DNA from: a virus
Virus record (IMG/VR): IMGVR_UViG_3300021142_000007
Span: 62,001 to 126,000 of that record
DNA length: 64,000 nt
Strand: one strand, 5' to 3'
Shown: positions 1-64,000 of the stretch, piece after piece
Layout: each line of letters begins with the position of its first letter
Position numbering within the stretch: the first letter of the stretch is position 1
Program-made: the position numbers and the translations under genes
The notes under the pieces: generated by a model
What the model was told of the DNA's origin: nothing
Databases searched by the model: none
Seen by the model: only the letters and a program-made list of their open reading frames with translations

Positions 1-172
1 TCTGCTTTTTACCACTCATGGTATACCCACGATGCGTTATTTCGTATATGCCCAATCCACGATTATGAAGGAAGTAACCTAAATCCTTGTCTCCACATAT
101 CAACCACGTAACCGAAGATATACGGGTCAGTCCAGCTTTTTCAGCCAATTCTGTTAGTCTTGATTTTTTCAT
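1..172 (-). CDS. Unknown protein, 3' end outside window
   Basis: At least 57 residues are visible, starting with ATG at 170-172 and running off the left edge without a stop. The N-terminus (KKSRLTELAEKAGLTR) could be a helix-turn-helix or just a basic amphipathic helix. A promoter lies directly upstream (192-222). No family is recognised. Confidence 0.6.
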   Translation of the reverse strand, partial: MKKSRLTELAEKAGLTRISSVTWLICGDKDLGYFLHNRGLGIYEITHRGYTMSGKKQ

Positions 173-191
173 TGCTTATTGATTATGAATA

Positions 192-222
192 CAAAGATAA
201 TGGTATTTTCCGTATTTCCAAA
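192..222 (-). promoter_or_regulatory. Bacteroidota-type promoter
   Basis: Minus-strand -7 box TATCTTTG at 192-199 and -33 box TTTGG at 218-222. Belongs to the subclass whose -33 region reads TTTGGAAATACGGAAAA. Drives the partial gene at 1-172. Confidence 0.8.
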
Positions 223-227
223 TAATT

Positions 228-443
228 CTATGAATTATTTTGCATTTCTTTTAACCTACCTTGAATTAACTCCTGTGCAAATTCATCCGTCTCCGCATCA
301 ATATCTCGATACTCGACACTACCATCAGGATATATCTTAGCGATTACACGACCATCTTCGTTATCGTCAGATGTCGTCCAAGCATCAATATGAATTACTC
401 CATCTTCAATGAAGTCGGCATGTATTTCTGTCCATTTACTCAT
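228..443 (-). CDS. Small acidic protein, unknown
   Basis: 71 residues, rich in Asp and Glu (for example TTSDDNEDGR and IDAETDEFAQ), with no signal peptide or membrane segment. It is the last gene of a short operon with 448-663 and 670-801. Function not recognised. Confidence 0.75.
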   Translation of the reverse strand: MSKWTEIHADFIEDGVIHIDAWTTSDDNEDGRVIAKIYPDGSVEYRDIDAETDEFAQELIQGRLKEMQNNS

Positions 444-447
444 ATGA

Positions 448-663
448 TTATGAATTTAATTTATTTAAAAAACTTATAGCGTCAGTTTCACTATGGAAAG
501 CATAACGGGTCATTTCTTTACCCCTATATGGCTTTAGACTTAGTCTATCTATCGTTTGACCCTTCTCGTTGGTTATATACCAATAAGTAGCGCAAGCTGG
601 CAAACCACTAGGTAGTCTCTTGCTTTTGTAAGGTATGTATTGATTTGAATTTAGTGTATACAT
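448..663 (-). CDS. Small unknown protein
   Basis: 71 residues, basic and Tyr-rich. The C-terminal part (TRYAFHSETDAISFLNKL) has the look of a short alpha-beta domain. It sits 4 bp before 228-443 and 6 bp after 670-801, so the three are probably co-transcribed. Function not recognised. Confidence 0.75.
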   Translation of the reverse strand: MYTLNSNQYIPYKSKRLPSGLPACATYWYITNEKGQTIDRLSLKPYRGKEMTRYAFHSETDAISFLNKLNS

Positions 664-669
664 CTTATC

Positions 670-801
670 TTAATTTAGTTGTGAAACAGCTTTCTTCTCC
701 AATTCATCCAGTATGACATAAACCGCTACGCCACGCCTCTTAGCTTCCAATTCTAATTCCTCTATGGTTACATGAATAACCCCTTCATCCTTTACGCTCA
801 T
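670..801 (-). CDS. Small 43-residue protein, unknown
   Basis: ATG at 799-801, 43 residues, mostly predicted helical and charged (ELELEAKRRG, LDELEKKAV). It lies 17 bp behind the promoter at 819-848, which supports the start. Function unknown. Confidence 0.6.
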   Translation of the reverse strand: MSVKDEGVIHVTIEELELEAKRRGVAVYVILDELEKKAVSQLN

Positions 802-818
802 ATGGCTATTTGTTTATG

Positions 819-848
819 CAAAGTTAATAATTATTCCTAGACTTCCAA
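819..848 (-). promoter_or_regulatory. Bacteroidota-type promoter, variant -7 box
   Basis: -7 box TAACTTTG at 819-826 and -33 region around CCAAG (plus strand) at 845-849. Upstream of 670-801. Confidence 0.7.
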
Positions 849-1085
849 GTCTTTTAACAAATCAGTATCAAAATCTACTAATGGTAATTCAAAAACCTCA
901 TTGGTTAAAGGCTCATGAACCCTTACCTTTTCAGCATACGTGTCACAATGGTCAGGAGCAATTCCAGCATTGTTAGCAGAACTTCTAATAGCATAGGCTA
1001 TATTTCTAGCTACTTCCATTACATCATTATCATCATCGATACTCGATTCAAAAGTAACCGTAACGCTAAATGTTAATTGTTTCAT
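837..1085 (-). CDS. Unknown protein, 82 residues
   Basis: Starts MKQLTFSVTVTF, a beta-strand start. The middle (MEVARNIAYAIRSSANNAGI) is helical, and the whole may be a small alpha-beta fold. Its own promoter is at 1103-1133, and its 3' end overlaps the next promoter. Function unknown. Confidence 0.75.
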   Translation of the reverse strand: MKQLTFSVTVTFESSIDDDNDVMEVARNIAYAIRSSANNAGIAPDHCDTYAEKVRVHEPLTNEVFELPLVDFDTDLLKDLEV

Positions 1086-1102
1086 GACCTTGTTTGTTTA
1101 TG

Positions 1103-1133
1103 CAAAGTTAATAATTATTCCGATACTACCAAA
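1103..1133 (-). promoter_or_regulatory. Bacteroidota-type promoter, variant -7 box
   Basis: -7 box TAACTTTG at 1103-1110 and TTTGG at 1129-1133; same -7 variant as the promoter at 819. Overlaps the 3' end of the Gp88-like gene. Confidence 0.7.
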
Positions 1134-1888
1134 CTTTTATTGGTCTTTTTTTCAACCAAAGGCTTTGTTCGTATGGCAAAGCCACTTTCGAACGCTAGGC
1201 TATTGTTCGCACCGCGTCCTGTCATTTTCTTATACTTCAACCCACAAATAACTCCCTTTTTATCCAAAAATCTTAGGTCGTCATTGTCCGCGTTAATTAC
1301 TTCGTACCCCTCATACATACTAGGCAATTCATCAAATACCATAGCTACATTGTAACCCTTAGAAAGTATCTCCAATGCCTTGTCATGATTGGTTTCCGAC
1401 CTGCTAAAGGTCAAGTGATAGTTGCTAGGCAAAGGCTTATTAAACCTTGTATGATTCTTGGTGTAGTCATAAAATTGTACGCTAGGAAATACCTCAAAGA
1501 TATTCTTGCCATCAAATACCTTATGGCTCTCATAGGATATATCAGATGTGCCGTTCAAACGAAACGTTACAATTGTATCGTTATCGTTAGCATACTTCTT
1601 AATTGCTTTCTCGATTTCACCACGCAATTTATTCAGAAATTCAATACGATTGCTCAACCAGTATTCAGTCTTAGCAATACGTCCGTTTTTAACACTTAAA
1701 TACATACCGCCAAAACCACTGCCAGTTAAACAACTTTCAGCACAACCCTTAGACGCATACGCACATACATTCTTGCCAGTGCTGTTAAAGGTATAGGGAG
1801 ACATATATAGGATATATGTTTTATATCCAAGCTTCTCGCCTTTCATTGTTTTGGTATTGTTTGTCGTTAGTAGTGGTCTGTTATACAT
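1115..1888 (-). CDS. Gp88-like phage protein (DUF7227 type)
   Basis: 257 residues. The N-terminal third has the layout typical of phage Gp88-like proteins: GYKTYILYMSPY, then a Cys cluster (NVCAYASKGCAESCL, about residues 40-54) after a conserved Gly-Lys-Asn-Val. The Cys residues suggest metal or iron-sulfur binding. The family has no proven function that I know of. A second protein with the same kind of Cys motif is encoded at 59773-60855. The promoter at 1913-1943 belongs to the TTTGGAAATACGG subclass. Confidence 0.75.
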   Translation of the reverse strand: MYNRPLLTTNNTKTMKGEKLGYKTYILYMSPYTFNSTGKNVCAYASKGCAESCLTGSGFGGMYLSVKNGRIAKTEYWLSNRIEFLNKLRGEIEKAIKKYANDNDTIVTFRLNGTSDISYESHKVFDGKNIFEVFPSVQFYDYTKNHTRFNKPLPSNYHLTFSRSETNHDKALEILSKGYNVAMVFDELPSMYEGYEVINADNDDLRFLDKKGVICGLKYKKMTGRGANNSLAFESGFAIRTKPLVEKKTNKSLVVSE

Positions 1889-1912
1889 GATTACGTGTTT
1901 TGATTATGAATG

Positions 1913-1943
1913 CAAAGATAAACCTTTTTTCCGTATTTCCAAA
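1913..1943 (-). promoter_or_regulatory. Bacteroidota-type promoter
   Basis: -7 box TATCTTTG at 1913-1920 and TTTGGAAATACGG-type -33 box ending at 1943. Upstream of the Gp88-like gene. Confidence 0.85.
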
Positions 1944-1952
1944 TGTTTTAAC

Positions 1953-1988
1953 AAAAAAAATGCCCTAGCGAATATTCACTAGAGCATT
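1953..1988 (-). terminator. Rho-independent terminator
   Basis: On the minus strand AATGCTCTAG pairs with CTAGGGCATT and is followed by eight T. It ends the transcript of 2009-2179. Confidence 0.8.
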
Positions 1989-2008
1989 ACCATTAAAACC
2001 AAGTCTCT

Positions 2009-2179
2009 TTAGTCTTCTACACCGACAAGAGTAGTGTCACTACCACTTATGGCTACATCAGGGGTATTAGGGTCATAGACCAATGATGCTACCATAGCTT
2101 CAATTAATTGGTCAGGATTAGGATGACCATCAGAAATACTTACCTCCAGCTCTGCTGTAATTTTTACTTTTTTTACCAT
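2009..2179 (-). CDS. Small unknown protein, 56 residues
   Basis: Starts MVKKVKITAELEVSIS, followed by an acidic C-terminus ending GVED. It stands alone between its own promoter (2198-2229) and a terminator (1953-1988), which argues that it is a real single-gene unit. Function unknown. Confidence 0.7.
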   Translation of the reverse strand: MVKKVKITAELEVSISDGHPNPDQLIEAMVASLVYDPNTPDVAISGSDTTLVGVED

Positions 2180-2197
2180 TTGTTTTTATTTAGGATA

Positions 2198-2229
2198 CAA
2201 ACATACAACCTTTTTTCCGTATTTCCAAA
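2198..2229 (-). promoter_or_regulatory. Bacteroidota-type promoter
   Basis: -7 box TATGTTTG at 2198-2205 and TTTGG at 2225-2229 within the TTTGGAAATACGGAAAA subclass. Upstream of 2009-2179. Confidence 0.8.
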
Positions 2230-2230
2230 T

Positions 2231-2560
2231 TTATTTCTCATTTATTTTTTTAAGTAATGCGCTAGACACATTTGACTTATGAAGTAATTCATTTGCCCTA
2301 GCTTTGCTTTCGATACTGTGATACATACCAAGCACCGCATGAGTATCATCCTCGTTCTCGCATCCCCAACGCCATACAGCCATATCATTTGTTATCATAC
2401 AAGCTTGAACCTGTACGATATTTCTTCTTTCAGGGGTCTCTGTTATATAGAACGATAACGAAAATATTTCACCCGTAGAAGCAAATACTTGATTTCCTTC
2501 GGCGCGAACCCAATTAAACCCATCACGAATATTTCTTAGATTAATTAACAGCTTTTCCAT
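2231..2560 (-). CDS. Unknown protein, 109 residues
   Basis: Predicted alpha-beta protein (NWVRAEGNQVFASTGEIFSL, then a beta-rich middle and a helical C-terminus). No motif recognised. Promoter at 2588-2618. Confidence 0.75.
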   Translation of the reverse strand: MEKLLINLRNIRDGFNWVRAEGNQVFASTGEIFSLSFYITETPERRNIVQVQACMITNDMAVWRWGCENEDDTHAVLGMYHSIESKARANELLHKSNVSSALLKKINEK

Positions 2561-2587
2561 TTGTTTATTCTTTATTGATTAATGATA

Positions 2588-2618
2588 CAAAGATAAACCT
2601 TTTTTCCGTATTTCCAAA
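2588..2618 (-). promoter_or_regulatory. Bacteroidota-type promoter
   Basis: -7 box TATCTTTG at 2588-2595, TTTGG at 2614-2618; TTTGGAAATACGG subclass. It is back to back with the plus-strand promoter at 2655. Confidence 0.85.
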
Positions 2619-2654
2619 CCCCCAGAAAATAAATTTATTTTTAACACATAAAAG

Positions 2655-2685
2655 TTTGGTACTTCCAATTTAATTCCTATCTTTG
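2655..2685 (+). promoter_or_regulatory. Plus-strand promoter for a candidate small RNA
   Basis: TTTGG at 2655-2659 and TATCTTTG at 2678-2685, with an 18-nt spacer. One of the few plus-strand promoters. No ORF follows before the next promoter. Confidence 0.75.
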
Positions 2686-2689
2686 TTAT

Positions 2690-2775
2690 GTCATTCAGAC
2701 GGTCAAACAGAGAGACACTGTGGGGAAGTATACTCCGTCACGCTTTAACATCAAGTGTTAAAATTTGTTAAAAGC
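2690..2775 (+). ncRNA. Candidate small RNA
   Basis: The region behind the promoter at 2655-2685 has no plausible ORF. It can fold: GACGG pairs with CCGTC around an inner ACAG/CTGT hairpin, followed by TTTAACA-loop-TGTTAAA and a T-rich stretch that could end transcription near 2770. The boundaries are inferred and the function is unknown. Confidence 0.4.
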
Positions 2776-2865
2776 TTGCTGGACTAATTTATTTTATATA
2801 CCTTCGCACCACTCAAATAATTTAATAGTGTCTAATAAATAGGACATAAAAAAGTTATTGAATTG

Positions 2866-2897
2866 TTTGGTAGTATCAAAAAAGTTACTTACCTTTG
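2866..2897 (+). promoter_or_regulatory. Plus-strand promoter of the HNH gene
   Basis: TTTGG at 2866-2870 and TACCTTTG at 2890-2897. Predicted start near 2903, giving a leader of about 190 nt before the HNH gene. Confidence 0.8.
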
Positions 2898-2902
2898 TAC
2901 TC

Positions 2903-3094
2903 TGAAACGCAAGTATTGCAAATTACGAAAACTAAATATTATGAAATCTTAACACATAACATACTGGTCATTCTGACACCTGCTAAATAAGCGGATGTGT
3001 CCACCCTATTCTATCATACCATAAGTATGATGGGATGGGGAACTCGTGTTTATGTTCTATTGACTTTTGTGCTATATAGCACATATTTATAGTC
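2903..3094 (+). ncRNA. Structured 5' leader of the HNH gene
   Basis: Three stem-loops can be drawn: GACAC/GTGTC (about 2979-3003), a long stem with ATCATAC/GTATGAT at its tip (about 3004-3045), and GTGCTATATAGCAC just before the start codon. It may be an intron-like RNA or a regulatory leader. No known class is proven. Confidence 0.4.
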
Positions 3095-3514
3095 ATGAAA
3101 TATAACTTAAAAAAGAAATATCAAATTGCCTTAAGGCGTTTGTATACAACAACACTACCATGCAAATATATTAGAAGCATTGTAGGTATAGACCGAGAAG
3201 GGTTCATAGAACACATTAACAAATATCGTCTTTCTGGTATGACCGATGAAAATTTTGGTAGTGTCTGGGGAATAGACCATATTGTACCTGTAGATGTGTT
3301 TGACCTAAACAATGAAGCAGACTTACATCTCTGTTACAACTACAATAACCTAATGCCTATGTTCACTGAAGATAATAGAATCAAAGGCGCATCACTACAC
3401 TTCAGCTTAGTTAAGCTAGACACCATGTACACAAATGTGTATACTCAGTTGTTAAAAGATAGGGCCAGAACAGAAATATCTAAGATATATGACAAGTATT
3501 TAATACATTTATAA
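3095..3514 (+). CDS. HNH endonuclease, homing type
   Basis: 139 residues on the plus strand, opposite to its neighbours. The middle carries an HNH core: WGIDHIVPVDVFDL (about residues 64-77) followed by a NNLMPMFTEDN segment that supplies the Asn and final metal-site residues. The N-terminus is basic and may bind DNA. HNH proteins of this size in phages are usually homing nucleases. The structured leader and the flanking non-coding sequence could be part of a mobile intron, but no interrupted host gene is visible here. Confidence 0.75.
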   Translation: MKYNLKKKYQIALRRLYTTTLPCKYIRSIVGIDREGFIEHINKYRLSGMTDENFGSVWGIDHIVPVDVFDLNNEADLHLCYNYNNLMPMFTEDNRIKGASLHFSLVKLDTMYTNVYTQLLKDRARTEISKIYDKYLIHL

Positions 3515-3840
3515 AATGTGCATAAGGGCAACGTCCACGTGGAACACTTAAAAATTTCTAGCCGAAAATCACTAGAGACTTCGAAGATAGCATAGAGTTA
3601 AATGACTTTTTAATGACTTTTTAATAGGGTTCAGTGACCTCTATATCAAGTCTAAAATAGTATGAAAAGTGTATGAAAAGTGTCATACTTATTTTTTCAT
3701 ACTGCTTATCAGGTAGTTTTCCTGTTTTTTACCACTTTTTTCCATTTTTTACCACTTTTTCCCAGAAAAAGCCAAACGTGCTCGTCTGGGTACAAAAAGG
3801 GGCTTATAACGCTGGCTATGTACACAAATGTGTACATTGT
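3515..3840. other. Intergenic region with direct and inverted repeats
   Basis: No supported gene. It contains a tandem GACTTTTTAAT repeat near 3604, a GTATGAAAAGT repeat near 3660, two copies of TTTTTACCACTTTTT near 3727-3765, and the perfect inverted repeat ATGTACACAAATGTGTACAT at 3818-3837, just behind the last Gly-X gene. Confidence 0.5.
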
Positions 3841-4098
3841 TTATATTTGGTGGGTCATAGTACTAGGGTATCCACCTGTTCCGTCACCAAGTCCGCATGA
3901 TGAGTATCTTTTTATTCTTGGTATGAATGCTCGTCCATGTCCAATTCCGCTTCCAGTGCCACATCCATCTCCAAAGCAGTAGCAAGTCTTTCTTGGTCCT
4001 CCTTGTCCAGAGCTACGTCCGAAACCTATACCTTCGTTAATATATCGTCCCATTCTTACGATACAATCCTTATTATGTCCATATGAAAATACTTGCAT
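3841..4098 (-). CDS. Gly-X repeat protein, SYG family, copy 1
   Basis: 85 residues, start MQVFSYGHNKD. It is the most degenerate repeat of the family: GFGRSSGQGG, then GDGCGTGSGIGHGR, with two Cys in PRKTCYCFGD. It is the distal gene of a seven-gene tandem array and ends at the inverted repeat at 3818-3837. Confidence 0.8.
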   Translation of the reverse strand: MQVFSYGHNKDCIVRMGRYINEGIGFGRSSGQGGPRKTCYCFGDGCGTGSGIGHGRAFIPRIKRYSSCGLGDGTGGYPSTMTHQI

Positions 4099-4105
4099 AG
4101 GCTTA

Positions 4106-4360
4106 TTATCTATGTTTTATTATGCCTTTAAAAGCACCATCTCCATGACCTCTTCCACGTCCATCGCCATTGCCATATCCATCAGCACGGCCAGAGCCAG
4201 AGCCACGACCATAACCATTGCCAGAGCCATCGCCTTTACCATTACCAATTCCCCATCCGCTTCCATTTCCATTACAAATCACATATTGATTAATCATATA
4301 ATAGCTATTATCTGAATTAAGCCCAGTATCCCTGTTCTTTCCGTATGACTTAATTTCCAT
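4106..4360 (-). CDS. Gly-X repeat protein, SYG family, copy 2
   Basis: 84 residues. Start MEIKSYGKNRD, a 20-residue polar linker, then about 45 residues in which almost every second residue is Gly (GNGSGWGIGNGKGDGSG and onward), and a basic tail ending IIKHR. Separated from copy 3 by 5 bp, with the junction GGATAAGATATATG also seen at other array boundaries. Confidence 0.85.
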   Translation of the reverse strand: MEIKSYGKNRDTGLNSDNSYYMINQYVICNGNGSGWGIGNGKGDGSGNGYGRGSGSGRADGYGNGDGRGRGHGDGAFKGIIKHR

Positions 4361-4365
4361 ATATC

Positions 4366-4632
4366 TTATCCTTTACCATTACCAAATCCATAACCACAAT
4401 AAAAACTAAACCATCCGTTTCCATTACCCCAGCCATCTCCATTTCCACATCCATTTCCTTTCCCACCTCCTTTATCGCCTCCCCATCCACCACCATTATT
4501 AAATGCAATGCCGTTTCCCATACCCTTGCCATATCCATTGCCATATCCATCAGCACGGCCTGAACCATTTGATTGGTAGTCATCGATGCTATTTAATTCG
4601 TCTGGGTTCTTTCCGTATGATAGTATTTCCAT
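4366..4632 (-). CDS. Gly-X repeat protein, SYG family, copy 3
   Basis: 88 residues from the ATG at 4630-4632, which restores the conserved MEILSYGKNPD start; a longer in-frame reading would begin inside copy 4. Contains GGGWGGDKGGGKGNG and an aromatic patch, GWFSFYCGYGFG, near the C-terminus. Confidence 0.85.
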   Translation of the reverse strand: MEILSYGKNPDELNSIDDYQSNGSGRADGYGNGYGKGMGNGIAFNNGGGWGGDKGGGKGNGCGNGDGWGNGNGWFSFYCGYGFGNGKG

Positions 4633-4637
4633 ATATC

Positions 4638-4892
4638 TTATCCTTTTCCATATTCCCAACCATAACCTGCACCATTACCATATCCATTACCCCAGCCACT
4701 GCCATCACCAAAGCCATTGCCAGAAGCATGGTTATCTTTTTGGCCTCGGCCAAATCCACTACCAGTGCCACTGCCATCGCCACTGCCCCAGCAATTGCTA
4801 TAGGTTTTACCAGAGCCAGAGCCAGAGCCAGTTCCCCATGTTCCATTACCCCACTTGGTATCTTCGTTCTTACCGTATGACCTTATTTCCAT
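4638..4892 (-). CDS. Gly-X repeat protein, SYG family, copy 4
   Basis: 84 residues, start MEIRSYGKNED. Two Gly-X blocks flank a non-repeat insert, KTYSNCW, and a second one, RGQKDNHAS. Ends GYGWEYGKG. X positions are mostly Ser, Asn, Asp, Tyr, Trp and Thr. Confidence 0.85.
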   Translation of the reverse strand: MEIRSYGKNEDTKWGNGTWGTGSGSGSGKTYSNCWGSGDGSGTGSGFGRGQKDNHASGNGFGDGSGWGNGYGNGAGYGWEYGKG

Positions 4893-4903
4893 ATCTTATT
4901 TAC

Positions 4904-5107
4904 CTATTCGTCAATATATCCATTTCCATCACCAGTACCGCCACCCCATCCATAACCGCTACCATCGCCCCATCCAGAGCCACGACCTTCACCCCAGCCA
5001 CGTCCATTACCCATGCCAAAACAGATTCCAGAGCCACTGCCCTCGCCATTGGTATTGCCATTACCATATATTATATCTTGATTTTTTCCGTATGATAGTA
5101 TTTCCAT
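4904..5107 (-). CDS. Gly-X repeat protein, SYG family, copy 5
   Basis: 67 residues, the shortest unbroken copy. Start MEILSYGKNQD. About 25 of the residues are Gly, in near-perfect alternation from residue 15 to 64. The tail is acidic (YIDE) rather than basic. Confidence 0.85.
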   Translation of the reverse strand: MEILSYGKNQDIIYGNGNTNGEGSGSGICFGMGNGRGWGEGRGSGWGDGSGYGWGGGTGDGNGYIDE

Positions 5108-5112
5108 ATTCT

Positions 5113-5400
5113 TTATTCTTTGCTTGTTCTATCACCTTTACCAGAACCACTTCCCCAGCCAATACCAGAACCATAGCCATAGCCCGTGCCAGTGCCATCA
5201 CCAAATCCATTTCCATCACCCCATACATTACCAAGGCCAATAGCATTACCATCGCCAGAGCCATCACCAAAGCCATTGCCACTACCCATTCCCCAGCACC
5301 AGCCATGGCTAGAACCAGAGCGATAGCCAGAACCATAACCAGAGCCAGAGCCTTTGCCCTCTCTTATATCTTCGTTATGTCCGTATGATGTTATTTCCAT
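5113..5400 (-). CDS. Gly-X repeat protein, SYG family, copy 6
   Basis: 95 residues, the longest copy. Start MEITSYGHNED. It has a long regular block (GYGSGYRSGS, GNGFGDGSGDGN, GTGTGYGYGSG) broken once by AIGLGNVW, and a charged tail GDRTSKE. Confidence 0.85.
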   Translation of the reverse strand: MEITSYGHNEDIREGKGSGSGYGSGYRSGSSHGWCWGMGSGNGFGDGSGDGNAIGLGNVWGDGNGFGDGTGTGYGYGSGIGWGSGSGKGDRTSKE

Positions 5401-5405
5401 ATTCT

Positions 5406-5657
5406 TTATCCATTTCCATTACCCTCGCCACCTCCATCTCCTCTGCCAAATGAAACGCAAGTTCGGCTTCTATCCTTACCAGCACCGCTACCCCATCCAC
5501 TTGCATCATCATATCCATGACCGCTACCACTGGCATTAGCGTTACCGCCACCATAGCCCTCGCCGCCACTAAAACCTATACCATCACCACTTCCGTAGCA
5601 ATAGGTTATTCCATCGTATACAGCGTCTTTATACTTTCCGTATGAGAATACTTGCAT
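5406..5657 (-). CDS. Gly-X repeat protein, SYG family, copy 7
   Basis: 83 residues, first gene of the array 3841-5657. Start MQVFSYGKYKD. The Gly repeat is less strict and has Gly-Gly pairs (GGEGYGGGN, GRGDGGGEG), with a Cys in RTCVSF. Confidence 0.85.
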   Translation of the reverse strand: MQVFSYGKYKDAVYDGITYCYGSGDGIGFSGGEGYGGGNANASGSGHGYDDASGWGSGAGKDRSRTCVSFGRGDGGGEGNGNG

Positions 5658-5660
5658 ATG

Positions 5661-5906
5661 CTAGAAGTTATCGATTAATTTCTTTATTTCTTGGATATCA
5701 TGGTTAAGCGGTTCCAGTTGTTTAAGGACCACTATTCTGCCATCTGACCATTCTTGAACAACTTGTCTTTGTTCGTTCATATAAACGATTGGTCGGCCAT
5801 TGGAGAAGGCTTCTTGTCTGATTTTTTCGGACATGTCTTTTCCAAGTTCTGAAAAGAATTCACGTATCTTTTCAGGGCTTTCATCTTCTATTTGGTCTAG
5901 GGTCAT
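5661..5906 (-). CDS. Unknown protein, 81 residues
   Basis: Charged, mainly helical protein (DESPEKIREFFSELGKDM, then a beta segment RPIVYMNEQRQVV). It overlaps the next upstream gene by 4 bp and sits 3 bp before the Gly-X array, so it is probably co-transcribed with it from 6305. Function unknown. Confidence 0.8.
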   Translation of the reverse strand: MTLDQIEDESPEKIREFFSELGKDMSEKIRQEAFSNGRPIVYMNEQRQVVQEWSDGRIVVLKQLEPLNHDIQEIKKLIDNF

Positions 5907-6286
5907 ATCTTGCTTATGTTTTTTGCAGCTTCTTTGAGTTCTTCTAGGGTGAAAAGACCAAGCATGTTAATCCTAGTGTTTAGGTCAGCTTCTGAGGTTT
6001 CCATAGCAATTTCATCATGAATATATTGCAAGATTTGCCATTGACGTGTTGTTAGTATTCCACGACTCTCTGGTTTAAGTATGATGTCAGTGTCAACATC
6101 AATAAGGTGGGTAATAGCCTTGTTGCTTAACTTATACTTATCTGGTTCTAATAGGTTCTTACCAGCCACGCACATCTTGCCATCATCTGTAAGGTATTGA
6201 CACTTAGTGCCATCGAAGCCACAGGTTGATGGGTTAGCGTAGTATGGTGCTATTTGTTCCAGTGCGAAGTCTTTCGGTGATTTCAT
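5903..6286 (-). CDS. Unknown protein with four Cys, 127 residues
   Basis: The start at 6284-6286 (MKSPKDFALEQIAP) is preferred over an upstream start that would overlap the promoter. The N-terminal half has Cys residues in STCGFDGTKCQYLTDDGKMC, perhaps a metal site; the rest is helical. First gene of the operon that leads into Gly-X copies 7 to 1. Confidence 0.8.
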   Translation of the reverse strand: MKSPKDFALEQIAPYYANPSTCGFDGTKCQYLTDDGKMCVAGKNLLEPDKYKLSNKAITHLIDVDTDIILKPESRGILTTRQWQILQYIHDEIAMETSEADLNTRINMLGLFTLEELKEAAKNISKI

Positions 6287-6304
6287 ATTATTTGATTTAG
6301 GATA

Positions 6305-6335
6305 CAAAGATATGAAATACTATTGAGAATTCCAA
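6305..6335 (-). promoter_or_regulatory. Bacteroidota-type promoter for the first Gly-X array
   Basis: -7 box TATCTTTG at 6305-6312 and TTGG at 6332-6335. The only clear promoter upstream of 5903-6286 and the seven-gene array. Confidence 0.75.
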
Positions 6336-6559
6336 GCAATTCTAATTATTTCTTCTTTTTCGGTATATGCTTGTCCATTTCCGTTACCTTCTACTAAGCC
6401 AAATCCTCTACCATAACCAGAGGAATAACCATTACCAGACCCATTTACTCTTCCATAACCCCATCCATATCCAATACCACTACCCATACCATCACCTAGA
6501 CCACGACAACTAAATGAATTAGCGATATCATCGTTCTCACCGTATGAATTAATTTCCAT
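6320..6559 (-). CDS. Gly-X repeat protein, SYG family, copy 8
   Basis: 79 residues from the ATG at 6557-6559 (MEINSYGENDD). The Gly-X block GDGMGSGIGYGWGYG is followed by a normal charged tail (TEKEEIIRIAWNSQ). Its 3' end overlaps the promoter at 6305. Confidence 0.8.
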   Translation of the reverse strand: MEINSYGENDDIANSFSCRGLGDGMGSGIGYGWGYGRVNGSGNGYSSGYGRGFGLVEGNGNGQAYTEKEEIIRIAWNSQ

Positions 6560-6560
6560 G

Positions 6561-6797
6561 CTAGTATTTATATTTACTTGCGGTACCACAACCATCACCA
6601 TCTCCAGACCCATCTCCACCACCGCACCCATACCCAGTGCCTTTACCAAGACCCCATCCATCACCAGTGCCTTGTGAAGGAGAATAACCATATAGGTTTC
6701 CTTTTCCAGAACCCTTACCAGCCGAGTATGCTATCGCCATAAACCTACCAAGGATATATAAAGAATCTGGATATCTTCCGCATGAATTAATTTCCAT
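6561..6797 (-). CDS. Gly-X repeat protein, SYG family, copy 9
   Basis: 78 residues, start MEINSCGRYPD, where Cys replaces the conserved Tyr. A hydrophobic linker (LYILGRFMAIAYSAG) precedes the repeat, GDGWGLGKGTGYGCGGGDG. One base separates it from copy 8. Confidence 0.8.
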   Translation of the reverse strand: MEINSCGRYPDSLYILGRFMAIAYSAGKGSGKGNLYGYSPSQGTGDGWGLGKGTGYGCGGGDGSGDGDGCGTASKYKY

Positions 6798-6798
6798 A

Positions 6799-7443
6799 CT
6801 AATAGTTATTTAAAAATTCTTGAGCACTAGGTGTGTTATTTGGACCCTTAAGAATGCATTGTCCTTCATATATCAGCAATAGCTTAAGAACTTCTTCTCT
6901 TGTGAATGTGTCTTTACCTTTCTTAATAGTGATAGTGTTATCTTTAAGGTTTACTTTAAGGACTTCTTTTTCTTCTTCAATTTCCCTCATATTATCTTTA
7001 TGATAATTAGCACCTCTTTCTCCCCATTTATTTATTCCGATATAACAAATTGTATATTCAACCATCACCTCTGTAATAGGAGTATTTTTGTTATACATCT
7101 CTACATACTTAAGAATAAAGTCTTCAGAGGGAGAAGGAAGTCCAAGAGATGTGTCGGTAGAGGCTATGATTTTTTTTGTAGCACTACTATAGCTATTTGC
7201 CCAATCTAAAACATCTTTAGTATACATTCTCTTTAGAGTTTTACCGTCTCCTAATACTACATAGTCTCCTTCTTTTATTTCATCATCTGAAAGGATATAT
7301 AGATGTTGATTTACATAGGTGTAATTACCAATTGTTTGCTTCTTAAATTGATTTTTATAAATCAAATCTTTATTTTTATAAAGGTAGATGCGGCTTTCAT
7401 TTTCAGTAGAAAGCATGATTACTTTATGTGTTTTAAATTTCAT
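6799..7443 (-). CDS. Conserved Bacteroidota-phage protein, unknown
   Basis: 214 residues. The stretch IKEGDYVVLGDGKTLKRM followed by KKIIASTDTSLGLPSPSEDF and then a VMVEY motif is a pattern I associate with recurring hypothetical proteins of Bacteroidota phages; that link is from memory and unverified. No catalytic motif is visible. It begins an operon with Gly-X copies 9 and 8, from the promoter at 7462. Confidence 0.8.
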   Translation of the reverse strand: MKFKTHKVIMLSTENESRIYLYKNKDLIYKNQFKKQTIGNYTYVNQHLYILSDDEIKEGDYVVLGDGKTLKRMYTKDVLDWANSYSSATKKIIASTDTSLGLPSPSEDFILKYVEMYNKNTPITEVMVEYTICYIGINKWGERGANYHKDNMREIEEEKEVLKVNLKDNTITIKKGKDTFTREEVLKLLLIYEGQCILKGPNNTPSAQEFLNNY

Positions 7444-7461
7444 ATCTTGATATTTAGGTCA

Positions 7462-7493
7462 CGAAGGTAATAAAAAGTATTGATATAACCAAA
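7462..7493 (-). promoter_or_regulatory. Bacteroidota-type promoter
   Basis: -7 box TACCTTCG at 7462-7469 (TTCG instead of TTTG) and TTTGG at 7489-7493. Upstream of 6799-7443. Confidence 0.65.
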
Positions 7494-7503
7494 CTTATTG
7501 GTA

Positions 7504-7728
7504 TTATTTTCCTTTACAACTTCCTTTACCTATTCCCCAACAAATACCTCTGCCTTTTCCAAGACCTGCTCCATCTCCTGTTCCAGCACCTCTGCCATAT
7601 CCATTGCCATTTGCTGCGGCATTTCCAATCCCATAACCATATCCATAACCACCCATATTGGCATATCCAGAACCAGAACCACGGCCCCAAACTATATCTT
7701 TATTCTTTCCATATGAATTAATTTCCAT
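7504..7728 (-). CDS. Gly-X repeat protein, SYG family, copy 10
   Basis: 74 residues from the ATG at 7726-7728 (MEINSYGKNKD). Tyr-rich repeat (GGYGYGYGIGNAAANGNGYG) and a basic, Cys-containing tail (ICWGIGKGSCKGK). Last gene of the five-gene array 7504-8716. Confidence 0.85.
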   Translation of the reverse strand: MEINSYGKNKDIVWGRGSGSGYANMGGYGYGYGIGNAAANGNGYGRGAGTGDGAGLGKGRGICWGIGKGSCKGK

Positions 7729-7732
7729 ATTT

Positions 7733-7978
7733 CTATCCATTTTCGTTTTCATAACCACTACCATCACCAACACCAGAGCTGTTACCATTTCCATCTCCAA
7801 ATCCGTCACCAGATAGTATTAGCGTTGAAATACCATCACCACTTCCCCATCCATATCCAGCAGAACGACCATCCCCATATCCAATACCTCTTCCATCGCC
7901 AATGCCATGACCATCTGAGCGTTTAAGTACCCAACTTGAATCGGTATCTTCGTTCTTTCCGTATGAGAATACTTCCAT
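7733..7978 (-). CDS. Gly-X repeat protein, SYG family, copy 11
   Basis: 81 residues, start MEVFSYGKNED. The repeat is interrupted by a hydrophobic insert, GISTLILSG, in the middle. Acidic tail ENENG. Confidence 0.85.
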   Translation of the reverse strand: MEVFSYGKNEDTDSSWVLKRSDGHGIGDGRGIGYGDGRSAGYGWGSGDGISTLILSGDGFGDGNGNSSGVGDGSGYENENG

Positions 7979-7983
7979 ATATC

Positions 7984-8223
7984 TTAACCCTCTCCTTTTC
8001 CATCACCGCTACCATCAGAAACTCCATAGCATAATCCCCAGCCACTACCAGTTCCTCTACCACTTCCGTTTCCGTGTGACCAATTTGTTAATTTACCATT
8101 AAAGCTTCCAGCACCAGAAACACCATTGGCATCATATGCACAACCATTGCCATCGCCATCACCACTTGCCTTTCCGCAACCCCATTTGGTATCTTTATTC
8201 TTTCCGTATGATAGTATTTCCAT
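7984..8223 (-). CDS. Gly-X repeat protein, SYG family, copy 12
   Basis: 79 residues, start MEILSYGKNKD. Only short Gly-X runs (GDGDGNGC, GNGSGRGTGSGWG), separated by a non-repeat segment (SFNGKLTNWSH). Ends GDGKGEG. Confidence 0.85.
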   Translation of the reverse strand: MEILSYGKNKDTKWGCGKASGDGDGNGCAYDANGVSGAGSFNGKLTNWSHGNGSGRGTGSGWGLCYGVSDGSGDGKGEG

Positions 8224-8226
8224 ATA

Positions 8227-8457
8227 TTATTTACCTGTTCCGTCACCAAATCCATTACCGTTTCCATATCCGCTAGACATGCAAAAACTCTCATATACGA
8301 TATATCCATAACCCATGCTTGTTCCATCACCACGACCATTGCCACAAGCGTCACTATAATCAAGACGTATTCCATGCATAGTTCGATATACCCCTCTGAA
8401 GTATTGTGGGTCGCTTCTATGTATATCTGGATTCCTACCGTATGAATTTATTTGCAT
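8227..8457 (-). CDS. Gly-X repeat protein, SYG family, copy 13
   Basis: 76 residues from the ATG at 8455-8457 (MQINSYGRNPD). More than half is non-repetitive (SDPQYFRGVYRTMHGIRLDY), with a short Gly-X tail. It shows that the SYG start, not the Gly repeat, defines the family. Confidence 0.8.
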   Translation of the reverse strand: MQINSYGRNPDIHRSDPQYFRGVYRTMHGIRLDYSDACGNGRGDGTSMGYGYIVYESFCMSSGYGNGNGFGDGTGK

Positions 8458-8458
8458 A

Positions 8459-8716
8459 TTAGTACTCCCACATAGATACATAACCAAATCCAGTACCATT
8501 TCTAGTTCCACCGCCACTTCCAAATCCATCTCCGTTTCCACTTCCACCGCTACTTCCACAACCATTACCAGTACCCCATCCATCACCGCCACCGCAGCTA
8601 TTACCGTAACCATTACCAGAGCCATAAGAATAACCATCAGAGCCACCATAGCCACCATAGCCAGTGCCAAAACCAAACTTGGTATCTTGATTCATACCAT
8701 ACGAAAATATAGTCAT
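8459..8716 (-). CDS. Gly-X repeat protein, SYG family, copy 14
   Basis: 85 residues, start MTIFSYGMNQD. Dense repeat with Gly-Tyr and Gly-Ser (GTGYGGYGGSDGYSYGSG) and two isolated Cys. First gene of its array; 1 bp before copy 13. Confidence 0.85.
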   Translation of the reverse strand: MTIFSYGMNQDTKFGFGTGYGGYGGSDGYSYGSGNGYGNSCGGGDGWGTGNGCGSSGGSGNGDGFGSGGGTRNGTGFGYVSMWEY

Positions 8717-8719
8717 ATA

Positions 8720-8863
8720 TTAGTCTTTGCTGGTTTTAAAATCGATATAGAATATTATAAGACATGTTGCACATGCTATTTCTAGTCCTATATCGTTATT
8801 AGTTGCTGTTATACCAGTACCAACTGCTAGTATAATCATAGGTATAATAAGTAGTTTTTTCAT
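8720..8863 (-). CDS. Small membrane protein, 47 residues
   Basis: Start at 8861-8863 (MKKLLIIPMIILAVGTGI), with a second hydrophobic segment (IACATCLIIFYI) and a basic end. Probably two membrane passes, or a signal anchor. It lies between promoter 8885 and the five-gene Gly-X array and so would be co-expressed with it. Confidence 0.7.
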   Translation of the reverse strand: MKKLLIIPMIILAVGTGITATNNDIGLEIACATCLIIFYIDFKTSKD

Positions 8864-8884
8864 TTAAGCTTTTTTGAGTTAATA

Positions 8885-8916
8885 CAAAGGTAACAATAAT
8901 TTTTTTAAGAAACAAA
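8885..8916 (-). promoter_or_regulatory. Bacteroidota-type promoter for the second Gly-X array
   Basis: -7 box TACCTTTG at 8885-8892 and TTTGT at 8913-8917. Lies at the 3' end of Gly-X copy 15 and upstream of 8720-8863. Confidence 0.7.
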
Positions 8917-9165
8917 TATATTAAGATTATCTTCTCCTTCACCACAGCCATTTCCTTTACCACTGCCATTACCCCAACCATTTCCAGAACCATTGCCATA
9001 GCCATAGCCCGTGCCACTACCCCAGCCATCACCCCATCCATAGCCATTTCCTTTACCACTGCCATTGCCATAACCATTTCCTTGTCCTGTAGTGCTTCCT
9101 CTACCATCTGCGGTTCCAAACCCAAAGAATAAGTCTAGGTTCTTTCCATATGATTTTACTTCCAT
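8905..9165 (-). CDS. Gly-X repeat protein, SYG family, copy 15
   Basis: 86 residues, start MEVKSYGKNLD. One of the most regular repeats (GNGYGNGSGKGNGYGWGDG, continuing), ending in a normal tail EGEDNLNIFVS. Confidence 0.85.
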   Translation of the reverse strand: MEVKSYGKNLDLFFGFGTADGRGSTTGQGNGYGNGSGKGNGYGWGDGWGSGTGYGYGNGSGNGWGNGSGKGNGCGEGEDNLNIFVS

Positions 9166-9182
9166 ATATCTATCGTTTTTAG

Positions 9183-9439
9183 CTATTCAAAATAATTACC
9201 TGCTCCATCACCACTGCCTTCGCCCCATCCATTGCCAGTGCCAGAACCTCTACCATCGCCCTTGTTCCAGCGATTACCATGACCACCACCATCAGCTGGT
9301 CCATAACTCATACCATATCCAAATAAAAAGCCTCGAATTGGTTCATTTTGACCGCAGCCAAAACAAACCAATCCAAAGCTATGATTTTTTTATCAAGGGT
9401 ATCTCTACCTGTAGTTATTCCGTTAGATAGAACATTCAT
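9183..9439 (-). CDS. Gly-X repeat protein, copy 16, with frameshift
   Basis: The Gly-X frame (9183-9371) has no ATG. An ATG at 9437-9439 opens a second frame beginning MNVLSNGITTGRDTLDKK, which resembles the family start (compare MIVLTNGIDARTLD in copy 21). The two frames meet at a run of seven A (plus-strand T at 9385-9391); a -1 slip there joins them into one protein of about 85 residues. Either a broken copy or a programmed frameshift. Confidence 0.65.
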
Positions 9440-10165
9440 TTAGGACTGAGCAATAAGCTTTGCGAAGTATTGTTCAGCTGTAAGAGGCACGATTTCACCT
9501 GAAGGTATGATTTCAGAGTCCATTTCAAACAAGAGAACATCGCCTTGTCTCTTGATGTACTTGATATGTGGTATCATGTTCTCGTATACACGAATGGTTG
9601 AAGCAATAGCTTCCAGCGCACCATTATGAGCATACTTTTCTTCAATCCACAACCAGTGTTCTTTGTTGGTTGTTGTACACCAGCACTTCACGCAGTAGTT
9701 ATCCTCGATACCCAGCGTAGAGCAGTCTATCTTATGGAGTTCATAGATGACATCGTAGTTTCTTAGCTTATACGAGCCATCTTCGTTGTATACACGATGT
9801 GTTACGTTTTTACCTTCAACGTTAATCCTAGTATTACCCAAGTTCTGAATCATTTCAGATACGTTTATGGAACCAAACACGATTGCTCTGAAGGTAGAAT
9901 TTGAAATTTCAAATGCTTCCTTGTATGAGAAAGGCTTTGCTTGATTGAAGTAATACAATAGAAGGTCTGCTTGATTCAAGCGGTCATTTGCTTCTAGTTG
10001 TATAAGAGACTCTTTGAGAGGTCTTATGAAGGAATCCATGAAGCGTTCTTTATTACGCATAAGGCCCTTGAGGTATCTCGCGAAGTCAGGCAAGCTAACA
10101 TCATCGATGTATGAGTCTTTTTCGATATCGTATTCGATATTTGGAAGAAGAGGAATTTTTTGCAT
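9440..10165 (-). CDS. Unknown phage protein, 241 residues
   Basis: Begins MQKIPLLPNIEYDIEKD. The C-terminal half holds four Cys/His-type positions (DCSTLGIEDNYCVKCWCTTTNKEHWLW), perhaps zinc binding, followed by a helical and a beta segment. No family is recognised. Its stop codon directly abuts the start of Gly-X copy 16. Confidence 0.8.
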   Translation of the reverse strand: MQKIPLLPNIEYDIEKDSYIDDVSLPDFARYLKGLMRNKERFMDSFIRPLKESLIQLEANDRLNQADLLLYYFNQAKPFSYKEAFEISNSTFRAIVFGSINVSEMIQNLGNTRINVEGKNVTHRVYNEDGSYKLRNYDVIYELHKIDCSTLGIEDNYCVKCWCTTTNKEHWLWIEEKYAHNGALEAIASTIRVYENMIPHIKYIKRQGDVLLFEMDSEIIPSGEIVPLTAEQYFAKLIAQS

Positions 10166-10190
10166 ATGATAATTTTTTAATGAATTAGTA

Positions 10191-10222
10191 AAATGGTCAT
10201 GACGAATGTGTCATGACCATTG
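10191..10222 (-). terminator. Stem-loop terminator
   Basis: Perfect 12-bp stem AATGGTCATGAC/GTCATGACCATT followed on the minus strand by a short T-run. Ends the transcript of 10234-10554. Confidence 0.65.
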
Positions 10223-10233
10223 GGGTTACTGGA

Positions 10234-10554
10234 TTAGAGAGTCCACACAGGAATCATGTCCAGATTTTTTTTGCCGTTTTCAGAAACGGTGATTACTTCG
10301 ATTGCCATCAGCTTGATGCTTGACACTTCAAGCGTGAATTTGCATTCGGTTGGTTTCGCAGAACCATTTTCAGACAAGTCTGAAAGCGTATTGGCACCAG
10401 CCCAAGACCAGAGTCTCCTTGTTTGTACGAGTTCAACAGCGTAGTGACCGTCATGAGCAGGTTCACATGACTTAAGGAAACCAAAGTGAACACCTGCTGA
10501 GTAGGTTCTGATACATACGTAAGGGTAGCCATCTGCGTTAACGTTTTTCTTCAT
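10234..10554 (-). CDS. Unknown protein, 106 residues
   Basis: Predicted beta-rich protein (YPYVCIRTYSAGVHFGF, CKFTLEVSSIKLMAIEV). Monocistronic between promoter 10590 and the terminator at 10191. No motif recognised. Confidence 0.8.
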   Translation of the reverse strand: MKKNVNADGYPYVCIRTYSAGVHFGFLKSCEPAHDGHYAVELVQTRRLWSWAGANTLSDLSENGSAKPTECKFTLEVSSIKLMAIEVITVSENGKKNLDMIPVWTL

Positions 10555-10589
10555 TTTTTGTTTTTTTGTTAGTTAGTTAATTAATGATA

Positions 10590-10621
10590 CAAAGGTATAA
10601 AATTTATTTTAAAGATGCAAG
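10590..10621 (-). promoter_or_regulatory. Bacteroidota-type promoter
   Basis: -7 box TACCTTTG at 10590-10597 and TTGC-type -33 box at 10618-10621. Upstream of 10234-10554. Confidence 0.8.
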
Positions 10622-10662
10622 TATTTCTGAATTTTTTTTCGAAATAATTTCAGAATGAACTT

Positions 10663-10905
10663 CTAGTCTGAAATGGAGTACCCTTTAAGTCTACCACAAC
10701 TGATATTAGAAAAGATACCACCTTGGCCAGAACCAGAGCCATGTCCAAAACCACAGCCCACACCATCACCTTTACCATTACCAATTCCGCTACAGCTTGA
10801 ACTACCAACTCCGCTACCAAATCCGCTTCCACGACCACTTCCATCACCTTTTTTATAAGGCGAAATAATACTATCTGGATTTCTACCGTATGACTTTATT
10901 TCCAT
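10663..10905 (-). CDS. Gly-X repeat protein, SYG family, copy 17
   Basis: 80 residues, start MEIKSYGRNPD. The repeat contains a Ser-Cys cluster (GSSSCSG) and is followed by a non-repeat C-terminus (IFSNISCGRLKGYSISD). Third gene of a three-gene array. Confidence 0.85.
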   Translation of the reverse strand: MEIKSYGRNPDSIISPYKKGDGSGRGSGFGSGVGSSSCSGIGNGKGDGVGCGFGHGSGSGQGGIFSNISCGRLKGYSISD

Positions 10906-10910
10906 ATAAC

Positions 10911-11153
10911 TTATCCTTTACCATTTCCATAACCATCTCCACGACCAAAAGACCTTACCCTAGACTCAGCGAGAATACAATAACCCATATCAGTACCAGT
11001 GCCATCACCATAACCCTTACCATATCCAGTGCCATCACCCTTACCATATCCAGTGCCATAACCCTTTCCATTTCCTTTGGTACCGCCCCATCCATCAGCA
11101 TGGCCCCAGCCACAGAATATATCTTGGTTTCTACCGTATGACTTTATTTCCAT
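10911..11153 (-). CDS. Gly-X repeat protein, SYG family, copy 18
   Basis: 80 residues, start MEIKSYGRNQD. Contains an internal near-duplication, GTGYGKGDGTGYGKGYGDG, direct evidence of repeat expansion, then a non-repeat insert (ILAESRVRSFGR). Confidence 0.85.
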   Translation of the reverse strand: MEIKSYGRNQDIFCGWGHADGWGGTKGNGKGYGTGYGKGDGTGYGKGYGDGTGTDMGYCILAESRVRSFGRGDGYGNGKG

Positions 11154-11158
11154 ATAAC

Positions 11159-11416
11159 TTATCCTTTACCATTTCCCTTTCCACCGCCATCACCACGACC
11201 TTCTGCTCGGCATCTTCCATTAGCACCACCAAATCCATCTCCCCATCCAAGTCCCTGTCCAGTTCCCCAATTATAACCATCATCATAGCCATCACCGCTG
11301 CCATCACCCATACCACCTCCATCTCCATCTCCGTTACCATTACCACATCCATCAGCATCGCCATGAGACCAACCCCATTCTTGTTTAACTATTCTTCCGT
11401 GTGATAATACTTCCAT
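11159..11416 (-). CDS. Gly-X repeat protein, SYG family, copy 19
   Basis: 85 residues with a drifted start, MEVLSHGRIVKQ (His for Tyr). Very Asp-rich repeat (GNGNGDGDGGGMGDGSGDGY). Basic end GGGKGNGKG. First gene of its array. Confidence 0.85.
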   Translation of the reverse strand: MEVLSHGRIVKQEWGWSHGDADGCGNGNGDGDGGGMGDGSGDGYDDGYNWGTGQGLGWGDGFGGANGRCRAEGRGDGGGKGNGKG

Positions 11417-11437
11417 GTCTCGTATTTAAGAAATAAA

Positions 11438-11465
11438 AAAAGGCTATATATTACTATAGCCTTTT
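11438..11465. terminator. Bidirectional terminator
   Basis: AAAGGCTATA and its complement flank a short loop, with T-runs on both strands. Separates 11487-11723 from the Gly-X array at 10663-11416. Confidence 0.75.
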
Positions 11466-11486
11466 GTTTTATTCATCTTAGATGAA

Positions 11487-11723
11487 TTAGTCAAAAGCGT
11501 TTACCATTTGACCAGTCAAAGGGTTCACCTCTTGCTGTGTCAACTTGATTACGTGTGCGCTTTCGGTTACTACTACACCGTGTTCACCGTGGAGTACTAC
11601 GCCTTGGCCTTCGCATTCAAGGACAAGTCCGTTAAGGTTGTCAAGCTTACGCTTAAGGGTAACTTCACCATTGATGGTGTGTGTGTTGGTCGATGGTTCT
11701 AGGACCAGTGTGTTTTTGCTCAT
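11487..11723 (-). CDS. Unknown protein, 78 residues
   Basis: Start MSKNTLVLEPSTNTHT at 11721-11723, chosen because the promoter at 11755 lies just upstream. Beta-rich, hydrophilic, with a Gln/Gly/His segment (LECEGQGVVLHGEHGVVV). Function unknown. Confidence 0.8.
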   Translation of the reverse strand: MSKNTLVLEPSTNTHTINGEVTLKRKLDNLNGLVLECEGQGVVLHGEHGVVVTESAHVIKLTQQEVNPLTGQMVNAFD

Positions 11724-11726
11724 AGC

Positions 11727-11790
11727 TTTTTGTTTTTGGTTTTTATTAATAATACAAAGGTACGTATAATATTTGAGAAATTCAAGCTTT
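11727..11790. repeat. 64-bp direct repeat, copy A
   Basis: Identical over 64 bp to 12135-12198, 408 bp away. The repeat spans an entire promoter (-7 and -33 boxes) and the T-rich leader. Confidence 0.9.
11755..11786 (-). promoter_or_regulatory. Bacteroidota-type promoter in repeat copy A
   Basis: -7 box TACCTTTG at 11755-11762 and TTGA-type -33 box near 11783-11786. Drives 11487-11723. Confidence 0.8.
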
Positions 11791-11806
11791 ATTCGAAATT
11801 TATTTT

Positions 11807-11905
11807 TTATATATTGTATATCAATCGAATAAGCATTGCCCCACATGCCATACCTATTATAAATATGCATATCAAGGATAAAAGGAAGCTTGTGTTTTCG
11901 TTCAT
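11807..11905 (-). CDS. Small membrane peptide, 32 residues
   Basis: Start at 11903-11905 (MNENTSFLLSLICIFIIG), one membrane segment with a Gly/Ala/Cys stretch. It overlaps nothing else and lies between the two 64-bp repeats. A short ORF; the call rests on context only. Confidence 0.45.
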   Translation of the reverse strand: MNENTSFLLSLICIFIIGMACGAMLIRLIYNI

Positions 11906-11917
11906 GGGTTAAACGAT

Positions 11918-12130
11918 TTATGAAAATCTACTTAAGAAGTTAAGAAACGTTAAGGCTATTAACAGAATGTTTATTATTGGTAGCAAAGAAATACCAAATG
12001 CTAGCATCCCTAGATAAAGGTTCTTCCAGTTTCTAGGATTGCGTATGGCATTACCCAATAGCAATTTATCAATGTAATAGCTTCTATAGAGCCAGTATAG
12101 TCCACATAGGACACCAATCGTGTATATCAT
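11918..12130 (-). CDS. Small membrane protein, 70 residues
   Basis: Start MIYTIGVLCGLYWLYRSYY at 12128-12130, behind promoter copy B. Two hydrophobic segments (residues 2-14 and about 42-66). Function unknown. Confidence 0.75.
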   Translation of the reverse strand: MIYTIGVLCGLYWLYRSYYIDKLLLGNAIRNPRNWKNLYLGMLAFGISLLPIINILLIALTFLNFLSRFS

Positions 12131-12134
12131 AGTA

Positions 12135-12198
12135 TTTTTGTTTTTGGTTTTTATTAATAATACAAAGGTACGTATAATATTTGAGAAATTCAAGCTTT
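12135..12198. repeat. 64-bp direct repeat, copy B
   Basis: Identical to 11727-11790. Indicates a recent duplication of a promoter-leader cassette. Confidence 0.9.
12163..12194 (-). promoter_or_regulatory. Bacteroidota-type promoter in repeat copy B
   Basis: Same sequence as the promoter at 11755. Drives 11918-12130. Confidence 0.8.
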
Positions 12199-12818
12199 TA
12201 GGAAATTTTTTTGTATATTTTTTCGATATCTTTGAGATGTACTATTCCTTCTTCTATAGGTAAGTAACTTATACCATATAAAGACATCAACTTATATAGC
12301 TGCTTTATATGTTCTTTTGGATATGACTTACAACCGAACTTGACGTTAGATTCAGATACTTCCATGCGATGACCAAGTATCTGAACGCCATTATGTTTAT
12401 CTATTTCTTGCTGTGTTGCTTTTCTGAAGTAATTCGGATACTGGTCAATATATAAAACATGACCTTCATCTGAAATGGCAACCTTAAAATTACTCTTAGT
12501 GTTTCCATTAGGGGCACCAATAAGGTCAACTCTAATAACGTCACCAACATGAGCCGCAGCTTTATACATGGGATGGTTTGTGTTATTACCGCCATCTCCA
12601 AGGACGTATATGTAGTCACCAACCTTATATTCGTCTTCATATACCGCATCAAACCATATATCAAGAACCTTAGCGTCTTGCGCCTTGTCTATGCTTACGA
12701 TATCGTTTGATACTAAGAAACATCCGTTATCATATATGTAAGAATCTATACCAAAGAACTTCCCAGCATCCGCTGCGCTTACGGTTCCATTAAGCTTATA
12801 TCCGATTATTTTTTTCAT
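12198..12818 (-). CDS. Unknown phage protein, 206 residues
   Basis: Contains YKVGDYIYVLGDGGNN, a motif shared in outline with IKEGDYVVLGDGK in 6799-7443, suggesting a common small beta domain. The rest is alpha-beta with no catalytic motif. Promoter at 12838. Confidence 0.8.
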   Translation of the reverse strand: MKKIIGYKLNGTVSAADAGKFFGIDSYIYDNGCFLVSNDIVSIDKAQDAKVLDIWFDAVYEDEYKVGDYIYVLGDGGNNTNHPMYKAAAHVGDVIRVDLIGAPNGNTKSNFKVAISDEGHVLYIDQYPNYFRKATQQEIDKHNGVQILGHRMEVSESNVKFGCKSYPKEHIKQLYKLMSLYGISYLPIEEGIVHLKDIEKIYKKIS

Positions 12819-12837
12819 TGTTTTTTGTTTTATGCTA

Positions 12838-12869
12838 CAAAGGTACTAATAATTTTTGTAATTTCCAAA
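12838..12869 (-). promoter_or_regulatory. Bacteroidota-type promoter
   Basis: -7 box TACCTTTG at 12838-12845, TTTGG at 12865-12869. Upstream of 12198-12818. Confidence 0.8.
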
Positions 12870-12877
12870 TAAGTAGT

Positions 12878-13186
12878 TTACATATCCAAATTACGTCTGG
12901 AGATATCGATGCTGTCGCTTACGCTATACTTATACTTCGTTACGTTAATGATAAAACCCTTGATTGAATCACCAGCCTTATACTGATTATATGTTTTTTG
13001 ACATACTTCATACTCATGAGCCTCTGAACCATCATAGACTTGTAAGTAATACGTATCGTATTTACCACCAAACATTTCTTTTTTAAGAACAACAACGGTT
13101 GTATCGGTTAGTGTTCTGTATGTTTTGTAATCGTTGCAGCTTGACAACAAAAGCAGAGAGAATAAGATAAGGGTTATTTTTTTCAT
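12878..13186 (-). CDS. Lipoprotein, 102 residues
   Basis: Start MKKITLILFSLLLLSSCND at 13184-13186: a typical lipoprotein signal with the lipobox Cys at residue 17. The mature part is polar and beta-rich and contains one further Cys. It follows 13189-14118 by 2 bp. Function unknown; a surface lipoprotein could act in superinfection exclusion. Confidence 0.8.
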   Translation of the reverse strand: MKKITLILFSLLLLSSCNDYKTYRTLTDTTVVVLKKEMFGGKYDTYYLQVYDGSEAHEYEVCQKTYNQYKAGDSIKGFIINVTKYKYSVSDSIDISRRNLDM

Positions 13187-13188
13187 AT

Positions 13189-14118
13189 TTATTTTTTTCT
13201 TGTTGGTATTAAACAAAGGTTGTCAGTAGAATCTTTCTTTATTTCCCAATCAAATTTATCATTTAGATAGAACGCTTTGTTTACATATTCAGACCCACTT
13301 CTAATAGCAATCATTGAATCAACTTTATACCCATCTTTTTTAAACAATTCTAACTCATCAACCCTACCCTTGCTCAAATCAATTTCTTTGGTTTTCAAGA
13401 ACGGAAATTCTTTTTCCATTCTTTGTTTCCAAAGACCACAGCAATTATTTTCGTAGTATTGTTTTATGAAGTCTTCGGTTGTTTCACCCGTGAAGCCATC
13501 AACATTTTCTCTTACGAGTTTTTGTTGTTCTGCATTCATGGCTTTAAACCCTTCCTGAAGGAATGATAGATTGATACTTATCTTTTTCATTTGTTTTGGT
13601 GTTTCTTGTTTTAAAACGTGTTTGATAAATTGTTCTGTTGTTATTTTTTCATACCCAGAAAAGTCTTCATCATCTAAAAATTCTCTTTCTTCATCACCAT
13701 AATAGTAGCTACCATCTGGGTGATATGATAGTATTAACTCATTTTCATGTACCGTAATACCAGCAAGAAAGGTAGCCACGCTATTTTTCCATTCATTGAG
13801 CATTTGTTTGTTCTCTGGTGTAACAACACAATACCATTTTTCTGGAAGTTCAACGCCATTTACAATTTCATCCCACTCTTCAAGGGTTAGTTCTACGGTA
13901 CCTTCAGGAAACTCCCCAAGTTCAACACGCCAACCCGTATTTCCACAATCACAAGTTCTTAATAATCCCACTCCGTAGTAAGCATCAAGACACCCAGACC
14001 AAGGAGAATCAGCATATCCATTTTTCTTGCAGTAGTCATTAAGCCAAGATATGTATTTATCCCATAAAGGGTTATTTGAATCTCTTTTAATTGCAAAGAG
14101 ATTAGGTAGTTGTTTCAT
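13189..14118 (-). CDS. Unknown phage protein, 309 residues
   Basis: Has repeated ELT/ITTEQF-type segments (GTVELTLEEWDEIV, KITTEQFIKHVL) of the sort found in phage proteins built from small duplicated domains. An internal MKKISINLSFLQEGFKAM resembles an independent start, so two domains may be fused. No enzyme motif. Confidence 0.75.
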   Translation of the reverse strand: MKQLPNLFAIKRDSNNPLWDKYISWLNDYCKKNGYADSPWSGCLDAYYGVGLLRTCDCGNTGWRVELGEFPEGTVELTLEEWDEIVNGVELPEKWYCVVTPENKQMLNEWKNSVATFLAGITVHENELILSYHPDGSYYYGDEEREFLDDEDFSGYEKITTEQFIKHVLKQETPKQMKKISINLSFLQEGFKAMNAEQQKLVRENVDGFTGETTEDFIKQYYENNCCGLWKQRMEKEFPFLKTKEIDLSKGRVDELELFKKDGYKVDSMIAIRSGSEYVNKAFYLNDKFDWEIKKDSTDNLCLIPTRKK

Positions 14119-14137
14119 TGTTTTTTTGTTTATGATA

Positions 14138-14169
14138 CAAAGGTAATAATACTTTTTGTAATTACCAAA
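14138..14169 (-). promoter_or_regulatory. Bacteroidota-type promoter
   Basis: -7 box TACCTTTG at 14138-14145, TTTGG at 14165-14169. Upstream of 13189-14118. Confidence 0.8.
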
Positions 14170-14430
14170 TTATTCTTCAATAATACTTAAAATACCACCA
14201 AAATGGTCGGTGTCTTTAGCTTGTCTTTTACCATCCTTAACTAAGTAATCTTTTGCTAGGTCAATTGCACAGCAAGCCGTATTATAACTTTTTTTCTTGT
14301 ATTCTTCGTTGAATGAATTAAGCCATTTTTCATCACATGATGTTAGGATGTCGTAGGCTTCATCAACAGATTCTGGTATGAGAAGCTTAACCAGCTTTTT
14401 TCTGAGGTATGTTTTTTCTCTTTGTGTCAT
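14170..14430 (-). CDS. Unknown helical protein, 86 residues
   Basis: Lys-rich, helical (TYLRKKLVKLLIPESVDEAY, EEYKKKSYNTACCAIDLA). Overlaps the start of 14430-14630 by one base, so translation is probably coupled. Function unknown. Confidence 0.8.
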   Translation of the reverse strand: MTQREKTYLRKKLVKLLIPESVDEAYDILTSCDEKWLNSFNEEYKKKSYNTACCAIDLAKDYLVKDGKRQAKDTDHFGGILSIIEE

Positions 14431-14630
14431 TAGTTCATATGCATTAGGGTTTCAGCAACACCTACCTTAAAGGTTTTAACACCTTCTTTTCTATCTAAGC
14501 TGGGGATGTATGCAGATACGATATAACCTTCTAGGTAGGGTTCACACTTAAGAATAATGGTTTCATCTACGTTCCACTTTTCTTTTTCGTGAATGATTTG
14601 TTTTATCGCATTTTCAAAATTTCTTGTCAT
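14430..14630 (-). CDS. Small unknown protein, 66 residues
   Basis: Charged alpha-beta protein (IKQIIHEKEKWNVDETIILK). Part of the operon 15003-14170. Function unknown. Confidence 0.75.
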   Translation of the reverse strand: MTRNFENAIKQIIHEKEKWNVDETIILKCEPYLEGYIVSAYIPSLDRKEGVKTFKVGVAETLMHMN

Positions 14631-14749
14631 TAGTCCAGTATATCTGTTATGTCATCAAAAACATCTTCTAATGCTTCGCTGAAGTCTATGCGAAATAATA
14701 CTAGTATCGTTACTAGGATTATAGCTATGAGTATACAAGTATAAATCAT
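14630..14749 (-). CDS. Small membrane protein, 39 residues
   Basis: ATG at 14747-14749 overlaps the TGA of the upstream gene (ATGA), and its own stop overlaps the next start by one base. A hydrophobic N-terminus (MIYTCILIAIILVTILVLF) is followed by an acidic tail. The overlaps at both ends argue that it is real. Confidence 0.65.
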   Translation of the reverse strand: MIYTCILIAIILVTILVLFRIDFSEALEDVFDDITDILD

Positions 14750-15003
14750 AGGTTATTTATTATTTTTGATAGCATTAGTTCTCTAATCTTTATCTTAGAA
14801 GATATACCTTCAGCAGTCTCGGTATAACCATATTCTTTGGCTTCTGCCAATTCGATATATAGGTCATCCAATTCATCCTTCAGGCTTTCAGCCAAATCAT
14901 AATCGTTTATGGGTTCGGTATTTGATTCATCCTTAGAAAGGATACTAATAGCTATTAAGAACCCCAAAAAACCGCATCCAAGCATGTATAGTATTTCCAT
15001 CAT
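14746..15003 (-). CDS. Membrane-anchored coiled-coil protein, 85 residues
   Basis: N-terminal membrane segment (LYMLGCGFLGFLIAISIL) followed by an acidic helix with heptad-like spacing (LAESLKDELDDLYIELAEAK). First gene of an operon of four. Function unknown. Confidence 0.8.
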   Translation of the reverse strand: MMEILYMLGCGFLGFLIAISILSKDESNTEPINDYDLAESLKDELDDLYIELAEAKEYGYTETAEGISSKIKIRELMLSKIINNL

Positions 15004-15037
15004 ATAGTTTCTGATATTTTTTTTTTGAATTATAATG

Positions 15038-15069
15038 CAAAGGTATGTAATCTTTTTCAGACTTACAAG
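15038..15069 (-). promoter_or_regulatory. Bacteroidota-type promoter
   Basis: -7 box TACCTTTG at 15038-15045, TTGT-type -33 box at 15066-15069. Upstream of 14746-15003. Confidence 0.8.
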
Positions 15070-15072
15070 CTT

Positions 15073-15339
15073 TTATAAATAAAAATTTTTCCAATTACCA
15101 CTACCATCGCCACTACCATCGCCACCACCATTACCACTTCCTTCTCCATGTCCCCAGCCATGTCCAGAGCCATAACCTTCGCCAGAGCCATGACCCCATC
15201 CATTTCCGTTTCCAATGCTATTTCCATCTCCCAACCCACTTCCATCTCCACCTCCCCATCCACCAGCATCGCCAGAGCCATCAGCCCAAAAATGAACATG
15301 GGTTGTATCTAAGTTCTTTCCGTATGAATTAATTTCCAT
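15073..15339 (-). CDS. Gly-X repeat protein, SYG family, copy 20
   Basis: 88 residues, an isolated copy far from the arrays. Start MEINSYGKNLD. His- and Trp-rich repeat (GNGWGHGSGEGYGSGHGWGHG). It shares a base with the stop of the transglycosylase gene and is probably co-transcribed with it. Confidence 0.85.
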   Translation of the reverse strand: MEINSYGKNLDTTHVHFWADGSGDAGGWGGGDGSGLGDGNSIGNGNGWGHGSGEGYGSGHGWGHGEGSGNGGGDGSGDGSGNWKNFYL

Positions 15340-15935
15340 TAGTATTTGGCCCAGTATCTAAGTACATAATTTCTTGTTTCTTCTGGCAAGTCAGAATAGT
15401 TCGCTCCTCTGCTATACCAAGCTTGAAAGTTTCCCCAACCCCAGTTATAGATGATTAGCTTATAGTTAAGGCTATTTGCAATACCAGCTTGCTTGAGGTA
15501 CAATGGAATTTGTTCTCCTAGCAACCATTCACCTATCTTGACATTGTATTTTCTTATGAATAAGTCTTCATAGGAATAGCGTTCTTTTGGATGATTGATG
15601 TTCCATTCATCCAAGCCAGCTTGTGTAACTTGCATAGAACCAACAGCGTTCATAACCGATGTCTTGTAGTCCTTATCGCCAGACTCAATCATACGAACTT
15701 GGTCATAGTCTAGGTCCGTAAGGAATTTGCTTGCGCTATCGCGTGTTACAACAAATGGCTTTAAGACCTTCGGAATGGATGTATACTTCAGACTAAATCC
15801 TGTACTGAAGCCAATCATGACGAACATGATGAAAGCGAAGGTTATTGGCTTCATCATTATTTTCCAATAAGGGACGTGTACTTCTCTAAGAAGTTCGTCT
15901 CTGTAGTATAGCGTTTTTGTTTTTAGTAATTTCAT
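15339..15935 (-). CDS. Lytic transglycosylase (SLT type), membrane-anchored
   Basis: 198 residues. An N-terminal membrane segment (about residues 29-48) is followed by an SLT fold: the presumed catalytic Glu in RMIESGDKDYKTSV, then AVGSMQVTQAGLDEWN and the closing YNWGWGNFQAWYSRG. SLT enzymes cleave the peptidoglycan sugar chain. With its anchor it would act outside the inner membrane, either in lysis or in local wall opening. The link to Gly-X copy 20 hints that some Gly-X proteins act at the envelope, which is only an inference. Confidence 0.85.
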   Translation of the reverse strand: MKLLKTKTLYYRDELLREVHVPYWKIMMKPITFAFIMFVMIGFSTGFSLKYTSIPKVLKPFVVTRDSASKFLTDLDYDQVRMIESGDKDYKTSVMNAVGSMQVTQAGLDEWNINHPKERYSYEDLFIRKYNVKIGEWLLGEQIPLYLKQAGIANSLNYKLIIYNWGWGNFQAWYSRGANYSDLPEETRNYVLRYWAKY

Positions 15936-15939
15936 GATA

Positions 15940-15971
15940 CAAAGGTAAAATTAATAAATGAAAACTGCAAG
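15940..15971 (-). promoter_or_regulatory. Bacteroidota-type promoter
   Basis: -7 box TACCTTTG at 15940-15947, TTGC-type -33 box near 15968-15971. Upstream of the transglycosylase gene. Confidence 0.8.
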
Positions 15972-15980
15972 TATATCTAC

Positions 15981-16358
15981 TTATTTTTTTTCTGGATTAT
16001 CTTTAAGTTCTTCTTCGACCCGTTCTTTGTTCTTGAAACAGTGACCAATGCCCATCTTTCCCCAATTATCAATAAAATGCTTATGTATTTCGGATTGAAC
16101 AAAAGCCTTATCTCTTGGCTTCTGCCAGTTAGGGTCCGTAACGAAGACTTCCGCTCTTGATAATTGGAAGTTTGATTCGGTCAATAGCTTTTGAAGCATA
16201 TGGTATCTTATGCTCAACAACTTAGTGAATTTGTCCCAAGCCGAATCCGTTTCAGCAAGTACGAATAACAAACCATTTTCAAAAGAAGATAAGCTTGCTT
16301 CTTTATTTCGAACCGCATCAACCATTCTAGCTATTTCATCAAAGTCTTTTTGTTTCAT
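15981..16358 (-). CDS. Unknown helical protein, 125 residues
   Basis: Mostly helical, charged (MKQKDFDEIARMVDAVRNKE, SIRYHMLQKLLTESNFQLSR). Overlaps Gly-X copy 21 by 4 bp. Function unknown. Confidence 0.8.
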   Translation of the reverse strand: MKQKDFDEIARMVDAVRNKEASLSSFENGLLFVLAETDSAWDKFTKLLSIRYHMLQKLLTESNFQLSRAEVFVTDPNWQKPRDKAFVQSEIHKHFIDNWGKMGIGHCFKNKERVEEELKDNPEKK

Positions 16359-16594
16359 GTGTGTTTTAGTTTTTTATTTGTGTATCCAAAGTCTTTTATA
16401 AAGTGACCCTTACCACGACCAAACCCATCTCCCTTGCCATCACCAGTTCCATTTGAACACTTATGATTAATACTCAAACGATAGCCTCTTCCATCACCAT
16501 TACCAGCACCATTTCCTTTTCCAGAAACAGTTCCTCGTCCAACGCCACGCCCATCTAGGGTTCTCGCATCAATTCCGTTTGTGAGTACTATCAT
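16355..16594 (-). CDS. Gly-X repeat protein, divergent copy 21
   Basis: 79 residues, start MIVLTNGIDARTLDGRG, a second N-terminal type shared only with copy 16. Two Gly-X blocks (GKGNGAGNGDGRG, GTGDGKGDGFGRGKG) separated by a Ser/His/Cys linker, and a Lys-rich tail. Confidence 0.8.
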   Translation of the reverse strand: MIVLTNGIDARTLDGRGVGRGTVSGKGNGAGNGDGRGYRLSINHKCSNGTGDGKGDGFGRGKGHFIKDFGYTNKKLKHT

Positions 16595-16850
16595 TTGATA
16601 TGGGTTCTAGTATGGTTTTGTAAACTATTTTTTCATCGTCTTTATCAACCCATTGGGTCTTTACAAGTCTTCCGTTTACGTAATACTTGAGCAGGTTGTA
16701 TTCAATAGTTTTTCCATTTTCATCAATGCCATATTTAACTTCAAAATCCAAAGAAGTATATGACTTATTATATGGAATAGGTTTGATTTGTGTTTTGCAA
16801 CCTGATGCAAATAACACACAGACAAATATAAAAACAAAGATAGATTTCAT
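16569..16850 (-). CDS. Lipoprotein, 93 residues
   Basis: Start MKSIFVFIFVCVLFASGCK at 16848-16850; lipobox ASGC with the Cys at residue 18. A longer reading would overlap 16855-17025. The mature part is beta-rich and resembles small MORN-like lipoproteins (EYNLLKYYVNGRLVKTQ). Its end overlaps copy 21 by 26 bp. Confidence 0.75.
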   Translation of the reverse strand: MKSIFVFIFVCVLFASGCKTQIKPIPYNKSYTSLDFEVKYGIDENGKTIEYNLLKYYVNGRLVKTQWVDKDDEKIVYKTILEPISNDSTHKRN

Positions 16851-16854
16851 GTGA

Positions 16855-17025
16855 TTACTTTTTTTTAGCAAGATTTTGTATCTTGATGTTAGCAAGTTCG
16901 ATTTCTCTTTCAAGGTTTCTTATCTCGGACTTATAGTCTTCGATAGTCTTAGCTGGGGCTTGATACGATGAAGTACCAGCACGTCCATATTGTCTTATGA
17001 TGTTGTTTACGTATGTCTTTTCCAT
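16855..17025 (-). CDS. Small coiled-coil protein, 56 residues
   Basis: Start at 17023-17025; Tyr/Ala-rich N-terminus and a charged helix (IEDYKSEIRNLEREIELAN). Only four bases separate the -7 box of its promoter from the ATG, so the mRNA is likely leaderless. Confidence 0.65.
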   Translation of the reverse strand: MEKTYVNNIIRQYGRAGTSSYQAPAKTIEDYKSEIRNLEREIELANIKIQNLAKKK

Positions 17026-17029
17026 GATG

Positions 17030-17061
17030 CAAAGGTAAGAAGTATTTTTGATACTTGCAAG
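17030..17061 (-). promoter_or_regulatory. Promoter, probable leaderless transcript
   Basis: -7 box TACCTTTG at 17030-17037, TTGC-type -33 box near 17058-17061. The ATG of 16855-17025 follows 4 nt after the -7 box. Confidence 0.8.
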
Positions 17062-17063
17062 TA

Positions 17064-17258
17064 TTAAGGCATAAATTTAAGGCAAAATAAAATAATATAA
17101 ACAAAGATTGAACATATGAATACAGCGGTTCCCCATTCGTCTATCATATAGCCTGTTGCAAACATACTAAACTTAGCATTTATTGCCTTACTAGCTTTAT
17201 AATTCCTTATTGTTGAAACCAAGCCCCAGATGAATACTAGAATTGAAAGTGTATACAT
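17064..17258 (-). CDS. Membrane protein, 64 residues
   Basis: Two hydrophobic segments (TLSILVFIWGLVSTI, and AVFICSIFVYIILFCLKF at the end). First of three small genes that may share one transcript. Function unknown. Confidence 0.7.
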   Translation of the reverse strand: MYTLSILVFIWGLVSTIRNYKASKAINAKFSMFATGYMIDEWGTAVFICSIFVYIILFCLKFMP

Positions 17259-17260
17259 AT

Positions 17261-17431
17261 TTAGTCTATTGAAATGATGAATATTTTAATTACCTTATAC
17301 GAAAGATATATCGGCCAGAATACGATTCTCATGACCAAGATGATTTGTGGCGTTGAGTCTGGTATCTCTGATTGGAAGATAACCAACCATAAGATATACC
17401 AGAGTATACCTAGTATATATGCTATTAACAT
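17261..17431 (-). CDS. Membrane protein, 56 residues
   Basis: Start at 17429-17431 (MLIAYILGILWYILWLVIF), with a second hydrophobic stretch at the C-terminus. Located 2 bp from 17434-17529. Function unknown. Confidence 0.6.
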   Translation of the reverse strand: MLIAYILGILWYILWLVIFQSEIPDSTPQIILVMRIVFWPIYLSYKVIKIFIISID

Positions 17432-17433
17432 GA

Positions 17434-17529
17434 TTACTTATTTAATCGTTTAAGCCGCTTTGAGTTATATGGAACCAAAGAGTCTACTATGTGAGGACCA
17501 GATAAACCATAATAAAAGAATTTTATCAT
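17434..17529 (-). CDS. Very small protein, 31 residues
   Basis: ATG at 17527-17529, 6 nt behind a -7 box. Sequence MIKFFYYGLSGPHIVDS with a basic end (KRLKRLNK). Support comes only from the promoter position and packing with 17261-17431. Confidence 0.45.
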   Translation of the reverse strand: MIKFFYYGLSGPHIVDSLVPYNSKRLKRLNK

Positions 17530-17535
17530 ATGATA

Positions 17536-17567
17536 CAAAGGTATGAAAATAATTTGACTTAACCAAG
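17536..17567 (-). promoter_or_regulatory. Promoter, probable leaderless transcript
   Basis: -7 box TACCTTTG at 17536-17543, TTGG at 17563-17566. Serves the small genes 17434-17529 and onward. Confidence 0.75.
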
Positions 17568-17570
17568 CTT

Positions 17571-18212
17571 TTAGTAGAGATTATTTTCGATACGTGAAAC
17601 TACTTCATTTTTGATAGCATCGGAAACAACATGATGCTTGTCTATCCAGTTTTTATAATGCGTTTTAAGACTGCTATATAATGGCTTCATGCGCTTAGAA
17701 AGCTTTACTTCAGATGGCTTATCAGCAGCGTTTATCTTACGAAGTTCTTTCAGCAGGTCGCTAAGTTCATCCATGGAATACTCAAGTAGTATTTCACTTG
17801 GTTGTTTTATATGAGGTTTTTGTTTTTGAATACGAATGACCGAACCTTGTCCATGCATTATCTGAATCACATATGACCCCAAGTATATTGCAGTGCCAGT
17901 AAAGTCATTGTAGTATCTAGTGTCTTTGCATGGCTTACCATATACCATAGCATATTCAAAGATGAACCAAAACATAGGTTCACGTGGTTCGTAGCCTAGA
18001 GACATTTCCTTTCTTACATAGGCATCCGAATCATACTTATTGATGTACTTCTCGATTACAGCATCAATCCTATCACCGAACTTCTTATGAAAGCTATTTA
18101 TGTTTTTGGTCAAGCGTTCGTTTAAGAACTTGCGTTCCTTTGCTAGTCTATCAAGTTCTACTTGTGCCTCTGGACTATTGAACCACTCCTCTAGGTCTGT
18201 TATTAAGCTCAT
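17571..18212 (-). CDS. Unknown protein, 213 residues
   Basis: Helical N-terminus (RLAKERKFLNERLTKNINSF), a central alpha-beta part (YYNDFTGTAIYLGSYVIQIM) and a Lys-rich C-terminus. No motif recognised. It follows 18216-18488 by 3 bp. Confidence 0.8.
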   Translation of the reverse strand: MSLITDLEEWFNSPEAQVELDRLAKERKFLNERLTKNINSFHKKFGDRIDAVIEKYINKYDSDAYVRKEMSLGYEPREPMFWFIFEYAMVYGKPCKDTRYYNDFTGTAIYLGSYVIQIMHGQGSVIRIQKQKPHIKQPSEILLEYSMDELSDLLKELRKINAADKPSEVKLSKRMKPLYSSLKTHYKNWIDKHHVVSDAIKNEVVSRIENNLY

Positions 18213-18215
18213 TGT

Positions 18216-18488
18216 TTAGTCTTTTATTGGTGTTAGGTTATACTTTATTTCAAACTTCCAGCAAACCTCACGTAGTCTTTGACTTGTTATTCTATGAAAA
18301 GAAAGCTTTCTTAGCTTTATGATTTCTTCAAGCACAAGTTCTTTATCGGCATCATTCCGCATCATTTCTTCGATTTCGTCTGCCTTGGCACCGAAGGTAT
18401 CGGCAGCTTTGAATATAACGTAATAGGCTATGGTTACAACTAGTGTAAGACCTATGGATGCGATTGCTAGTAGTATTTCTTCTTTCAT
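18216..18488 (-). CDS. Membrane-anchored protein, 90 residues
   Basis: One N-terminal membrane segment (LLAIASIGLTLVVTIAYYVI), then a charged helical cytoplasmic part. The -7 box ends 4 nt before the ATG. Function unknown. Confidence 0.75.
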   Translation of the reverse strand: MKEEILLAIASIGLTLVVTIAYYVIFKAADTFGAKADEIEEMMRNDADKELVLEEIIKLRKLSFHRITSQRLREVCWKFEIKYNLTPIKD

Positions 18489-18492
18489 AGTG

Positions 18493-18524
18493 TAAAGGTA
18501 TAAAATCTTTTTCTTAAAAACAAG
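18493..18524 (-). promoter_or_regulatory. Promoter, probable leaderless transcript
   Basis: -7 box TACCTTTA at 18493-18500 and TTG-type -33 box at 18521-18524. Upstream of 18216-18488. Confidence 0.7.
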
Positions 18525-18526
18525 CT

Positions 18527-18727
18527 TTATTGCTTATATTTTTTCCATCGCTTGATTACTTCTTTATCTGTTCCTAATTGATTGAAGCTATCGGTGTGTG
18601 TCCATGACATCTTTTGATAGTCATAGATTTTCTTTTCACCACACCTCTTGCATATGCACTTATCAGGTAGGCTTGGGAAGTTATATAGCCATTTGTGGCC
18701 GAACACGAGACAAATTAACTTAGTCAT
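18527..18727 (-). CDS. Small zinc-finger phage protein (DUF1660 type)
   Basis: 66 residues from ATG 18725-18727. MTKLICLVFGHKW followed by CICKRCGEKK gives two Cys pairs for one metal. Proteins of this build are annotated DUF1660 in phages; function unknown. Overlaps the next upstream gene by 8 bp. Confidence 0.75.
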   Translation of the reverse strand: MTKLICLVFGHKWLYNFPSLPDKCICKRCGEKKIYDYQKMSWTHTDSFNQLGTDKEVIKRWKKYKQ

Positions 18728-19040
18728 TGATTTCCCATTTAACCCTGTTAGGAGACAGGAACTTAGGAATATTGGCATTGATTACCGAACTAATCTCTTG
18801 GTTGCCAGCATTGAGATTGGTTACTTCAACGATTTCAAGTTCCGCGAGGTCTTCGTATATGGCAATTACACGCACTTTCGCGAAGATATCATAGAATAAC
18901 TGATGCGTACCTTCGTTTGAGGTGTTAATGGTCAGCACATCTTTATAGATGCCCACATCTCCAACCTTTGGTCTGCGTTTGCGTCTGAAAAGGCTCTTGA
19001 ATGATACGATTAATTCGATGTCGTTGTTATATTGTTGCAT
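18720..19040 (-). CDS. Unknown protein, 106 residues
   Basis: Beta-rich with a basic patch (FKSLFRRKRRPKVGDVG) that resembles an SH3-like or KOW-like start. First gene of a two-gene operon. Function unknown. Confidence 0.75.
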   Translation of the reverse strand: MQQYNNDIELIVSFKSLFRRKRRPKVGDVGIYKDVLTINTSNEGTHQLFYDIFAKVRVIAIYEDLAELEIVEVTNLNAGNQEISSVINANIPKFLSPNRVKWEIND

Positions 19041-19057
19041 ACTTTTGTTTTATGATG

Positions 19058-19089
19058 CTAAGGTAAGAAACTTATTTCAGACTACCAAG
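19058..19089 (-). promoter_or_regulatory. Bacteroidota-type promoter
   Basis: -7 box TACCTTAG at 19058-19065 (one change from consensus), TTGG at 19085-19088. Upstream of 18720-19040. Confidence 0.7.
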
Positions 19090-19116
19090 AATTCATGTGG
19101 AATTATTTGCTGGTAT

Positions 19117-19284
19117 TTAATTTTTGTTTTCGAGTATATCATCAACAACCATACTAGAGGCTATCAATACAAATATCATAAGACCATCAAGAAACGTATT
19201 CTCATCCTTACACAGGATAATAAGGCTCATTATTGCTGAAGCTAATTCAAGAAGTATAATTATGAATCTGTATATCTTTGTCAT
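19117..19284 (-). CDS. Small membrane protein, 55 residues
   Basis: Start at 19282-19284 (MTKIYRFIIILLELASAIM); a second hydrophobic segment (GLMIFVLIASSMVV). Lies downstream of the structured RNA region, probably on the same transcript. Confidence 0.6.
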   Translation of the reverse strand: MTKIYRFIIILLELASAIMSLIILCKDENTFLDGLMIFVLIASSMVVDDILENKN

Positions 19285-19306
19285 GGTAGGTATTTTTCGG
19301 TGTTCT

Positions 19307-19329
19307 GGGTGACACGATTTGTGCCACCC
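19307..19329 (-). other. Stable hairpin at the end of the RNA region
   Basis: GGGTG.CAC pairs with GTG.CACCC around a 5-nt loop. No T-run follows, so it may be a processing or protection element rather than a terminator. Confidence 0.5.
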
Positions 19330-19334
19330 ATACT

Positions 19335-19500
19335 ACCCGTTTGTGATTGTTGTCTTTTTCACCTAAGCCCTAATCAAGTGCTGGAAGCATTCGGCTGTTA
19401 AACACGCATGTCAATAAGGCTAGAGGGGTGTTTAACAGCTTATAGGTGAACATCGTATTATCCGACAAGATAATCTAACCACCAGCATAACCTCTAGTCT
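19335..19500 (-). ncRNA. Pseudoknotted structured RNA, unknown class
   Basis: No ORF. Five helices can be drawn by eye: a perfect 12-bp stem (19428-19439 with 19394-19405), TTCACCTA/TAGGTGAA (19443-19450 with 19358-19365), TGCTGG/CCAGCA (19482-19487 with 19379-19384), an ATTATC/GATAAT hairpin (19457-19474), and a loop-to-5' pairing ACTAGAGG/CCTCTAG (19491-19498 with 19420-19426). Several of these cross, giving nested pseudoknots. It starts 6 nt after the tRNA-like element. Confidence 0.6.
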
Positions 19501-19505
19501 TCGTG

Positions 19506-19608
19506 TAGGGGGAACAGGACTTGAACCTGTACGATGTGCGCTCCTTATTTGTACACAACAAGGGCATCAAGAGTTCCCTCCCGCGTCTACCAATTTCGCC
19601 ACCCCCCT
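19506..19608 (-). tRNA. tRNA-like RNA without a normal anticodon loop (Leu-like)
   Basis: 103 nt. Acceptor AGGGGGG/TCCCCCT, a Leu-type D-arm (GCG-AAATTGGTAGA-CGC) and a standard T-arm (ACAGG-TTCAAGT-CCTGT) are all present. The anticodon arm is abnormal: GGGAG and CTCTT enclose only GGAA, a GNRA-type tetraloop. The variable arm is enlarged and hairpin-forming (CCTTGTT/AATAAGG around GTGTACA). No CCA is encoded. It could be a decoy, a tRNA mimic, or a degenerate tRNA-Leu. Confidence 0.6.
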
Positions 19609-19613
19609 ATATC

Positions 19614-19898
19614 TTACTCGCTGTCAATGACCGCGCTTATGTCTTTTACAAATTGCTTAATCAGCTTTTGTATTTGTTCGTTTTGCTTACCGTTTAGCTG
19701 ATGATTCACATCATCGTTCATTGTACGGTTGTTTACTCTTTGCATGACGTTCTTTACGTCAAGTGTTGATAGACTTGTTCTTTCATTCCCTGTCATATAG
19801 CCTCTGAAAGCTACCATCTTTTCAATGAATGCTTTGTTTGGTCTATTTCTTTCGCTGGTTTTAACAGGTGCTTTGGTTTTTTTTGTTTCTACAGACAT
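19614..19898 (-). CDS. Unknown basic protein, 94 residues
   Basis: Begins MSVETKKTKAPVKT (compare the MSVKTQ starts at 22105 and 22373), then a helical, Asn/Gln-rich part (NNRTMNDDVNHQLNGKQNEQ). Six bases upstream of the tRNA-like element, hence likely co-transcribed with it. Function unknown. Confidence 0.75.
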   Translation of the reverse strand: MSVETKKTKAPVKTSERNRPNKAFIEKMVAFRGYMTGNERTSLSTLDVKNVMQRVNNRTMNDDVNHQLNGKQNEQIQKLIKQFVKDISAVIDSE

Positions 19899-19921
19899 GA
19901 TATGTATTTTTGATTATGATA

Positions 19922-19952
19922 CAAAGGTAATACTTTTTTTCAGACTTCCAAA
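19922..19952 (-). promoter_or_regulatory. Bacteroidota-type promoter
   Basis: -7 box TACCTTTG at 19922-19929, TTTGG at 19948-19952. Would transcribe 19614-19898, the tRNA-like element and the structured RNA. Confidence 0.85.
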
Positions 19953-19958
19953 TATAAC

Positions 19959-20414
19959 TTAATAATTTTTCAAGTTCGCCAAAAGATTTTCCTTTATCTT
20001 TGGATGTAAGTGGGGGTTATTTGTTATATGTTTCTTTAAATCCCTTCTGTCGAATTTCCATGTTTTTGGATTTATCTTGGGCAGTGGTGTGTATAAGAAC
20101 TCATAACTATTTCCGTTCTCCCAAACAACCTTTATATCTATCCATCCATTGAAATCTTCAGGTTTTATGGGGTTGTAATACGTGTAGTAATGATAAGACT
20201 CCTCAACTTTTTTGGTTTTAATGTTGGAATGTTGAGCTTTTCTTCTAGCCCTATGGTATAGTTCAACTATCTTTTCATCGATATTTCTTATTAGTTTGCT
20301 ATATTGGGAATCCAGTATTTGAATTCCATATGAGGTATAGTTGGAACTTATGTTCCTGTCATAGATGTTGTATGATGTGCTAGCTTGGTCAACGTAATAA
20401 TCCTCATTTACCAA
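19959..20414 (-). CDS. Unknown protein, 151 residues, TTG start
   Basis: The best start is TTG at 20412-20414, overlapping the stop of the upstream reading frame (TTGGTAA). The protein is Tyr-rich at the N-terminus and has GWIDIKVVWENGNSYEFLY in the middle. No family recognised. Confidence 0.65.
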   Translation of the reverse strand: MVNEDYYVDQASTSYNIYDRNISSNYTSYGIQILDSQYSKLIRNIDEKIVELYHRARRKAQHSNIKTKKVEESYHYYTYYNPIKPEDFNGWIDIKVVWENGNSYEFLYTPLPKINPKTWKFDRRDLKKHITNNPHLHPKIKENLLANLKNY

Positions 20415-20650
20415 TTTAGTTGAATGTTTGTGAATATGTGTTGTGTTCCCTTTAAAATGTCTATCCAGTTGTAATCACAAATACCAAATGCTATTATATA
20501 CAATGTAGTAAACAACATTTCTATGATAAGTCCTGCAATAGCACCAATTCCATCAGTCCATTATTCATCAGAAATAACATTTAGTATTAACCAAAGTAGT
20601 AAAGCACACGGAAAATACATCAAGAAGTCCAGTATGTGTATGTTTGTCAT
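20408..20650 (-). pseudogene. Small membrane protein interrupted by an in-frame stop
   Basis: ATG at 20648-20650 opens MTNIHILDFLMYFPCALLLW. A TAA at 20561-20563 follows codon 29, but the same frame stays open for 50 more codons (WTDGIGAIAGLIIEMLFTTL, further hydrophobic) and ends by overlapping the next start. Looks like a two-segment membrane protein of 80 residues with one nonsense codon. Could also be a sequencing error. Confidence 0.5.
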
Positions 20651-20655
20651 GATTA

Positions 20656-20922
20656 TTAGTCTTTTATTAGTATTCGTAAAGCATTTTCCCATTGGTCAAA
20701 GAATCCTGTTGGCCATCGGTTGCACTTACCATTTTCATTAATAACAACCTTTATCTCTTCTTCTTGATTTTTAAATAAACAATAGTATCCACCTATCTTT
20801 TTTTCTTTTGCTTGGATTCTGATGTCATTGAATTGGTGTTCGTTAACAAACCCAAGGCTATTGCCATCTGGGTCAAATAACTCCCATTGATTACCTTTTA
20901 TGTCTTTTACTTGTAATATCAT
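20656..20922 (-). CDS. Unknown protein, 88 residues
   Basis: Beta-rich start (MILQVKDIKGNQWELFDPDG), no motif. 1 bp after 20924-21298. Function unknown. Confidence 0.8.
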   Translation of the reverse strand: MILQVKDIKGNQWELFDPDGNSLGFVNEHQFNDIRIQAKEKKIGGYYCLFKNQEEEIKVVINENGKCNRWPTGFFDQWENALRILIKD

Positions 20923-20923
20923 T

Positions 20924-21298
20924 TTATTTTTGTTTTGTTATTTCAATTAATTTTTTCAGGCAAGCTAGTTCGGCTTCTTCATATGATAAAAACCCAACTT
21001 CAAGGGTTACTTGTGATTCAGTAGTAATATTATCTATTGAAAAAGTCCATGCATGAGCTTTATACGGTGAATTTACAGTTCCGTTAAAACTATGTTTCTC
21101 TCTAAACCATTTGAAAGCTTGAGAATATAGTGGAGCTGATATAAACTCTTGAGTTTCGTGACTTCTAAAGGTATGTGTAAAGAAAAACATTTCTTTAGTT
21201 TCTAACTCACCATTTAAGTAAGTAGTTAAACACTCTTCATTAAAGCCTAAGTCTCTTAAAGCTTTCGATTCTTCGTATGGTACAAATAGTTCTGTCAT
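20924..21298 (-). CDS. Unknown protein, 124 residues
   Basis: Begins MTELFVPYEESKALRDLGFNEEC, a start seen in many small Bacteroidota and phage proteins of unknown role. The middle contains FISAPLYSQAFKWFREKH. Overlaps 21295-21780 by 4 bp. Confidence 0.8.
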   Translation of the reverse strand: MTELFVPYEESKALRDLGFNEECLTTYLNGELETKEMFFFTHTFRSHETQEFISAPLYSQAFKWFREKHSFNGTVNSPYKAHAWTFSIDNITTESQVTLEVGFLSYEEAELACLKKLIEITKQK

Positions 21299-21780
21299 AT
21301 TCCTAGTTTTTTTAGTATTTCTTTTTCCAAATTTGGTATGTCTGTATAGAAATCTTTATCTACTTCTTTATCAACATAATCAAGTATTTCAGGTAGAGCT
21401 TCTTTTATACCTTGTTTGATAGCATTTTCCATATTACCATAAGTGTATTCTAAAGAACTACCGTTAGAATCAGTTTTCCAATCATTGCCTTCAATTATTT
21501 TATCTATATCTAAAGGCTTCAAGTCTACATTATTAATAGGCATAATTACTGATTTTTTTAAGTATTGTGATAAGATAAATCGCCCCAGACCTGTTGGTTC
21601 AAGAGGATAGTGCTGATAAAAGCCACCCTCCAAAAGACCCAAATCATAACACATCTCCCTTTCTATTTCTTGTTTATCAGTAAGGTTGAAGTACTCATCG
21701 TTAAGTTCATAACCCCTATGATAATCCAAAAGGACCTTTAAGTGTTCATCGTCAATCTCTATTTCAGATATGAATTTCAT
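21295..21780 (-). CDS. Unknown protein, 161 residues
   Basis: Start MKFISEIEIDDEHL at 21778-21780. Acidic, alpha-beta; contains GLLEGGFYQHYPLEPTGLG. Overlapping genes on both sides mark an operon from 22373 to 20656. Function unknown. Confidence 0.75.
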   Translation of the reverse strand: MKFISEIEIDDEHLKVLLDYHRGYELNDEYFNLTDKQEIEREMCYDLGLLEGGFYQHYPLEPTGLGRFILSQYLKKSVIMPINNVDLKPLDIDKIIEGNDWKTDSNGSSLEYTYGNMENAIKQGIKEALPEILDYVDKEVDKDFYTDIPNLEKEILKKLGI

Positions 21781-21787
21781 ACTGGTT

Positions 21788-22105
21788 TTATGCGTGAGGA
21801 TTAAAGGTGTTACCAAGTCTATAAAAATACTTATACAGCGTCATTTCAAAGCTTTGACTAAAGATGCTGAGCATCTTTATTTCTTCTATCAACTCGTTGT
21901 ATTCTATATACGTATCGACATCCTTCCAGTTTTTAGTGGTTATATTTAACTCCTCTAACCTAGATTGAGTTAATGAATACTTGTAGAGTATTTCGGCCTT
22001 TAGGGTTTCTGAAACAACAACTAAATTCTTGAGGAAATTCAGCAATTCTTTTCGAATTTGAACTCTGAGTTCTTTCTTTATTTCATCTTGTGTTTTTACT
22101 GACAT
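21788..22105 (-). CDS. Helical protein, 105 residues, MSVKTQ start
   Basis: Start MSVKTQDEIKKELRVQIRK at 22103-22105. Largely helical with leucine-rich amphipathic stretches. Its first six residues and leader match those of 22116-22373, suggesting a duplicated start region. Confidence 0.75.
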   Translation of the reverse strand: MSVKTQDEIKKELRVQIRKELLNFLKNLVVVSETLKAEILYKYSLTQSRLEELNITTKNWKDVDTYIEYNELIEEIKMLSIFSQSFEMTLYKYFYRLGNTFNPHA

Positions 22106-22115
22106 TATATGTATT

Positions 22116-22373
22116 TTATATCTGGTTATTAGATATGCTTTTGAATCTGTCATTAATTTCCTTTAATAAGGGGAATAAAAGCTGATTAACCTGTAATACA
22201 AGTATATTTTCCTCACCAAAGCATTCCACAACTGCTTTTCTAATCAGTGAATTTTCATCATATGAATCATTACTAAGTTCATCTATCAAATCTGATAGCT
22301 CTTTATTGCTTAGGCTTTCCATATAATTTATGACCTTATTATGTATATTCTCTGCTTGTGTTTTTACTGACAT
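22116..22373 (-). CDS. Helical protein, 85 residues, MSVKTQ start
   Basis: MSVKTQAENIHNKVINYME, then acidic helices (LSDLIDELSNDSYDENS). First gene of a long operon behind promoter 22400. Function unknown. Confidence 0.75.
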   Translation of the reverse strand: MSVKTQAENIHNKVINYMESLSNKELSDLIDELSNDSYDENSLIRKAVVECFGEENILVLQVNQLLFPLLKEINDRFKSISNNQI

Positions 22374-22399
22374 AAATTTAGTTTTTGTTTGTGTTGATG

Positions 22400-22431
22400 C
22401 AAAGGTAAGTAATTATTTTGAAATAACCAAA
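22400..22431 (-). promoter_or_regulatory. Bacteroidota-type promoter
   Basis: -7 box TACCTTTG at 22400-22407, TTTGG at 22427-22431. Drives the operon 22373 to 20656. Confidence 0.85.
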
Positions 22432-22448
22432 TCACATGTGTTAAATAA

Positions 22449-22847
22449 CTACCCTAGTATTTGTTTTAGTGACTTATAAACGCCATCCAATTGTGTCTTG
22501 TTCTCATATGGAGACATGAAGGGGCCTATCGGCTCTTTCACCGTAAACAAAACCTTCGTGAAGTAATTGGTTGAAAAGAACCTTGAATTACATTGTTCTA
22601 GGATTTCTTCACATGTCGGTTCAGATGTCAGCAGACCGCAAAGCCAATGGTCTTTTTGCTTTCTCAACAACACATACGGATGTTGAAATATCGGGTGCAT
22701 AAGCACATCTCCAGCCTTATATTCATTTGGAAGAACCTTATTGGATGTGTTAGGCAGAGCTGTTACCCAAGCAATTATCCTATCCCTGTCAGCTTGTGGA
22801 AGATGACCCAGCAGCTTTATCTTCTCTATTAGTTGTACTTTGTCCAT
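22449..22847 (-). CDS. Unknown protein, 132 residues
   Basis: Start MDKVQLIEKIKLLGHLP at 22845-22847, behind the promoter at 22865. Contains PNEYKAGDVLMHPIFQHPYV, a small beta-barrel-like segment. Function unknown. Confidence 0.8.
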   Translation of the reverse strand: MDKVQLIEKIKLLGHLPQADRDRIIAWVTALPNTSNKVLPNEYKAGDVLMHPIFQHPYVLLRKQKDHWLCGLLTSEPTCEEILEQCNSRFFSTNYFTKVLFTVKEPIGPFMSPYENKTQLDGVYKSLKQILG

Positions 22848-22864
22848 GTTGTAATTATTTACCG

Positions 22865-22896
22865 CAAAGGTAGGAATTATTTTTGAAACCACCAAA
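22865..22896 (-). promoter_or_regulatory. Bacteroidota-type promoter
   Basis: -7 box TACCTTTG at 22865-22872, TTTGG at 22892-22896. Upstream of 22449-22847. Confidence 0.85.
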
Positions 22897-22897
22897 T

Positions 22898-23368
22898 TTA
22901 TTTGAACCAAAATGGTGTTTCTCGATTTTTCCATGTTGCAAAGCTACGCTTATCAACCATGTAGTATTGTCTGTAAGACTCAACTGCATTGCCTATCTTA
23001 CATTCATCTGGCATCGCCAATGCAAAACAGGTAATGCTTTGATTGATACGTATGCTAGGCTTATGTTCAATAGCCCATTCTATTACATCCTGTGACTTAT
23101 GACGCTTGCCATATCTGTATGTATATTCTTGACACAACTCAATACCCAGCTGACACAACCAATCGTAGTTCTCTACGCACTCCCTAGCCCATATACAGCA
23201 AGGATGATTCTTATGCGATAGCTTATAAGGTATGTCTAGCTGGCTTTGTGTTATATGATGAACACCACATAAAATTTGTGCTGCCTCCAACAATTGTTTT
23301 ATACAATGTTTGTCTGAATGATATTCAGCACATTTTTTCGGAGACAAATCTAAAACAAATATATTCAT
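22898..23368 (-). CDS. Conserved phage protein with His/Cys-rich core
   Basis: 156 residues. MNIFVLDLSPKKCAEYHSDKH, NHPCCIWARECVENYDWL, EYTYRYGKRHK and a final TWKNRETPFWF form a conserved pattern found in many phage proteins; some databases link it to pyrimidine-dimer glycosylases, but the sequence alone does not show that activity. His and Cys in the first 25 residues could bind metal. Confidence 0.7.
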   Translation of the reverse strand: MNIFVLDLSPKKCAEYHSDKHCIKQLLEAAQILCGVHHITQSQLDIPYKLSHKNHPCCIWARECVENYDWLCQLGIELCQEYTYRYGKRHKSQDVIEWAIEHKPSIRINQSITCFALAMPDECKIGNAVESYRQYYMVDKRSFATWKNRETPFWFK

Positions 23369-23691
23369 ACTAAAAAAATGGTTTTATCTTCGATTATACG
23401 ATGCTTTAACTTATTTGGAAGGTGTGTATCGATTTCGGTACGAAACGTCAACATGATGCGTAATACGTCCAAATCACCGTATTCTATCTTCTTTAGGTTA
23501 CGGTCAAATTCGACACGGTTTCCATTATCGGTTAGTGATAGTATCTTTTCTCCTTTGGCATGTTCGTGCCAAATAGCTGAATTAGAACGCTTAGCGGTTA
23601 TTCTTTCACCGTCATCAACTTGCTCCACTTCAATAGTGTATTCGTGTTCAGATGAATCGTTGAATACCAGATATGTTTTTTTGTCTTCCAT
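23365..23691 (-). CDS. Unknown protein, 108 residues
   Basis: Start MEDKKTYLVFNDSSEHEYTI at 23689-23691. Beta-rich, acidic. Overlaps the next gene by 4 bp. Function unknown. Confidence 0.75.
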   Translation of the reverse strand: MEDKKTYLVFNDSSEHEYTIEVEQVDDGERITAKRSNSAIWHEHAKGEKILSLTDNGNRVEFDRNLKKIEYGDLDVLRIMLTFRTEIDTHLPNKLKHRIIEDKTIFLV

Positions 23692-23693
23692 GA

Positions 23694-23981
23694 TTATGTC
23701 CAAAGGGTATATCTTATGTTAATTAATTTGATAAGTTGCTGGTTATCTTCAGTATACTGTTTATCGCTATAGTCTTGGATATCCTTGCGCTTCATCCACC
23801 AGTCATAGAGTTCCTTTGCCATCAAACCTTCTTTGGTATTGGCATAAGCTGGGCTATGTTCGAAAAGGCCTTCTTTTTCTACACAGTCTTTAAGATGCTG
23901 GAACGAGCTATGTAGTATTAGTACATCAGCATCAACCCAACTTCTTTTATTTGGAAGCGATTCGATTTCTATCTTTCTCAT
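23694..23981 (-). CDS. Unknown protein, 95 residues
   Basis: Contains EGLFEHSPAYANTKEGLMAK and a short KELYDWWMKRKDI helix. First gene of a three-gene operon behind promoter 23999. Function unknown. Confidence 0.75.
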   Translation of the reverse strand: MRKIEIESLPNKRSWVDADVLILHSSFQHLKDCVEKEGLFEHSPAYANTKEGLMAKELYDWWMKRKDIQDYSDKQYTEDNQQLIKLINIRYTLWT

Positions 23982-23998
23982 ATCTTATAATTGAAAAA

Positions 23999-24030
23999 CA
24001 AAGGTATAAAATAAAAATGAGACATCCAAA
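23999..24030 (-). promoter_or_regulatory. Promoter merged with a terminator hairpin
   Basis: -7 box TACCTTTG at 23999-24006; the -33 TTTGG at 24026-24030 sits in the loop of the terminator at 24017-24042. Confidence 0.8.
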
Positions 24031-24042
24031 TTGGTGTCTCAT
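24017..24042 (-). terminator. Rho-independent terminator
   Basis: ATGAGACA/TGTCTCAT stem followed on the minus strand by a T-rich tract. Ends the AAA+ gene 24051-25076. Confidence 0.8.
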
Positions 24043-24050
24043 TTATTTTG

Positions 24051-25076
24051 TTAAAAAGCGTATGACTTATGGCTATTTGACATCGGCAGTAGCTTAACCG
24101 TATATGTCTTAACGATTTCGTTTTCATCATAGTCAACGTATTGAGAGACGAAGCTTATTTCATCTTTCGTGAACTTAGTAAGCTGGTCAACACGAAAACC
24201 ACCAATGTGCTGCCAAGAGTTCTTTATCTTTCTTTCGCTAGTAAAGAACTTAGTATACTTCTCGACACCATTTTCACTTACAATCATCTCATACTTGTAG
24301 TGTTCGAACTTGTAGTTATAGTTCTCCTTGAACTCTGAGAATGGCTTATTGAAAATATTTATATCAGTTATTATCGATATAAGCAAGTCTATGTTCAAGT
24401 TTATAAGCGAAACATTATCTTCAAGGTCTTCCTTGAATTCTTTGTTTACTAACAAGTCTTCAAGTATGGTCTCGAACAGTTCTTCAGGCAACTCTTCGTA
24501 TTCTCTTAAGAACTTTATCCTAGATGGACGGTTAATAAGGAATTCATTCACACGTTCATTGGTTGTCAATAAGAAAAGAATACGATGACTATTTGTCATA
24601 ACCCCATCCATAAAAGATAAGAAAGACTCTTGCGAATGGAAGTTCTTTTCTTCAGATGAAGACGTATTGGCAAATAGCTTCTCAAATTCATCCACATATA
24701 AGCAATAGTCTTGCTTTATATCGTTTAGGAATTCAATGAAATCAACACCGCTGGGTATCGACTTGTTTATTATGATGGTGGGAAGATTAATCTCCCTACA
24801 AAGTAGCTTGGCCTTAAGGCTCTTACCTTGTCCTTTGGTACCAGTCAATAGAACACCCAAGTTCTTTTTGGTATTTTCGAATGATATCTTGACCAGACTG
24901 CTTAGCCCACCATCAAATTCATAGATTTTATCTGGGAACTTGAAGTCTTCGATGTCTTCGAGATAACAGTTGCCGTTTCCGTCAAAGTTAAATAGATAGT
25001 TCTTAGGTTCTAGCTTGTCAACTATCGTCAGTTGATTGAAAAAGTGATACTTACCGTTGTTTTTTAAAATGTTCAT
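24051..25076 (-). CDS. AAA+ ATPase
   Basis: 341 residues. Walker A GTKGQGKSLKAK (about 79-90), Walker B CLYVDEFEKLF (about 121-131), a sensor-1-like ILFLLTTNERVNEF and an arginine-rich NRPSRIKFLREY. The N-terminal 60 residues and a C-terminal extension do not match a known module, so substrate and role are open. A second AAA+ protein with the same general design is at 52864-54204, and both could be remodelling factors. It overlaps nothing and follows 25082-25387 by 5 bp. Confidence 0.85.
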   Translation of the reverse strand: MNILKNNGKYHFFNQLTIVDKLEPKNYLFNFDGNGNCYLEDIEDFKFPDKIYEFDGGLSSLVKISFENTKKNLGVLLTGTKGQGKSLKAKLLCREINLPTIIINKSIPSGVDFIEFLNDIKQDYCLYVDEFEKLFANTSSSEEKNFHSQESFLSFMDGVMTNSHRILFLLTTNERVNEFLINRPSRIKFLREYEELPEELFETILEDLLVNKEFKEDLEDNVSLINLNIDLLISIITDINIFNKPFSEFKENYNYKFEHYKYEMIVSENGVEKYTKFFTSERKIKNSWQHIGGFRVDQLTKFTKDEISFVSQYVDYDENEIVKTYTVKLLPMSNSHKSYAF

Positions 25077-25081
25077 CGCGT

Positions 25082-25387
25082 TTAGTTAAGGCAGAATATA
25101 GCACTGCCAGACTTTAGTGTTCTTTTTTCGAACACCTTAGTTTCATGCGCTTCGATTGCGCATAGAAGGGTTTTTATGTTTTTTTCGAGATACTCAAGTT
25201 GTTCTTCAATCTCAAGTATCTTATTCAAACGAAGTTCAAGGTGATTTGAATCACCTCTGAGTTCTTCAAGACAAGTCTCGAATTCCTCTTTGGCTTCAGA
25301 CAATTCACCCATTAACGATATGGTATCCGCAAGACTGAAGTGTTTGTAAACGAGGTCCAGTTCGAGCAGTGTTTTGTTTGTATCCAT
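25082..25387 (-). CDS. Coiled-coil protein, 101 residues
   Basis: Heptad-rich, acidic helix (MGELSEAKEEFETCLEEL, KILEIEEQLEYLEKNIKTLL). It precedes the AAA+ gene in one operon and may be its adaptor, by position only. Confidence 0.75.
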   Translation of the reverse strand: MDTNKTLLELDLVYKHFSLADTISLMGELSEAKEEFETCLEELRGDSNHLELRLNKILEIEEQLEYLEKNIKTLLCAIEAHETKVFEKRTLKSGSAIFCLN

Positions 25388-25408
25388 GACTTTATTATTT
25401 TGTTAGTG

Positions 25409-25440
25409 CAAAGGTATGAAATACTTTTGACACTTGCAAG
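25409..25440 (-). promoter_or_regulatory. Bacteroidota-type promoter
   Basis: -7 box TACCTTTG at 25409-25416, TTGC-type -33 box near 25437-25440. Drives 25082-25387 and the AAA+ gene. Confidence 0.85.
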
Positions 25441-25451
25441 TTTTTTAAAAG

Positions 25452-25479
25452 AAAAAAAATAGGTGGTCTCCACCACCCA
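25452..25479 (-). terminator. Rho-independent terminator
   Basis: GGTGGT-ggag-ACCACC stem followed by an A and eight T on the minus strand. Ends 25539-26165. A second hairpin (GACCT/AGGTC) lies at 25480-25502. Confidence 0.85.
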
Positions 25480-25538
25480 TCCGACCTATAAAAATCAGGT
25501 CTGCTTAACAAAAATCCGTCAATGCGGAGATAATATAA

Positions 25539-26165
25539 CTATTGTGTTTGTGTTGTTTCTTCCTTTGTATCTAGGTGCTTGGCAACCCAACCTTTGTTGT
25601 TTGAACCAAACGATACCATGCATGTTATGGTTATTGTGAATAATGCAATAACCGCTATGAAATAAACCAAGCTACGCTTAACAGCAGACCTTGATATTTC
25701 GTATTGCTGGTTTTCGCTAAGCTTATTGATGTCTTCTGAAAAAGGGTCGCCACGTTCTATTGTCCACATGTAGAAGTTTGGTCCCCATATCAATAATAGG
25801 AAGCTGGTGATGAACGAAGCTATATTGATTCCAATCAACCAATTTATGGCTTCTTCGCTCAAGAATAGGTTCAAGGCAGCTAAGCCAATCCAACCATGAG
25901 CGGCATCATATACGAAGTAGCCGCAAAGAAGCATAATGACTATATGGAATGGATTTCTGAACTTATTTTGATGCAATAGAGCAACAACGCAGTATATCGG
26001 ACCAATGAAGGCTGCGATGAATATCCCTGCTACTAGAAGGAAGAAAGATTCAACAAATTCTATTTGCGCTAGTGTTCCGTAGTCCCATTCTTCAACTCTG
26101 AAGGTTGTACCATCGCTATTGGTTCCTTTGAAAATGTTTTTCGGGAAGATATCTAATCCAGCCAT
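25539..26165 (-). CDS. Multi-pass membrane protein, 208 residues
   Basis: Four or five hydrophobic segments (about residues 38-62, 71-88, 105-131 and 166-187) and a hydrophilic, Thr/Gln-rich C-terminus. No transporter or holin motif is recognised. Single-gene unit with its own promoter and strong terminator. Confidence 0.8.
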   Translation of the reverse strand: MAGLDIFPKNIFKGTNSDGTTFRVEEWDYGTLAQIEFVESFFLLVAGIFIAAFIGPIYCVVALLHQNKFRNPFHIVIMLLCGYFVYDAAHGWIGLAALNLFLSEEAINWLIGINIASFITSFLLLIWGPNFYMWTIERGDPFSEDINKLSENQQYEISRSAVKRSLVYFIAVIALFTITITCMVSFGSNNKGWVAKHLDTKEETTQTQ

Positions 26166-26192
26166 TTTATATTTTTTTATTAGTTAATAAGA

Positions 26193-26224
26193 CAAAGGTA
26201 CGAGAAATAATTTAAAAAACCAAA
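26193..26224 (-). promoter_or_regulatory. Bacteroidota-type promoter
   Basis: -7 box TACCTTTG at 26193-26200, TTTGG at 26220-26224. Upstream of 25539-26165. Confidence 0.85.
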
Positions 26225-26241
26225 TTATTTTTGATTTATTT

Positions 26242-26532
26242 TTAGACTTCCTCGAAACCCATATCTAATAAGCCTTTCTGGATAGGTGTGTATTTCTTAT
26301 CGGTATTCCCATCAACATAAGCTTCCGCATCGTTTATAAGCTTTAATATGGCTTCGTTAAGGGTTACATCCGTAACATCATTTACTACTTGGTAGTAATT
26401 GTTATGGCCAGAATTGTTTATACTTACCTTATGATATCTAGCACCATCAAGTGCTCTCTCTACCTTTACATTTAACTCGACAAGTATTATGAATTCGAAA
26501 TTTTTGTAATTATGTGTTTTTCTAAGTTGCAT
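26242..26532 (-). CDS. Unknown protein, 96 residues
   Basis: Alpha-beta, no motif (FEFIILVELNVKVERALDGA, then a helix ending KGLLDMGFEEV). 1 bp after 26534-27124. Function unknown. Confidence 0.75.
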   Translation of the reverse strand: MQLRKTHNYKNFEFIILVELNVKVERALDGARYHKVSINNSGHNNYYQVVNDVTDVTLNEAILKLINDAEAYVDGNTDKKYTPIQKGLLDMGFEEV

Positions 26533-26533
26533 T

Positions 26534-27124
26534 TTATTTTTTCTTTAGTAGATTTCTAAGTTTATTTTTTACAATTTGAATGGTCGCCCTTATCTCTCTG
26601 TATTCTTCATCGGTGTATATATGGTCATCGGTCAATAGGTCATTGACCATCCTTGTATTGAGTCTCGTGTAAACATTCTTTAAATCGTTTACCATCAATG
26701 CTGTTAATTGAGTATTGTTCGGCTTGCCACCATTTAACATGATGTCCTGTTCAATCTTATCCTTACCATACCTTCTTGGAAGACTGGATTCGATTTTGTT
26801 ACGTTTCTTGGGTTCTTTGACCTCTTCAACTTCTGGTTCTTCGTTATTGAGCATGACAGGATGTAGGTCTTTGCCTTCCAGCTTTGCGAAGTATAGATAC
26901 TTGTTTACTATGCTTATCTTTGTAAGAATGATATTATCGAACAAGTCTTTGATAAATGTCTTGGTTTCTTCACTTAATTTGTTTTCCTTTGACAGGGTTT
27001 TAACCAAGTTAAATGACATGGATATATCATCGGAGAATATCTCGTATAGGTCTGGGTCCTTTTCAATAACGGCTAACGCAAGTGTTTCGATGTATTCAAC
27101 ATCAGCAATCTTTTCTATTGTCAT
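26534..27124 (-). CDS. Unknown helical protein, 196 residues
   Basis: Start MTIEKIADVEYIETLALAV at 27122-27124. Helical N-terminal half, a Pro/Glu/Lys linker (EVEEVKEPKKRNK) and a basic helical C-terminus ending NKLRNLLKKK. Possibly DNA- or RNA-binding through the basic end. Function unknown. Confidence 0.75.
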   Translation of the reverse strand: MTIEKIADVEYIETLALAVIEKDPDLYEIFSDDISMSFNLVKTLSKENKLSEETKTFIKDLFDNIILTKISIVNKYLYFAKLEGKDLHPVMLNNEEPEVEEVKEPKKRNKIESSLPRRYGKDKIEQDIMLNGGKPNNTQLTALMVNDLKNVYTRLNTRMVNDLLTDDHIYTDEEYREIRATIQIVKNKLRNLLKKK

Positions 27125-27191
27125 AAAGCAATTTATTTGCAAATATACTAAATAAGATTTAAAAATGCAAGTGGTTTTTTTTAGAAAAAAC

Positions 27192-27222
27192 TTTGAGAAT
27201 TCAGATATTTTGCATACCTTTG
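27192..27222 (+). promoter_or_regulatory. Plus-strand promoter, antisense to 27267-27632
   Basis: TTTGA at 27192-27196 and TACCTTTG at 27215-27222. Faces into the neighbouring minus-strand gene. Confidence 0.7.
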
Positions 27223-27266
27223 TAGATGAATGAAAATAAAAGCGTATAGAAATATGGACGTAGACC

Positions 27267-27632
27267 TTACTTAAAGGCTATCGGGTTATCAACAACCTTA
27301 CCCATGGCATCAGCTTGCTGTACGGTCAAGTGTCTTACCTTGCCATCAGCATCTGGCTTGCCAGATACAGCTTTGCCTATTGCAGACCTGTCGGTTGCGC
27401 TATCTGCGTCACCAACACCAGCAGCACCCATAACCTGAGATAGCTTCAAAAGCTTTCCTGGGCCTTGCGTGGCGTTCTTAATCTTCTTTGTAAGAGTCTG
27501 AACCTTACCTTTTTTATCCTTATTAAGGTCTTCATAGTGTCCAGAATCAGTTTCTTTCTCCTTAGATTCTTTAGCCGCTTCAGCAACTCCCAACGCTTCC
27601 CTCAATAGTGTTTTTATATGATTCTTATCCAT
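27267..27632 (-). CDS. Unknown hydrophilic protein, 121 residues
   Basis: Start MDKNHIKTLLREALGVAEAA at 27630-27632. The first 20 residues share an LxREAL amphipathic motif with the starts of 59773-60855 and, more loosely, 58169-59773. The rest is Lys/Asp/Gly-rich and probably disordered. Covered by a candidate antisense RNA. Confidence 0.75.
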   Translation of the reverse strand: MDKNHIKTLLREALGVAEAAKESKEKETDSGHYEDLNKDKKGKVQTLTKKIKNATQGPGKLLKLSQVMGAAGVGDADSATDRSAIGKAVSGKPDADGKVRHLTVQQADAMGKVVDNPIAFK

Positions 27633-27679
27633 GTTAATTCTTTTATAATAAATATCGAAGGCTAGATAAAAACACAAAA

Positions 27680-27720
27680 AACCTCGGTGTACACAAATGT
27701 GTACACGAGGTTGTATTTTT
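27680..27720. terminator. Bidirectional terminator on a palindrome
   Basis: CCTCG and CGAGG extend the perfect inverted repeat GTGTACACAAATGTGTACAC (27687-27706), with T-runs on both strands. Ends the sigma-factor gene on the minus strand and the antisense RNA on the plus strand. Confidence 0.85.
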
Positions 27721-27722
27721 TT

Positions 27723-28577
27723 TCATGAAAGGATTTCAGTGTCTTCAAGTCTTAGTCTTAGCCTTTCTAGCGATTTTTGACGTATCTGTCTAACCATTTC
27801 ACGACTAATATTGAATTGCTGCCCAACATCAGCTAGCGTTCTTTCTTGCGAACCGTCAAGACCAAACAATGCTATCATTATTTCTTTGTCTCTTGGCTTT
27901 AGAGTGTTTAAGAGCTTATGAATTTCGCTCTTCAAGTCTTCGGTCATAAGACTCATATCGGTTGGTCCGAAGGAGTCATCAACCAGAACTTCACCAAGTG
28001 TTGTTCCGTCACCCTCGTCTCCACTTATATCTCGGTCAAGAGAATCCATACGATAAGAGTTTAGTAACTCTGTGAAGTCGTATTCATCGGTTCCGTTACC
28101 GAATAGTTCGTGAGCATAAGCTTCTCTACCAAGCGTTTGTTCCAGTTCTTGAATGCGCTTATCCATCTTGGATAGGTCATTTACCTTATTGGCTGGAATA
28201 CGAACCATACGGCCATTTTTTGTTAGGTGTTCCATGATTACCTTACGAATCCACCAAACAGCGTAAGAAATGAATTTAAAGCCCATTTCTGGCTTGAACT
28301 TATCCGCTGCTATGATAAGACCTATGTTGCCTTCATTTACGAGGTCTTCGAGCGGATTTTGACTATTTGAATACTGCTTTGCAACACTGATTACAAAACG
28401 CAGGTTTCTGCGTATAAGTTCTTGTTTTGCATCTTCATCACCATTGCTGGATTTCTCGGTAAGCTTAGCTTCCTCTTCGCAGGTCAGCACCGCAATAGAA
28501 GCAACCTCTTTAAGGTAAGAATTAAAAGATTCGTTTTGTCTGTTGGTTACCTTAGCGGTAATAACTAATTGCTTCAT
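27723..28577 (-). CDS. RNA polymerase sigma factor, primary type of Bacteroidota
   Basis: 284 residues, close in length and start (MKQLVITAKVTNRQNESFNS) to the short primary sigma factors of Bacteroidota. Region 2 is intact (NLRFVISVAKQYSN, PLEDLVNEGNIGLI, FKFISYAVWWIRKVIMEHL), region 3 follows (RMVRIPANKVNDLSKM), and region 4.2 carries the helix-turn-helix TLADVGQQFNISREMVRQ. It would direct host RNA polymerase to promoters. The phage promoters here match what such a sigma recognises, so it may boost them, or read the subclass with the TTTGGAAATACGG box. Probably acquired from a host. Confidence 0.92.
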   Translation of the reverse strand: MKQLVITAKVTNRQNESFNSYLKEVASIAVLTCEEEAKLTEKSSNGDEDAKQELIRRNLRFVISVAKQYSNSQNPLEDLVNEGNIGLIIAADKFKPEMGFKFISYAVWWIRKVIMEHLTKNGRMVRIPANKVNDLSKMDKRIQELEQTLGREAYAHELFGNGTDEYDFTELLNSYRMDSLDRDISGDEGDGTTLGEVLVDDSFGPTDMSLMTEDLKSEIHKLLNTLKPRDKEIMIALFGLDGSQERTLADVGQQFNISREMVRQIRQKSLERLRLRLEDTEILS

Positions 28578-28606
28578 GCTTTCGTTGTTGTTTATGTATT
28601 AAAAAA

Positions 28607-28636
28607 TAAAGGTAATAAGTATATTTGAAATTCAAA
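28607..28636 (-). promoter_or_regulatory. Promoter of the sigma-factor gene
   Basis: -7 box TACCTTTA at 28607-28614 and TTTG at 28633-28636, a little weaker than most, at the 3' end of the smpB gene. Confidence 0.65.
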
Positions 28637-28643
28637 GGATTCT

Positions 28644-29078
28644 TTATGAATTTTTCATTTCTCTTTCTAGGTCCTTAGCTTTAAGGCTCTGTCTTTTGTC
28701 ATAGGTCTTTTTTCCTTTGGCCAATCCAATCTCCAGCTTTATATAGCCAGTCTTGGTCAAGATAATTTCAAGAGGTACGATTGTCAAGCCTTTTTGTTTA
28801 ACCTTATCGGCTAGGCTAGTGATTTCTTTCTTCTTTAAAAGAAGCTTTCGGTCCCTTAGTGGTTCATGGTTGTTGTTGCGACCACCTTGTTCATGTTCAG
28901 AAACATGCATGTTTTTGATATATATTTCTCCATTTTCGATAAGACAATAGGCTTCGCTTATGTTAACCTTTCCAGTCCTTATTGACTTAACTTCTGAACC
29001 CTTGAGTTCAATACCAGCTATAAGCTTTTCTAGGATGGAATACTCAAAAAAAGCTTTCTTATTTTTTACTATTAACAT
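28644..29078 (-). CDS. smpB: SmpB, tmRNA-binding protein
   Basis: 144 residues, full length. Typical start NKKAFFEYSILEKLIAGIEL, then KGSEVKSIRTGKVNISEAYC, the beta-barrel GEIYIKNMHV and the basic C-terminal tail LAKGKKTYDKRQSLKAKD that reaches the decoding centre. SmpB works with tmRNA to free stalled ribosomes. No tmRNA gene was found in this window, so it must use the host tmRNA or one elsewhere in the phage. RNase R, its usual downstream partner, is at 34259-36190. Overlaps 29059-29532 by 20 bp. Confidence 0.92.
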   Translation of the reverse strand: MLIVKNKKAFFEYSILEKLIAGIELKGSEVKSIRTGKVNISEAYCLIENGEIYIKNMHVSEHEQGGRNNNHEPLRDRKLLLKKKEITSLADKVKQKGLTIVPLEIILTKTGYIKLEIGLAKGKKTYDKRQSLKAKDLEREMKNS

Positions 29079-29532
29079 TTTTACTAATTATTTTGGTTGA
29101 GATGAAAATTAAATCCAGAGTTTTTACTTTGACTATTACGTCTTTTCTATTTTTTCTTTGGTATAATTCATATGGGTCTTTACTTGACCCGACACTTTTG
29201 CCCTTACATCTTTGTTCTATGAATTCTTGTAGACTTAATTTATCTACCATTATCCAGTAGTCTTCAGTTTCAAATGCAAAATAGTCAGCTTTACCGTAAA
29301 GCCAGGATAACTTACCTAGAACATTTTTCAATTCAACCCAATGAAAATTTTCATTATATGTGAGGTCACCCCTAGATTCTTTTTTTAAAGACTTAACATC
29401 AATTTTTGTTTCAATCTTTAAATCCCAGTGTTCATATATATCTTCCTCTTTTTTAGGTAACGAAACATCTTCAAATAAATTTGCGAAGTCTTTTTCTTTT
29501 AGTTTACCTATTATAAATTCTTTATTGTTCAT
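29059..29532 (-). CDS. Possible PD-(D/E)XK nuclease-like protein
   Basis: 157 residues. HWDLKIETKIDVKSLKKE (about residues 35-52) and YFAFETEDYWIMV have the spacing seen in small PD-(D/E)XK-fold phage proteins. The catalytic set is not certain, so activity is open. Overlaps smpB. Confidence 0.55.
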   Translation of the reverse strand: MNNKEFIIGKLKEKDFANLFEDVSLPKKEEDIYEHWDLKIETKIDVKSLKKESRGDLTYNENFHWVELKNVLGKLSWLYGKADYFAFETEDYWIMVDKLSLQEFIEQRCKGKSVGSSKDPYELYQRKNRKDVIVKVKTLDLIFISTKIISKNVNSKK

Positions 29533-29801
29533 TTTAGTATTTTAACAATCTTCATATCAATTGAGTCACCAACACAATAAGCCTTATGTCCACTATGAAA
29601 AACATGACCATACTTAGTGAAGTATATCAAGCGTGTTTCTGGTATAAAGTCATAAGGCTTATCGACACCAATGCTATCAACCCTAACCCTAATCGTTGTA
29701 TACTTAAGAGGTGGTGAAGCAATGAAAGAAATCGAAAATATGACCAAAGCAAAGAATGCTATTAGCAATCCAAGTATTATGTTTTTTGAGTCTTTGACCA
29801 T
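29529..29801 (-). CDS. Membrane-anchored protein, 90 residues
   Basis: One membrane segment (IILGLLIAFFALVIFSISFI), then a beta-rich outside domain (YTTIRVRVDSIGVDKPYDFI). First gene of the operon that leads to smpB. Function unknown. Confidence 0.75.
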   Translation of the reverse strand: MVKDSKNIILGLLIAFFALVIFSISFIASPPLKYTTIRVRVDSIGVDKPYDFIPETRLIYFTKYGHVFHSGHKAYCVGDSIDMKIVKILK

Positions 29802-29817
29802 GTGTTGTTGTTTAATG

Positions 29818-29848
29818 CGAAGGTAAGTAATAATTTCGTAACTTCAAA
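29818..29848 (-). promoter_or_regulatory. Bacteroidota-type promoter
   Basis: -7 box TACCTTCG at 29818-29825 and TTTG at 29845-29848. Upstream of 29529-29801 and smpB. Confidence 0.7.
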
Positions 29849-29849
29849 A

Positions 29850-30470
29850 TTATTTCGTAGCAAATTTTGTCATAAAGATAGAAATGAGTATCATTTGGAC
29901 CTGCTTATCCAGCAAGTCATTGGTATTGGTGAATTTCATATCTTCGTTTACAATCACAAAATCAGACATAAGGATTTTATGGTCATCAGAAATCTGAGCA
30001 TTCATTTTTTGGAGTACTTCTTCTAGGTTCATGTTATCCCTTGCCATAACTCTTTTAACCCTTGTAATCTTATCAGCAATTACCGATACCACGTAGTCAA
30101 AGTTTTTATCAGCATGTGTTTCAAACAAGATGGCTGATTCAAGGATTACCATGTCATGACCCTCGGATTCTTTTTCAGCAACAAATTTTTCAAACCTTTC
30201 AGCCACATAAGGAGTTATAAGAGCGTTTACTTCAGATAGGATTCTTTTATCACCGAAGACCCTAGCTCTCATTTTGGTTCTATTGATTTCACCATCAACC
30301 AGTATGTCATGGCCTACGATATCCAAAAACGCTTGTCTTATCTCTGGATTCTTTTCAGCTTCTCTAGCTGTTAGGTCGCTGTTGAAGACTGGAATATCCT
30401 TGTCTTCAAATATCTTTGATATCGTTGTTTTTCCAGCCCCTATGGACCCTGTAATGCCTATCCTAATCAT
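29850..30470 (-). CDS. coaE: Dephospho-CoA kinase
   Basis: 206 residues. P-loop GITGSIGAGKTTISKIF at the start, then PVFNSDLTAREAE with the Asp that binds substrate, and VVSVIADKITRVKRVMARDN matching the lid region. It phosphorylates dephospho-CoA to CoA, the last step of the pathway. Phosphopantetheine adenylyltransferase (step before) is encoded at 45686-46150. Located 12 bp after a phosphoesterase gene. Confidence 0.9.
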   Translation of the reverse strand: MIRIGITGSIGAGKTTISKIFEDKDIPVFNSDLTAREAEKNPEIRQAFLDIVGHDILVDGEINRTKMRARVFGDKRILSEVNALITPYVAERFEKFVAEKESEGHDMVILESAILFETHADKNFDYVVSVIADKITRVKRVMARDNMNLEEVLQKMNAQISDDHKILMSDFVIVNEDMKFTNTNDLLDKQVQMILISIFMTKFATK

Positions 30471-30482
30471 AAGTAGTAGTTT

Positions 30483-31211
30483 TTAAAACGTACCAACGCT
30501 TGGTACGCCGTCTTTAATTATCAAGTATTCATCAACATCACCCAGACAATCAATCATTATGATGCTTGGGAAACTTTCGTTCAAGTATATTTTTTTTACT
30601 GGTGTATGTCCAACAACACAAACTATTTCCTTAACCATGTCATCAAATAGTGAACGTGGTCTTACCCATATAGGTCCCTGTGTTATATCATCACCAGTCA
30701 TACTCATATTTTCACCTATCGAAAACCCAAATACTCTTGGTTTATACTTCAAGAAGTCATTAATTTCGTTCACCATAACATCATTAACTTGTGGGTCTAT
30801 GTTATTAGGTGCCAGGGTAGCTTTAACCCAAGTCTTAGTAAGGCCAGCATGACTAAAGAAATACTTATCATGCATGTAGCACATTTGAATCAAGTCTTTA
30901 TTTATTGCGTGTTCAATTAGTTCACCTATTTCTAAGGCGTACCCTGCTTGATAACCAGAGTAGTCTTCACCGATATTTTTTATATAGTGAAAATCATGGT
31001 TACCAAATAATAGTATTACCCTATCTGGGTTAGCCTTCTTAAACTCAAGTATATCCTTGAAGTTTTCTATCTGACGATTCCCACTATAACCTCTATTACG
31101 AGTATCGAAGTAGTCACCGATAAATACATATAGGTCTGCATCATGTTCTTTGGCCACTATGGTCTTCCATTGAAGACGACCATGAGTGTCACCAATCGAA
31201 ATTATCTTCAT
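30483..31211 (-). CDS. Calcineurin-like metallophosphoesterase
   Basis: 242 residues with the classic motif set: GDTHGRL, FIGDYFDTRN, LLFGNHDFHY, a His in SHAGL, and VVGHTPV. The order fits the Ser/Thr phosphatase and ApaH-like branch, so substrates could be phosphoproteins or dinucleoside polyphosphates. One of four metallophosphoesterases in the window. Confidence 0.88.
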   Translation of the reverse strand: MKIISIGDTHGRLQWKTIVAKEHDADLYVFIGDYFDTRNRGYSGNRQIENFKDILEFKKANPDRVILLFGNHDFHYIKNIGEDYSGYQAGYALEIGELIEHAINKDLIQMCYMHDKYFFSHAGLTKTWVKATLAPNNIDPQVNDVMVNEINDFLKYKPRVFGFSIGENMSMTGDDITQGPIWVRPRSLFDDMVKEIVCVVGHTPVKKIYLNESFPSIIMIDCLGDVDEYLIIKDGVPSVGTF

Positions 31212-31213
31212 GA

Positions 31214-31384
31214 TTATTTCTTGTTTACTCTTTTGATTAGCTTATCAATCGATGTGTCAGAAAGAACACCTTCAACCTTAGCTTTTGCTCCGCTAAAGAA
31301 TTCGATTGACTTATCGGTTGGGATAGCATACCAAGTATTGGTATATGTGTTGTTCCAGTAAAAATAGCTGTAGTTCTCGTGCAT
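31214..31384 (-). CDS. Small unknown protein, 56 residues
   Basis: Start at 31382-31384 (MHENYSYFYWNNTYTNTWYA), very aromatic and Asn-rich at the N-terminus, basic helix at the end. Fits the gap between 30483-31211 and 31389-31574. Confidence 0.6.
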   Translation of the reverse strand: MHENYSYFYWNNTYTNTWYAIPTDKSIEFFSGAKAKVEGVLSDTSIDKLIKRVNKK

Positions 31385-31388
31385 GGTT

Positions 31389-31574
31389 TTAGTTTTTATT
31401 TGTGAAGTTATTTTTTATCGTATCGTAAACATACCAACAAAGCATTGCGAATACTTCAAGACAAAAGAAGTCACCTAGCGTTACCTTACTTATCTGCCAT
31501 CTTAATACGATGTAAATCAATAATGCTGCCGCTAGGAGTATTTCAATTAGTGTTAGTAGTTTTGTCTGTTTCAT
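31389..31574 (-). CDS. Membrane protein, 61 residues
   Basis: Two hydrophobic segments (LIEILLAAALLIYIVL, FFCLEVFAMLCWYVY). Overlaps the phosphoesterase gene by 32 bp. Function unknown. Confidence 0.7.
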   Translation of the reverse strand: MKQTKLLTLIEILLAAALLIYIVLRWQISKVTLGDFFCLEVFAMLCWYVYDTIKNNFTNKN

Positions 31575-32232
31575 TATATATCGTTACCTGTATTGGTATA
31601 TGTACAGGTTCATATCGGTAATTCACCGTACTAGCATTTATCAGTATGGCTCCAGAATCCATGTCAAATCTACCATATCCTTCATGGATATGACCGCTGA
31701 CATGTAGCTTTAGGTTTTTTAATTGTTCAACCCTAGTTCTAAGTCTTGGACAACCAGCCAAGTCACCGTGTGCTGTTGTATCCAAGTATCCCCTAATGGG
31801 TCCATGTGTTATAAGAATGTTCGTGTCATCTGGAATCATATCCCAATGAGGGGTGATTTCATCATCCTTACGATTGAACGCCCAATTATAAAACCAAGGC
31901 TGAACTGGACTACCCCAAATCTTGAAACCTTCGATTTCAACACCACTATCGTTAAGATACGTTATGCTAGGGTACTTAGCTAGCATATCGCTTATGTCTT
32001 TTTTAGACATATCTTCAAAATAGAAGTCATGATTACCTGCAATAAGTATCTTGTACTTGAAGTTTAGCCCATCATACCATTTCAAGAACCCCTCGACCTC
32101 ACTAGCATATCCACGACCAGACATATCTCCAGCATGGATTATCATATCGATTTCATTATTTTCATTTTTGATATGACGTTCATCGATTAACCAGTGTTTA
32201 TTATGGGTGTCGCTTATGCAGAGTATCTTCAT
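31543..32232 (-). CDS. Calcineurin-like metallophosphoesterase
   Basis: 229 residues: ISDTHNKHW, IHAGDMSGRG, ILIAGNHDFYF, ITHGPIRGYLDT and HVSGHIHEGYG give a complete metal site. Compared with 30483-31211 it is closer to the Icc/YfcE-like branch that includes cyclic nucleotide phosphodiesterases. A role in degrading cyclic nucleotide signals is possible but unproven. Confidence 0.88.
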   Translation of the reverse strand: MKILCISDTHNKHWLIDERHIKNENNEIDMIIHAGDMSGRGYASEVEGFLKWYDGLNFKYKILIAGNHDFYFEDMSKKDISDMLAKYPSITYLNDSGVEIEGFKIWGSPVQPWFYNWAFNRKDDEITPHWDMIPDDTNILITHGPIRGYLDTTAHGDLAGCPRLRTRVEQLKNLKLHVSGHIHEGYGRFDMDSGAILINASTVNYRYEPVHIPIQVTIYNETDKTTNTN

Positions 32233-32636
32233 TTCTTCAATAATTCTTTTCCATTCTTAAGTAATTCTTCTAGTTCCCATGGAGTATACATTTCATGATA
32301 TTCTTCAAGGATTTTAGCCTTGTAGTCATCATGTAGCGTATCACCAAAAAATTTCTTGGTAACTTCAAGCTCGTATTCTAGGTCATGTATTTCTCTTTTT
32401 AGTTCGTTGTTCTCGTAGGTTATTTCATCGAAATCATCTTCGTCTATAAGATTACCGCCTAGTTTTTCGTAAACTTCACCAGCATAATGATTAAATAACC
32501 TTACGATTTCTTTTTCGGAATCAGCAGATTCTAGTTGTTTCATGAATAACGAACAAATATCAAAGTGTTCGTTTAGAAACGCTATTAGCAGCGTTTTAAA
32601 TTGGTTGAACGTATATTCTTTTGTATCAATATTCAT
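32229..32636 (-). CDS. Unknown acidic protein, 135 residues
   Basis: Helical, with a strongly acidic middle (DEDDFDEITYENNELKREI) and coiled-coil tendency. Overlaps both neighbours by 1-4 bp. Function unknown. Confidence 0.75.
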   Translation of the reverse strand: MNIDTKEYTFNQFKTLLIAFLNEHFDICSLFMKQLESADSEKEIVRLFNHYAGEVYEKLGGNLIDEDDFDEITYENNELKREIHDLEYELEVTKKFFGDTLHDDYKAKILEEYHEMYTPWELEELLKNGKELLKK

Positions 32637-33781
32637 TATGAAAAGTTTTGATTGTCATCGTTATATGTGTCTTCAACAGACTTGTTTTCATCTCTTAGCA
32701 TTTCACCAACCATACCACCAGCAAGGCTTCCACCTGCCATCTGACCCATGATAGCAGAATCGGTTGCATAACCAATCATAGCTGACGTTAAAAAGTCATC
32801 GTTTTGAACTATTTCACGCTGACCGAAATAATTTCTAACGTATGAGTCATCTTTTGTTACATAGAAACCATTTGCATCCCTTTCGGTGATGTTCTTTGCA
32901 ACAGGTGTGAAATCCTTTATGCGTTTAAGGTATTGACGGTCTTTCAAGTCACCATGCCATATATGGTATAGGTCACCCTTCACATAACCTACCTTGTTTT
33001 GTACTACGCTATTAAATCTAAGCGACCATTCGTTTACCGATTCAAGGTCTTCGGTGAATGACTTAGCAATACAAGAGTGACCTATTTGACCATACGCTGC
33101 ATGTGCTATGATATGGTCAGCACCTCCAACAAGAGCCTTGTCGTAAAGAGGAACGGCATCCAGAACTTCACGTCTAGCACCCCAAGCAAATCCAACATGA
33201 CCGTGCTGGTCATAATTTGAACTGTTAGCAAATGGTGGTTTTGTCGCACAGTTAGCTCCGAAGCTTCTCCATAATTTAGGATGTCTAAGCTCTGGTAGAC
33301 TTGCAAGAAGATATAACTGCTTAGTAACTTCGAAGTTAGGCTTGGTATCGTCTTGGTCCAAGTGGAAGCAGTATTCAAAAGGCTGAATGATATTATATGT
33401 TTGCAGTGCTTTAACACCATCAACCAACCAATTTTTATTGGTAAAGACAACATCGGCATCCAACCAAAAGATATACTTGTATTTTTTATCAAGAGACTTG
33501 ATGACGTTATTCAAGAGGGTTTCTTTGTGCCAAAGCAAGCTAGTTGTTTTTACGGTTTTGATGTTTTCGTTAGATGGCAATTGAGGCTTAGCGTCATCTA
33601 TCAGACACTCAATAATCCTATGATTGAGATGCTTTATCTCGTCATAGAAGATGTTGAATGCTTTGACCCTATACGGATTGTTCTGAGGATTAAAATAACA
33701 CGAAATTATGATAGCCTCAGAGTGTGTTTTGTGCTTATCAGCGTATAAAAAGTTGTTCTTGAATGCGTCTATGATATTCAT
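32636..33781 (-). CDS. Glycosyltransferase-like protein (GT-A fold)
   Basis: 381 residues. FWLDADVVFTN holds a DxD-type metal motif (about residues 106-116); HVGFAWGARREVLDAVPLYD and GGADHIIAHAAYGQ match the acceptor region of this family. C-terminal part LYHIWHGDLKDRQY is typical too. It may modify phage DNA, virion proteins or host surface sugars. Confidence 0.75.
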   Translation of the reverse strand: MNIIDAFKNNFLYADKHKTHSEAIIISCYFNPQNNPYRVKAFNIFYDEIKHLNHRIIECLIDDAKPQLPSNENIKTVKTTSLLWHKETLLNNVIKSLDKKYKYIFWLDADVVFTNKNWLVDGVKALQTYNIIQPFEYCFHLDQDDTKPNFEVTKQLYLLASLPELRHPKLWRSFGANCATKPPFANSSNYDQHGHVGFAWGARREVLDAVPLYDKALVGGADHIIAHAAYGQIGHSCIAKSFTEDLESVNEWSLRFNSVVQNKVGYVKGDLYHIWHGDLKDRQYLKRIKDFTPVAKNITERDANGFYVTKDDSYVRNYFGQREIVQNDDFLTSAMIGYATDSAIMGQMAGGSLAGGMVGEMLRDENKSVEDTYNDDNQNFS

Positions 33782-33799
33782 TTGTTTTTTTGTTTAACG

Positions 33800-33831
33800 C
33801 AAAGGTATGAAATTATTTTGACAACTACAAG
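33800..33831 (-). promoter_or_regulatory. Bacteroidota-type promoter
   Basis: -7 box TACCTTTG at 33800-33807, TTGT-type -33 box near 33828-33831. Heads the glycosyltransferase-phosphoesterase operon. Confidence 0.8.
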
Positions 33832-33833
33832 CT

Positions 33834-34262
33834 TTACCAAATATTTTTTATAGCTTTTTCCGTTTCTTCTATTATCCTATCCTCATACCACATATCGAAG
33901 TATTTAATCATAAGCCACTTAGGCAGGTTTTTCTGACCAAAATAATAGGCACCAAGATGGTTGGTATCCATCGTTCCGTATATCGGGTGTTTTACTTCCC
34001 AGTTACACGGACCCAATACGACATAAGCATCGTCAAGTATCTTCTTGAACTCTCCAACTAAATCATCTAGCTTTCTTTGACACCAGTTCTTGAACACTTC
34101 AAGAGCATTGGGCATACCGCAAAAGATAGAGAAAATTTCTTCTTTTAATTCATATTGACTTAAGATGCTGGATGTATTCTTATCTATAAAACACAAACCG
34201 CTCTCTAGTTTGAAATCGTAGTTATTGGTAAGATACTTCAACACAATATCATCTTCTGTCAT
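33834..34262 (-). CDS. Unknown protein, 142 residues
   Basis: Alpha-beta, Trp/Tyr-rich end (YFDMWYEDRIIEETEKAIK). Overlaps the RNase R gene by 4 bp, so the two are coupled. Function unknown. Confidence 0.75.
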   Translation of the reverse strand: MTEDDIVLKYLTNNYDFKLESGLCFIDKNTSSILSQYELKEEIFSIFCGMPNALEVFKNWCQRKLDDLVGEFKKILDDAYVVLGPCNWEVKHPIYGTMDTNHLGAYYFGQKNLPKWLMIKYFDMWYEDRIIEETEKAIKNIW

Positions 34263-36190
34263 AGTCTTATAAGGGTTAAATCTATGTTTTTCTTTTCGAT
34301 ATCAACCGACTTGATAACTACCATAACTTCATCACCAAGTATTATTATATTTCCAGTCTTGCTACCAACGATTCGATAATTAGGTAGGTCAGCAGAAAAT
34401 ACATCACCACCAATTTCAGTTAGTCTGACCATTCCTTCGGTTTTGGTTTCTTGTATTTCAACAAAGATACCATAGTCGGAAACTGAACTTACAATTCCCT
34501 TATATATCTTACCAACTTGTTCAGACATATATATGCAATGCATGTACTTTATAGAGTCTCTTTCAGCCTTCTGCGCCTTCTTTTCTCTTTCGGATAAATA
34601 TGTACACTTAGAATCCAACTTATCTAGTCTTGGTGCTGGCTTGCCTTCAAGGTATCTACCTAATAACCTGTGAACCATTACATCTGGATAGCGTCTTATT
34701 GGACTGGTAAAGTGAGCGTAGTCCTTGAACCCTAGACCATAGTGACCTATGTTTTGTGTTCTGTAGTCGGCCTTTTGCATGGTCCTAGTTACCAGTGTTT
34801 CAATCATGTTCGCCTCTGGCTTACCCTTTACATCAATCAAAAGCTGATTAAGCGTTCTAGTTATATCTATTGGGTCTTCCGTTTGTATCTCATAACCAAA
34901 TTGTTTTATGAATGTCTTGAGATTCATTAGCTTTTCAGCATTTGGCTTATCATGAGCGCGATTAACCATGGGATAACCCTTTTCATTCAAGAAACGAGCA
35001 ACATGTCTGTTGGCAAGTAGCATGTATTCTTCAATCAATTTGTTTGAGTCTTGACTGGTCTTGAAGGTCAGGCCGATAGGTTTGTTATTTTTATCTAAGT
35101 TAAATCGAACTTCGTGTTTATCAAAAGATATGCTACCTTTCTCAAAACGCTTAGCCCTCATTTTTTTAGCTATTTTATCAAGCATTAATACCGCATCATA
35201 TATCTCATATGGCATATCGCTTCTGTCTCCATCATTTCTTAAAAGCGGATTTTCAATTATACTTTGAGCTTCTTCATATGTGAATCTATGGTTGGAGTGT
35301 ATTACTGTTCTACCGAACCATTCTTCTATCACGTGACCATTTTTATCTACCTTAAACACCGCAGAGAAAGCAAGCTTGTCTTCATGTGGCTTAAGGCTGC
35401 AAAGACCATTTGATAGTCTTTCTGGTAGCATTGGAACACATCTGTCAACCAAGTATACGCTTGTGCCTCTAGCATAGGCTTCTTTGTCCAACGAAGTATC
35501 AGGACGAACATAGTGTGATACGTCAGCGATATGAACACCAACTTCTACCAAGTCATTATCAAGTATTTGAAAGCTCAAGGCATCATCAAAGTCTTTGGCT
35601 GTTGCTGGGTCAATGGTGAAGGTTAATACGCTACGCATGTCTCTACGCTTAGCAATTTCTGATTCTTGTATCTTTTCATCGATAGCTTCTGATTCAGCAA
35701 TCACATCGGTATCGAAGTCGTAGGGTAAGTTATACTCCTCAAGTATAGAGTGTATTTCGGTTTCGTGTTCACCAGCATTACCAATTACACGAATTACCTC
35801 CCCATTTGGATTCTTAGCGTCATCCTTCCATTCAACAAGTCTTGCAACCACCTTCTGACCGTTGGTTGCGCCAAGTATCTTGGAAATAGGAACATAAAAG
35901 TCGAATGGTATCTTATTGCTATCTGGAATGAAGAAAGCATAGTTCTTGCTTACTTCGATGGTACCAACAAAATCAGTTCTGAACCTTGTCAGTATTTCGA
36001 TTACTTCGCCTTCAAGACCTCGACCATTTCCTTCTATCACACGTATCTTTACGGTGTCTAAGTGAAGAGCCTTATTGGTATTGATTTTGCTAATGTATAT
36101 GTCTTTTGGTAATTCATTGTTTACCAAGTATGCAGACCCCGAAGTATTCATACTAAGTCTGCCTTCAATTATATCGTCTATTTTTATCAT
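34259..36190 (-). CDS. rnr: Ribonuclease R (RNase II family)
   Basis: 643 residues. Cold-shock-like domains, then the catalytic RNB domain (TIDPATAKDFDDALSFQ with the metal-binding Asp cluster, GVHIADVSHYV, FTSPIRRYPDVMVHRLL) and a C-terminal S1 domain (VGKIYKGIVSSVSDYGIFVEI). It degrades structured RNA from the 3' end. RNase R clears mRNAs released by trans-translation, matching the phage SmpB. Shorter than the E. coli enzyme; the N-terminal HTH region and the basic tail are missing. Confidence 0.92.
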   Translation of the reverse strand: MIKIDDIIEGRLSMNTSGSAYLVNNELPKDIYISKINTNKALHLDTVKIRVIEGNGRGLEGEVIEILTRFRTDFVGTIEVSKNYAFFIPDSNKIPFDFYVPISKILGATNGQKVVARLVEWKDDAKNPNGEVIRVIGNAGEHETEIHSILEEYNLPYDFDTDVIAESEAIDEKIQESEIAKRRDMRSVLTFTIDPATAKDFDDALSFQILDNDLVEVGVHIADVSHYVRPDTSLDKEAYARGTSVYLVDRCVPMLPERLSNGLCSLKPHEDKLAFSAVFKVDKNGHVIEEWFGRTVIHSNHRFTYEEAQSIIENPLLRNDGDRSDMPYEIYDAVLMLDKIAKKMRAKRFEKGSISFDKHEVRFNLDKNNKPIGLTFKTSQDSNKLIEEYMLLANRHVARFLNEKGYPMVNRAHDKPNAEKLMNLKTFIKQFGYEIQTEDPIDITRTLNQLLIDVKGKPEANMIETLVTRTMQKADYRTQNIGHYGLGFKDYAHFTSPIRRYPDVMVHRLLGRYLEGKPAPRLDKLDSKCTYLSEREKKAQKAERDSIKYMHCIYMSEQVGKIYKGIVSSVSDYGIFVEIQETKTEGMVRLTEIGGDVFSADLPNYRIVGSKTGNIIILGDEVMVVIKSVDIEKKNIDLTLIRL

Positions 36191-36207
36191 CTATTTAATT
36201 CGTATCA

Positions 36208-36239
36208 CAAAGATACATATTTGTTTCCGTATTTCCAAA
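36208..36239 (-). promoter_or_regulatory. Promoter of the RNase R operon
   Basis: -7 box TATCTTTG at 36208-36215, TTTGGAAATACGG-type -33 box at 36228-36239. Same subclass as the promoters near the left end. Confidence 0.85.
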
Positions 36240-36265
36240 TAAAAACCCACTTTTTAGGGTGGGTC
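36238..36265 (-). terminator. Rho-independent terminator
   Basis: ACCCAC-cctaaaaa-GTGGGT stem followed by a T-rich tract on the minus strand. Ends 36271-36783 and abuts the next promoter. Confidence 0.8.
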
Positions 36266-36270
36266 ATTTA

Positions 36271-36783
36271 TTAGTGTCTACCTGCTGGTACAACATTTAT
36301 TTGAAAATCTGTTATCTTACCATCCAACGCATTTCTTTTTCCCCAGTCTTCAAAGGTAGGAACATGTTCTAACCTATCTTCCCATAGCTCGAAGGCCGAG
36401 TTAGGATACTTCTCAACCAAAGAATCCAATACCCTTAGCTTGAATACATCTGTGCTACCACCATAGTTATAGTGATATTCATCAAAAACCAGTTCTTTTT
36501 CATCCAAGACCTTTTTAACATGGTCACCTAGCTTTTTCAATCGACCAGTCAATAGAACCATGACCACACCTTCTTCTTTCTTGACACGGTGGTAATCAGT
36601 TATAACATCAAGAACCACAGGCATTTCAAATATGCTTGTATCCAAAGAGTCAGCTTGACTCCACCATCCCTTATGAGGCCATTCGTTTCCAGTCTTTTTT
36701 TGATACTCTACACGACCAGAATCTGGAAGAGGTGTTGATACCAGCGTTCCATCGAAATCGAAGATTTTTATTTTATTTTTCAT
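36271..36783 (-). CDS. HAD enzyme, 'Swiss army knife' RNA-repair type
   Basis: 170 residues. KIFDFDGTLVSTPLPD, then EWPHKGWWSQADSL, a Thr in VLLTGRLKKL, and FELWEDRLEHV are the HAD motifs in the arrangement of the HAD_SAK_1 family, found fused to or next to RNA-repair enzymes. It likely removes a phosphate from an RNA end or nucleotide. A related HAD protein is at 47725-48207. Confidence 0.8.
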   Translation of the reverse strand: MKNKIKIFDFDGTLVSTPLPDSGRVEYQKKTGNEWPHKGWWSQADSLDTSIFEMPVVLDVITDYHRVKKEEGVVMVLLTGRLKKLGDHVKKVLDEKELVFDEYHYNYGGSTDVFKLRVLDSLVEKYPNSAFELWEDRLEHVPTFEDWGKRNALDGKITDFQINVVPAGRH

Positions 36784-36997
36784 CTGTTTTATATGTTTTA
36801 GTGTAATAGTGTTCTCCAAATCCAAATTTTTCTACTTGTGAATCAATAACACCATCTTCAAAAGCGGTTTCAATTTGCTCTTTTTCTTTTAAAAGAAGCT
36901 CTTGAATTTTTACTTGTATTTCCCACCAAGGGTCATCTAAAAGTCTACCTTCTTCCGAGTCTATCCATTCCAATAATTCTTGTAAAGCGGTTTTCAT
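36773..36997 (-). CDS. Unknown acidic protein, 74 residues
   Basis: Begins MKTALQELLEWIDSEEGRL, a helical start common in small Bacteroidota and phage proteins, and is acidic throughout. Overlaps the HAD gene by 11 bp. Function unknown. Confidence 0.75.
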   Translation of the reverse strand: MKTALQELLEWIDSEEGRLLDDPWWEIQVKIQELLLKEKEQIETAFEDGVIDSQVEKFGFGEHYYTKTYKTDEK

Positions 36998-37194
36998 ATC
37001 TTAAGCCTTAGTATTTCTTGAGCACTTATATGAGCTTCCCCATCAATCCAATAATCAGCCTTGTTATAGACCTTTTGAATCGCCATATTATAGGCTAATT
37101 TAAAGAGCTTTTCGCCTTCTTCTTGAATGTATTCTTTATCAAAATCAGAATATAACTCTTTTTCGACAATATCTTTTATTTCTTTTTCGCTCAT
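36994..37194 (-). CDS. Unknown protein, 66 residues
   Basis: Charged helical protein, first gene of the operon behind promoter 37211. Ends ISAQEILRLKI. Function unknown. Confidence 0.7.
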   Translation of the reverse strand: MSEKEIKDIVEKELYSDFDKEYIQEEGEKLFKLAYNMAIQKVYNKADYWIDGEAHISAQEILRLKI

Positions 37195-37210
37195 ATTGAA
37201 TTATTTTACA

Positions 37211-37242
37211 CAAAGGTACGAAATCTTTTTTAAACTTCCAAA
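37211..37242 (-). promoter_or_regulatory. Bacteroidota-type promoter
   Basis: -7 box TACCTTTG at 37211-37218, TTTGG at 37238-37242. Upstream of 36994-37194. Confidence 0.85.
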
Positions 37243-37250
37243 TTTAATTT

Positions 37251-37637
37251 CTATATTATCTGGAAAATATCATCCCCAGACCTATGTTGGGGTTCTAAAT
37301 AGAATAACTGCGCACTGGGTGCTGCCATCGGAACTACAGGTATTATATCATTAGATATCAAAGACCCGATAACCCTAGTTATGTTTGGAAATAGCTTAGT
37401 ATTATTCCAATAGAATCTTAGATTAACACGCTTAGCTTTTCTTTTAGCCCAAGTATTAACTATCTTCTTTATCTGACTTTCAGGTAAAGAAAATATAAGC
37501 TTTAAGTTACTAATTAAATCATCGCAGTATACATATTCAAGTTGTTCTAGGCTTGGAACATATATGCAGAATTCTCCCTTATCGTTCTTGGATAGGATAT
37601 ATGTTTGATTTAAGTATCTGTATACAATCTTTATCAT
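37251..37637 (-). CDS. Unknown protein, 128 residues
   Basis: Begins MIKIVYRYLNQTYILSKND. Contains KIVNTWAKRKAKRVNLRFYW, basic, and a Pro/Ala-rich end. Function unknown. Confidence 0.75.
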   Translation of the reverse strand: MIKIVYRYLNQTYILSKNDKGEFCIYVPSLEQLEYVYCDDLISNLKLIFSLPESQIKKIVNTWAKRKAKRVNLRFYWNNTKLFPNITRVIGSLISNDIIPVVPMAAPSAQLFYLEPQHRSGDDIFQII

Positions 37638-37674
37638 TGTATAACCATACTTAATTTAAAATACTATGTAAAGC

Positions 37675-37941
37675 TTATTTGGTCTTCGGCTTAAGAGTCA
37701 AATACATATTTCGCCCTTCGAGCTTAGGAAGAGCTTCAGCAGAACCAACTTCTTGAATAGCAAGAACCATCTTAAGCAGAAGTGCTTCACCAGAATCAAC
37801 GTAAGCCATTTCACGACCACTAAACTTCATGGTAATCTTAACCTTATGGCCCTTGGTCAAAAATTCTTTGATGTGTTCAATACGATATGCTAGGTCGTTA
37901 TCAGACGTGTTAGGTCCAACCTTTTCACTAATATGTGATAT
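37675..37941 (-). pseudogene. infC: Severed C-terminal half of IF3
   Basis: The frame is open but has no proper start. It reads KVGPNTSDNDLAYRIEHIKE, then LTKGHKVKITMKFSGREMAY, the whole IF3 C-terminal domain, ending KPKTK. GPNT is typical of Bacteroidota IF3. The N-terminal half lies 750 bp away, across an HNH gene, where it now continues into a different, AT-rich C-terminal half. So this piece is the old 3' end cut off by insertion. An internal ATG at 37858-37860 could still give a 61-residue peptide. Confidence 0.8.
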
Positions 37942-37960
37942 TTATATAAAAAAGAAAAAC

Positions 37961-38698
37961 ATGGGAAAAGTAAAATATAAGACTGAAGAAGAAAGAAAAC
38001 AAGCAATTATAGCTTCAAAGAAAAAATATGAATTAAAAAACGCTAATAAAATAAAAGAAAAAAATAAAATTTATCAAGAAAAGAATAAAGAAAAAATTAA
38101 TTTAAAAGGTAAAAAATGGCGTGAAAAAAATCCAGAAAAAATGAAAGAAATTTATTTAAGACAAAAGAATAAAACAGGATATAAAGATAAAAAAAATAAA
38201 TATAAGTTAGATAATAAAGAAAAAATAAAAATTAATAGTAAAATATATTGTATTAAAAACAAAGAAAAAATTGCTAACGCAAAGAAGAAATGGCTGGAAG
38301 AAAATCCAAATTATTATAAAACTTATGTCAAAAAAAGAAAATTAGAAGACCCATTTTTTAAATTAAAAACATCTATAAGAACAATAATTTATAAATCTTT
38401 AAAAAATAAAAATTTATCTAAAAAAAACAAAACCATTGATGTTCTGGGTTGTTCATTTGAACACTTTAAAAGTTATATCGAAAGTAAATTCGAACCTTGG
38501 ATGAATTGGGAAAATCAAGGGAATCCGAAAGATGGAGTTTTTGAAATAAATAAAACATGGGATATTGACCATATAATTCCGTTAAGTTCAGCTAAATCTG
38601 AAGAAGATATTATAAAATTGAACCATTATACCAATCTTCAACCATTATGTTCTTTCACAAATAGATATGTTAAAAAAGATAACTTATTTTTTAGTTAA
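37961..38698 (+). CDS. HNH homing endonuclease inserted in IF3
   Basis: 245 residues, plus strand, very Lys/Asn-rich and AT-rich compared with its neighbours. The long basic N-terminal helix region may be repeats of a DNA-binding motif (KEKNKIYQEKNKEKI, KIKINSKIYCIKNKEKIANA). The C-terminal part has the HNH core: TWDIDHIIPLSSAKSEED and NHYTNLQPLCSFTNRYVK. Its 3' end overlaps that of the intact IF3 gene by 15 bp. Confidence 0.85.
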   Translation: MGKVKYKTEEERKQAIIASKKKYELKNANKIKEKNKIYQEKNKEKINLKGKKWREKNPEKMKEIYLRQKNKTGYKDKKNKYKLDNKEKIKINSKIYCIKNKEKIANAKKKWLEENPNYYKTYVKKRKLEDPFFKLKTSIRTIIYKSLKNKNLSKKNKTIDVLGCSFEHFKSYIESKFEPWMNWENQGNPKDGVFEINKTWDIDHIIPLSSAKSEEDIIKLNHYTNLQPLCSFTNRYVKKDNLFFS

Positions 38699-39178
38699 TG
38701 GTTTAATAAAACTTGTTATTTTTTTGTCTTCCAATTTTGGTTCGCTTTGAACAACACAATATTCCTTTAAATTAAGAATAAATTTTAAAACGACAAGCAT
38801 AGCGTTATCAACAAACATTAACTCTCTTCCCTTTAAAAATAACGTTATTTTAACAGAATGCCCTTTTTCTAAGAAATTAATTATTTGCTTTATTCTATAT
38901 GAGATATCGTTTTCTGAAATATTTAAACTCAATTTCACCTCTTTCATATCCAACGACTTTTGTTTTGGCTTCTTGCTTTGCTCGTATATGAATTTTTCGT
39001 AGTTCATAATCTTACACACAGGAGGCGATGCGTTTGCGCCAATAAGAACCAAATCCATTTCCTGTGATTCAGCCAAGGCCAGAGCTTCATTAAAAGACAT
39101 AATACCTTGTTCAGCAACCCTTACTTGACTTGCTTTGATTTCTCTGTTAAGAAGATGTTGTTTTTTGTTTTTCTTCAT
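38684..39178 (-). CDS. infC: Translation initiation factor IF-3
   Basis: 164 residues with both domains. N-terminal domain: LLNREIKASQVRVAEQGIMS and LIGANASPPVCKIMNYEKFI. C-terminal domain: MKEVKLSLNISENDISYRI and GHSVKITLFLKGRELMFVDN. IF3 controls start-codon selection and ribosome recycling. The 3' half (about 38690-38950) is AT-rich and unlike the severed copy at 37675-37941, as if replaced along with the HNH gene. A phage IF3 would let the phage steer initiation toward its own mRNAs. Confidence 0.88.
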   Translation of the reverse strand: MKKNKKQHLLNREIKASQVRVAEQGIMSFNEALALAESQEMDLVLIGANASPPVCKIMNYEKFIYEQSKKPKQKSLDMKEVKLSLNISENDISYRIKQIINFLEKGHSVKITLFLKGRELMFVDNAMLVVLKFILNLKEYCVVQSEPKLEDKKITSFIKPLTKK

Positions 39179-39646
39179 TTATAAGATTTGTTTGAGTATT
39201 CTAAATATGTCATCAAATGAATTAACCATTGTTATACCATATTTCTCAGCTGTAATATCTACATTGCCTTTTCTGTAAAACCCATCTGGACAATAAACAA
39301 TAAGCTTTCTTGACTTAGCATGAAGACCAAGTTCCAATAATGAAATCGGAGATGTTGTGTTTGGGTCGAAATACATAAGTATGACATCAGCAGATTCAAG
39401 CGCATTAAGTTCCCATAGAACTTGTTCCTTGAAGTTAGGATTGGTTATCTTTTGTTCCCAAGTTGAATCCCAACCATCACGTCTTGGATTTAAAAAAATG
39501 AAAGGGTGGTCCTTTAATTCATTAACAACATTTTTCTGCCAATCAATCGCTTTACCCATTTGTATGCTACCGCCTAAGAATACACTTATATAACCATCAA
39601 CATAATTTATTTTATGCGGTGCCTTGATTTCAATTGCTTTACTCAT
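39179..39646 (-). CDS. Nucleoside 2-deoxyribosyltransferase-like protein
   Basis: 155 residues. YISVFLGGSIQMGKAIDWQ, FLNPRRDGWDSTWEQ, then QVLWELNALESADVILMYFD and the Glu in TTSPISLLELGLHAKS match the PF15891-type family. These enzymes swap or hydrolyse nucleoside bases; some relatives act on nucleotide signals. It abuts the IF3 start. Confidence 0.82.
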   Translation of the reverse strand: MSKAIEIKAPHKINYVDGYISVFLGGSIQMGKAIDWQKNVVNELKDHPFIFLNPRRDGWDSTWEQKITNPNFKEQVLWELNALESADVILMYFDPNTTSPISLLELGLHAKSRKLIVYCPDGFYRKGNVDITAEKYGITMVNSFDDIFRILKQIL

Positions 39647-39653
39647 TTATTTT

Positions 39654-39833
39654 TTAGTTTAACATTCCGTTAAATGGGTCATCATCGTCTTCGTCATCAT
39701 CATTTTCTATGTCTATTCTTTCGATTTCATCTTCTAGTTCGTCCAAAACACTTATCGACAAAGAACCAGTAGCTTCATCGTACTTGATAACTACAACGTA
39801 TTCACCTAGGTCTATTTTTTTAGTTATTTCCAT
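39654..39833 (-). CDS. Small acidic protein, 59 residues
   Basis: Start at 39831-39833 (MEITKKIDLGEYVVVIKYDE), ending in a long Asp/Glu run before DPFNGMLN. The acidic end suggests nucleic-acid mimicry or a disordered tail. Function unknown. Confidence 0.65.
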   Translation of the reverse strand: MEITKKIDLGEYVVVIKYDEATGSLSISVLDELEDEIERIDIENDDDEDDDDPFNGMLN

Positions 39834-39857
39834 AATGATATTTCTATATAAATATCA

Positions 39858-40112
39858 TCAAGAAAACCCATTTTTTATTAAATCCAGCTTTTCTTTCCTA
39901 GAAAGCTGTTTTATTCTGTATTCTTCTTTGCTGGCTTGACTTCTATCTTCAGCTTCTTTAAAGGCCAATAGAGCGACTGGGAGCCTATTTTGGGTATACT
40001 TAGCCCCCTTGCCTTTATTGTGCGTTATAAGCCTTTTATTTACGTCTGTGGTTATTCCTGTGTATAGACTACCATCACTACATTCTAGGATATAAACATA
40101 CCACTTTTTCAC
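39858..40112 (-). CDS. GIY-YIG single-domain nuclease
   Basis: 84 residues: WYVYILECSDGSLYTGITTD gives the GIY-YIG pair, followed by the conserved Arg (VNKRLITHN), a Lys/Tyr pair in GAKYTQNRLP and Glu in SKEEYRIKQLSRKEKL. This is the short YhbQ/UPF0213 form found in cells and phages. It cuts nucleic acid, but the target is not known. Overlaps the Smr gene by one base. Confidence 0.88.
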   Translation of the reverse strand: MKKWYVYILECSDGSLYTGITTDVNKRLITHNKGKGAKYTQNRLPVALLAFKEAEDRSQASKEEYRIKQLSRKEKLDLIKNGFS

Positions 40113-40333
40113 TAGTCTAGCGTTACATATAGGGTACCAGAATTGGTTAGGCTCTGCTCTGAAACGTATCCATACTCTGAAAGTATATCATTAACTACCT
40201 TTTTCATCGAATCACTATTTCCAGTGACAATTTCAATATAGCGTATTCCCAGCTTCATATTTTGCCATATGAATGGGTCCAGTAACCTAGCAACATCTTC
40301 ATGCTTAACACCATGTAAATCAATTTTTCCCAT
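40112..40333 (-). CDS. Stand-alone Smr domain protein
   Basis: 73 residues, start MGKIDLHGVKHEDVARLL, then IEIVTGNSDSMKKVVNDIL, the LDxHG and TGxG-like motifs of Smr. Smr domains cut mRNA or DNA; in bacteria the SmrB type cuts mRNA at collided ribosomes. Fits the ribosome-rescue theme of the window. Confidence 0.82.
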   Translation of the reverse strand: MGKIDLHGVKHEDVARLLDPFIWQNMKLGIRYIEIVTGNSDSMKKVVNDILSEYGYVSEQSLTNSGTLYVTLD

Positions 40334-40772
40334 CTATCAAAGCTTTTATCTTATCAAGACACATAGATTGAGTCTCATGAAGCATATTCTTGGCTTCATC
40401 AAGCATAACCCATTGATAACCATCCATTTCTGGGAACCCTCCTTTGTCTTCTGGAACAAACGAATTGCACTTCAAATCTAGGTTATCCCAATTAAGGTGT
40501 GGGTTATGACCTTCGTAGACCAAAAATGGGTGAAGAGCTTTTTTCTTGCTTCGATAATTTACCATATCCATAGCAATCATAGAGCACCCCTTGACATCCA
40601 CATTTGATTCTTCAAAGGTTTCACGTATAGCAGCATCAGCGGCTGACTCACCTTCTTCTATCTTTCCTTTTGGGATACTGAAAAAATCTGGCTTATGGTT
40701 AGTTGGATGGCATATGAGAACCATTCCATTTGTCCTAACCAAAAATACTCCAGCTGCATTTACTTTTGACAT
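40320..40772 (-). CDS. Nudix hydrolase
   Basis: 150 residues. Nudix box GKIEEGESAADAAIRETFEE (about residues 36-55), with Asn where the usual Gly stands, as SIPKG precedes it in the ApaH-replacing Ap4A branch. It hydrolyses a nucleoside diphosphate linked to another group. Overlaps the Smr gene by 14 bp. Confidence 0.88.
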   Translation of the reverse strand: MSKVNAAGVFLVRTNGMVLICHPTNHKPDFFSIPKGKIEEGESAADAAIRETFEESNVDVKGCSMIAMDMVNYRSKKKALHPFLVYEGHNPHLNWDNLDLKCNSFVPEDKGGFPEMDGYQWVMLDEAKNMLHETQSMCLDKIKALIDGKN

Positions 40773-40794
40773 CTTATATGTGTTTTGTTTTGGG

Positions 40795-41253
40795 TTAAAA
40801 ACCTAGGTTTTTCTTTGCAAGCGTTATATTAGAGTACTTGCTAACTCCTGTTATCTCTTCACCAAGCCAAGATGGTTTTACCCATTTCTCCATAGCCTTT
40901 ATAGACTTGAATTCTACTTCTACGGTTACTAGACCATTAGGAAAAGTATCGATGTCATAGTGACCCTTTCGGTTAAAGCTAAGCCTATTTTTCTCCACCC
41001 TCATAGTGGACTTATCGTACATCAACTTAGCTTCTTTTAGTGGGATTTCGTACTCAAATTCATCTCTGATTACGGATTGAGTGAACTTGATACCCAATAC
41101 AGCTTTTGAGTTATTGATTATCCTGACACGCACTTGTTTTCCCTTTTCAGCACAAATATAGGCTTGCTTTATCTTAAGCTTTTGATATGTTGCTGGTATC
41201 GGAATGCTTGCACCTTCTGCCAGTAAAAACTTCTTTTCAATTTCTTTTCCCAT
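40795..41253 (-). CDS. CYTH-type triphosphate tunnel metalloenzyme
   Basis: 152 residues. Starts with the signature MGKEIEKKFLL (ExExK), then arginines in VRVRIINN, IKFT, EYEIPL and VEVEF inside the tunnel. Bacterial members hydrolyse inorganic triphosphate or thiamine triphosphate, others make cAMP or act on RNA 5' triphosphates; the sequence cannot decide. Confidence 0.85.
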   Translation of the reverse strand: MGKEIEKKFLLAEGASIPIPATYQKLKIKQAYICAEKGKQVRVRIINNSKAVLGIKFTQSVIRDEFEYEIPLKEAKLMYDKSTMRVEKNRLSFNRKGHYDIDTFPNGLVTVEVEFKSIKAMEKWVKPSWLGEEITGVSKYSNITLAKKNLGF

Positions 41254-41257
41254 AATA

Positions 41258-41289
41258 CAAAGGTACTAAATATTTCTTGCATTGCCAAA
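41258..41289 (-). promoter_or_regulatory. Promoter, probable leaderless transcript
   Basis: -7 box TACCTTTG at 41258-41265, TTTGG at 41285-41289. The ATG of the CYTH gene follows after 4 nt. Confidence 0.8.
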
Positions 41290-41496
41290 TACCATCCCAT
41301 CTTTTTTTGAAAGCTGGCCAAATAGTTCATATTTTTTTGCTATATTATCACAATAATCAATAAGCTTATTACAAACATATCTATGGTTCTCACCAATAAT
41401 CAAAATTGGTATCCACATCCAGAAAGGAGTTGTGATTATCATTACCAAAATAAACAAATATATTATTCCAATATATAACCTTAGAAAGATTTTCAT
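41266..41496 (-). CDS. Membrane protein, 76 residues
   Basis: A long hydrophobic N-terminal half (LRLYIGIIYLFILVMIITTP, WMWIPILIIG), then a polar tail. The end overlaps the promoter at 41258. Function unknown. Confidence 0.7.
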   Translation of the reverse strand: MKIFLRLYIGIIYLFILVMIITTPFWMWIPILIIGENHRYVCNKLIDYCDNIAKKYELFGQLSKKDGMVFGNARNI

Positions 41497-43091
41497 ATTT
41501 TAAAAGTTGTAAATTCGTTATTGATAAAATTCAAGTGTTGAGCTTTACCGTCTTCATGTATAAGAACATGTGATTGTAACCATGTACTTGGGCCTACATT
41601 ATAACCAACCCTTAGTTTGGTTGAAGTACCTACAGATATTGCACCATCTTTACGGCCTGGTGTGTGAGAATGGCCAACAACTATTTTGGTGTTCAATTGA
41701 CGGAACTGTAAAAGTGAACCACGACTACCATTAGAACCTTGGTCTCCATGTTGTCCAAGCTCCCATCCTCCCTTAACCTTATAAGAGGCATTGCGACCTA
41801 GCGTAATAAACTTAGGATAGGTTTTCTTTATTAGTGCTGGTATAACACCCTCCACCTTCATAGGGTTCTTTGCGTGTTGTTCAAGAAGTATATCTGACAA
41901 TTGCATATACAACCTAGAGTTTTTATAGGTAGGTTGTTTCTTCCAGTCTTCGTTCTTTAACCATCTATCAAGGAAGTCATCATGGTTGCTTCTAACGATA
42001 ACAACATTTTTGAACTTCTCAAAGTCCTTAAGACCCTTCGTCATCATATCCAATTCTTTCTGTAGGTCATTGGTACCATTTATCTCTTTACCGTACTGAA
42101 GAAAAGGGTCCTTCATTTGATGATGTGATATCGAATCACCGTCAAATACGTCATGTAATATAACGTGATTTGGCTTGTACTTGTTCATGAACTTAAGTGT
42201 TGTATCCAAAACCTTTTGGTCATGCTGACCATAGTGTATATCACCAAGTATGATAGCTTCAATAGTCTTTATACTAGTTACCTTACCTTTTTCAACCTTA
42301 TAAATCAAATCAGTAAAAGAACCTGTCTTATCATCAGCTGTTACTTGTCTTATGAAAAAGACATCGTTATCTTTTATTTCTATGATAACAAAGCCAAGCG
42401 TATGGTGAAATTCACCCTTTTTGCCAGACTTTGAATCTGTATAATTCATAACGGTAACAGCACCAGTTGTGAGCATCATCTTAGGCTTATTACCTTCAAG
42501 GACAGGTATCATTTCCATTTGAACCTTTGGGCTACCAAACACACAAGAGTTGATTCCGCTTATACCTTGCATACCACTCATTGGGTTAACGGCTGTTGGT
42601 TGTATCTTTATATCGGACATGATAGATACGTACTTGTGAATATCATGACGATTAGCGTCAGCGTAGCGTTCAACCTCTTCAACCCAAGCTTCATTTTCAG
42701 CATCAGCAAATACCGATGTTGGATTCTTATAACGACCAAGAATTATGTGGATACTTGCATCTATCTTTTTAGCATAGGCTTCAAGGTTCTGATAAAAACC
42801 CTCATGTACTGGTGTGTTGTTTTGCGCCCAAGTAACCAAGAAGCGTTTTTTGCTTTTATCAAAAACACGTTTTTTTGCCAGAGTATATAATTCTGGTTCT
42901 GGAGTTTCTTTCTCTTTTAAGCCAAGTCTTTCACTTAACCATTTTCTGGCAGTTCTTTCTGAGATGTTATATTGAGAACCAATTTTAGTAGCTAACTGTT
43001 CAACGGTTAAAGCTAAAGATTTTCTATTTTTATAATTATCCATTATAACCAATAATTCATCATCAGTTAGTTCATTAAATTTTTTTCCCAT
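41493..43091 (-). CDS. Large metallophosphoesterase with HTH domain (possibly T5 A1-like)
   Basis: 532 residues. N-terminal helix-turn-helix (LTVEQLATKIGSQYNISERT), a middle domain with no clear match, then a phosphoesterase: IILGDIHYGQHD, ILHDVFDGDSISHH, VIVRSNHDDFLDRW and VVGHSHTPGR. The build recalls the phage T5 A1 protein, needed for host DNA breakdown, but that is a guess from layout. The first 65 codons are AT-rich, unlike the rest, and adjoin a homing-nuclease scar at 43067-43279. Confidence 0.8.
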   Translation of the reverse strand: MGKKFNELTDDELLVIMDNYKNRKSLALTVEQLATKIGSQYNISERTARKWLSERLGLKEKETPEPELYTLAKKRVFDKSKKRFLVTWAQNNTPVHEGFYQNLEAYAKKIDASIHIILGRYKNPTSVFADAENEAWVEEVERYADANRHDIHKYVSIMSDIKIQPTAVNPMSGMQGISGINSCVFGSPKVQMEMIPVLEGNKPKMMLTTGAVTVMNYTDSKSGKKGEFHHTLGFVIIEIKDNDVFFIRQVTADDKTGSFTDLIYKVEKGKVTSIKTIEAIILGDIHYGQHDQKVLDTTLKFMNKYKPNHVILHDVFDGDSISHHQMKDPFLQYGKEINGTNDLQKELDMMTKGLKDFEKFKNVVIVRSNHDDFLDRWLKNEDWKKQPTYKNSRLYMQLSDILLEQHAKNPMKVEGVIPALIKKTYPKFITLGRNASYKVKGGWELGQHGDQGSNGSRGSLLQFRQLNTKIVVGHSHTPGRKDGAISVGTSTKLRVGYNVGPSTWLQSHVLIHEDGKAQHLNFINNEFTTFKI

Positions 43092-43279
43092 ATTTTTTTA
43101 ATTTTTGAAACATTTTCATTGTATTTTACAATAACAAGTTTAATTTTATTTTTTTTACAAAATTTTATTTTTATTTTATCTTTCTTTTGTCGGTCTTTGA
43201 AGGCTTTTTCGCCACCAAAACCATCTATTGATTTATAATGTTGAATACCGTTGAATTCAATACCAAGCATCGGTTTCAA
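43067..43279 (-). pseudogene. C-terminal remnant of a homing endonuclease
   Basis: GIEFNGIQHYKS, then KDRQKKDKIKIKFCKKNKIK and LVIVKYNENVSKIKKI are the last 65 residues of the same nuclease type found complete at 44932-45639 and 51967-52884. The N-terminal part is missing. Fused out of frame to a Thg1-like fragment. Overlaps the start of 41493-43091. Confidence 0.8.
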
Positions 43280-43538
43280 GGGTATCGAAGTCTGTTAATA
43301 CTACACTGATTTCATCAGACTGCGTATATGCAAACTTAGCCCCTTGGATATTTTCACATAGGAAAACACTTGTTGCATCCATATCATCACTGAAGCCATC
43401 ATCAAATGGCTTAGTAAGATTTTTGGTGAACTTTGAGAAGCCTCTACCGTCCAAGCGGATAATGGTGATAAGTCTTCTTGTTAGGAACTGCTTTGTCCTA
43501 TCTTCGTAATGAGTTTTAATTCTATCCCCTAGATTCAT
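43257..43538 (-). pseudogene. Truncated Thg1-like 3'-5' RNA polymerase
   Basis: 93 residues: LITIIRLDGRGFSKFTK and AKFAYTQSDEISVVLTDFDT carry the metal-binding Asp residues of the Thg1-like family. Family members are far longer; this one stops right after TDAWY, where the homing-nuclease sequence begins. Thg1-like enzymes repair tRNA 5' ends or add G-1 to tRNA-His. The palm domain is cut, so the product is probably inactive. Confidence 0.8.
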
Positions 43539-43541
43539 ATC

Positions 43542-43676
43542 TTATAGTGTTATTAGTAGAAAAAACATGAGCCATCCCCAACCATCTTTTCCGTTATACG
43601 CTAGAAAAACAGAACCTGCTAACAGGGCCAATTGGAGTATTCTTCTGTATTGAATATTGTTAATTATTTGTTTCAT
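43542..43676 (-). CDS. Small membrane protein, 44 residues
   Basis: Start at 43674-43676 (MKQIINNIQYRRILQLALLA), followed by GWGWLMFFLLITL. Sits 1 bp from the PRPP synthetase gene and 3 bp from the Thg1-like fragment. Function unknown. Confidence 0.55.
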   Translation of the reverse strand: MKQIINNIQYRRILQLALLAGSVFLAYNGKDGWGWLMFFLLITL

Positions 43677-43677
43677 A

Positions 43678-44661
43678 TTATCTTGATTTTTTCAATGCTT
43701 CGTAACTGTACTCGCAATCTATCGCATAGATTGCTAATGCAATTTGGTCAGCAACTGTTAGTGTTTTTATTTTTTCGTATGCTGGTCCAGTCTCAAAAGA
43801 CTTAACCCTTAGTGAATCGCTAACTACCAACTCAACCAGCTTTGAATTGGCAATATTCTCATATGCTTTTCCAGATAAGACACCATGACTAATCAAGGCT
43901 CTTACGCTTTTGGCACCATTTTCAAGCAATACTTCAGCGGCTTTGCAAAGAGTACCAGCAGTATCAACCATGTCATCAAGGATGATAACGTCTTTGTTGG
44001 TTACAGCACCTATGATTATCATTTCATCAACCTTGTTAGCCTCTTTACGAGTCTTATCCATCATAACGATTGGTATGTTAATACCATATCTTTCGTTTAC
44101 TTGTTCTTTGATACGTTTTACCCTCTTACCAGAACCAGCATCTGGACCGCAAAATACCGTATCTTTGGTATGTATGCTACTGATATACTCGTCAAATATA
44201 TTCTTACCCTCTATATGTGTTACAGGTATTTCAAAAAACCCTTGTATTTGGTCTGCATGAAGGTCATATGTGATGATTGCCGTTGCACCAATAGCTTCAA
44301 GCTTCAAAGCCATAAGCTTAGCACCTATCGGACCTCTAACTTGGTCCTTTTTGTCACTTCTTTGATAAGGGAAAAAAGGTAATATAGGTATAATTTCTTT
44401 AGCAAAAGCCCTTTTTGCCGCGTCTATAGCCAATTCAAGTTTAATTATTTCGTCAGAATTTATTGGTGAAGTTAAAATATATACTCTTTTACCTCTAATC
44501 GAATCAATAAAATCGACAGACAATTCGCCATCAGAAAATTTCTGATTATTTATTGAACCTAAAATTAGGTTTATTTTAGCATCAAATAAATTAATTTTAT
44601 TTATTATTTTATCGGGTAATTCTTTACGGCCATCTAAGCTAACTAAAATTGATTCAATCAT
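43678..44661 (-). CDS. prs: Ribose-phosphate pyrophosphokinase (PRPP synthetase)
   Basis: 327 residues. ILPFFPYQRSDKK (flexible catalytic loop), GATAIITYDLHADQIQGFF, the PRPP loop VIILDDMVDTAGTLCKA and a C-terminal SHGVLSGKAYENI are in place. It makes PRPP from ribose 5-phosphate and ATP; PRPP is the partner of nicotinamide in NAMPT (49069-50673). Relatives in NARP1-type phages instead act on ADP-ribose, and sequence alone cannot exclude that. The first 90 codons are AT-rich, facing the homing nuclease at 44932. Confidence 0.9.
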   Translation of the reverse strand: MIESILVSLDGRKELPDKIINKINLFDAKINLILGSINNQKFSDGELSVDFIDSIRGKRVYILTSPINSDEIIKLELAIDAAKRAFAKEIIPILPFFPYQRSDKKDQVRGPIGAKLMALKLEAIGATAIITYDLHADQIQGFFEIPVTHIEGKNIFDEYISSIHTKDTVFCGPDAGSGKRVKRIKEQVNERYGINIPIVMMDKTRKEANKVDEMIIIGAVTNKDVIILDDMVDTAGTLCKAAEVLLENGAKSVRALISHGVLSGKAYENIANSKLVELVVSDSLRVKSFETGPAYEKIKTLTVADQIALAIYAIDCEYSYEALKKSR

Positions 44662-44680
44662 AATATATTTTTATTCGATA

Positions 44681-44712
44681 CAAAGGTACGAATAAATCTT
44701 GACAATAACAAA
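44681..44712 (-). promoter_or_regulatory. Promoter of the PRPP synthetase gene
   Basis: -7 box TACCTTTG at 44681-44688, TTTGT at 44708-44712. Confidence 0.8.
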
Positions 44713-44780
44713 TATTTTTAAAAATATCTGATAAAAATATGATTTTTTCAAAACGTTAAATATTTATATATAAATTAATA

Positions 44781-44930
44781 ATGGCAAGACCAAGACTAAA
44801 ACAAGAAGACCAAAAAGGCAAATTAGGTATAACTATTTCTAAAGAATTAATTACTAAAATAGAAAGAGAATCAAATAATAAATCTAAATTCATAGAAAAT
44901 CTTGTTATTAAATATTTTAAAAATAAATAA
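44781..44930 (+). CDS. Small ribbon-helix-helix-like protein
   Basis: 49 residues, start MARPRLKQEDQKGKLGITIS, then a helix pair (KELITKIERES, KFIENLVIKYF). The pattern fits an RHH DNA-binding protein. Located 1 bp before the homing nuclease 44932-45639; the same arrangement occurs at 51801-51974. Confidence 0.65.
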   Translation: MARPRLKQEDQKGKLGITISKELITKIERESNNKSKFIENLVIKYFKNK

Positions 44931-44931
44931 A

Positions 44932-45639
44932 ATGAAAAAATTAACAAGTGAAGAGATTATTAAACGATTTGTTAAAATACACGGAACTAAATATGATTAC
45001 TCTAAAGTAGTGTATACTGGTGCAAAATCAAAGGTAATAGTTATATGCCGAAAACATGGTGAATTTGGTGTTATCCTTGATAAACATGTATTGGGTTCTA
45101 ATTGTCCCAAATGTGTTGCCGAGCAGTACCACAAAGACTTTAAAAAATCAACAAATGAGTTTATAAATAGAGCTATTGAAATACATGGAGATAAATATGA
45201 TTATTCATTAGTTAATTATATCAATAATAAAACCAAAGTTAGTATCATTTGCCCTAAACATGGTATTTTCACCCAAAGAAGTAGTTCTCATATTAAAGGA
45301 TACGGGTGTAATATGTGTAAAGAAAGTTTTGGTGAGCGTAATATTAGAAAGATATTAGAAAACCGTAAAATTAACTTTAAATCTCAACATAGATTTAATG
45401 ATTGTCGTTTAAAATTACCTTTACCTTTTGATTTTTATTTACCAGAGCATAACACATGTATTGAATTTAACGGTAAACAACATTATGAATATAATCATTT
45501 TTTTGTTTCAAAAAAAGGGTTTAATGAATTACAAGAAAGAGATGAAATTAAAAGTCTCTATTGTAGAGAGAAAGGAATTAAACTTATTGTAATTAGATAT
45601 GATGAAAATATTGAAAACAAACTTACTAGTATTAACTAA
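44932..45639 (+). CDS. DUF723/Vsr-like homing endonuclease
   Basis: 235 residues, plus strand, AT-rich. Two zinc-ribbon-like repeats (HGTKYDYSKVVYTGAKSK ... CRKHGEFG ... CPKC, and a second copy) are followed by a nuclease domain with LPFDFYLPEHNTCIEFNGKQ and IKLIVIRYDEN. The Glu in IEFNG and the order fit Vsr/PD-(D/E)XK homing nucleases. Inserted between coaD and prs, with its RHH partner. Confidence 0.82.
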   Translation: MKKLTSEEIIKRFVKIHGTKYDYSKVVYTGAKSKVIVICRKHGEFGVILDKHVLGSNCPKCVAEQYHKDFKKSTNEFINRAIEIHGDKYDYSLVNYINNKTKVSIICPKHGIFTQRSSSHIKGYGCNMCKESFGERNIRKILENRKINFKSQHRFNDCRLKLPLPFDFYLPEHNTCIEFNGKQHYEYNHFFVSKKGFNELQERDEIKSLYCREKGIKLIVIRYDENIENKLTSIN

Positions 45640-45685
45640 CGAAAATCATGAGTCTCAATTGAGGAGTTAATTCTAAATAACCAAA

Positions 45686-46150
45686 TTATTCTAACAAATA
45701 ATCTTTAACCTTATCAGAACCATACTTCAAGAGTGTTCTGATACCTGAACTAGATATGTGTTCGTACTCCTTATCGCAGAATATGCTTATGAGCTGTATA
45801 TCTGGCATGAGGTCTTGCAAATAACGATATTGATTCATTTCGTACTGAAGGTCCACAGAATTTCTAAGCCCACGAATAACCGTTACATTTTCATAATGAA
45901 AAACCTCTTCTTTTTCTGGAAAATAAACGATTTGAGATTCCTTAATGAATTCGGTTAATAAACAATTATAGTCTCGAACAATGTAGTTATCCATTATTAG
46001 CTTTGGCATTGGAAGCAATGCGTTGTTTTTCTCTGGATTAAAACCTCTAGCGATTATGACCTTATCAAAAATCTTCTCGGCCTTTTGTAGTATGTTGTAG
46101 TGACCACGATGAAACGGGTTAAAACTACCAGGGTAGACTCCTAATCTCAT
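45686..46150 (-). CDS. coaD: Phosphopantetheine adenylyltransferase
   Basis: 154 residues. VYPGSFNPFHRGHYNILQ with the HxGH motif, NVTVIRGLRNSVDLQYEMNQ and the ISSSGIRTLLKYG signature are all diagnostic of CoaD. It joins ATP and 4'-phosphopantetheine to dephospho-CoA; CoaE (29850-30470) finishes the pathway. Followed closely by 46155-46376. Confidence 0.92.
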   Translation of the reverse strand: MRLGVYPGSFNPFHRGHYNILQKAEKIFDKVIIARGFNPEKNNALLPMPKLIMDNYIVRDYNCLLTEFIKESQIVYFPEKEEVFHYENVTVIRGLRNSVDLQYEMNQYRYLQDLMPDIQLISIFCDKEYEHISSSGIRTLLKYGSDKVKDYLLE

Positions 46151-46154
46151 ATGC

Positions 46155-46376
46155 TTATTTTAGCGTTATAGTAACCTTTTTTATGTACTTAGGGTCAATC
46201 TGATTCAAGTCGCTAGTATCTTCTAGCTTAGTACCTTCATTGAAGGTTACATTCAACGATAATACTTCGTCTTTTTGAACAGCTTCAACCATTTGAAATA
46301 CTTCATCTGGTAATACGTTATCATCACCAACATGGTTTAGTATTTCTTTTCCGTCTTTAAGTATTGATAGTTCCAT
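46155..46376 (-). CDS. Unknown acidic protein, 73 residues
   Basis: MELSILKDGKEILNHVGDD, then a beta-rich second half (VLSLNVTFNEGTK). Predicted small alpha-beta protein. Function unknown. Confidence 0.75.
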   Translation of the reverse strand: MELSILKDGKEILNHVGDDNVLPDEVFQMVEAVQKDEVLSLNVTFNEGTKLEDTSDLNQIDPKYIKKVTITLK

Positions 46377-46379
46377 ATG

Positions 46380-46739
46380 TTAATTTATTTTTTTCCAATT
46401 TCTATCGTGATAACGTGTTTTGTACGTCCCAAGCTCGAAGCTCTGATTAAATAATATGATATCCAATGCCATAGGTAATTCAGAATATAGCTTATCCCAT
46501 TCTTCTTTGCGTTCAGAATAGTCTGGTAATTCACTTTGGTCCATAGGATTAAAATCCGCTGGCTTTCCATTAAGTATCGTATTGATGGCATCATACAAGT
46601 ATGTTTCTCCAAATGGAGGCGCAACTCCATCGCCTTCATCAGCAACAGAACATATAACGTTATCTGGGTTCTTGGACCAACGCAAGTGCTTTAATAGCTT
46701 TACGTGTTCCTCTTTTAATTCAAATGTAAGTACACTCAT
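46380..46739 (-). CDS. Unknown protein, 119 residues
   Basis: LTFELKEEHVKLLKHLRWS and GDGVAPPFGETYLYDAINTI resemble recurrent phage hypothetical proteins. Ends with a short Tyr-rich tail. No catalytic motif. Confidence 0.75.
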   Translation of the reverse strand: MSVLTFELKEEHVKLLKHLRWSKNPDNVICSVADEGDGVAPPFGETYLYDAINTILNGKPADFNPMDQSELPDYSERKEEWDKLYSELPMALDIILFNQSFELGTYKTRYHDRNWKKIN

Positions 46740-46773
46740 TATTCATCATTTTTATGGGTCCCAATTGCTTGGG

Positions 46774-47076
46774 TTATTTTACAGCAGTATACACAGCCTT
46801 AAGCAGTGAAGATGTTATTCTGACGATTATTCCGAAGCCACCAACGTAACCGAAGTCATACCAGTGACCATTGTTATTTACAGCGTAAACCTTTATCGAA
46901 TCGTCAAACAAGCTTCCGATAAAAGAAACGAACATTATCATACCATGCCATACGCCGCCCCAAAATCCGTATATATGTGTTGAATCTGCAACATGTACGG
47001 TTACGTTAGGTGAATGAGCACAACTTGCTAGTGTTAATATAAGCAAGGCAGCCAAAAATAGTTTTAAGTTTTTCAT
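46774..47076 (-). CDS. Lipoprotein with membrane segments
   Basis: 100 residues. Lipobox LASCAHSPN (Cys at about residue 19). GFWGGVWHGMIMFVSFIGSL and NNNGHWYDFGYVGGFG match a small cellular membrane-protein family of unknown role; in a phage it could alter the envelope against superinfection. Confidence 0.75.
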   Translation of the reverse strand: MKNLKLFLAALLILTLASCAHSPNVTVHVADSTHIYGFWGGVWHGMIMFVSFIGSLFDDSIKVYAVNNNGHWYDFGYVGGFGIIVRITSSLLKAVYTAVK

Positions 47077-47094
47077 ATATTTGTTTATTTTAAT

Positions 47095-47559
47095 TTAGAA
47101 CATGTGCGGTATGGTTTTTTCACCACTACCATATTTATGCTTCAACAACAACAAAACCAAGTTCCATTCGGTGTTCGGGTCAAAGCCAGCCTTATCCTCG
47201 AACAACACATTCATGTATGGTTTTTTATCATAACAACCATAACCATTTATATCGGTTGGAACTTCTGGATTTTCGTTTACATACTTGAATCTTATGTTGT
47301 TTTCTTCAAATAGCTTAAGATATTGTTCTATCTCATGAGGATGTGAACATGTATACAGAACCATAACGATATCATCAAGTTCGCTTATGAATTGCAGAGC
47401 CTCTTTTGCATGTGGATAGAATTCTGTTGGAATATCATTGGCCTTGTAGTTAGGCTTTATGATGGTTCCATGGATATCAAAAAACCAGTAGGTCTTGTCC
47501 CATCCGCGTTTTTCTTTAATTTCGAAATGATTTTTTAATATGGAGTTAATTATAGACAT
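47095..47559 (-). CDS. HAD-like phosphatase
   Basis: 154 residues. YWFFDIHGTIIKPNYK (motif I, with His in place of the usual acidic general acid/base), VLYTCSHPHEIEQYL (motif II) and VLFEDKAGF (motif III/IV). Substrate unknown. The 'DIHGTI' variant is shared with the HAD domain of 58169-59773. Confidence 0.78.
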   Translation of the reverse strand: MSIINSILKNHFEIKEKRGWDKTYWFFDIHGTIIKPNYKANDIPTEFYPHAKEALQFISELDDIVMVLYTCSHPHEIEQYLKLFEENNIRFKYVNENPEVPTDINGYGCYDKKPYMNVLFEDKAGFDPNTEWNLVLLLLKHKYGSGEKTIPHMF

Positions 47560-47561
47560 GA

Positions 47562-47741
47562 TTATTTTTTAAATATGTTTTGAAAATCAATTCTTTTCAT
47601 CGAATAAAAGGTCTTATCATGTTCGAAGTAAACCGTATCTCCGCTATGGAAAATATTTGTTGGTTCCCATTTCTGTACAACCTCAACTTCAAGATTTTTC
47701 TCTGATTCATTGGCAACGCCAACCTTAACTATTTTGTTCAT
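47562..47741 (-). CDS. Small unknown protein, 59 residues
   Basis: Start at 47739-47741 (MNKIVKVGVANESEKNLEVE); beta-rich (TNIFHSGDTVYFEHDKTFYS). Overlaps the HAD gene 47725-48207 by 17 bp. The HSGDxVxF stretch resembles part of 29529-29801. Confidence 0.6.
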   Translation of the reverse strand: MNKIVKVGVANESEKNLEVEVVQKWEPTNIFHSGDTVYFEHDKTFYSMKRIDFQNIFKK

Positions 47742-48207
47742 TTAGTATGCTAAGTATTTTTTCTTTTATCCCAGTCTTCTTTATTCCTTCTTGCTCATTA
47801 GGACATCTAACAAAGTTATCACCTAAGAAATTGCTCATATCGATATCATCGATTGCAACCCATTTAATGTCATTCTTCCATGCATGTATGGTTAACCAAG
47901 TCTTTATTTCATCAGCTCGTCCTTCTTCTAGGCTATTTCCTTTATATAAGGGACTTGATGGAGTAAATCCAATTGGACCCTTAAAAACGAAGTTATGTGC
48001 AAATATTTCACGTAGTTCCTGAAGCGTGTAGTTATTTCTCCAATCAGAAGATATGATTATCTCAGCATTGGTTTCTTGTAGAATGAAATTCAAAACAGCT
48101 ACAGCCTTCGGGTCGAACATATAAGCATCCCATTTATTATGGGTGCCACGTCCATAACAAGAAGTGGTACACATTACTCCGTCAATATCAAGGAAGATTA
48201 GCTTCAT
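47725..48207 (-). CDS. HAD enzyme, 'Swiss army knife' RNA-repair type 2
   Basis: 160 residues. LIFLDIDGVMCTT, then AEIIISSDWRNNYTLQEL, a conserved RADEIKTWL and WVAIDDIDMSN, the pattern of HAD_SAK_2 proteins. These are linked to nucleic-acid end repair. Leaderless promoter at 48212. Confidence 0.82.
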   Translation of the reverse strand: MKLIFLDIDGVMCTTSCYGRGTHNKWDAYMFDPKAVAVLNFILQETNAEIIISSDWRNNYTLQELREIFAHNFVFKGPIGFTPSSPLYKGNSLEEGRADEIKTWLTIHAWKNDIKWVAIDDIDMSNFLGDNFVRCPNEQEGIKKTGIKEKILSILNEQNS

Positions 48208-48211
48208 AACA

Positions 48212-48243
48212 CAAAGGTACTAAAAAAATTTGAAATGTCAAAG
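48212..48243 (-). promoter_or_regulatory. Promoter, probable leaderless transcript
   Basis: -7 box TACCTTTG at 48212-48219, TTTG-type -33 box near 48239-48243. The ATG of 47725-48207 follows after 4 nt. Confidence 0.8.
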
Positions 48244-48246
48244 CTT

Positions 48247-48591
48247 TTAGAATAAAAGACTCGTAAAATGTTGTACACCGTTTTCATCATAGTATAAAAC
48301 TGTCATATTATCTATGAAAGCATAATAATCATGATTGGTTATGTCATAGGTCAAAAACCCTAAAACACTAGGCGCATTATTCTTATATGCGATGTCATCA
48401 TATTCATCAGTATCCTCAGATTCAATCATCATATTTAAGACGGTCAAGTCTCTTTTTAGAGTATCTAAGGCTGACTCGTCATACATGAAGTTTCTTTCTG
48501 ATAGCCCATCTCCATCACCATGCGTATACTCAAGTATGAGTTCATAAGATGAAGTTGGGTTTACTACTGGTCTGTCTATTCTTATCTCCAT
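48247..48591 (-). CDS. Unknown acidic protein, 114 residues
   Basis: Beta-alpha protein (SYELILEYTHGDGDGLSERN, then SEDTDEYDDIAYKNN). Lies at the distal end of the NAD operon. Function unknown. Confidence 0.7.
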   Translation of the reverse strand: MEIRIDRPVVNPTSSYELILEYTHGDGDGLSERNFMYDESALDTLKRDLTVLNMMIESEDTDEYDDIAYKNNAPSVLGFLTYDITNHDYYAFIDNMTVLYYDENGVQHFTSLLF

Positions 48592-48592
48592 A

Positions 48593-49057
48593 TTAATTTT
48601 TTTCTGGTACGTAATTAACTATCGTAACATATTCGCCACGCATTTCTTCTTCGATTATTTTTTCTATGATTTCCCATGAACCCCCTGCTAATCCAGAACC
48701 CATGCGATTAAAGCCGAATGTCTTTCCAGAGAATTTTTCTTTCATAAGTTTTATCGCCGACCTTAAAGCGTCATACTTAACCATTACTTCATCTTGATGT
48801 TTCTTCTTAAAATCGTACATACCATAAAGGTTAACAACGATTGGCGTTGTTTTCTCGGTAAATGAAATGGTGCCAAGCTTATTAATGTCGCCTTTATTTG
48901 TGGCGCAATCAACAGCGTATGCTTCTGGATACTTAGCCTTTATTTGTGGTGCTATTCCAGCACCAAAAGTTAAAAAACAATTACAGCAATGGCCAATAAC
49001 ATCGAAGTTCCCTTCTTCTGCAAGTTTTAATAAATCTCCATCTATATATTTAATCAT
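48593..49057 (-). CDS. Macrodomain protein (ADP-ribose 1''-phosphatase type)
   Basis: 154 residues. MIKYIDGDLLKLAEEGNFDV, then GHCCNCFLTFGAGIAPQIKA and GSGLAGGSWEIIEKI match the ADP-ribose pocket of the Poa1p-like branch. These enzymes act on ADP-ribose derivatives. It follows NAMPT and NMNAT-Nudix in one operon, so it likely handles ADP-ribose left when NAD is destroyed. Confidence 0.88.
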   Translation of the reverse strand: MIKYIDGDLLKLAEEGNFDVIGHCCNCFLTFGAGIAPQIKAKYPEAYAVDCATNKGDINKLGTISFTEKTTPIVVNLYGMYDFKKKHQDEVMVKYDALRSAIKLMKEKFSGKTFGFNRMGSGLAGGSWEIIEKIIEEEMRGEYVTIVNYVPEKN

Positions 49058-49068
49058 AATGTTTGTTT

Positions 49069-50673
49069 TTATTTTTTATAATATGAGTTTGTTCTTTCTC
49101 TGACTTCTTCAAAGGTATACTCTCGAACGATTTTTCCATCTTCGAATACGGTTACAAGTTCGTCAACTACATTATTGAAATCCGCATCTCTGGAAGTAAC
49201 GGTACGATATGTGCCATCCTCGTTCTTAACGAGTTTCAAACGGCCTTGTTTTGACTTCTTGAAAGATGGCTTCAAGTTGCCATCAGCATCAACTTCGGTT
49301 GGAGACTTAACCAAGTCACGTTCAACACCATTCACAACTGCAAAGCAAGCTTTGGTAGCGAAGTTTTGAGTGTCACGGTTGATATCCGCTTGAAGTAGTT
49401 TACCGCCCATTCCGAATACGATATTTTCAGCTGAAATCTTCAAGGTATCAAGTTTTTCATAGATAGCACCGATAGAATTTATGTTAACCCCATCACCTTG
49501 AATTACACGAACTTGTGGAGGCAGAACCTTATAGCCCTTTTCATTTACCGTATATCCGAACTTATCGAATAGTATTTCGAATACCAATTCAAGAGTCTTC
49601 AGAACATCACCAGAGTCTGGACGAATAACCAATTGGTTGCCTATCGTGGCTGGTCTGCTCAATACCAAATCACGTAGCTGGGTTCCCCAGTATTCTGAAC
49701 AAGCGCGAAGAATACCATATGAGTCTGACACACATGCTACTATACCTGTAGGATACATTTCAAGCACACGCTTCATCATTTCAACTTCTCCAGCTTCACC
49801 TCTCATGGTCATGATTGAGTGTTCAGTTGCTGGTACGCTAAGACCAAATACACGTTCGGTGTTATAGTACTCGCAAATGAGCTTTGATGCTATGGTTGTA
49901 TCAGAACCCAAGAAGTTTACCAAGTGTGCGGAGCCACCAATAGCTGCTGACTGAACGCTTGATACACCACGGAAACCGAAGTCATTCAGAACGAATTCTA
50001 CCGACATATCGATTACGTCTTTCGGAAGACAAGTTGTCTTTTCGAAGTACTGATAGACTATTTTTTTGACTTCATGAGAGAGTGTTGCAACGGTAATTGG
50101 ATACCAAATTTGAAGCATTATCGTTTCAAGGAAGTTCGTTAACCAATAGCAATTAGGGTCTGTGTTTTCGATGGTTAAAAGAACGTTCTTAACACCAACT
50201 ATGGTTCCTTCTGGAACAGCCTTTATGCGAACTGGAAGACGACCACCATGTACATCTATGATGTATTGGAACTTAGACTTGTCGAATACATCGTCACGAC
50301 CAAATACGCCTAGCTTTGTACCTAGATACTCATAGGCTTCATCAAGTTCTTCTTGTGTTATGGCTACACCTTCTATGTATTCTTTCATGAAGGCTTGAAG
50401 ACCGTAAAAAACGGTCTCGCTGAACTTACCACCACGTGATTCAAGATATGAGTATATGGTAGTAGTGTTTTCTTCATAAAACTTGTGGTGTGAATACTTG
50501 TAGGCATCACCCAGCAAAACGAGGTTATTCGGCTTATCAAGAGCCTTGGTTATAAGGCCTTGAAGTTCTTCTATCTGGGTCCAGTCTCTATTTTTTATTG
50601 CTTCTGCAAGTCGGTCTTTGATTACCGATTTAAGACCTATTTTTCTTTTTAGTTGTCTAGTTAGTGATTGCAT
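49069..50673 (-). CDS. nadV: Nicotinamide phosphoribosyltransferase
   Basis: 534 residues. After a 50-residue helical extension it follows NAMPT throughout: LLGDAYKYSHHKFYEENTTT, SYLESRGGK, ENTDPNCYWLTNFLETI, LNDFGFRGVSSVQSAAIGGS, the catalytic His in VPATEHSIMTMRG, QLVIRPDSGDVLKTL and RVIQGDGVNINSI. It joins nicotinamide and PRPP to form NMN. Directly preceded by NMNAT-Nudix (4 bp), so the pair runs nicotinamide to NAD. An alternative is the NARP1 relative that uses ADP-ribose pyrophosphate. Confidence 0.93.
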   Translation of the reverse strand: MQSLTRQLKRKIGLKSVIKDRLAEAIKNRDWTQIEELQGLITKALDKPNNLVLLGDAYKYSHHKFYEENTTTIYSYLESRGGKFSETVFYGLQAFMKEYIEGVAITQEELDEAYEYLGTKLGVFGRDDVFDKSKFQYIIDVHGGRLPVRIKAVPEGTIVGVKNVLLTIENTDPNCYWLTNFLETIMLQIWYPITVATLSHEVKKIVYQYFEKTTCLPKDVIDMSVEFVLNDFGFRGVSSVQSAAIGGSAHLVNFLGSDTTIASKLICEYYNTERVFGLSVPATEHSIMTMRGEAGEVEMMKRVLEMYPTGIVACVSDSYGILRACSEYWGTQLRDLVLSRPATIGNQLVIRPDSGDVLKTLELVFEILFDKFGYTVNEKGYKVLPPQVRVIQGDGVNINSIGAIYEKLDTLKISAENIVFGMGGKLLQADINRDTQNFATKACFAVVNGVERDLVKSPTEVDADGNLKPSFKKSKQGRLKLVKNEDGTYRTVTSRDADFNNVVDELVTVFEDGKIVREYTFEEVRERTNSYYKK

Positions 50674-50676
50674 ATA

Positions 50677-51618
50677 TTATTTTTGTGTTTTTATGTATTC
50701 TAATAGTTTCACGAATAGTTCTCTGTGTTCTGGCATGATATCCGTTTCGATACTTATGCTCTTAGGGTCCACCCATTTAAGTGCTTCGATATCATCGGTT
50801 GGCTTAGCAGAACCCCAAAGAAACTTACCAATGAAAAGAGTTGTCATGATACCAGACTTAGACTTAGCATAACGCCAGTCATTTATTTGAGCACTGGCAA
50901 CATACTTGAGGTCACCAAGTTCGCAACCACCAGTTTCTTCCATGAATTCCCTCTTCGCAGCTTGTTCCCATGAACTATCGGTTCTATCTACAAATCCACC
51001 AATGAATCTGTAGAGTTTTTCGTTTGGCTTTCTAGCCAATAGGATTTCACCTTTTTCATTGTAAGCTACCACATCAACCGTAGGGTATGTAACTGGTCTC
51101 TGAGAAGATACTTGATATATAATACCTCTTCTGAAGTCAGAAGAAGATACTACTTCACGAGCAACACTTGCACGTACTTCGGTGCCGCTATAATTAACTT
51201 GAGCAACCACTTCTATGGTTTCATGTCGGCCAGAATAATGAGAAATGAAAGAGTCTCTGCTACCATAGAGGATAGCTTTTGCTTCACCGAAAGGAAGGGC
51301 TATTTGAGCGTCAAGATTAGATGACCATTTTGCATCATCACGAACATCTCTTTGTGGCAAGACAACCACGTTAGGATATAACTCTTGAATCATGGCTTTT
51401 CTTGTTGCGAAATCCAAGGGGTCATGTTCATTAGCAGTACCATTTGAAACCCCAAGTAATATAATAACTTGTTTGTGATAGTAACAAACAGTATTGATTA
51501 GTTGCTTGTGTCCCAGATGCAGGTCTGGAACTTGAAAACGTGCCATAACGACTCCGATGGGGTAGTCGTTCATGTTTATATCATGTTTTAGTTTTAGGAT
51601 ATCGTATTTTTCTTCCAT
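50677..51618 (-). CDS. nadM: Bifunctional NMN adenylyltransferase / Nudix hydrolase
   Basis: 313 residues. N-terminal NMNAT: IGVVMARFQVPDLHLGHKQL with HxGH, and VNYSGTEVRASVAREV as the second ATP motif. C-terminal Nudix domain: PTVDVVAYNEKGEILLARK, then FIGGFVDRTDSSWEQAAKRE and FMEETGG (Nudix box with an altered first half). NMNAT makes NAD from NMN and ATP; this fusion class usually has an ADP-ribose pyrophosphatase as its Nudix part. First gene of the NAD operon, behind promoter 51635. Confidence 0.92.
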   Translation of the reverse strand: MEEKYDILKLKHDINMNDYPIGVVMARFQVPDLHLGHKQLINTVCYYHKQVIILLGVSNGTANEHDPLDFATRKAMIQELYPNVVVLPQRDVRDDAKWSSNLDAQIALPFGEAKAILYGSRDSFISHYSGRHETIEVVAQVNYSGTEVRASVAREVVSSSDFRRGIIYQVSSQRPVTYPTVDVVAYNEKGEILLARKPNEKLYRFIGGFVDRTDSSWEQAAKREFMEETGGCELGDLKYVASAQINDWRYAKSKSGIMTTLFIGKFLWGSAKPTDDIEALKWVDPKSISIETDIMPEHRELFVKLLEYIKTQK

Positions 51619-51634
51619 TTTCTTTTATTTAACA

Positions 51635-51666
51635 CAAAGGTACAAAAAAAATCCCGATAAACCAAA
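51635..51666 (-). promoter_or_regulatory. Promoter of the NAD operon, merged with a terminator
   Basis: -7 box TACCTTTG at 51635-51642; the -33 TTTGG at 51662-51666 is the loop of the hairpin at 51653-51674. Confidence 0.85.
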
Positions 51667-51674
51667 TTATCGGG
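51653..51674. terminator. Bidirectional terminator hairpin
   Basis: CCCGATAA/TTATCGGG stem, six-nt loop, T-runs on both strands. Ends leftward read-through past the homing nuclease; its loop is the -33 box of the NAD operon. Confidence 0.8.
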
Positions 51675-51800
51675 AACTTTTTTTAATTAATAAAACCCAT
51701 TCCTTTTCTTTCCTTTTTTACTTTTTTGTATTTTATTTAAAAATTTTAACAATTTATTTTTATTTTCGACATATTTATATGTATAAACAAATTAGTACTT

Positions 51801-51974
51801 ATGAAAAAAACAAGAGAAAGGTCTTTAAACGATAAAAAGCAAAAAACAGAATCAATGACATTTAGGATTGAACCAGAATTAAAAGATACATATCTTCAAT
51901 TTTGTGAAAAAAAAGGTTGTTCATATGGTAAAAGAATAAGACTTTTAATTAAAGAAGATTTAGAAAATGAGTGA
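51801..51974 (+). CDS. Small ribbon-helix-helix-like protein
   Basis: 57 residues: MKKTRERSLNDKKQKTESMT, then FRIEPELKDTYLQFCEKKG and a basic helix. RHH-like, ATG of the nuclease overlaps its last codons by 8 bp. Second instance of an RHH-nuclease pair. Confidence 0.65.
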   Translation: MKKTRERSLNDKKQKTESMTFRIEPELKDTYLQFCEKKGCSYGKRIRLLIKEDLENE

Positions 51975-52881
51975 TAAACTACATAAATTTATTACTAAGG
52001 CCTCTGTTATTCATAAGAACAAATATTCATATGCTGATTCCATTTACATTTCAAGTAAAACAAAAATAACTATAGTATGTCAAGAACACGGTATTTTTGC
52101 GCAAACTCCGAATAATCACTTAAAAGGTAAAGGATGCCCAAAATGTGGGATAATAAATAGAAAAAATTGCAAAACCAAAAATATTATTCAGTTTGTTAAC
52201 GAAGCTAAAGAAATCCATAAAGACAAGTATGATTATTCAAAGGTTATTTACAAAAATTTAAAAACTAAAGTAATAATCATATGCCCAGAACATGGGTTAT
52301 TTAGCCAAACACCAAAATCTCATTTGAAGGGTTGCGGTTGCCCAAAATGCGGTAGAATAATATGTGGTGATAAACTATCTTTAAATACAAATGTTTTTAT
52401 AAATGAAGCTAAGAAAATTCATAAGAACAAATATGATTACTCCCTAGTTAATTATAAAAACATGAATTATAAAGTGAAAATTATTTGTAATCTTCATGGT
52501 ATTTTCAGCTGTTCGCCTAACCATCATTTATATATGAAATCTGGGTGTCCAGTTTGTAAAGAATCAAAAGGAGAAATAACAATAAGAGAGTATTTAATAA
52601 ATAATAATATTAAATTTATACCACAATATAAAATACCTGAATGTAAAAATAAAAAACCATTACCATTTGATTTTTACTTACCAAAATATAACACATGTAT
52701 TGAATTTAATGGCTCCCAACATTATCAAGTTAATAGTTTTTTTGGTGAATCAAATTTTAACTTAACACAGAAAAACGATAAAATAAAAATGGAATACTGT
52801 AAAAATAACAGTATTCCATTAATTATAGTTAAATATAACGAAGATGTTGTTAAAATGTTAGATTTATATTTTAAAACCTAA
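51967..52881 (+). CDS. DUF723/Vsr-like homing endonuclease
   Basis: 304 residues. Three zinc-ribbon-like repeats (HKNKYSYADSIYISSKTK ... CPKC, repeated with HKDKYDYSK and HKNKYDYSL) and a nuclease domain with LPFDFYLPKYNTCIEFNGSQ and PLIIVKYNED. Related to 44932-45639 but with one repeat more. AT-rich, plus strand, lying between the NAD operon and an AAA+ gene; the 3' ends overlap by 18 bp. Confidence 0.82.
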   Translation: MSDKLHKFITKASVIHKNKYSYADSIYISSKTKITIVCQEHGIFAQTPNNHLKGKGCPKCGIINRKNCKTKNIIQFVNEAKEIHKDKYDYSKVIYKNLKTKVIIICPEHGLFSQTPKSHLKGCGCPKCGRIICGDKLSLNTNVFINEAKKIHKNKYDYSLVNYKNMNYKVKIICNLHGIFSCSPNHHLYMKSGCPVCKESKGEITIREYLINNNIKFIPQYKIPECKNKKPLPFDFYLPKYNTCIEFNGSQHYQVNSFFGESNFNLTQKNDKIKMEYCKNNSIPLIIVKYNEDVVKMLDLYFKT

Positions 52882-54204
52882 CGTATCTTTTTCTTTTTGA
52901 ACCTGGCTTGAATAAAAGCCCTTGTAAGACTCTTTTATTAGGCTTATGGTATCTTCCATCTTCCAGTTAGGGTCATCTTCTGACATCTCCTTCAAGTTAT
53001 CCGCTAGGTTAGCAATGAAAGCACCAGTTATATTAACCTTCCTTCCATTTATACTGCACTTAAGAGCATCATATACTTCTTCAACATGCCATTCTTTAGG
53101 GAGGTGAATCTTACATACCTTTTCTATTTGACTCTCGTCAAGGAAGCTATAATCCAAGGTGAAGTTAAACCTACCTGGTCTCTCAGCCGCTTTATCCACC
53201 AAGCCCTTATCGTTGGTAGAAGCCAATAGGCTTATCTTACGTTTCTTAACACCATCGAAGAAGGATAAGAACTGGCCCAGTAGTCTTGTATAGCTACCAT
53301 TATCACGAGAACCAAGATACAAGTCGATATCATCCATGATGATTACACCATTCTCAAATATCTCACAAGCTTCGAGTATGCTTGTTAGGTCATCAGATGT
53401 TTCGAAGTCTGGTATAATGAAGGTTGCATGTGGTACAAGCTTACGAGCAATTTCACGTATACTTTCGGTTTTACCTGTGCCTGGTTCCCCGTTCAACAAG
53501 TACCTAGCATTATTGCCCTTCAATACGCGGTCAACAAAATGCTGGATAAACTTCCTCTGAACTTCGGTAAGTATCAATTCGTTTTCAGACTCTTTGATAT
53601 CTATTATTTCGATACCCTTAAATCTTCCTTCACGAAGCTTAACCTTTATAACCTTACCTTTGTATTCAGAATGATTGAACGCTAGGCTCATTATTCTTTT
53701 GAATATCTTTTCGAACTCTAACGGTGTTATACCCTTCTTAGCCGCTATGTTTACTTGTATCATTACTTCACGGCTATTTGTTACGTGTATTAGCGTTTGA
53801 AATATGAACTCGTTGTCTGGTATGTCTTTAAAAGAACCCTTGAACCAGTATTGTCCAGTAACATCAAAGATTCCGTTAAACCTTAGTCTTCCGATGCTGT
53901 CGGAGTGACCATAGCTTTCAACAACGAAGTCTTTATGCTTACCTCTGAATGAACCATGTAAATAAGCGTTTAGGATTGCTAGTTCAAGAAAGGTTATATC
54001 GTGAGCTTCATGTTCTGACTTGTACGTCTCCAATTCTTCATCTATTTCTTTTTCGTCATCTTCGAAGAGTCTACCTATAGATTCTGGCAAAGGCCTTTCT
54101 GGGTCAATAATAATATCCATACCAAGCTGTTCTGCTTTTTCTTCTATAAGTTGTCTGATAGAAATAGTTCCCATGTCTTCTATTTTAATTTTACCCTTAT
54201 CCAT
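52864..54204 (-). CDS. AAA+ ATPase, 446 residues
   Basis: Walker A NGEPGTGKTESIREIARKL (about 242-260), Walker B GVIIMDDIDLYLGS (about 287-300), sensor 1 SLLASTNDKGL, arginine finger ERPGRFNFT. The N-terminal 220 residues are alpha-beta and unknown. The closest architecture is FtsH/proteasome-like AAA proteins without a protease domain, so a substrate-remodelling role is likely. Compare 24051-25076. Confidence 0.85.
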   Translation of the reverse strand: MDKGKIKIEDMGTISIRQLIEEKAEQLGMDIIIDPERPLPESIGRLFEDDEKEIDEELETYKSEHEAHDITFLELAILNAYLHGSFRGKHKDFVVESYGHSDSIGRLRFNGIFDVTGQYWFKGSFKDIPDNEFIFQTLIHVTNSREVMIQVNIAAKKGITPLEFEKIFKRIMSLAFNHSEYKGKVIKVKLREGRFKGIEIIDIKESENELILTEVQRKFIQHFVDRVLKGNNARYLLNGEPGTGKTESIREIARKLVPHATFIIPDFETSDDLTSILEACEIFENGVIIMDDIDLYLGSRDNGSYTRLLGQFLSFFDGVKKRKISLLASTNDKGLVDKAAERPGRFNFTLDYSFLDESQIEKVCKIHLPKEWHVEEVYDALKCSINGRKVNITGAFIANLADNLKEMSEDDPNWKMEDTISLIKESYKGFYSSQVQKEKDTLGFKI

Positions 54205-54215
54205 ATTAATTTTTT

Positions 54216-54839
54216 TTATTCCGTTCTTGTTAATTTTTGATACTCTACGTGTGATAATTTATCGATAACTTGATAGTGAGTGATTGGCTTGTAGTCATGA
54301 AGCATACAACCGACATCTATGACCCTTCTGTTGTCATAGAAGCTTGCGTCTTCACCATGGTGAAGATTTCCATGCGTATGGCCATGTATCATATACGCGC
54401 CGTGATGTGCTTTATTCCAGCTATATATCGGATAATGAAAACAACAGAATAAGTTCTCTTGTCTATTGCCATCCTTTTCGTGTGTTATCTTTACTTCAAG
54501 ATAATCCTGTATGGTTTGGAAACGACCAAAGCCTTTTATATCCTCGTATTTGTCATGATTGCCTAGCACATAGTGAATACCACCATTAAGTCTTTTTAGC
54601 AAGTCAGACACTTCTTGTTTTTCACTGGATTTGGCAAAGCTAAGGTCCCCTAGATAAATAACCGTATCTTCTGGAGCAACCACTTGATTCCAACCATCTT
54701 CTATTGCTGAATTCATTTCTTCAACACTATTAAATGGTCTGTTATCAAACTTAAGTATATTAGCGTGACTTATGTGTAAATCACTCGTAAAGAATATGTT
54801 CTTGGGTTTTCCTTGTGTTAGGTCTATATTTATTCTCAT
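54216..54839 (-). CDS. Metallophosphoesterase
   Basis: 207 residues: FTSDLHISHANILKFDNRPF, IYLGDLSFAK, YVLGNHDKYEDIKG, CFHYPIYSWNK and MIHGHTHGNLHHG. This 'SDxHxxHxNIxxF' type is common in phages and bacteria and is thought to be a nucleotide or RNA-end phosphoesterase. Overlaps the kinase gene by 4 bp. Confidence 0.88.
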   Translation of the reverse strand: MRINIDLTQGKPKNIFFTSDLHISHANILKFDNRPFNSVEEMNSAIEDGWNQVVAPEDTVIYLGDLSFAKSSEKQEVSDLLKRLNGGIHYVLGNHDKYEDIKGFGRFQTIQDYLEVKITHEKDGNRQENLFCCFHYPIYSWNKAHHGAYMIHGHTHGNLHHGEDASFYDNRRVIDVGCMLHDYKPITHYQVIDKLSHVEYQKLTRTE

Positions 54840-55363
54840 TTTCCTAGTTCTTTTTTAATATCCCCGATAATCATATCAAGGTTTTCAGATTTAATTCCTA
54901 AGATACTATTATCATCCAAAAACTTCTTCAACTTCGCATCAACAAGCTTTGCGGCCTCTAGGTCTTGATAACGGCCCTCTGTTTCATAATCAAAGCTTGT
55001 ATCTCTTTCTATGAAGTACAACAAGTTATTGTACTTATGGTATTCCTTTAGAACCAAAGCCTTTAACTCTTGACATTCTGATTGGTCGTATACGCAGTTC
55101 AGAATCAATGGAGAGTCCGTTATTATAACATCAACTTCATCTTTCATAGTGAACAACTGAAACTGTTGCTTGCCAAATAGATACTCTTGGTTTTGAACCA
55201 CCTTAACCGCTTTTTCACGAAGCTTTCTTTTTATATACTCCCATGAAACATCACAAGTTATACCAGAGCGTTTTAGCTTAGCAAACAATTCTGCTGATAG
55301 GATTGACTTTCCTGTACCTGGCCCACCAATCACATTAACCACCAAACACTCTTTATTCTCCAT
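54836..55363 (-). CDS. P-loop kinase-like ATPase
   Basis: 175 residues. P-loop VNVIGGPGTGKSILSAELF at the start, then VDVIITDSPLILNCVYDQSE with an Asp-Ser pair typical of nucleoside-kinase-like proteins. Phage proteins of this form are annotated AAA_28 or NadR-kinase-like. If it were a ribosylnicotinamide kinase it would feed NMN to the NAD route, but this is a guess. Confidence 0.75.
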   Translation of the reverse strand: MENKECLVVNVIGGPGTGKSILSAELFAKLKRSGITCDVSWEYIKRKLREKAVKVVQNQEYLFGKQQFQLFTMKDEVDVIITDSPLILNCVYDQSECQELKALVLKEYHKYNNLLYFIERDTSFDYETEGRYQDLEAAKLVDAKLKKFLDDNSILGIKSENLDMIIGDIKKELGK

Positions 55364-55943
55364 CGCTTTCCATTTTTGCTTTTAACTTCGCAAGAACATC
55401 GCTTGAATCACCCAAGCTAAATGTTGTTACCTTCTTTGTCTTAGGACTGGTTGTAGCCTTATGAATACCCTGTGCTTCTGCATTCTTAGAAGCTTCTATA
55501 AAAGCATCGTGTCTGATACCACCTAGCAACCATTTTATATGCTTATCACCAGAAAGAGCTTTCTCGCTTACCCAGTTGATAAATTCTTGGCAAGCTTCGT
55601 GTGACATGAAGGTTGTGGTGTCTTTACCAGTAAATCCAAGCTTCTTATCACCAATCAGGTTACGAAGAGGGTTAACCTTATCAGCTTTTTCGTCAAATAA
55701 TGACTTCATGCTGTTAAGCAGGTCGGTCTTGTATTGTTCGCTCTCCATACCCTCCATAATTTCAGAAATAGATACCAATGGAGCACTGGTAATAGCGCAA
55801 CTAAACTTACCTTCTGGCTTGTCCAAAACCTTTTTGATATTGGTCACAGGGAAATAAGCTCTAACAAGATGACTCAAAAATGTTTTGCTCTTCGGGTTTG
55901 CTAACATAGTGTCCAAGTTAGCGTGGATTTTTTCTTTAGTCAT
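55353..55943 (-). CDS. Unknown protein, 196 residues
   Basis: Helical, Lys/Ala/Ser-rich; KSKTFLSHLVRAYFPVTNIK and HEACQEFINWVSEKALSGDK. A linker of KATTSPKTKKV precedes the last helix. Overlaps the kinase gene by 11 bp. Function unknown. Confidence 0.75.
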   Translation of the reverse strand: MTKEKIHANLDTMLANPKSKTFLSHLVRAYFPVTNIKKVLDKPEGKFSCAITSAPLVSISEIMEGMESEQYKTDLLNSMKSLFDEKADKVNPLRNLIGDKKLGFTGKDTTTFMSHEACQEFINWVSEKALSGDKHIKWLLGGIRHDAFIEASKNAEAQGIHKATTSPKTKKVTTFSLGDSSDVLAKLKAKMESDGE

Positions 55944-56040
55944 GTCTATTTTGTAGTTAGTAAATAATAAGTTAAGAAAAGTTGTACGTAGTGTAATTAT
56001 TTATTTTATTCTGGTCCATTTTCTTATCTTAGTATGATAC

Positions 56041-56072
56041 CAAAGATAATTGTTAAGCTCATGATGCTAATT
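56041..56072 (-). promoter_or_regulatory. Possible weak promoter
   Basis: A good -7 box (TATCTTTG at 56041-56048) without a clear TTTG at -33. It is the only candidate in front of 55353-55943. Confidence 0.4.
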
Positions 56073-56493
56073 GTTCGTTAAGTAATTTTTGTACAACCTT
56101 ATTGTCGAAAGCCTTACCGTGATTTTCCTTGTTGAAAGTGCCCATCAAAAATCCAGCGTTTTTATTGATACTAGGACGAGCCAAAATTTCAACAAGAATA
56201 CCACGTATTTCATCTTCACTCATTAACTTAGGAAGGTATGGTTGAAGGAAAGACAGCTCAAGTTCTTGGTCTTGTGTGGGTTGACCAAGCTTTCTTTTAG
56301 CTTCAATGGTTTCATTGATACCTTTCTCGAATTTCTTAACTATCTTAAGAACGTTTTCATCGGTTGATGCTATCATTTTACCTTCTTCCGTTTGGATTTG
56401 ACCTTTAAGTACTCCGAGGAAGTTCTTCTTGGTCATTTCTTTAGCTTTGTATGCTGTTAAGAAATCTGCGTTTATTTGTTCTTTAAGACTCAT
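56059..56493 (-). CDS. GatB/YqeY domain protein
   Basis: 144 residues. LKEQINADFLTAYKAKEMTK, then GQPTQDQELELSFLQPYLPK, LMSEDEIRGIL and NAGFLMGTFNKE span the whole YqeY fold. Related to the tRNA-binding tail domain of GatB; stand-alone YqeY has no settled function but binds tRNA-related partners. Fits the translation theme. Confidence 0.88.
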   Translation of the reverse strand: MSLKEQINADFLTAYKAKEMTKKNFLGVLKGQIQTEEGKMIASTDENVLKIVKKFEKGINETIEAKRKLGQPTQDQELELSFLQPYLPKLMSEDEIRGILVEILARPSINKNAGFLMGTFNKENHGKAFDNKVVQKLLNEQLAS

Positions 56494-56497
56494 ATAT

Positions 56498-56809
56498 TTA
56501 GTTTTTCTTGTTTACAATAAAGTGGTGACAGTGTTTGTTTCCATCAACCCCATAATACAACGGTGTTAACTCCCCACGTTGTATCTTTTCACCAACCTCT
56601 TTCCTTTCTTCAGATGTTGCCCCATCGCATATCTTAAACACCTTAAACGGCAACTTAACTTCTTTCAAGACTTCTGGTTCTGGTTCGATACTAGCTTTTT
56701 TCTTGGCCGTTTCTTTCTTCTTAGAAGTCTTTTTAACAGGTTCTGGTCTTTTCTTAGGTATTATTTCTTTTATGGGTTTTGGCTTAACCTTTTTTCTTTC
56801 TTTTGCCAT
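56498..56809 (-). CDS. Lys/Pro-rich protein, 103 residues
   Basis: The first 50 residues are basic and low-complexity (PKPIKEIIPKKRPEPVKKTS), probably disordered and nucleic-acid binding. The last 50 form a compact domain (ICDGATSEERKEVGEKIQRG, ending HCHHFIV). First gene before the YqeY gene. Confidence 0.75.
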   Translation of the reverse strand: MAKERKKVKPKPIKEIIPKKRPEPVKKTSKKKETAKKKASIEPEPEVLKEVKLPFKVFKICDGATSEERKEVGEKIQRGELTPLYYGVDGNKHCHHFIVNKKN

Positions 56810-56823
56810 TTAATTAATCGTTA

Positions 56824-56855
56824 CAAAGGTACTATTATTTTTCGAATAATGCAAG
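56824..56855 (-). promoter_or_regulatory. Bacteroidota-type promoter
   Basis: -7 box TACCTTTG at 56824-56831, TTGC-type -33 box near 56852-56855. Drives 56498-56809 and the YqeY gene. Confidence 0.8.
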
Positions 56856-56892
56856 GATTATCTATTTTTAATTTTAGAACTCATCAGCATCG

Positions 56893-57105
56893 TTAGCTGA
56901 TGCAGCTACTATTATGTTGAGTTGAGCCATTATGTGAAAACTTTAATTTACCATTCTCTTCCGTTATGGAAGTTAGTGTGTCTTTGGAATATGTCATTAT
57001 ATCGAAAACTACTGAACGACTCTGGTCTAACCAACGCTTAAATATTAGTTGACCCTTGGCATTATAAAGATATAGTTCGTTACCGATGATTGCTTTTGTT
57101 ATCAT
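56893..57105 (-). CDS. Unknown protein, 70 residues
   Basis: Beta-rich (KAIIGNELYLYNAKGQLIFK), short Ser/His-rich tail. Overlaps 57102-57419 by 4 bp. Function unknown. Confidence 0.7.
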   Translation of the reverse strand: MITKAIIGNELYLYNAKGQLIFKRWLDQSRSVVFDIMTYSKDTLTSITEENGKLKFSHNGSTQHNSSCIS

Positions 57106-57419
57106 GACTGATAGGGTTGAGGACCTTCAAAAATTTCACATATATCGAGATATGTAAACTTATCTAGGTTTTTAAAAATAACATCCAATTTCATTACGTT
57201 GGATAAGCTTGCTTTTTCAACGAATCTATGTTGTTCGTGTTCTAGGATATAAGACTCAAGCATAGCTTCTTCATCATGCTTTATGATTTCTTTTAGCTTA
57301 TCTATTTGTTGTTTGGATAAGTCTCCACCCTCAACACGATAACCTATTTCTGTTATTAATTCATCTGTTTTGAATTCGTCAATTTCAAATTCTAACTCAA
57401 CAGTTCTATAGTGTCTCAT
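57102..57419 (-). CDS. Unknown acidic protein, 105 residues
   Basis: Alpha-beta, acidic (RTVELEFEIDEFKTDELITE). 1 bp after 57421-57666. Function unknown. Confidence 0.75.
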   Translation of the reverse strand: MRHYRTVELEFEIDEFKTDELITEIGYRVEGGDLSKQQIDKLKEIIKHDEEAMLESYILEHEQHRFVEKASLSNVMKLDVIFKNLDKFTYLDICEIFEGPQPYQS

Positions 57420-57420
57420 T

Positions 57421-57666
57421 TCATTCGTTTAATGAATAATTAAATAATAGTTCGGTGCATGTATCACAAAAAGATGGCGGTTTTTTACCGATTGGTGTTG
57501 AGATATAGTCCTTATCGCCTAGACCTCTTCTTTCGATTACAACACAATCACCATCTTCTACGTTATTTTCGCTACATGAAACATAACACATCATACAAAA
57601 ACATCTATTACATAATGCTACAGGATTACCCCCATTAAGCTTTATAATCGGTTTTGGTATGTTCAT
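57421..57666 (-). CDS. Cys-rich small protein, 81 residues
   Basis: ALCNRCFCMMCYVSC early and FCDTCTELLF late form two Cys clusters suited to one or two zinc sites. The ATG lies only 2 nt after the -7 box of promoter 57669, so the mRNA should be leaderless. Function unknown. Confidence 0.75.
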   Translation of the reverse strand: MNIPKPIIKLNGGNPVALCNRCFCMMCYVSCSENNVEDGDCVVIERRGLGDKDYISTPIGKKPPSFCDTCTELLFNYSLNE

Positions 57667-57668
57667 GG

Positions 57669-57700
57669 CAAAGGTACTATTTAATTTTTACATTATCAAG
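57669..57700 (-). promoter_or_regulatory. Promoter, probable leaderless transcript
   Basis: -7 box TACCTTTG at 57669-57676 with the ATG starting 2 nt downstream; TTGA-type -33 box near 57697-57700. Confidence 0.75.
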
Positions 57701-57719
57701 CTTATTACCATAAATATCT

Positions 57720-57983
57720 TTATGTATTGGAATCGGTTGGTTCTACCAGCAAGCTCTGTAAATACTTAACACTTGTTTCAACCAAGTCTTTCTTTTCACT
57801 TACCTTTTCGTTATCCGCAACCTTAATTAAGAGACATAATGCCTCGCAGAGTGTTGATATATCACCTAGCACCATATCCTTTATACCTTCTGGTGTTGTT
57901 GGTTCAACAAATCCATTTGGTTTTGATATATGTATTGGTTTATTTCTTGTAGTATCTAAATCAATTATAATAATATTTTTCAT
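57720..57983 (-). CDS. Unknown protein, 87 residues
   Basis: Starts MKNIIIIDLDTTRNKPIHIS; a central helical block (LCEALCLLIKVADNEKVSEK). Monocistronic behind promoter 57997. Function unknown. Confidence 0.75.
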   Translation of the reverse strand: MKNIIIIDLDTTRNKPIHISKPNGFVEPTTPEGIKDMVLGDISTLCEALCLLIKVADNEKVSEKKDLVETSVKYLQSLLVEPTDSNT

Positions 57984-57996
57984 AGTATATTTTATA

Positions 57997-58028
57997 CAAA
58001 AATACGGTTTTTTTCTGACAATTTCAAG
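57997..58028 (-). promoter_or_regulatory. Bacteroidota-type promoter
   Basis: -7 box TATTTTTG at 57997-58004, TTGA-type -33 box near 58025-58028. Upstream of 57720-57983. Confidence 0.65.
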
Positions 58029-58051
58029 TATTTATAAGAAAAAAAGTTACA

Positions 58052-58168
58052 ATGACAAAGAAAACACAAATTCGTATCAAAAGAAAAGGAGTTCATTCCA
58101 AGAAGAAAGCCGCATATAGCAAGGTTTCCAAGCATTATCTTAAGAAAAGTAGAGGACAAGGAAAATAA
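58052..58168 (+). CDS. Very small basic protein, 38 residues
   Basis: Plus strand, ATG at 58052. Very basic: MTKKTQIRIKRKGVHSKKK, ending in KKSRGQGK. From memory, similar short 'KGVHSKK...RGQG' peptides recur in Bacteroidota phages, but I cannot confirm that here. It looks like a small ribosome- or DNA-binding peptide. Its stop touches the stop of the PPK2 gene. Confidence 0.6.
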   Translation: MTKKTQIRIKRKGVHSKKKAAYSKVSKHYLKKSRGQGK

Positions 58169-59773
58169 TTATTTTATTTCCTTCAACGCTTTTTCATAGT
58201 CTGATTGGGTAAGACCATCGTTAGGATTTACCAGAATAAGCCTACCTGGGAATTCCTCTTCCGTATCATAAGCGACATCATCCAAGACTACAAAGTCAGT
58301 AACATTATGATGGTCTAACCAAGATTGAATCTGTTCTCCACGCAAATACTTGCTAATAGGGACCGTTTTACCAATTACTTCACCAGTTACGCCAGCTGAC
58401 TTTAAATTTGCCTTTAAATCGTCAAAAACCATGTTGTTTTTACAAGATGAAATCATTACTATCTTAGCATTAGTTTCATCGGTAAGCTTATTCAAGTTTT
58501 TAATAGCTGTCTTGTCCCAACCCTTATTACAATCCTTTTCGCCATTTTCAAGTTCATGTGTTTTTGTAATAATAACACCATGAATATCCAAGAAAACTAC
58601 CTTTGTTGGTGTATAATCAGCCTTAGCAATGACTTCGCTTTTTTCTGCGTAGTGAATCCTTTCAAGAACGTTTTCCATAGCAGATAAGATACCCTTGTAT
58701 TTATCATCACTGTTTATCATCACCCACGGTGAAAATAAGAAGTTAGTATGTTCAAGTGTTTTTTCAATATAAGGCGTAAGCTTATCCCAATTGGCAACCA
58801 TGCTCTCGTCATTCTTGCTGAACTTCCAGTATCTAAGTGGGTCTCTCTTTCTTAATTCAAATCTAAGCTTTTGATTATCTTTGGTTATATCAAACCAAAG
58901 CTTAATAAGTATAACACCTTCTTTTTCAATCAGCTTCTTTTCAAAGTCACCAACTTCATCCATGAATTCTTCGTATTGTTTCTTGGTACAGTATCCCATT
59001 GCTGGTTCTATTACTGACCTATTATACCAAGACCTATCAAAAAGAACTATTTCGCCTTCCTTTGGCAAGACTTTCTTATAGCGTTTAAACCAATTATTCT
59101 TTTCATCTTCCGTTGGAATACCGAAGGTTTCTACCCTTGTATGCTTAGGGTTCAAGAATTCTTTAAAGGTTTCTATATTCGAACCCTTACCAGCTGCATC
59201 ACGGCCTTCAAATAGAATGATTATACGCTTGTTGTTTTCAACAGCCCATTCTTGTAGCTTAAGCAATTCTATTTGTAACAAGTACTTCTTTTTCAAGAAT
59301 TTTTTGTATGATAGTTTTTTTGAGTCATTTATTACTGACTTGATTGCTTCGTATTGCTTATCTTTTTTGGTATTTTCTTTATACGTTTCATAAACGCTCT
59401 CCACAAGAGAGTCAATATCAGTAATGTAGTCATCGATAAGCTTGCTCGGCTTTTTATTTTTGGATATCTTTATTAGTAATTGTATTATACCTAGCTTCTT
59501 AAGTACGCTTTCTTCAAATTCTGATTCAAGCTCGGATACCTTGCTAAGTATTTTTTTGGGGTTCTCAGATAAGTCTTTTAACTCAACCAAAGCCTTAGCC
59601 AAACGATTCTTGAAAAAGTCCAATTTATGTCTTTCTTCAAGCGCATGTCTTAGATTTACCATCAAGTCCTTAACACACTCAATAACCTCGTCTAGGGCGG
59701 CTTCTTCTTTCTTAAAGAAATTTTCGCTTATAAGGTTTAATTCTTTTCTAAGTAATTGCTTGGTTAGTTTCAT
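58169..59773 (-). CDS. PPK2-type polyphosphate kinase fused to a HAD domain
   Basis: 534 residues in three parts. Residues 1-165 are helical and unknown. Residues about 175-390 are PPK2: Walker A FEGRDAAGKGSNIETFKEF, the lid FDRSWYNRSVIEPAMGYCT and the ending LFSPWVMINSDDK. Residues about 400-534 are a HAD phosphatase: VVFLDIHGVIITKT, IVMISSCKNNMV and FVVLDDVAYD. PPK2 moves phosphate between polyphosphate and nucleotides. I do not know of this fusion. Confidence 0.88.
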   Translation of the reverse strand: MKLTKQLLRKELNLISENFFKKEEAALDEVIECVKDLMVNLRHALEERHKLDFFKNRLAKALVELKDLSENPKKILSKVSELESEFEESVLKKLGIIQLLIKISKNKKPSKLIDDYITDIDSLVESVYETYKENTKKDKQYEAIKSVINDSKKLSYKKFLKKKYLLQIELLKLQEWAVENNKRIIILFEGRDAAGKGSNIETFKEFLNPKHTRVETFGIPTEDEKNNWFKRYKKVLPKEGEIVLFDRSWYNRSVIEPAMGYCTKKQYEEFMDEVGDFEKKLIEKEGVILIKLWFDITKDNQKLRFELRKRDPLRYWKFSKNDESMVANWDKLTPYIEKTLEHTNFLFSPWVMINSDDKYKGILSAMENVLERIHYAEKSEVIAKADYTPTKVVFLDIHGVIITKTHELENGEKDCNKGWDKTAIKNLNKLTDETNAKIVMISSCKNNMVFDDLKANLKSAGVTGEVIGKTVPISKYLRGEQIQSWLDHHNVTDFVVLDDVAYDTEEEFPGRLILVNPNDGLTQSDYEKALKEIK

Positions 59774-60855
59774 TAGTGTATGGTTAATAATACATTCTTA
59801 ACATCTTTTCTGAATGCTGCGTCATCACCATCTTCAGGTGTAACAATTACGCTCCATTTAGGAATATCTGTCTTAGGAATGCTTTTCATTTCATCATATG
59901 TTAATACATCGTCTTTATTTAATTTGAAGTGCTTAGCAACACGAGACTTCAAAATTTCTTCATCACTTGTTTTCATCAAATCTAAATCACTAAATAATTC
60001 TTTTGGTACTGTTTTAGACAACTTTTGCTTTCCAACATCAATCTTATCCATTTCTTTTTTATTGGCACCCACAGAAAATGTTGTGTCAAACCCCTTAGCA
60101 TCTGTTGCAACATCACCCATCTTCGTATAAGCATAACTATCAACGTTATAACCATCTTCCTTTAAGCGTTTCATAACATTTTCAGCAATACTTACATATC
60201 TCTTGGTAAAGAAGTCTCCAGAATCATTCCAACGTAGTATAACCTTTGGTTTATATCCCTTAAGTGCTTTGTGTTCTATGGCTTTAGCTTTGAGTTCTCT
60301 ATACATTTGCTCTTCATACTCGTCTGGGTGATTAAGCAAGTAATTAAGTCTTCTGGTCATTGAATCATAAGATGCTGCGTAGCGTATATAATTACCTTTC
60401 ATTGCATAGCATATCGCTATGCAGCTTCCCGCGCCTGGACACGTATTGACATAATAGAACTTTTTATTCTTTATATCATAAGCTAGACCTCTAAGTGCTG
60501 GTAAGCCAGTTTTATACACAAATTCATGTGGGCCACCACTCTTAAGTATCTTTTCATTCGTATTGATTAAATTATTTGGCTTTTGAGTGATTTTTTCTAT
60601 GAAATCGTTCAAAACAACACCAGACTTGGAGTCTTTGAAAAAAGAAGACTTAGCATGTAGATATGGTGTACCCTTGTTGAACTTTTCTCTTTCACCATAC
60701 TCTTTATCAGCATTTGCAACCAGTTTATTCAAATAATCTGTTATATCTTTAGGGTCAACACATGTTTTTTTAACATCTGAAAAAGTATCTTCCCAATCTA
60801 CTTCGTCCAATTGAGCTTTAAACGCTAGTGCTTCTCTTACAAGTCTTTTAATCAT
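59773..60855 (-). CDS. Gp88-like protein, 360 residues
   Basis: The core TCPGAGSCIAICYAMKGNY (about residues 143-161) has the Cys spacing of phage Gp88-like proteins; compare 1115-1888. VILRWNDSGDFFTKRYVSIA and YAYTKMGDV follow. The N-terminus MIKRLVREALAFKAQLDE carries the LxREAL motif also seen at 27632. One-base overlap with the PPK2 gene. Confidence 0.75.
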   Translation of the reverse strand: MIKRLVREALAFKAQLDEVDWEDTFSDVKKTCVDPKDITDYLNKLVANADKEYGEREKFNKGTPYLHAKSSFFKDSKSGVVLNDFIEKITQKPNNLINTNEKILKSGGPHEFVYKTGLPALRGLAYDIKNKKFYYVNTCPGAGSCIAICYAMKGNYIRYAASYDSMTRRLNYLLNHPDEYEEQMYRELKAKAIEHKALKGYKPKVILRWNDSGDFFTKRYVSIAENVMKRLKEDGYNVDSYAYTKMGDVATDAKGFDTTFSVGANKKEMDKIDVGKQKLSKTVPKELFSDLDLMKTSDEEILKSRVAKHFKLNKDDVLTYDEMKSIPKTDIPKWSVIVTPEDGDDAAFRKDVKNVLLTIH

Positions 60856-60890
60856 AAAGTAATTTTACTATAAATATAACAGCAAGCAAT

Positions 60891-60916
60891 AAAAAAACCG
60901 ACATATGTCGGTTTAA
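60891..60916 (-). terminator. Rho-independent terminator
   Basis: AAACCGACAT/ATGTCGGTTT stem and seven T on the minus strand. It overlaps the stop codon of mnmA. Confidence 0.8.
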
Positions 60917-62034
60917 TTTACTACTTGTGTGATGTGACCACCACCTATTACGTCTGCTGGATTTTCTGGGTCGTAAAAAACGCTAGATTGACCTGGCGTG
61001 ATGGCCCTTACTTGATGATGAAAGTCAATCCTAATGCTTTCGTTATCCAAGCAAGTTACCGTCCCCAATACCGTCTTGCCTCGGTATCTTACGTTTGCAA
61101 GCACTTCCATGCCATTCAAGGCCTCGAACGGATACTTTATGGTATTCACCTTAGATACAATCATAGACTGCCTCATAAGGTCCTTTTCCCTACCAAGAGT
61201 TACTTCATTGGTCTTGGGGTTTATATCGGTTACATATAATGGGTCACCATCACATATCCCCAAGCCCCTTCTTTGACCAATAGTAAAATAAGGATAACCG
61301 TCATGGGTTCCGATTACCTTTCCGTTTACGTCCAGAAAATTTCCTTGGGTTATTTCACGCTTTCTTGATAAGAATGCACGATAGTTGTTATCTGGGATGA
61401 AACATATTTCATAGCTTTCGCTCTTCTTTGCCATGTCTGGATAACCCCTATCCAACGCCATTTGTCTTATTTGCGTCTTTTCATATCCACCAACTGGGAA
61501 TATAGTTCTTTTTAAAACATCTTGGGTTAAACCATGAAGAACATATGATTGGTCCTTGGTAGCGTCCACTCCGCTTGATAGGATATATCGGCCATTTTCG
61601 TTTCGTATGATAGCGTAGTGACCAGTTGCTATGTATTCACAATCCATCTTATCAGCAATGCTAAGCAAAGCACCCCATTTGATGTGTGTATTGCATAGGA
61701 TACAAGGGTTAGGAGTTCTGCCAGACATATACTCGTCAACGAAGTTATTAATAACAGCATCGCTGAAGTCTGTACGTATATCGTATATATAGTGTGGGAT
61801 ATCATAGTCAACACAAATAGCCCTCGCATCATTGATGTCATCAAGAGAACAACAACCAGTTGTCTTCTTTGACCCCTCCGCAACGCCAGAACTAGCGTAG
61901 TCCCAAGTTTTCATGGTTACCCCGATAGGCAATGCTTCAGCTTCCTTCAAAAGAATAGCTGACACGGTACTATCGATACCTCCGCTACATGCTACGAGCA
62001 CCTTCTTTCCCTTTAAGTGTGTTAAATCATTCAT
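60913..62034 (-). CDS. mnmA: tRNA-specific 2-thiouridylase MnmA
   Basis: 373 residues from ATG 62032-62034. VLVACSGGIDSTVSAILLKE (PP-loop), catalytic Cys in RTPNPCILCNTHIKWG, ATGHYAII, a second Cys in SYEICFIPDNNYRAF and a C-terminal beta-barrel. It puts sulfur on U34 of tRNA-Lys, Glu and Gln; two tRNA-Lys(UUU) genes are at 63585-63735. The start lies 13 nt behind a tRNA on the same strand, so it shares the RNase P RNA transcript. Confidence 0.93.
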   Translation of the reverse strand: MNDLTHLKGKKVLVACSGGIDSTVSAILLKEAEALPIGVTMKTWDYASSGVAEGSKKTTGCCSLDDINDARAICVDYDIPHYIYDIRTDFSDAVINNFVDEYMSGRTPNPCILCNTHIKWGALLSIADKMDCEYIATGHYAIIRNENGRYILSSGVDATKDQSYVLHGLTQDVLKRTIFPVGGYEKTQIRQMALDRGYPDMAKKSESYEICFIPDNNYRAFLSRKREITQGNFLDVNGKVIGTHDGYPYFTIGQRRGLGICDGDPLYVTDINPKTNEVTLGREKDLMRQSMIVSKVNTIKYPFEALNGMEVLANVRYRGKTVLGTVTCLDNESIRIDFHHQVRAITPGQSSVFYDPENPADVIGGGHITQVVN

Positions 62035-62047
62035 GTCAGATTTTTTG

Positions 62048-62119
62048 AGCCTCCAGCCAGAACCGACCTGGCAATCTTTCCATACCACAGAGAGATTTTT
62101 CCTGTTAAACTATGGAGGC
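62048..62119 (-). tRNA. tRNA-like element, possibly tRNA-His(GTG)
   Basis: 72 nt. Perfect 7-bp acceptor GCCTCCA/TGGAGGC, perfect T-stem GCCAG/CTGGC, four of five pairs in the anticodon stem with loop CTGTGGT (anticodon GTG, His). The D-stem is weak, and the T-loop GTCGGTT departs from TTCRANT. Lies 8 nt behind RNase P RNA and 13 nt before mnmA. Probably a drifted tRNA. Confidence 0.55.
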
Positions 62120-62127
62120 AATTTAAA

Positions 62128-62427
62128 ATAACAAGATGAGCTTAGCCGCGATTCTGTTATTATCTCATCATTTATCTGCAAGTTTTATCTTGCTGGAGGG
62201 TAACCCCTACCACGCACCTACCTGTCTATCATCGAGCTGAAGGTTCCCACTCTAAGACTGTTTGGCTTGCACCCTATGTTGCGGAAGTGCTAACGATAGC
62301 CTTGTTATCCCCTACACTAAGGGGTAGTCCTCTATCTCCTTCCTCCTTCTGAAAGGTGTCGCGAACTTCCTCTAAATCACCTATCCATTTCTGGGGCAAC
62401 TCAGCGATGAGTTCTCTGTCTTGTTAT
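62128..62427 (-). ncRNA. rnpB: RNase P RNA
   Basis: About 300 nt. The ends pair perfectly (ATAACAAGA with TCTTGTTAT, helix P1). Near the 5' end AGTTCGCGA (62359-62367) pairs with TCGCGGCT (62144-62151), forming helix P4 with the universally bulged U. The 3' region has the conserved AGATAAATG (62169-62177) and ACAGAATCGCGGCTAAG (62141-62157). RNase P removes tRNA 5' leaders. It is short, with reduced specificity-domain helices. The promoter at 62434 predicts a start at the first base of P1. Confidence 0.88.
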
Positions 62428-62433
62428 ATAATA

Positions 62434-62465
62434 CAAAGCTAAGCATTTATTTGGATAAATCCAAG
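62434..62465 (-). promoter_or_regulatory. Promoter of the RNase P RNA
   Basis: -7 box TAGCTTTG at 62434-62441, TTGG at 62461-62464. Places transcription start at about 62427-62430. Confidence 0.85.
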
Positions 62466-62650
62466 TATTTTTGTAATAAATTATAAATTGCATCATAAGA
62501 TAATTCATTCATGCTACCAAATACCATTTGATAACCTCCAAATCCGTTTGGAAAAAGAGTAATACAAACACGATAACCACGGTTATTTGAGTACTGCACC
62601 CAAATTCGTCTGTATTGAGGAAATGCTTGTTCAAGTTGTAATCCGTACAT
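62447..62650 (-). CDS. Unknown protein, 67 residues
   Basis: Tyr/Gln-rich beta start (LEQAFPQYRRIWVQYSNNRG) and a C-terminal helix. Lies between the tRNA-Lys cluster and the RNase P promoter. Function unknown. Confidence 0.65.
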   Translation of the reverse strand: MYGLQLEQAFPQYRRIWVQYSNNRGYRVCITLFPNGFGGYQMVFGSMNELSYDAIYNLLQKYLDLSK

Positions 62651-62668
62651 AATACTATAAATTTAATG

Positions 62669-62742
62669 TGACCCCAGCGAGGTTCGAACTCGCAACCTTC
62701 GCCTTAAGAGGGCGTAGCTACTTCCACATGAGCTTTGGAGTC
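62669..62742 (-). tRNA. tRNA-Lys (CTT)
   Basis: 74 nt. Acceptor GACTCCA/TGGGGTC, D-arm AGCT/AGCT, anticodon loop CTCTTAA (CTT), T-arm with TTCGAAC. No encoded CCA; discriminator A. One mismatch at the base of the anticodon stem. Confidence 0.85.
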
Positions 62743-63520
62743 AAAGTGATTTATTCCTTTTTACATAAGGAATGTTAAAAGAATCTAAGTGTTTATACAT
62801 TATTTTATAATTACCACCCTTTGCTGCTATATTTAAGTCTAATAATGCTTTTCTAATGTTCCCATTATTTCTTTTATACGCTTCAATATAATCTTGTGAT
62901 GTTAATTTAACAGTTTTATTTTTATCTGATATATTTCTACCTCGCCAAGTTTTTGTTAGTGAATGACAATTTGGACAGAGTGCGATTAAGTTATCTCTTT
63001 GATTATTTTTATTATTTCCGTCTTTATGCTCCAATTCAAGAACCAAATCACATTCCAACCATTTATCCAAACCACAATTAAAACATTTTTTATCTTGTTC
63101 CAAGATAACTCTCATTCTTAAATTATCAAATTTTAATGTGTTAAATTCGGCGTTTAAAATTTTATCTTCTTTAATTTTTTCTAGAAATTTATCACCTGTT
63201 ACACCTTTAAATTTTGCTTGATAATACTCTTTCTCAAGTCTTTTATTTTTTTCTTTCTCAGTTTCAACCCTTTCTTTTGTTCTATAAGTGTTAGAACAAT
63301 ATATCGAACAAAATTGATGATTTCTTGTTTTTATTTCTTTACCACATTTAAGACAAGTTATTACCTTAACCCTATAGATATTTTTACTTATATTTTTTAT
63401 TTTAGTTTTTTTACAATTATTACAATGGTACGATATTGTGGATTTTGAACATCCTAATATTTCTTTTATTTGATTATAGGTTTTACCTTCACTTCTTAAT
63501 TTTAATATTTCTTCTTTCAT
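62741..63520 (-). CDS. HNH homing endonuclease in the tRNA cluster
   Basis: 259 residues from ATG 63518-63520. N-terminal HTH (EGKTYNQIKEILGCSKSTIS), a zinc-ribbon (CLKCGKEIK with FCSIYCSN), then an HNH domain: KCFNCGLDKW, LELEHKDGNNKNNQRDNLI and ALCPNCHSLTKTW. Lys-rich and AT-rich, inserted between tRNA-Lys genes; its stop overlaps the tRNA end by 2 bp. Confidence 0.88.
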   Translation of the reverse strand: MKEEILKLRSEGKTYNQIKEILGCSKSTISYHCNNCKKTKIKNISKNIYRVKVITCLKCGKEIKTRNHQFCSIYCSNTYRTKERVETEKEKNKRLEKEYYQAKFKGVTGDKFLEKIKEDKILNAEFNTLKFDNLRMRVILEQDKKCFNCGLDKWLECDLVLELEHKDGNNKNNQRDNLIALCPNCHSLTKTWRGRNISDKNKTVKLTSQDYIEAYKRNNGNIRKALLDLNIAAKGGNYKIMYKHLDSFNIPYVKRNKSL

Positions 63521-63584
63521 ATTAATAAATATATGTAAACTTAAGAAAATCGAACCAATACTTAAAAAAAATTTTTTTAACCTG

Positions 63585-63656
63585 TCTTCCCGCCGAGAGT
63601 CGAACTCGGCCCCATATGTTAAAAGCATATTGCATACACCAGTTTGCTACGAGAAG
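63585..63656 (-). tRNA. tRNA-Lys (TTT), copy 1
   Basis: 72 nt. Acceptor CTTCTCG/CGGGAAG, anticodon stem ATATG/CATAT with loop CTTTTAA (TTT), T-arm CCGAG-TTCGACT-CTCGG, no CCA encoded. Substrate candidate for MnmA. Confidence 0.85.
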
Positions 63657-63659
63657 GAT

Positions 63660-63735
63660 TGGTGCATCCAGTGGGCCTCGAACCCACAGCCTTCTCCTTA
63701 AAAGGGAGTAGCCCGTCCACTTGAGCTTTGGATGC
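63660..63735 (-). tRNA. tRNA-Lys (TTT), copy 2, with encoded CCA
   Basis: 76 nt including CCA. Acceptor GCATCCA/TGGATGC, anticodon loop CTTTTAA (TTT), T-loop TTCGAGG. Three bases separate it from copy 1. Confidence 0.88.
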
Positions 63736-63794
63736 TTATTTAAGGACAATATCTTGTCCATTAGACATCCGTAGCTGTTGACCACAGATGCCTT

Positions 63795-63839
63795 TTAACG
63801 TTTGGATTTTCGTTTAGAAGTTAAGGCAGTCTTTTTCAT
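63795..63839 (-). CDS. Possible basic peptide, 14 residues
   Basis: MKKTALTSKRKSKR, ATG at 63837-63839, between two tRNAs. Too short for sequence-based certainty, but the base content and start resemble the small basic protein at 58052-58168. Confidence 0.3.
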   Translation of the reverse strand: MKKTALTSKRKSKR

Positions 63840-63875
63840 AATGCGTTTTTTTATTTATGTTAAAAATAATTTTTG

Positions 63876-63962
63876 TGAGGTGAAAAGGAATCGAACCTAA
63901 TTCAGCATTGGTTTGCACAGGCGTTACAGTGCCCTACCGTGTCCATAACGGCCTACAACCTC
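63876..63962 (-). tRNA. tRNA-Tyr (GTA), poorly paired
   Basis: 87 nt, class II length with a long variable arm. Loop CTGTAAC holds anticodon GTA, T-loop TTCGATT is standard, and the ends GAGGTTG/TCACCTC pair at five of seven positions. Several stems have mismatches, so it may be degenerate. Confidence 0.6.
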
Positions 63963-64000
63963 ATTTGTGCCTCTCTCTGCACCCGTCATACCATGTTGTA

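What the first reader, a model, noticed from the sequence alone, without database searches (positions are those of the whole stretch)
3841..16594. A 21-member family of short Gly-X proteins with a shared SYG start
Nineteen unbroken copies start with a pattern like M-E-I-x-S-Y-G-K-N-x-D (drifted in a few), and two (16 and 21) have a second start type. A tail follows in which nearly every second residue is Gly and the others vary freely among Asn, Ser, Asp, Tyr, Trp, Thr, Lys, Arg, His and Cys. In an extended strand, alternating Gly would put all variable side chains on one face, so each protein could be a one-faced, variable binding surface; a polyglycine-II bundle like the Gly-rich part of some phage adhesins (for example T-even Gp38) is another option. 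The X alphabet recalls antibody and diversity-generating-retroelement loops. Copies lie in tandem arrays with near-identical junctions, which would favour gain, loss and shuffling. I know of no described system of this form.
Basis: partly seen in the sequence, partly recalled or inferred. Interest (0 to 1): 0.92.

Follow-up and report, generated by a model that had tools for sequence, protein, structure and literature searches.

The report
Hypervariable Gly-X partner of phage DUF6948
A phage carries 21 copies of a small, fast-varying glycine-rich protein that in many unrelated phages is made together with one conserved partner of unknown function (DUF6948), and near-identical phages differ almost only in this variable stretch, so it looks like an undescribed diversity system of phages.

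Summary
In detail: 21 intact Gly-X reading frames lie on the minus strand at 3841-16594, and nowhere else in this 135-kb T4-like, Bacteroidetes-type phage. The shared start is under strong purifying selection (dN/dS 0.07 at fixed cap codons, about 1 at the two free ones), so these are real proteins. The start motif is private to this phage, but Gly-X proteins are widespread. Starting from Gly-X DNA alone, 51 of 71 informative IMG/VR loci have a DUF6948 gene directly upstream; starting from DUF6948, 29 of 34 cellular-genome loci and all 15 inspected phage records have Gly-X nearby, usually overlapping by 12-13 nt. The window has its DUF6948 gene inside the array. DUF6948 is predicted (pLDDT 95.5) to have an Sm/LSm-like fold; sequence homology to Sm proteins was not found. 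Two Pectobacterium phages identical on both sides differ throughout the Gly-X tract: it is hypervariable, by hexamer duplication. AlphaFold finds no fold for Gly-X (pLDDT 33). Best reading: a disordered, multivalent, variable binding chain working with a nucleic-acid-binding-like partner early in infection; here variation is stored as 21 paralogues. An RNA-guide (VIPR-like) reading was tested and is disfavoured, not excluded. Function is unproven.

The parts
16355..16594 (-). GX copy 1 (5'-most), drifted cap MIVLTNGIDAR, 79 aa
15073..15339 (-). GX copy 2, MEINSYGKNLD, 88 aa
11159..11416 (-). GX copy 3, drifted cap MEVLSHGRIVK, 85 aa
10911..11153 (-). GX copy 4, MEIKSYGRNQD, 80 aa; 49-nt exact junction shared with copy 5
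10663..10905 (-). GX copy 5, MEIKSYGRNPD, 80 aa
10590..10597 (-). TACCTTTG, Bacteroidetes-type -7 element in front of DUF6948
   Evidence: sequence; motif class over-represented in window (25 vs 3.2 expected)
10234..10554 (-). DUF6948 (PF22253) gene, 106 aa, predicted Sm/LSm-like fold; conserved partner of GX genes in other phages
   Evidence: Pfam E 4.3e-18; AF2 pLDDT 95.5; Foldseek top 50 PDB hits all Sm/LSm-type
10192..10221 (-). 11-12 bp perfect hairpin followed by TTTT, likely terminator after DUF6948
   Evidence: fold -20.2 kcal/mol for the 61-nt stretch
9440..10165 (-). 241-aa protein of unknown function between DUF6948 and next GX copy; loci of its relatives elsewhere lack GX
9183..9371 (-). 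GX copy 6, TTG start, second cap type VCFGCGQNEP, 62 aa
8905..9165 (-). GX copy 7, MEVKSYGKNLD, 86 aa; longest uninterrupted GX run (26 pairs)
   Evidence: AF2 pLDDT 33
8885..8916 (-). TTTG-N-TACCTTTG promoter-like site upstream of copies 8-12
8459..8716 (-). GX copy 8, MTIFSYGMNQD, 85 aa
8227..8457 (-). GX copy 9, MQINSYGRNPD, 76 aa
7984..8223 (-). GX copy 10, MEILSYGKNKD, 79 aa
7733..7978 (-). GX copy 11, MEVFSYGKNED, 81 aa
7504..7728 (-). GX copy 12, MEINSYGKNKD, 74 aa
6561..6797 (-). GX copy 13, MEINSCGRYPD, 78 aa
6320..6559 (-). GX copy 14, MEINSYGENDD, 79 aa
5406..5657 (-). GX copy 15, MQVFSYGKYKD, 83 aa
5113..5400 (-). GX copy 16, MEITSYGHNED, 95 aa
4904..5107 (-). GX copy 17, MEILSYGKNQD, 67 aa
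4638..4892 (-). GX copy 18, MEIRSYGKNED, 84 aa
4366..4632 (-). GX copy 19, MEILSYGKNPD, 88 aa
4106..4360 (-). GX copy 20, MEIKSYGKNRD, 84 aa
3841..4098 (-). GX copy 21, MQVFSYGHNKD, 85 aa

Best explanation
The array is a 21-copy expansion of the variable half of a widespread, undescribed two-gene phage module, DUF6948-GX. Shown: the module association, the selection on the cap, the protein-level upkeep of the window copies, and the hypervariability of the tract in near-identical phages. Inferred: GX chains are disordered, multivalent binding chains (Gly backbone with Tyr/Trp stickers and Ser/Asp/Asn/Gly spacers) that act in the infected cell, early, together with DUF6948, whose predicted Sm/LSm-like barrel suggests that it binds RNA or single-stranded DNA, probably as a ring. 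The fixed cap would dock the chain (on DUF6948 or another common partner) and the variable tail would contact, or co-condense with, a fast-changing target of the host or of a rival phage. Singletons vary by duplication and loss of GGN-NNY hexamers; in this phage the repertoire is instead stored as paralogues that spread by tandem duplication and then drift under selection for Gly at every second position.
For: Cap: codons 5-9 and 11 dN/dS 0.07 with dS 1.3, codons 4 and 10 dN/dS 1.05. 21/21 frames intact. Window Gly codons GGT 220, GGA 186, GGC 120, GGG 14: wobble drifted while Gly stayed. X: no Pro in 386, strong depletion of V/L/A/I/E/Q, enrichment of W/S/C/Y/D/N. Module: GX-first, DUF6948 within 300 bp upstream in 51 of 71 informative loci plus 8 elsewhere in the locus; DUF6948-first, GX within 3 kb in 29 of 34 GTDB loci with intact flank and adjacent in all 15 INPHARED records inspected, typical overlap 12-13 nt. 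Hypervariability: Ymer and Amona are identical over 1 kb upstream, DUF6948 and 800 bp downstream, yet GX is 73 vs 67 aa with different X order; 7 different tracts among 8 phages. Mechanism of change: repeated 5-letter X words 325 vs 114 in shuffles. DUF6948 fold. Neighbours RecT, SSB, helicase, clamp, replication initiators. Y/S/D (with Y/S alone enough, W the only substitute for Y) is the minimal paratope alphabet of synthetic antibodies (PMC3498902). LSm4 with a low-complexity tail takes part in P-body assembly, an analogy only (PMC9266425).
Against: No expression data. AF2 gives neither fold nor binding mode for GX. Foldseek E-values to Sm proteins are 0.035-0.27, none below 0.001, and profile-profile comparison finds no Sm/Hfq homology (E 0.47 and 0.26, against 6e-5 for LSm vs Hfq). 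Two other multi-copy large phages (G048, G053) have GX arrays without a detectable DUF6948, so GX may work without it. A nucleotide-level bias remains (Ser TCA 1 of 61 at X vs about a quarter in other genes) that pure protein selection does not explain. No target is known.
Confidence: 0.4

Rival explanations
1. RNA-level system: the GX transcript, not the peptide, is the working part. The (GGY-NNY)n RNA is a guide or scaffold read by a partner (DUF6948 as Sm-like RNA binder), a hexamer cousin of the YNNGG vrRNAs of VIPR systems used in inter-phage conflict.
For: VIPR (PMC13142463) is a minimal phage locus with tandem GGY/NN repeats whose NN are hypervariable. DUF6948-linked tracts are 90% GGY (865 of 957 Gly codons), X codons nearly always end in a pyrimidine (Ser TCC/TCT 284, AGC 20, TCA 1), the variable positions differ between otherwise identical phages, and the partner has an RNA-binding-type predicted fold. 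The window keeps a pyrimidine bias at the X wobble (67 of 80 vs 55%).
Against: Period 6, not 5, always in frame. In DUF6948-linked tracts 89% of X is Ser/Tyr/Asp, so NN is almost only TC/TA/GA, of little use for addressing arbitrary targets. In the window 37% of Gly codons are GGR, whereas all 137 vrRNAs inspected by the VIPR authors keep GGY. The leader is conserved as protein, not as RNA. No GGYNN pentamer array in G000, G048, G053 or 7 module phages. Decoding NN with 0-4 skipped bases gives no excess over shuffles in 0.76 Mb of related phage DNA, and two 20-base skip-1 targets have no match in IMG/VR. RNA folding is not consistently lower than in synonymous shuffles (mean z -0.6). No test for a RAMP protein was possible.
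Confidence: 0.15
2. GX proteins act as a bulk material (gel, condensate or silk-like aggregate) whose exact X order does not matter; variation is a neutral by-product of repeat slippage.
For: X order is not distinguishable from a shuffle between most Pectobacterium phage pairs while composition is kept; SYG/GSY-rich low-complexity chains condense in eukaryotes (general knowledge).
Against: Does not explain why a phage would keep 21 diverged copies with a selected cap; flanks at 100% identity with a wholly changed tract imply unusually fast change, which selection for novelty would explain better.
Confidence: 0.25
3. One reading: an ordered, one-faced extended strand or polyglycine-II bundle acting as a virion adhesin or binding surface.
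For: Strict Gly alternation in stretches; paratope-like X alphabet. The conserved C-terminal domain of some GX proteins is attached to a leucine-rich-repeat solenoid in L243 instead, so GX can stand where an ordered binding repeat stands.
Against: AF2 pLDDT 33, pTM 0.12 (a shallow, repetitive alignment makes this weak evidence). Polyglycine-II is described for runs of Gly or GXX, not for strict Gly-X (general knowledge). Module neighbours are replication/recombination genes.
Confidence: 0.12
4. Decaying repeat DNA without function.
For: Repeat arrays grow by slippage.
Against: No stop in 21 copies, cap dN/dS 0.07, coupling to DUF6948 in loci from many phyla.
Confidence: 0.02

Closest known systems
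DUF6948 (Pfam PF22253) and its GX neighbours in phages such as Pectobacterium phage Koroua, Iodobacter phage PhiPLPE, Chlorobiaceae phage CV-1-33
   Same: Window encodes a DUF6948 protein and GX proteins; same gene pair in all records inspected
   Different: Here GX is a 21-copy array with a private SYG cap and a richer X alphabet, DUF6948 is monocistronic with its own promoter and terminator, and no GX start overlaps it
VIPR systems (Vipr RAMP + vrRNA, PMC13142463)
   Same: Minimal phage loci, tandem GG-plus-variable repeats, hypervariable positions, several units in an array
   Different: Hexamer coding repeats with intact frames and a selected protein cap; GGY not kept in the window; no GGYNN pentamers; partner has a predicted Sm-like, not RRM/RAMP, fold
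Sm/LSm/Hfq proteins with low-complexity tails (e.g. LSm4 in P-bodies, PMC9266425)
   Same: Sm-like barrel (predicted) coupled to a low-complexity chain
   Different: Two separate genes in phages; no sequence homology found; function unknown
Diversity-generating retroelements
   Same: Variable, Tyr/Ser/Asp/Asn/Trp-rich binding positions
   Different: No reverse transcriptase in G000, G048 or Koroua; variation is by hexamer duplication
T-even gp38-type polyglycine adhesins
   Same: Gly-rich low-complexity segments in phages
   Different: Those are poly-Gly-rich tail proteins (a T4-like relative, G038, has Gly-rich genes of that look); GX proteins are small and not next to tail genes

Membership tests
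DUF6948-GX module | DUF6948 protein encoded in the locus | tested here: met
   PF22253 E 4.3e-18 at 10234-10554; only match in G000
DUF6948-GX module | GX gene directly downstream, start overlapping the DUF6948 stop by about 12-13 nt | tested here: not met
   In the window the next gene is a 241-aa protein after a terminator; GX copies lie on both sides
DUF6948-GX module | Small protein with short cap plus Gly-X tract | tested here: met
   21 copies
VIPR | 9-16 tandem YNNGG (GGY/NN) pentamers | tested here: not met
   No run of seven GGY at 5-nt spacing in ten records; window repeats are hexamers with 37% GGR
VIPR | Vipr RAMP homologue (RRM core, G-loop, thumb) | not testable with these tools
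   No profile available; DUF6948 is predicted Sm-like, not RRM
VIPR | Variable NN decode to targets with a one-base skip | tested here: inconclusive
   No excess in 0.76 Mb, no exact match for two patterns in IMG/VR; small database, few guides
Sm/LSm/Hfq | Sm fold | tested here: inconclusive
   All top 50 PDB matches are Sm/LSm-type chains, probability 0.85-1.0, but E 0.035-0.27 and an extra helix between strands 3 and 4
Sm/LSm/Hfq | Sequence homology / Sm1-Sm2 motifs | tested here: not met
   hhalign E 0.47 (LSm), 0.26 (Hfq); positive control 6e-5
Diversity-generating retroelement | Reverse transcriptase | tested here: not met
   No PF00078 match in G000, G048, Koroua
Polyglycine-II / gp38-like adhesin | Ordered Gly-rich fold, tail-gene context | tested here: not met
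   AF2 pLDDT 33; neighbours are replication/recombination genes in module relatives

The most novel reading that the evidence does not exclude
DUF6948-GX is a phage recognition system that uses a disordered, slippage-diversified Tyr/Ser/Asp chain as its variable part: each phage carries its own 'word', or in this case a stored library of 21, that decides which rival phage or host factor is bound by an Sm-like ribonucleoprotein.
Probability: 0.15. Interest if true: 0.95.

Novelty: categorically new. Interest (0 to 1): 0.8.

Why it matters
A conserved phage gene pair found with hosts of many phyla, one half of which is rewritten between otherwise identical genomes, is the signature of a recognition or arms-race function. 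Yet no paper in the held library mentions DUF6948, and gene callers miss or mis-frame some GX genes. If GX chains work, phages can make binding diversity from disordered repeats alone. Isolated phages that differ locally only in the tract make this directly testable.

Tried and rejected
Diversity-generating retroelement: no reverse transcriptase. Tail-fibre/gp38 adhesin: only unrelated Gly-rich genes in a relative (L087). Pfam TrAA12 and PHROG 11232/18306 matches to GX tails: weak, mostly below cut-off and composition-driven. Defence-system profiles: none; NCBIfam: none. tblastn with GX proteins: no match, presumably because the low-complexity filter masks the tails, so DNA patterns were used. 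SYG start in IMG/VR: no other occurrence. Relative of the window DUF6948 close enough for a pattern search: none. Loci of relatives of the 241-aa neighbour: no GX. 47 T4-like relatives by terminase (74-100% identity, many fragments): no GX arrays, only single Gly-rich matches in two. Ordered GX fold: not supported. Synonymous-shuffle RNA folding: no consistent signal. RNA-guide decoding: no signal.
Full report
WHAT IS THERE. The window is bases 62001-126000 of a 135,399-base IMG/VR virus record. Major head protein, portal, terminase and thymidylate synthase matches and the terminase search make it a T4-like phage; relatives there include Flavobacterium phages at 29% identity. Promoter-like TTTG-N17-21-TANNTTTG sites, the Bacteroidetes type, occur 25 times against 3.2 expected. 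On the minus strand between 3841 and 16594 there are 21 intact reading frames with a short cap and a Gly-X tail, and none elsewhere in the record.

IT IS PROTEIN, AND SELECTED. Across 18 aligned caps, the fixed codons 5-9 and 11 have dN/dS 0.07 at dS 1.3, while the free codons 4 and 10 have 1.05. In the tails Gly is kept but its wobble base has drifted (GGT 220, GGA 186, GGC 120, GGG 14). X residues are biased against the phage's own proteome: W 5.3-fold, S, C, Y, D, N about 2.1-2.4-fold up; Pro absent; V, L, E, Q, A, I three- to six-fold down. Copies arose by duplication: 49-nt and 30-nt exact junction repeats and a 26-nt block shared inside two tails.

THE TAIL IS WIDESPREAD, THE CAP IS PRIVATE. 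The SYG start pattern has no other match in IMG/VR. These include single GX genes and small arrays in which all copies of one phage share a cap but caps differ between phages: MNIKISRG x5 in G048 (119 kb, terminase 60% identical to ours), LRSSMGLKAFLKFG x5 in L137, MDELIRDS x4 in L177, MTEYFYPVG x3 in G053. The window's 21 is the largest array seen in this sample. Close T4-like relatives lack GX arrays, so the array is probably a recent acquisition or expansion in this lineage.

THE PARTNER. The gene at 10234-10554, inside the array, is DUF6948. Among IMG/VR loci found only by the GX pattern, 51 carry DUF6948 within 300 bp upstream, 8 elsewhere in the locus (the window is counted there) and 12 have none despite 500 bp or more upstream; several of those 12 are unrelated Gly-rich proteins (the profile was built from some of these loci, but Pfam's own model confirms the two tested). 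In the other direction, 40 loci in GTDB species genomes were found by DUF6948: 29 have a GX frame within 3 kb, and 6 of the other 11 end within 40 bases of the DUF6948 stop. In INPHARED, 16 records carry DUF6948; all 15 inspected (the 16th duplicates PhiPLPE) have an adjacent GX frame, unannotated in PhiPLPE and read in another frame in CV-1-33. The usual geometry is a 12-13 nt overlap: the GX start ATGG sits on the Trp codon near the DUF6948 C-terminus. Many caps therefore begin 'ME', as the window's do, which suggests but does not prove descent from an overlapping pair. In the window DUF6948 has its own TACCTTTG element and a hairpin terminator.

WHAT THE PARTNER LOOKS LIKE. AlphaFold gives DUF6948 pLDDT 95.5. 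All 50 listed PDB matches are Sm/LSm-type chains, including archaeal SmAP with poly-U, but at E 0.035-0.27. Profile comparison shows no sequence homology with LSm or Hfq while LSm and Hfq find each other. So: fold resemblance likely, membership not shown, nucleic-acid binding inferred. Non-GX neighbours in relatives are RecT, SSB, helicases, replication initiators, methyltransferases and regulators, none universal.

THE TRACT IS HYPERVARIABLE. Eight Pectobacterium/Dickeya phages share the cap MSKLIKPE(K/R)YG but have seven different GX proteins of 53-89 residues. Ymer and Amona are identical in 1 kb upstream, in DUF6948 and in 800 bp downstream, yet differ in tract length and order. Only the Ymer-Amona pair keeps clear similarity of X order (z 3.9). 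Repeated five-letter X words exceed shuffles (325 against 114), and each singleton tends to use a single Gly codon: turnover by duplication and loss of hexamers. The X alphabet outside the window is Ser 29%, Tyr 28.5%, Asp 26.5%, Asn 6%, Phe 3% (33/30/26/4/2% in the DUF6948-first set). This is close to the Tyr/Ala/Asp/Ser and Tyr/Ser codes that suffice for synthetic antibodies, in which Trp alone can replace Tyr (PMC3498902); the window adds Trp.

MECHANISM. AlphaFold sees no fold in GX. Together with the composition this favours a disordered multivalent chain. I propose that the cap docks and the tail binds or co-condenses, in company with an Sm-like nucleic-acid-binding partner, during early infection; the variable tail answers a changing partner. 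Shown: association, selection, hypervariability. Inferred: disorder, nucleic-acid binding, docking, timing, arms race.

A SERIOUS RIVAL. VIPR systems (PMC13142463) use tandem GGY/NN RNAs as noncontiguous guides in phage-phage conflict. The GX tracts of singletons are GGY-NN-Y hexamers, and the wobble of X keeps a pyrimidine bias even in the window (Ser TCA 1 of 61). Against this: the period is six and in frame, NN is nearly limited to TC/TA/GA in singletons, 37% of window Gly codons are GGR, the cap is conserved as protein, no GGYNN pentamer array exists in ten records, and decoding found no targets. I keep it at 15%.

A FURTHER CLUE. Some GX genes continue into a conserved C-terminal domain (AHGxTLxEA...WHxxLTGSCxxGRxxF...EFIxLT); the same domain follows leucine-rich repeats in L243, and occurs in a Riemerella phage gene annotated 'ribonuclease inhibitor'. 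GX and a leucine-rich repeat can thus occupy the same place, as expected of a binding module.

LIMITS. No expression, interaction or experimental structure data. Much of the sample was collected by pattern and is not a census.

Noticed in passing
L128, L140-L142, L157, L159, L172, L195, L236-L245, L396: Conserved ~150-aa C-terminal domain (AHGxTLxEA...WHxxLTGSCxxGRxxF...EFIxLT) follows GX tracts in some phages and leucine-rich repeats in L243; no Pfam or PHROG family matched that domain in the proteins scanned.
   Followed up: partly
L316 (Chlorobiaceae phage CV-1-33 gene25) and L317 1164-1409 (Iodobacter phage PhiPLPE): GX genes are mis-annotated: read in another frame as MAMAMALAMA..., or left unannotated.
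   Followed up: yes
L395, Neisseria gonorrhoeae record NZ_CP119142 filed as a 2.17-Mb plasmid: Carries three DUF6948 places; the one read has a GX frame (95 aa) directly downstream. By its size the record is evidently a chromosome filed as a plasmid.
   Followed up: partly
window 11727-11790 and 12135-12198: 64-nt exact repeat holding a TACCTTTGTATT promoter-like element in front of two unrelated genes.
   Followed up: no
window 49069-50673: Nicotinamide phosphoribosyltransferase (PHROG 448, E 1e-146): an NAD-salvage gene.
   Followed up: no
window 62047-63735: Four tRNA genes, three of them tRNA-Lys (CTT, TTT, TTT) and one tRNA-Thr.
   Followed up: no
L222 5555-7450: Array of four proteins with G-Y-G-F-rich tails and much longer, different N-termini, without DUF6948: perhaps a separate origin of a Gly-X array.
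   Followed up: no
window X codons of the GX copies: Ser at X is almost never TCA (1 of 61) although TCA is the commonest Ser codon in this phage's other genes; the preference for a pyrimidine before GG is unexplained.
   Followed up: partly
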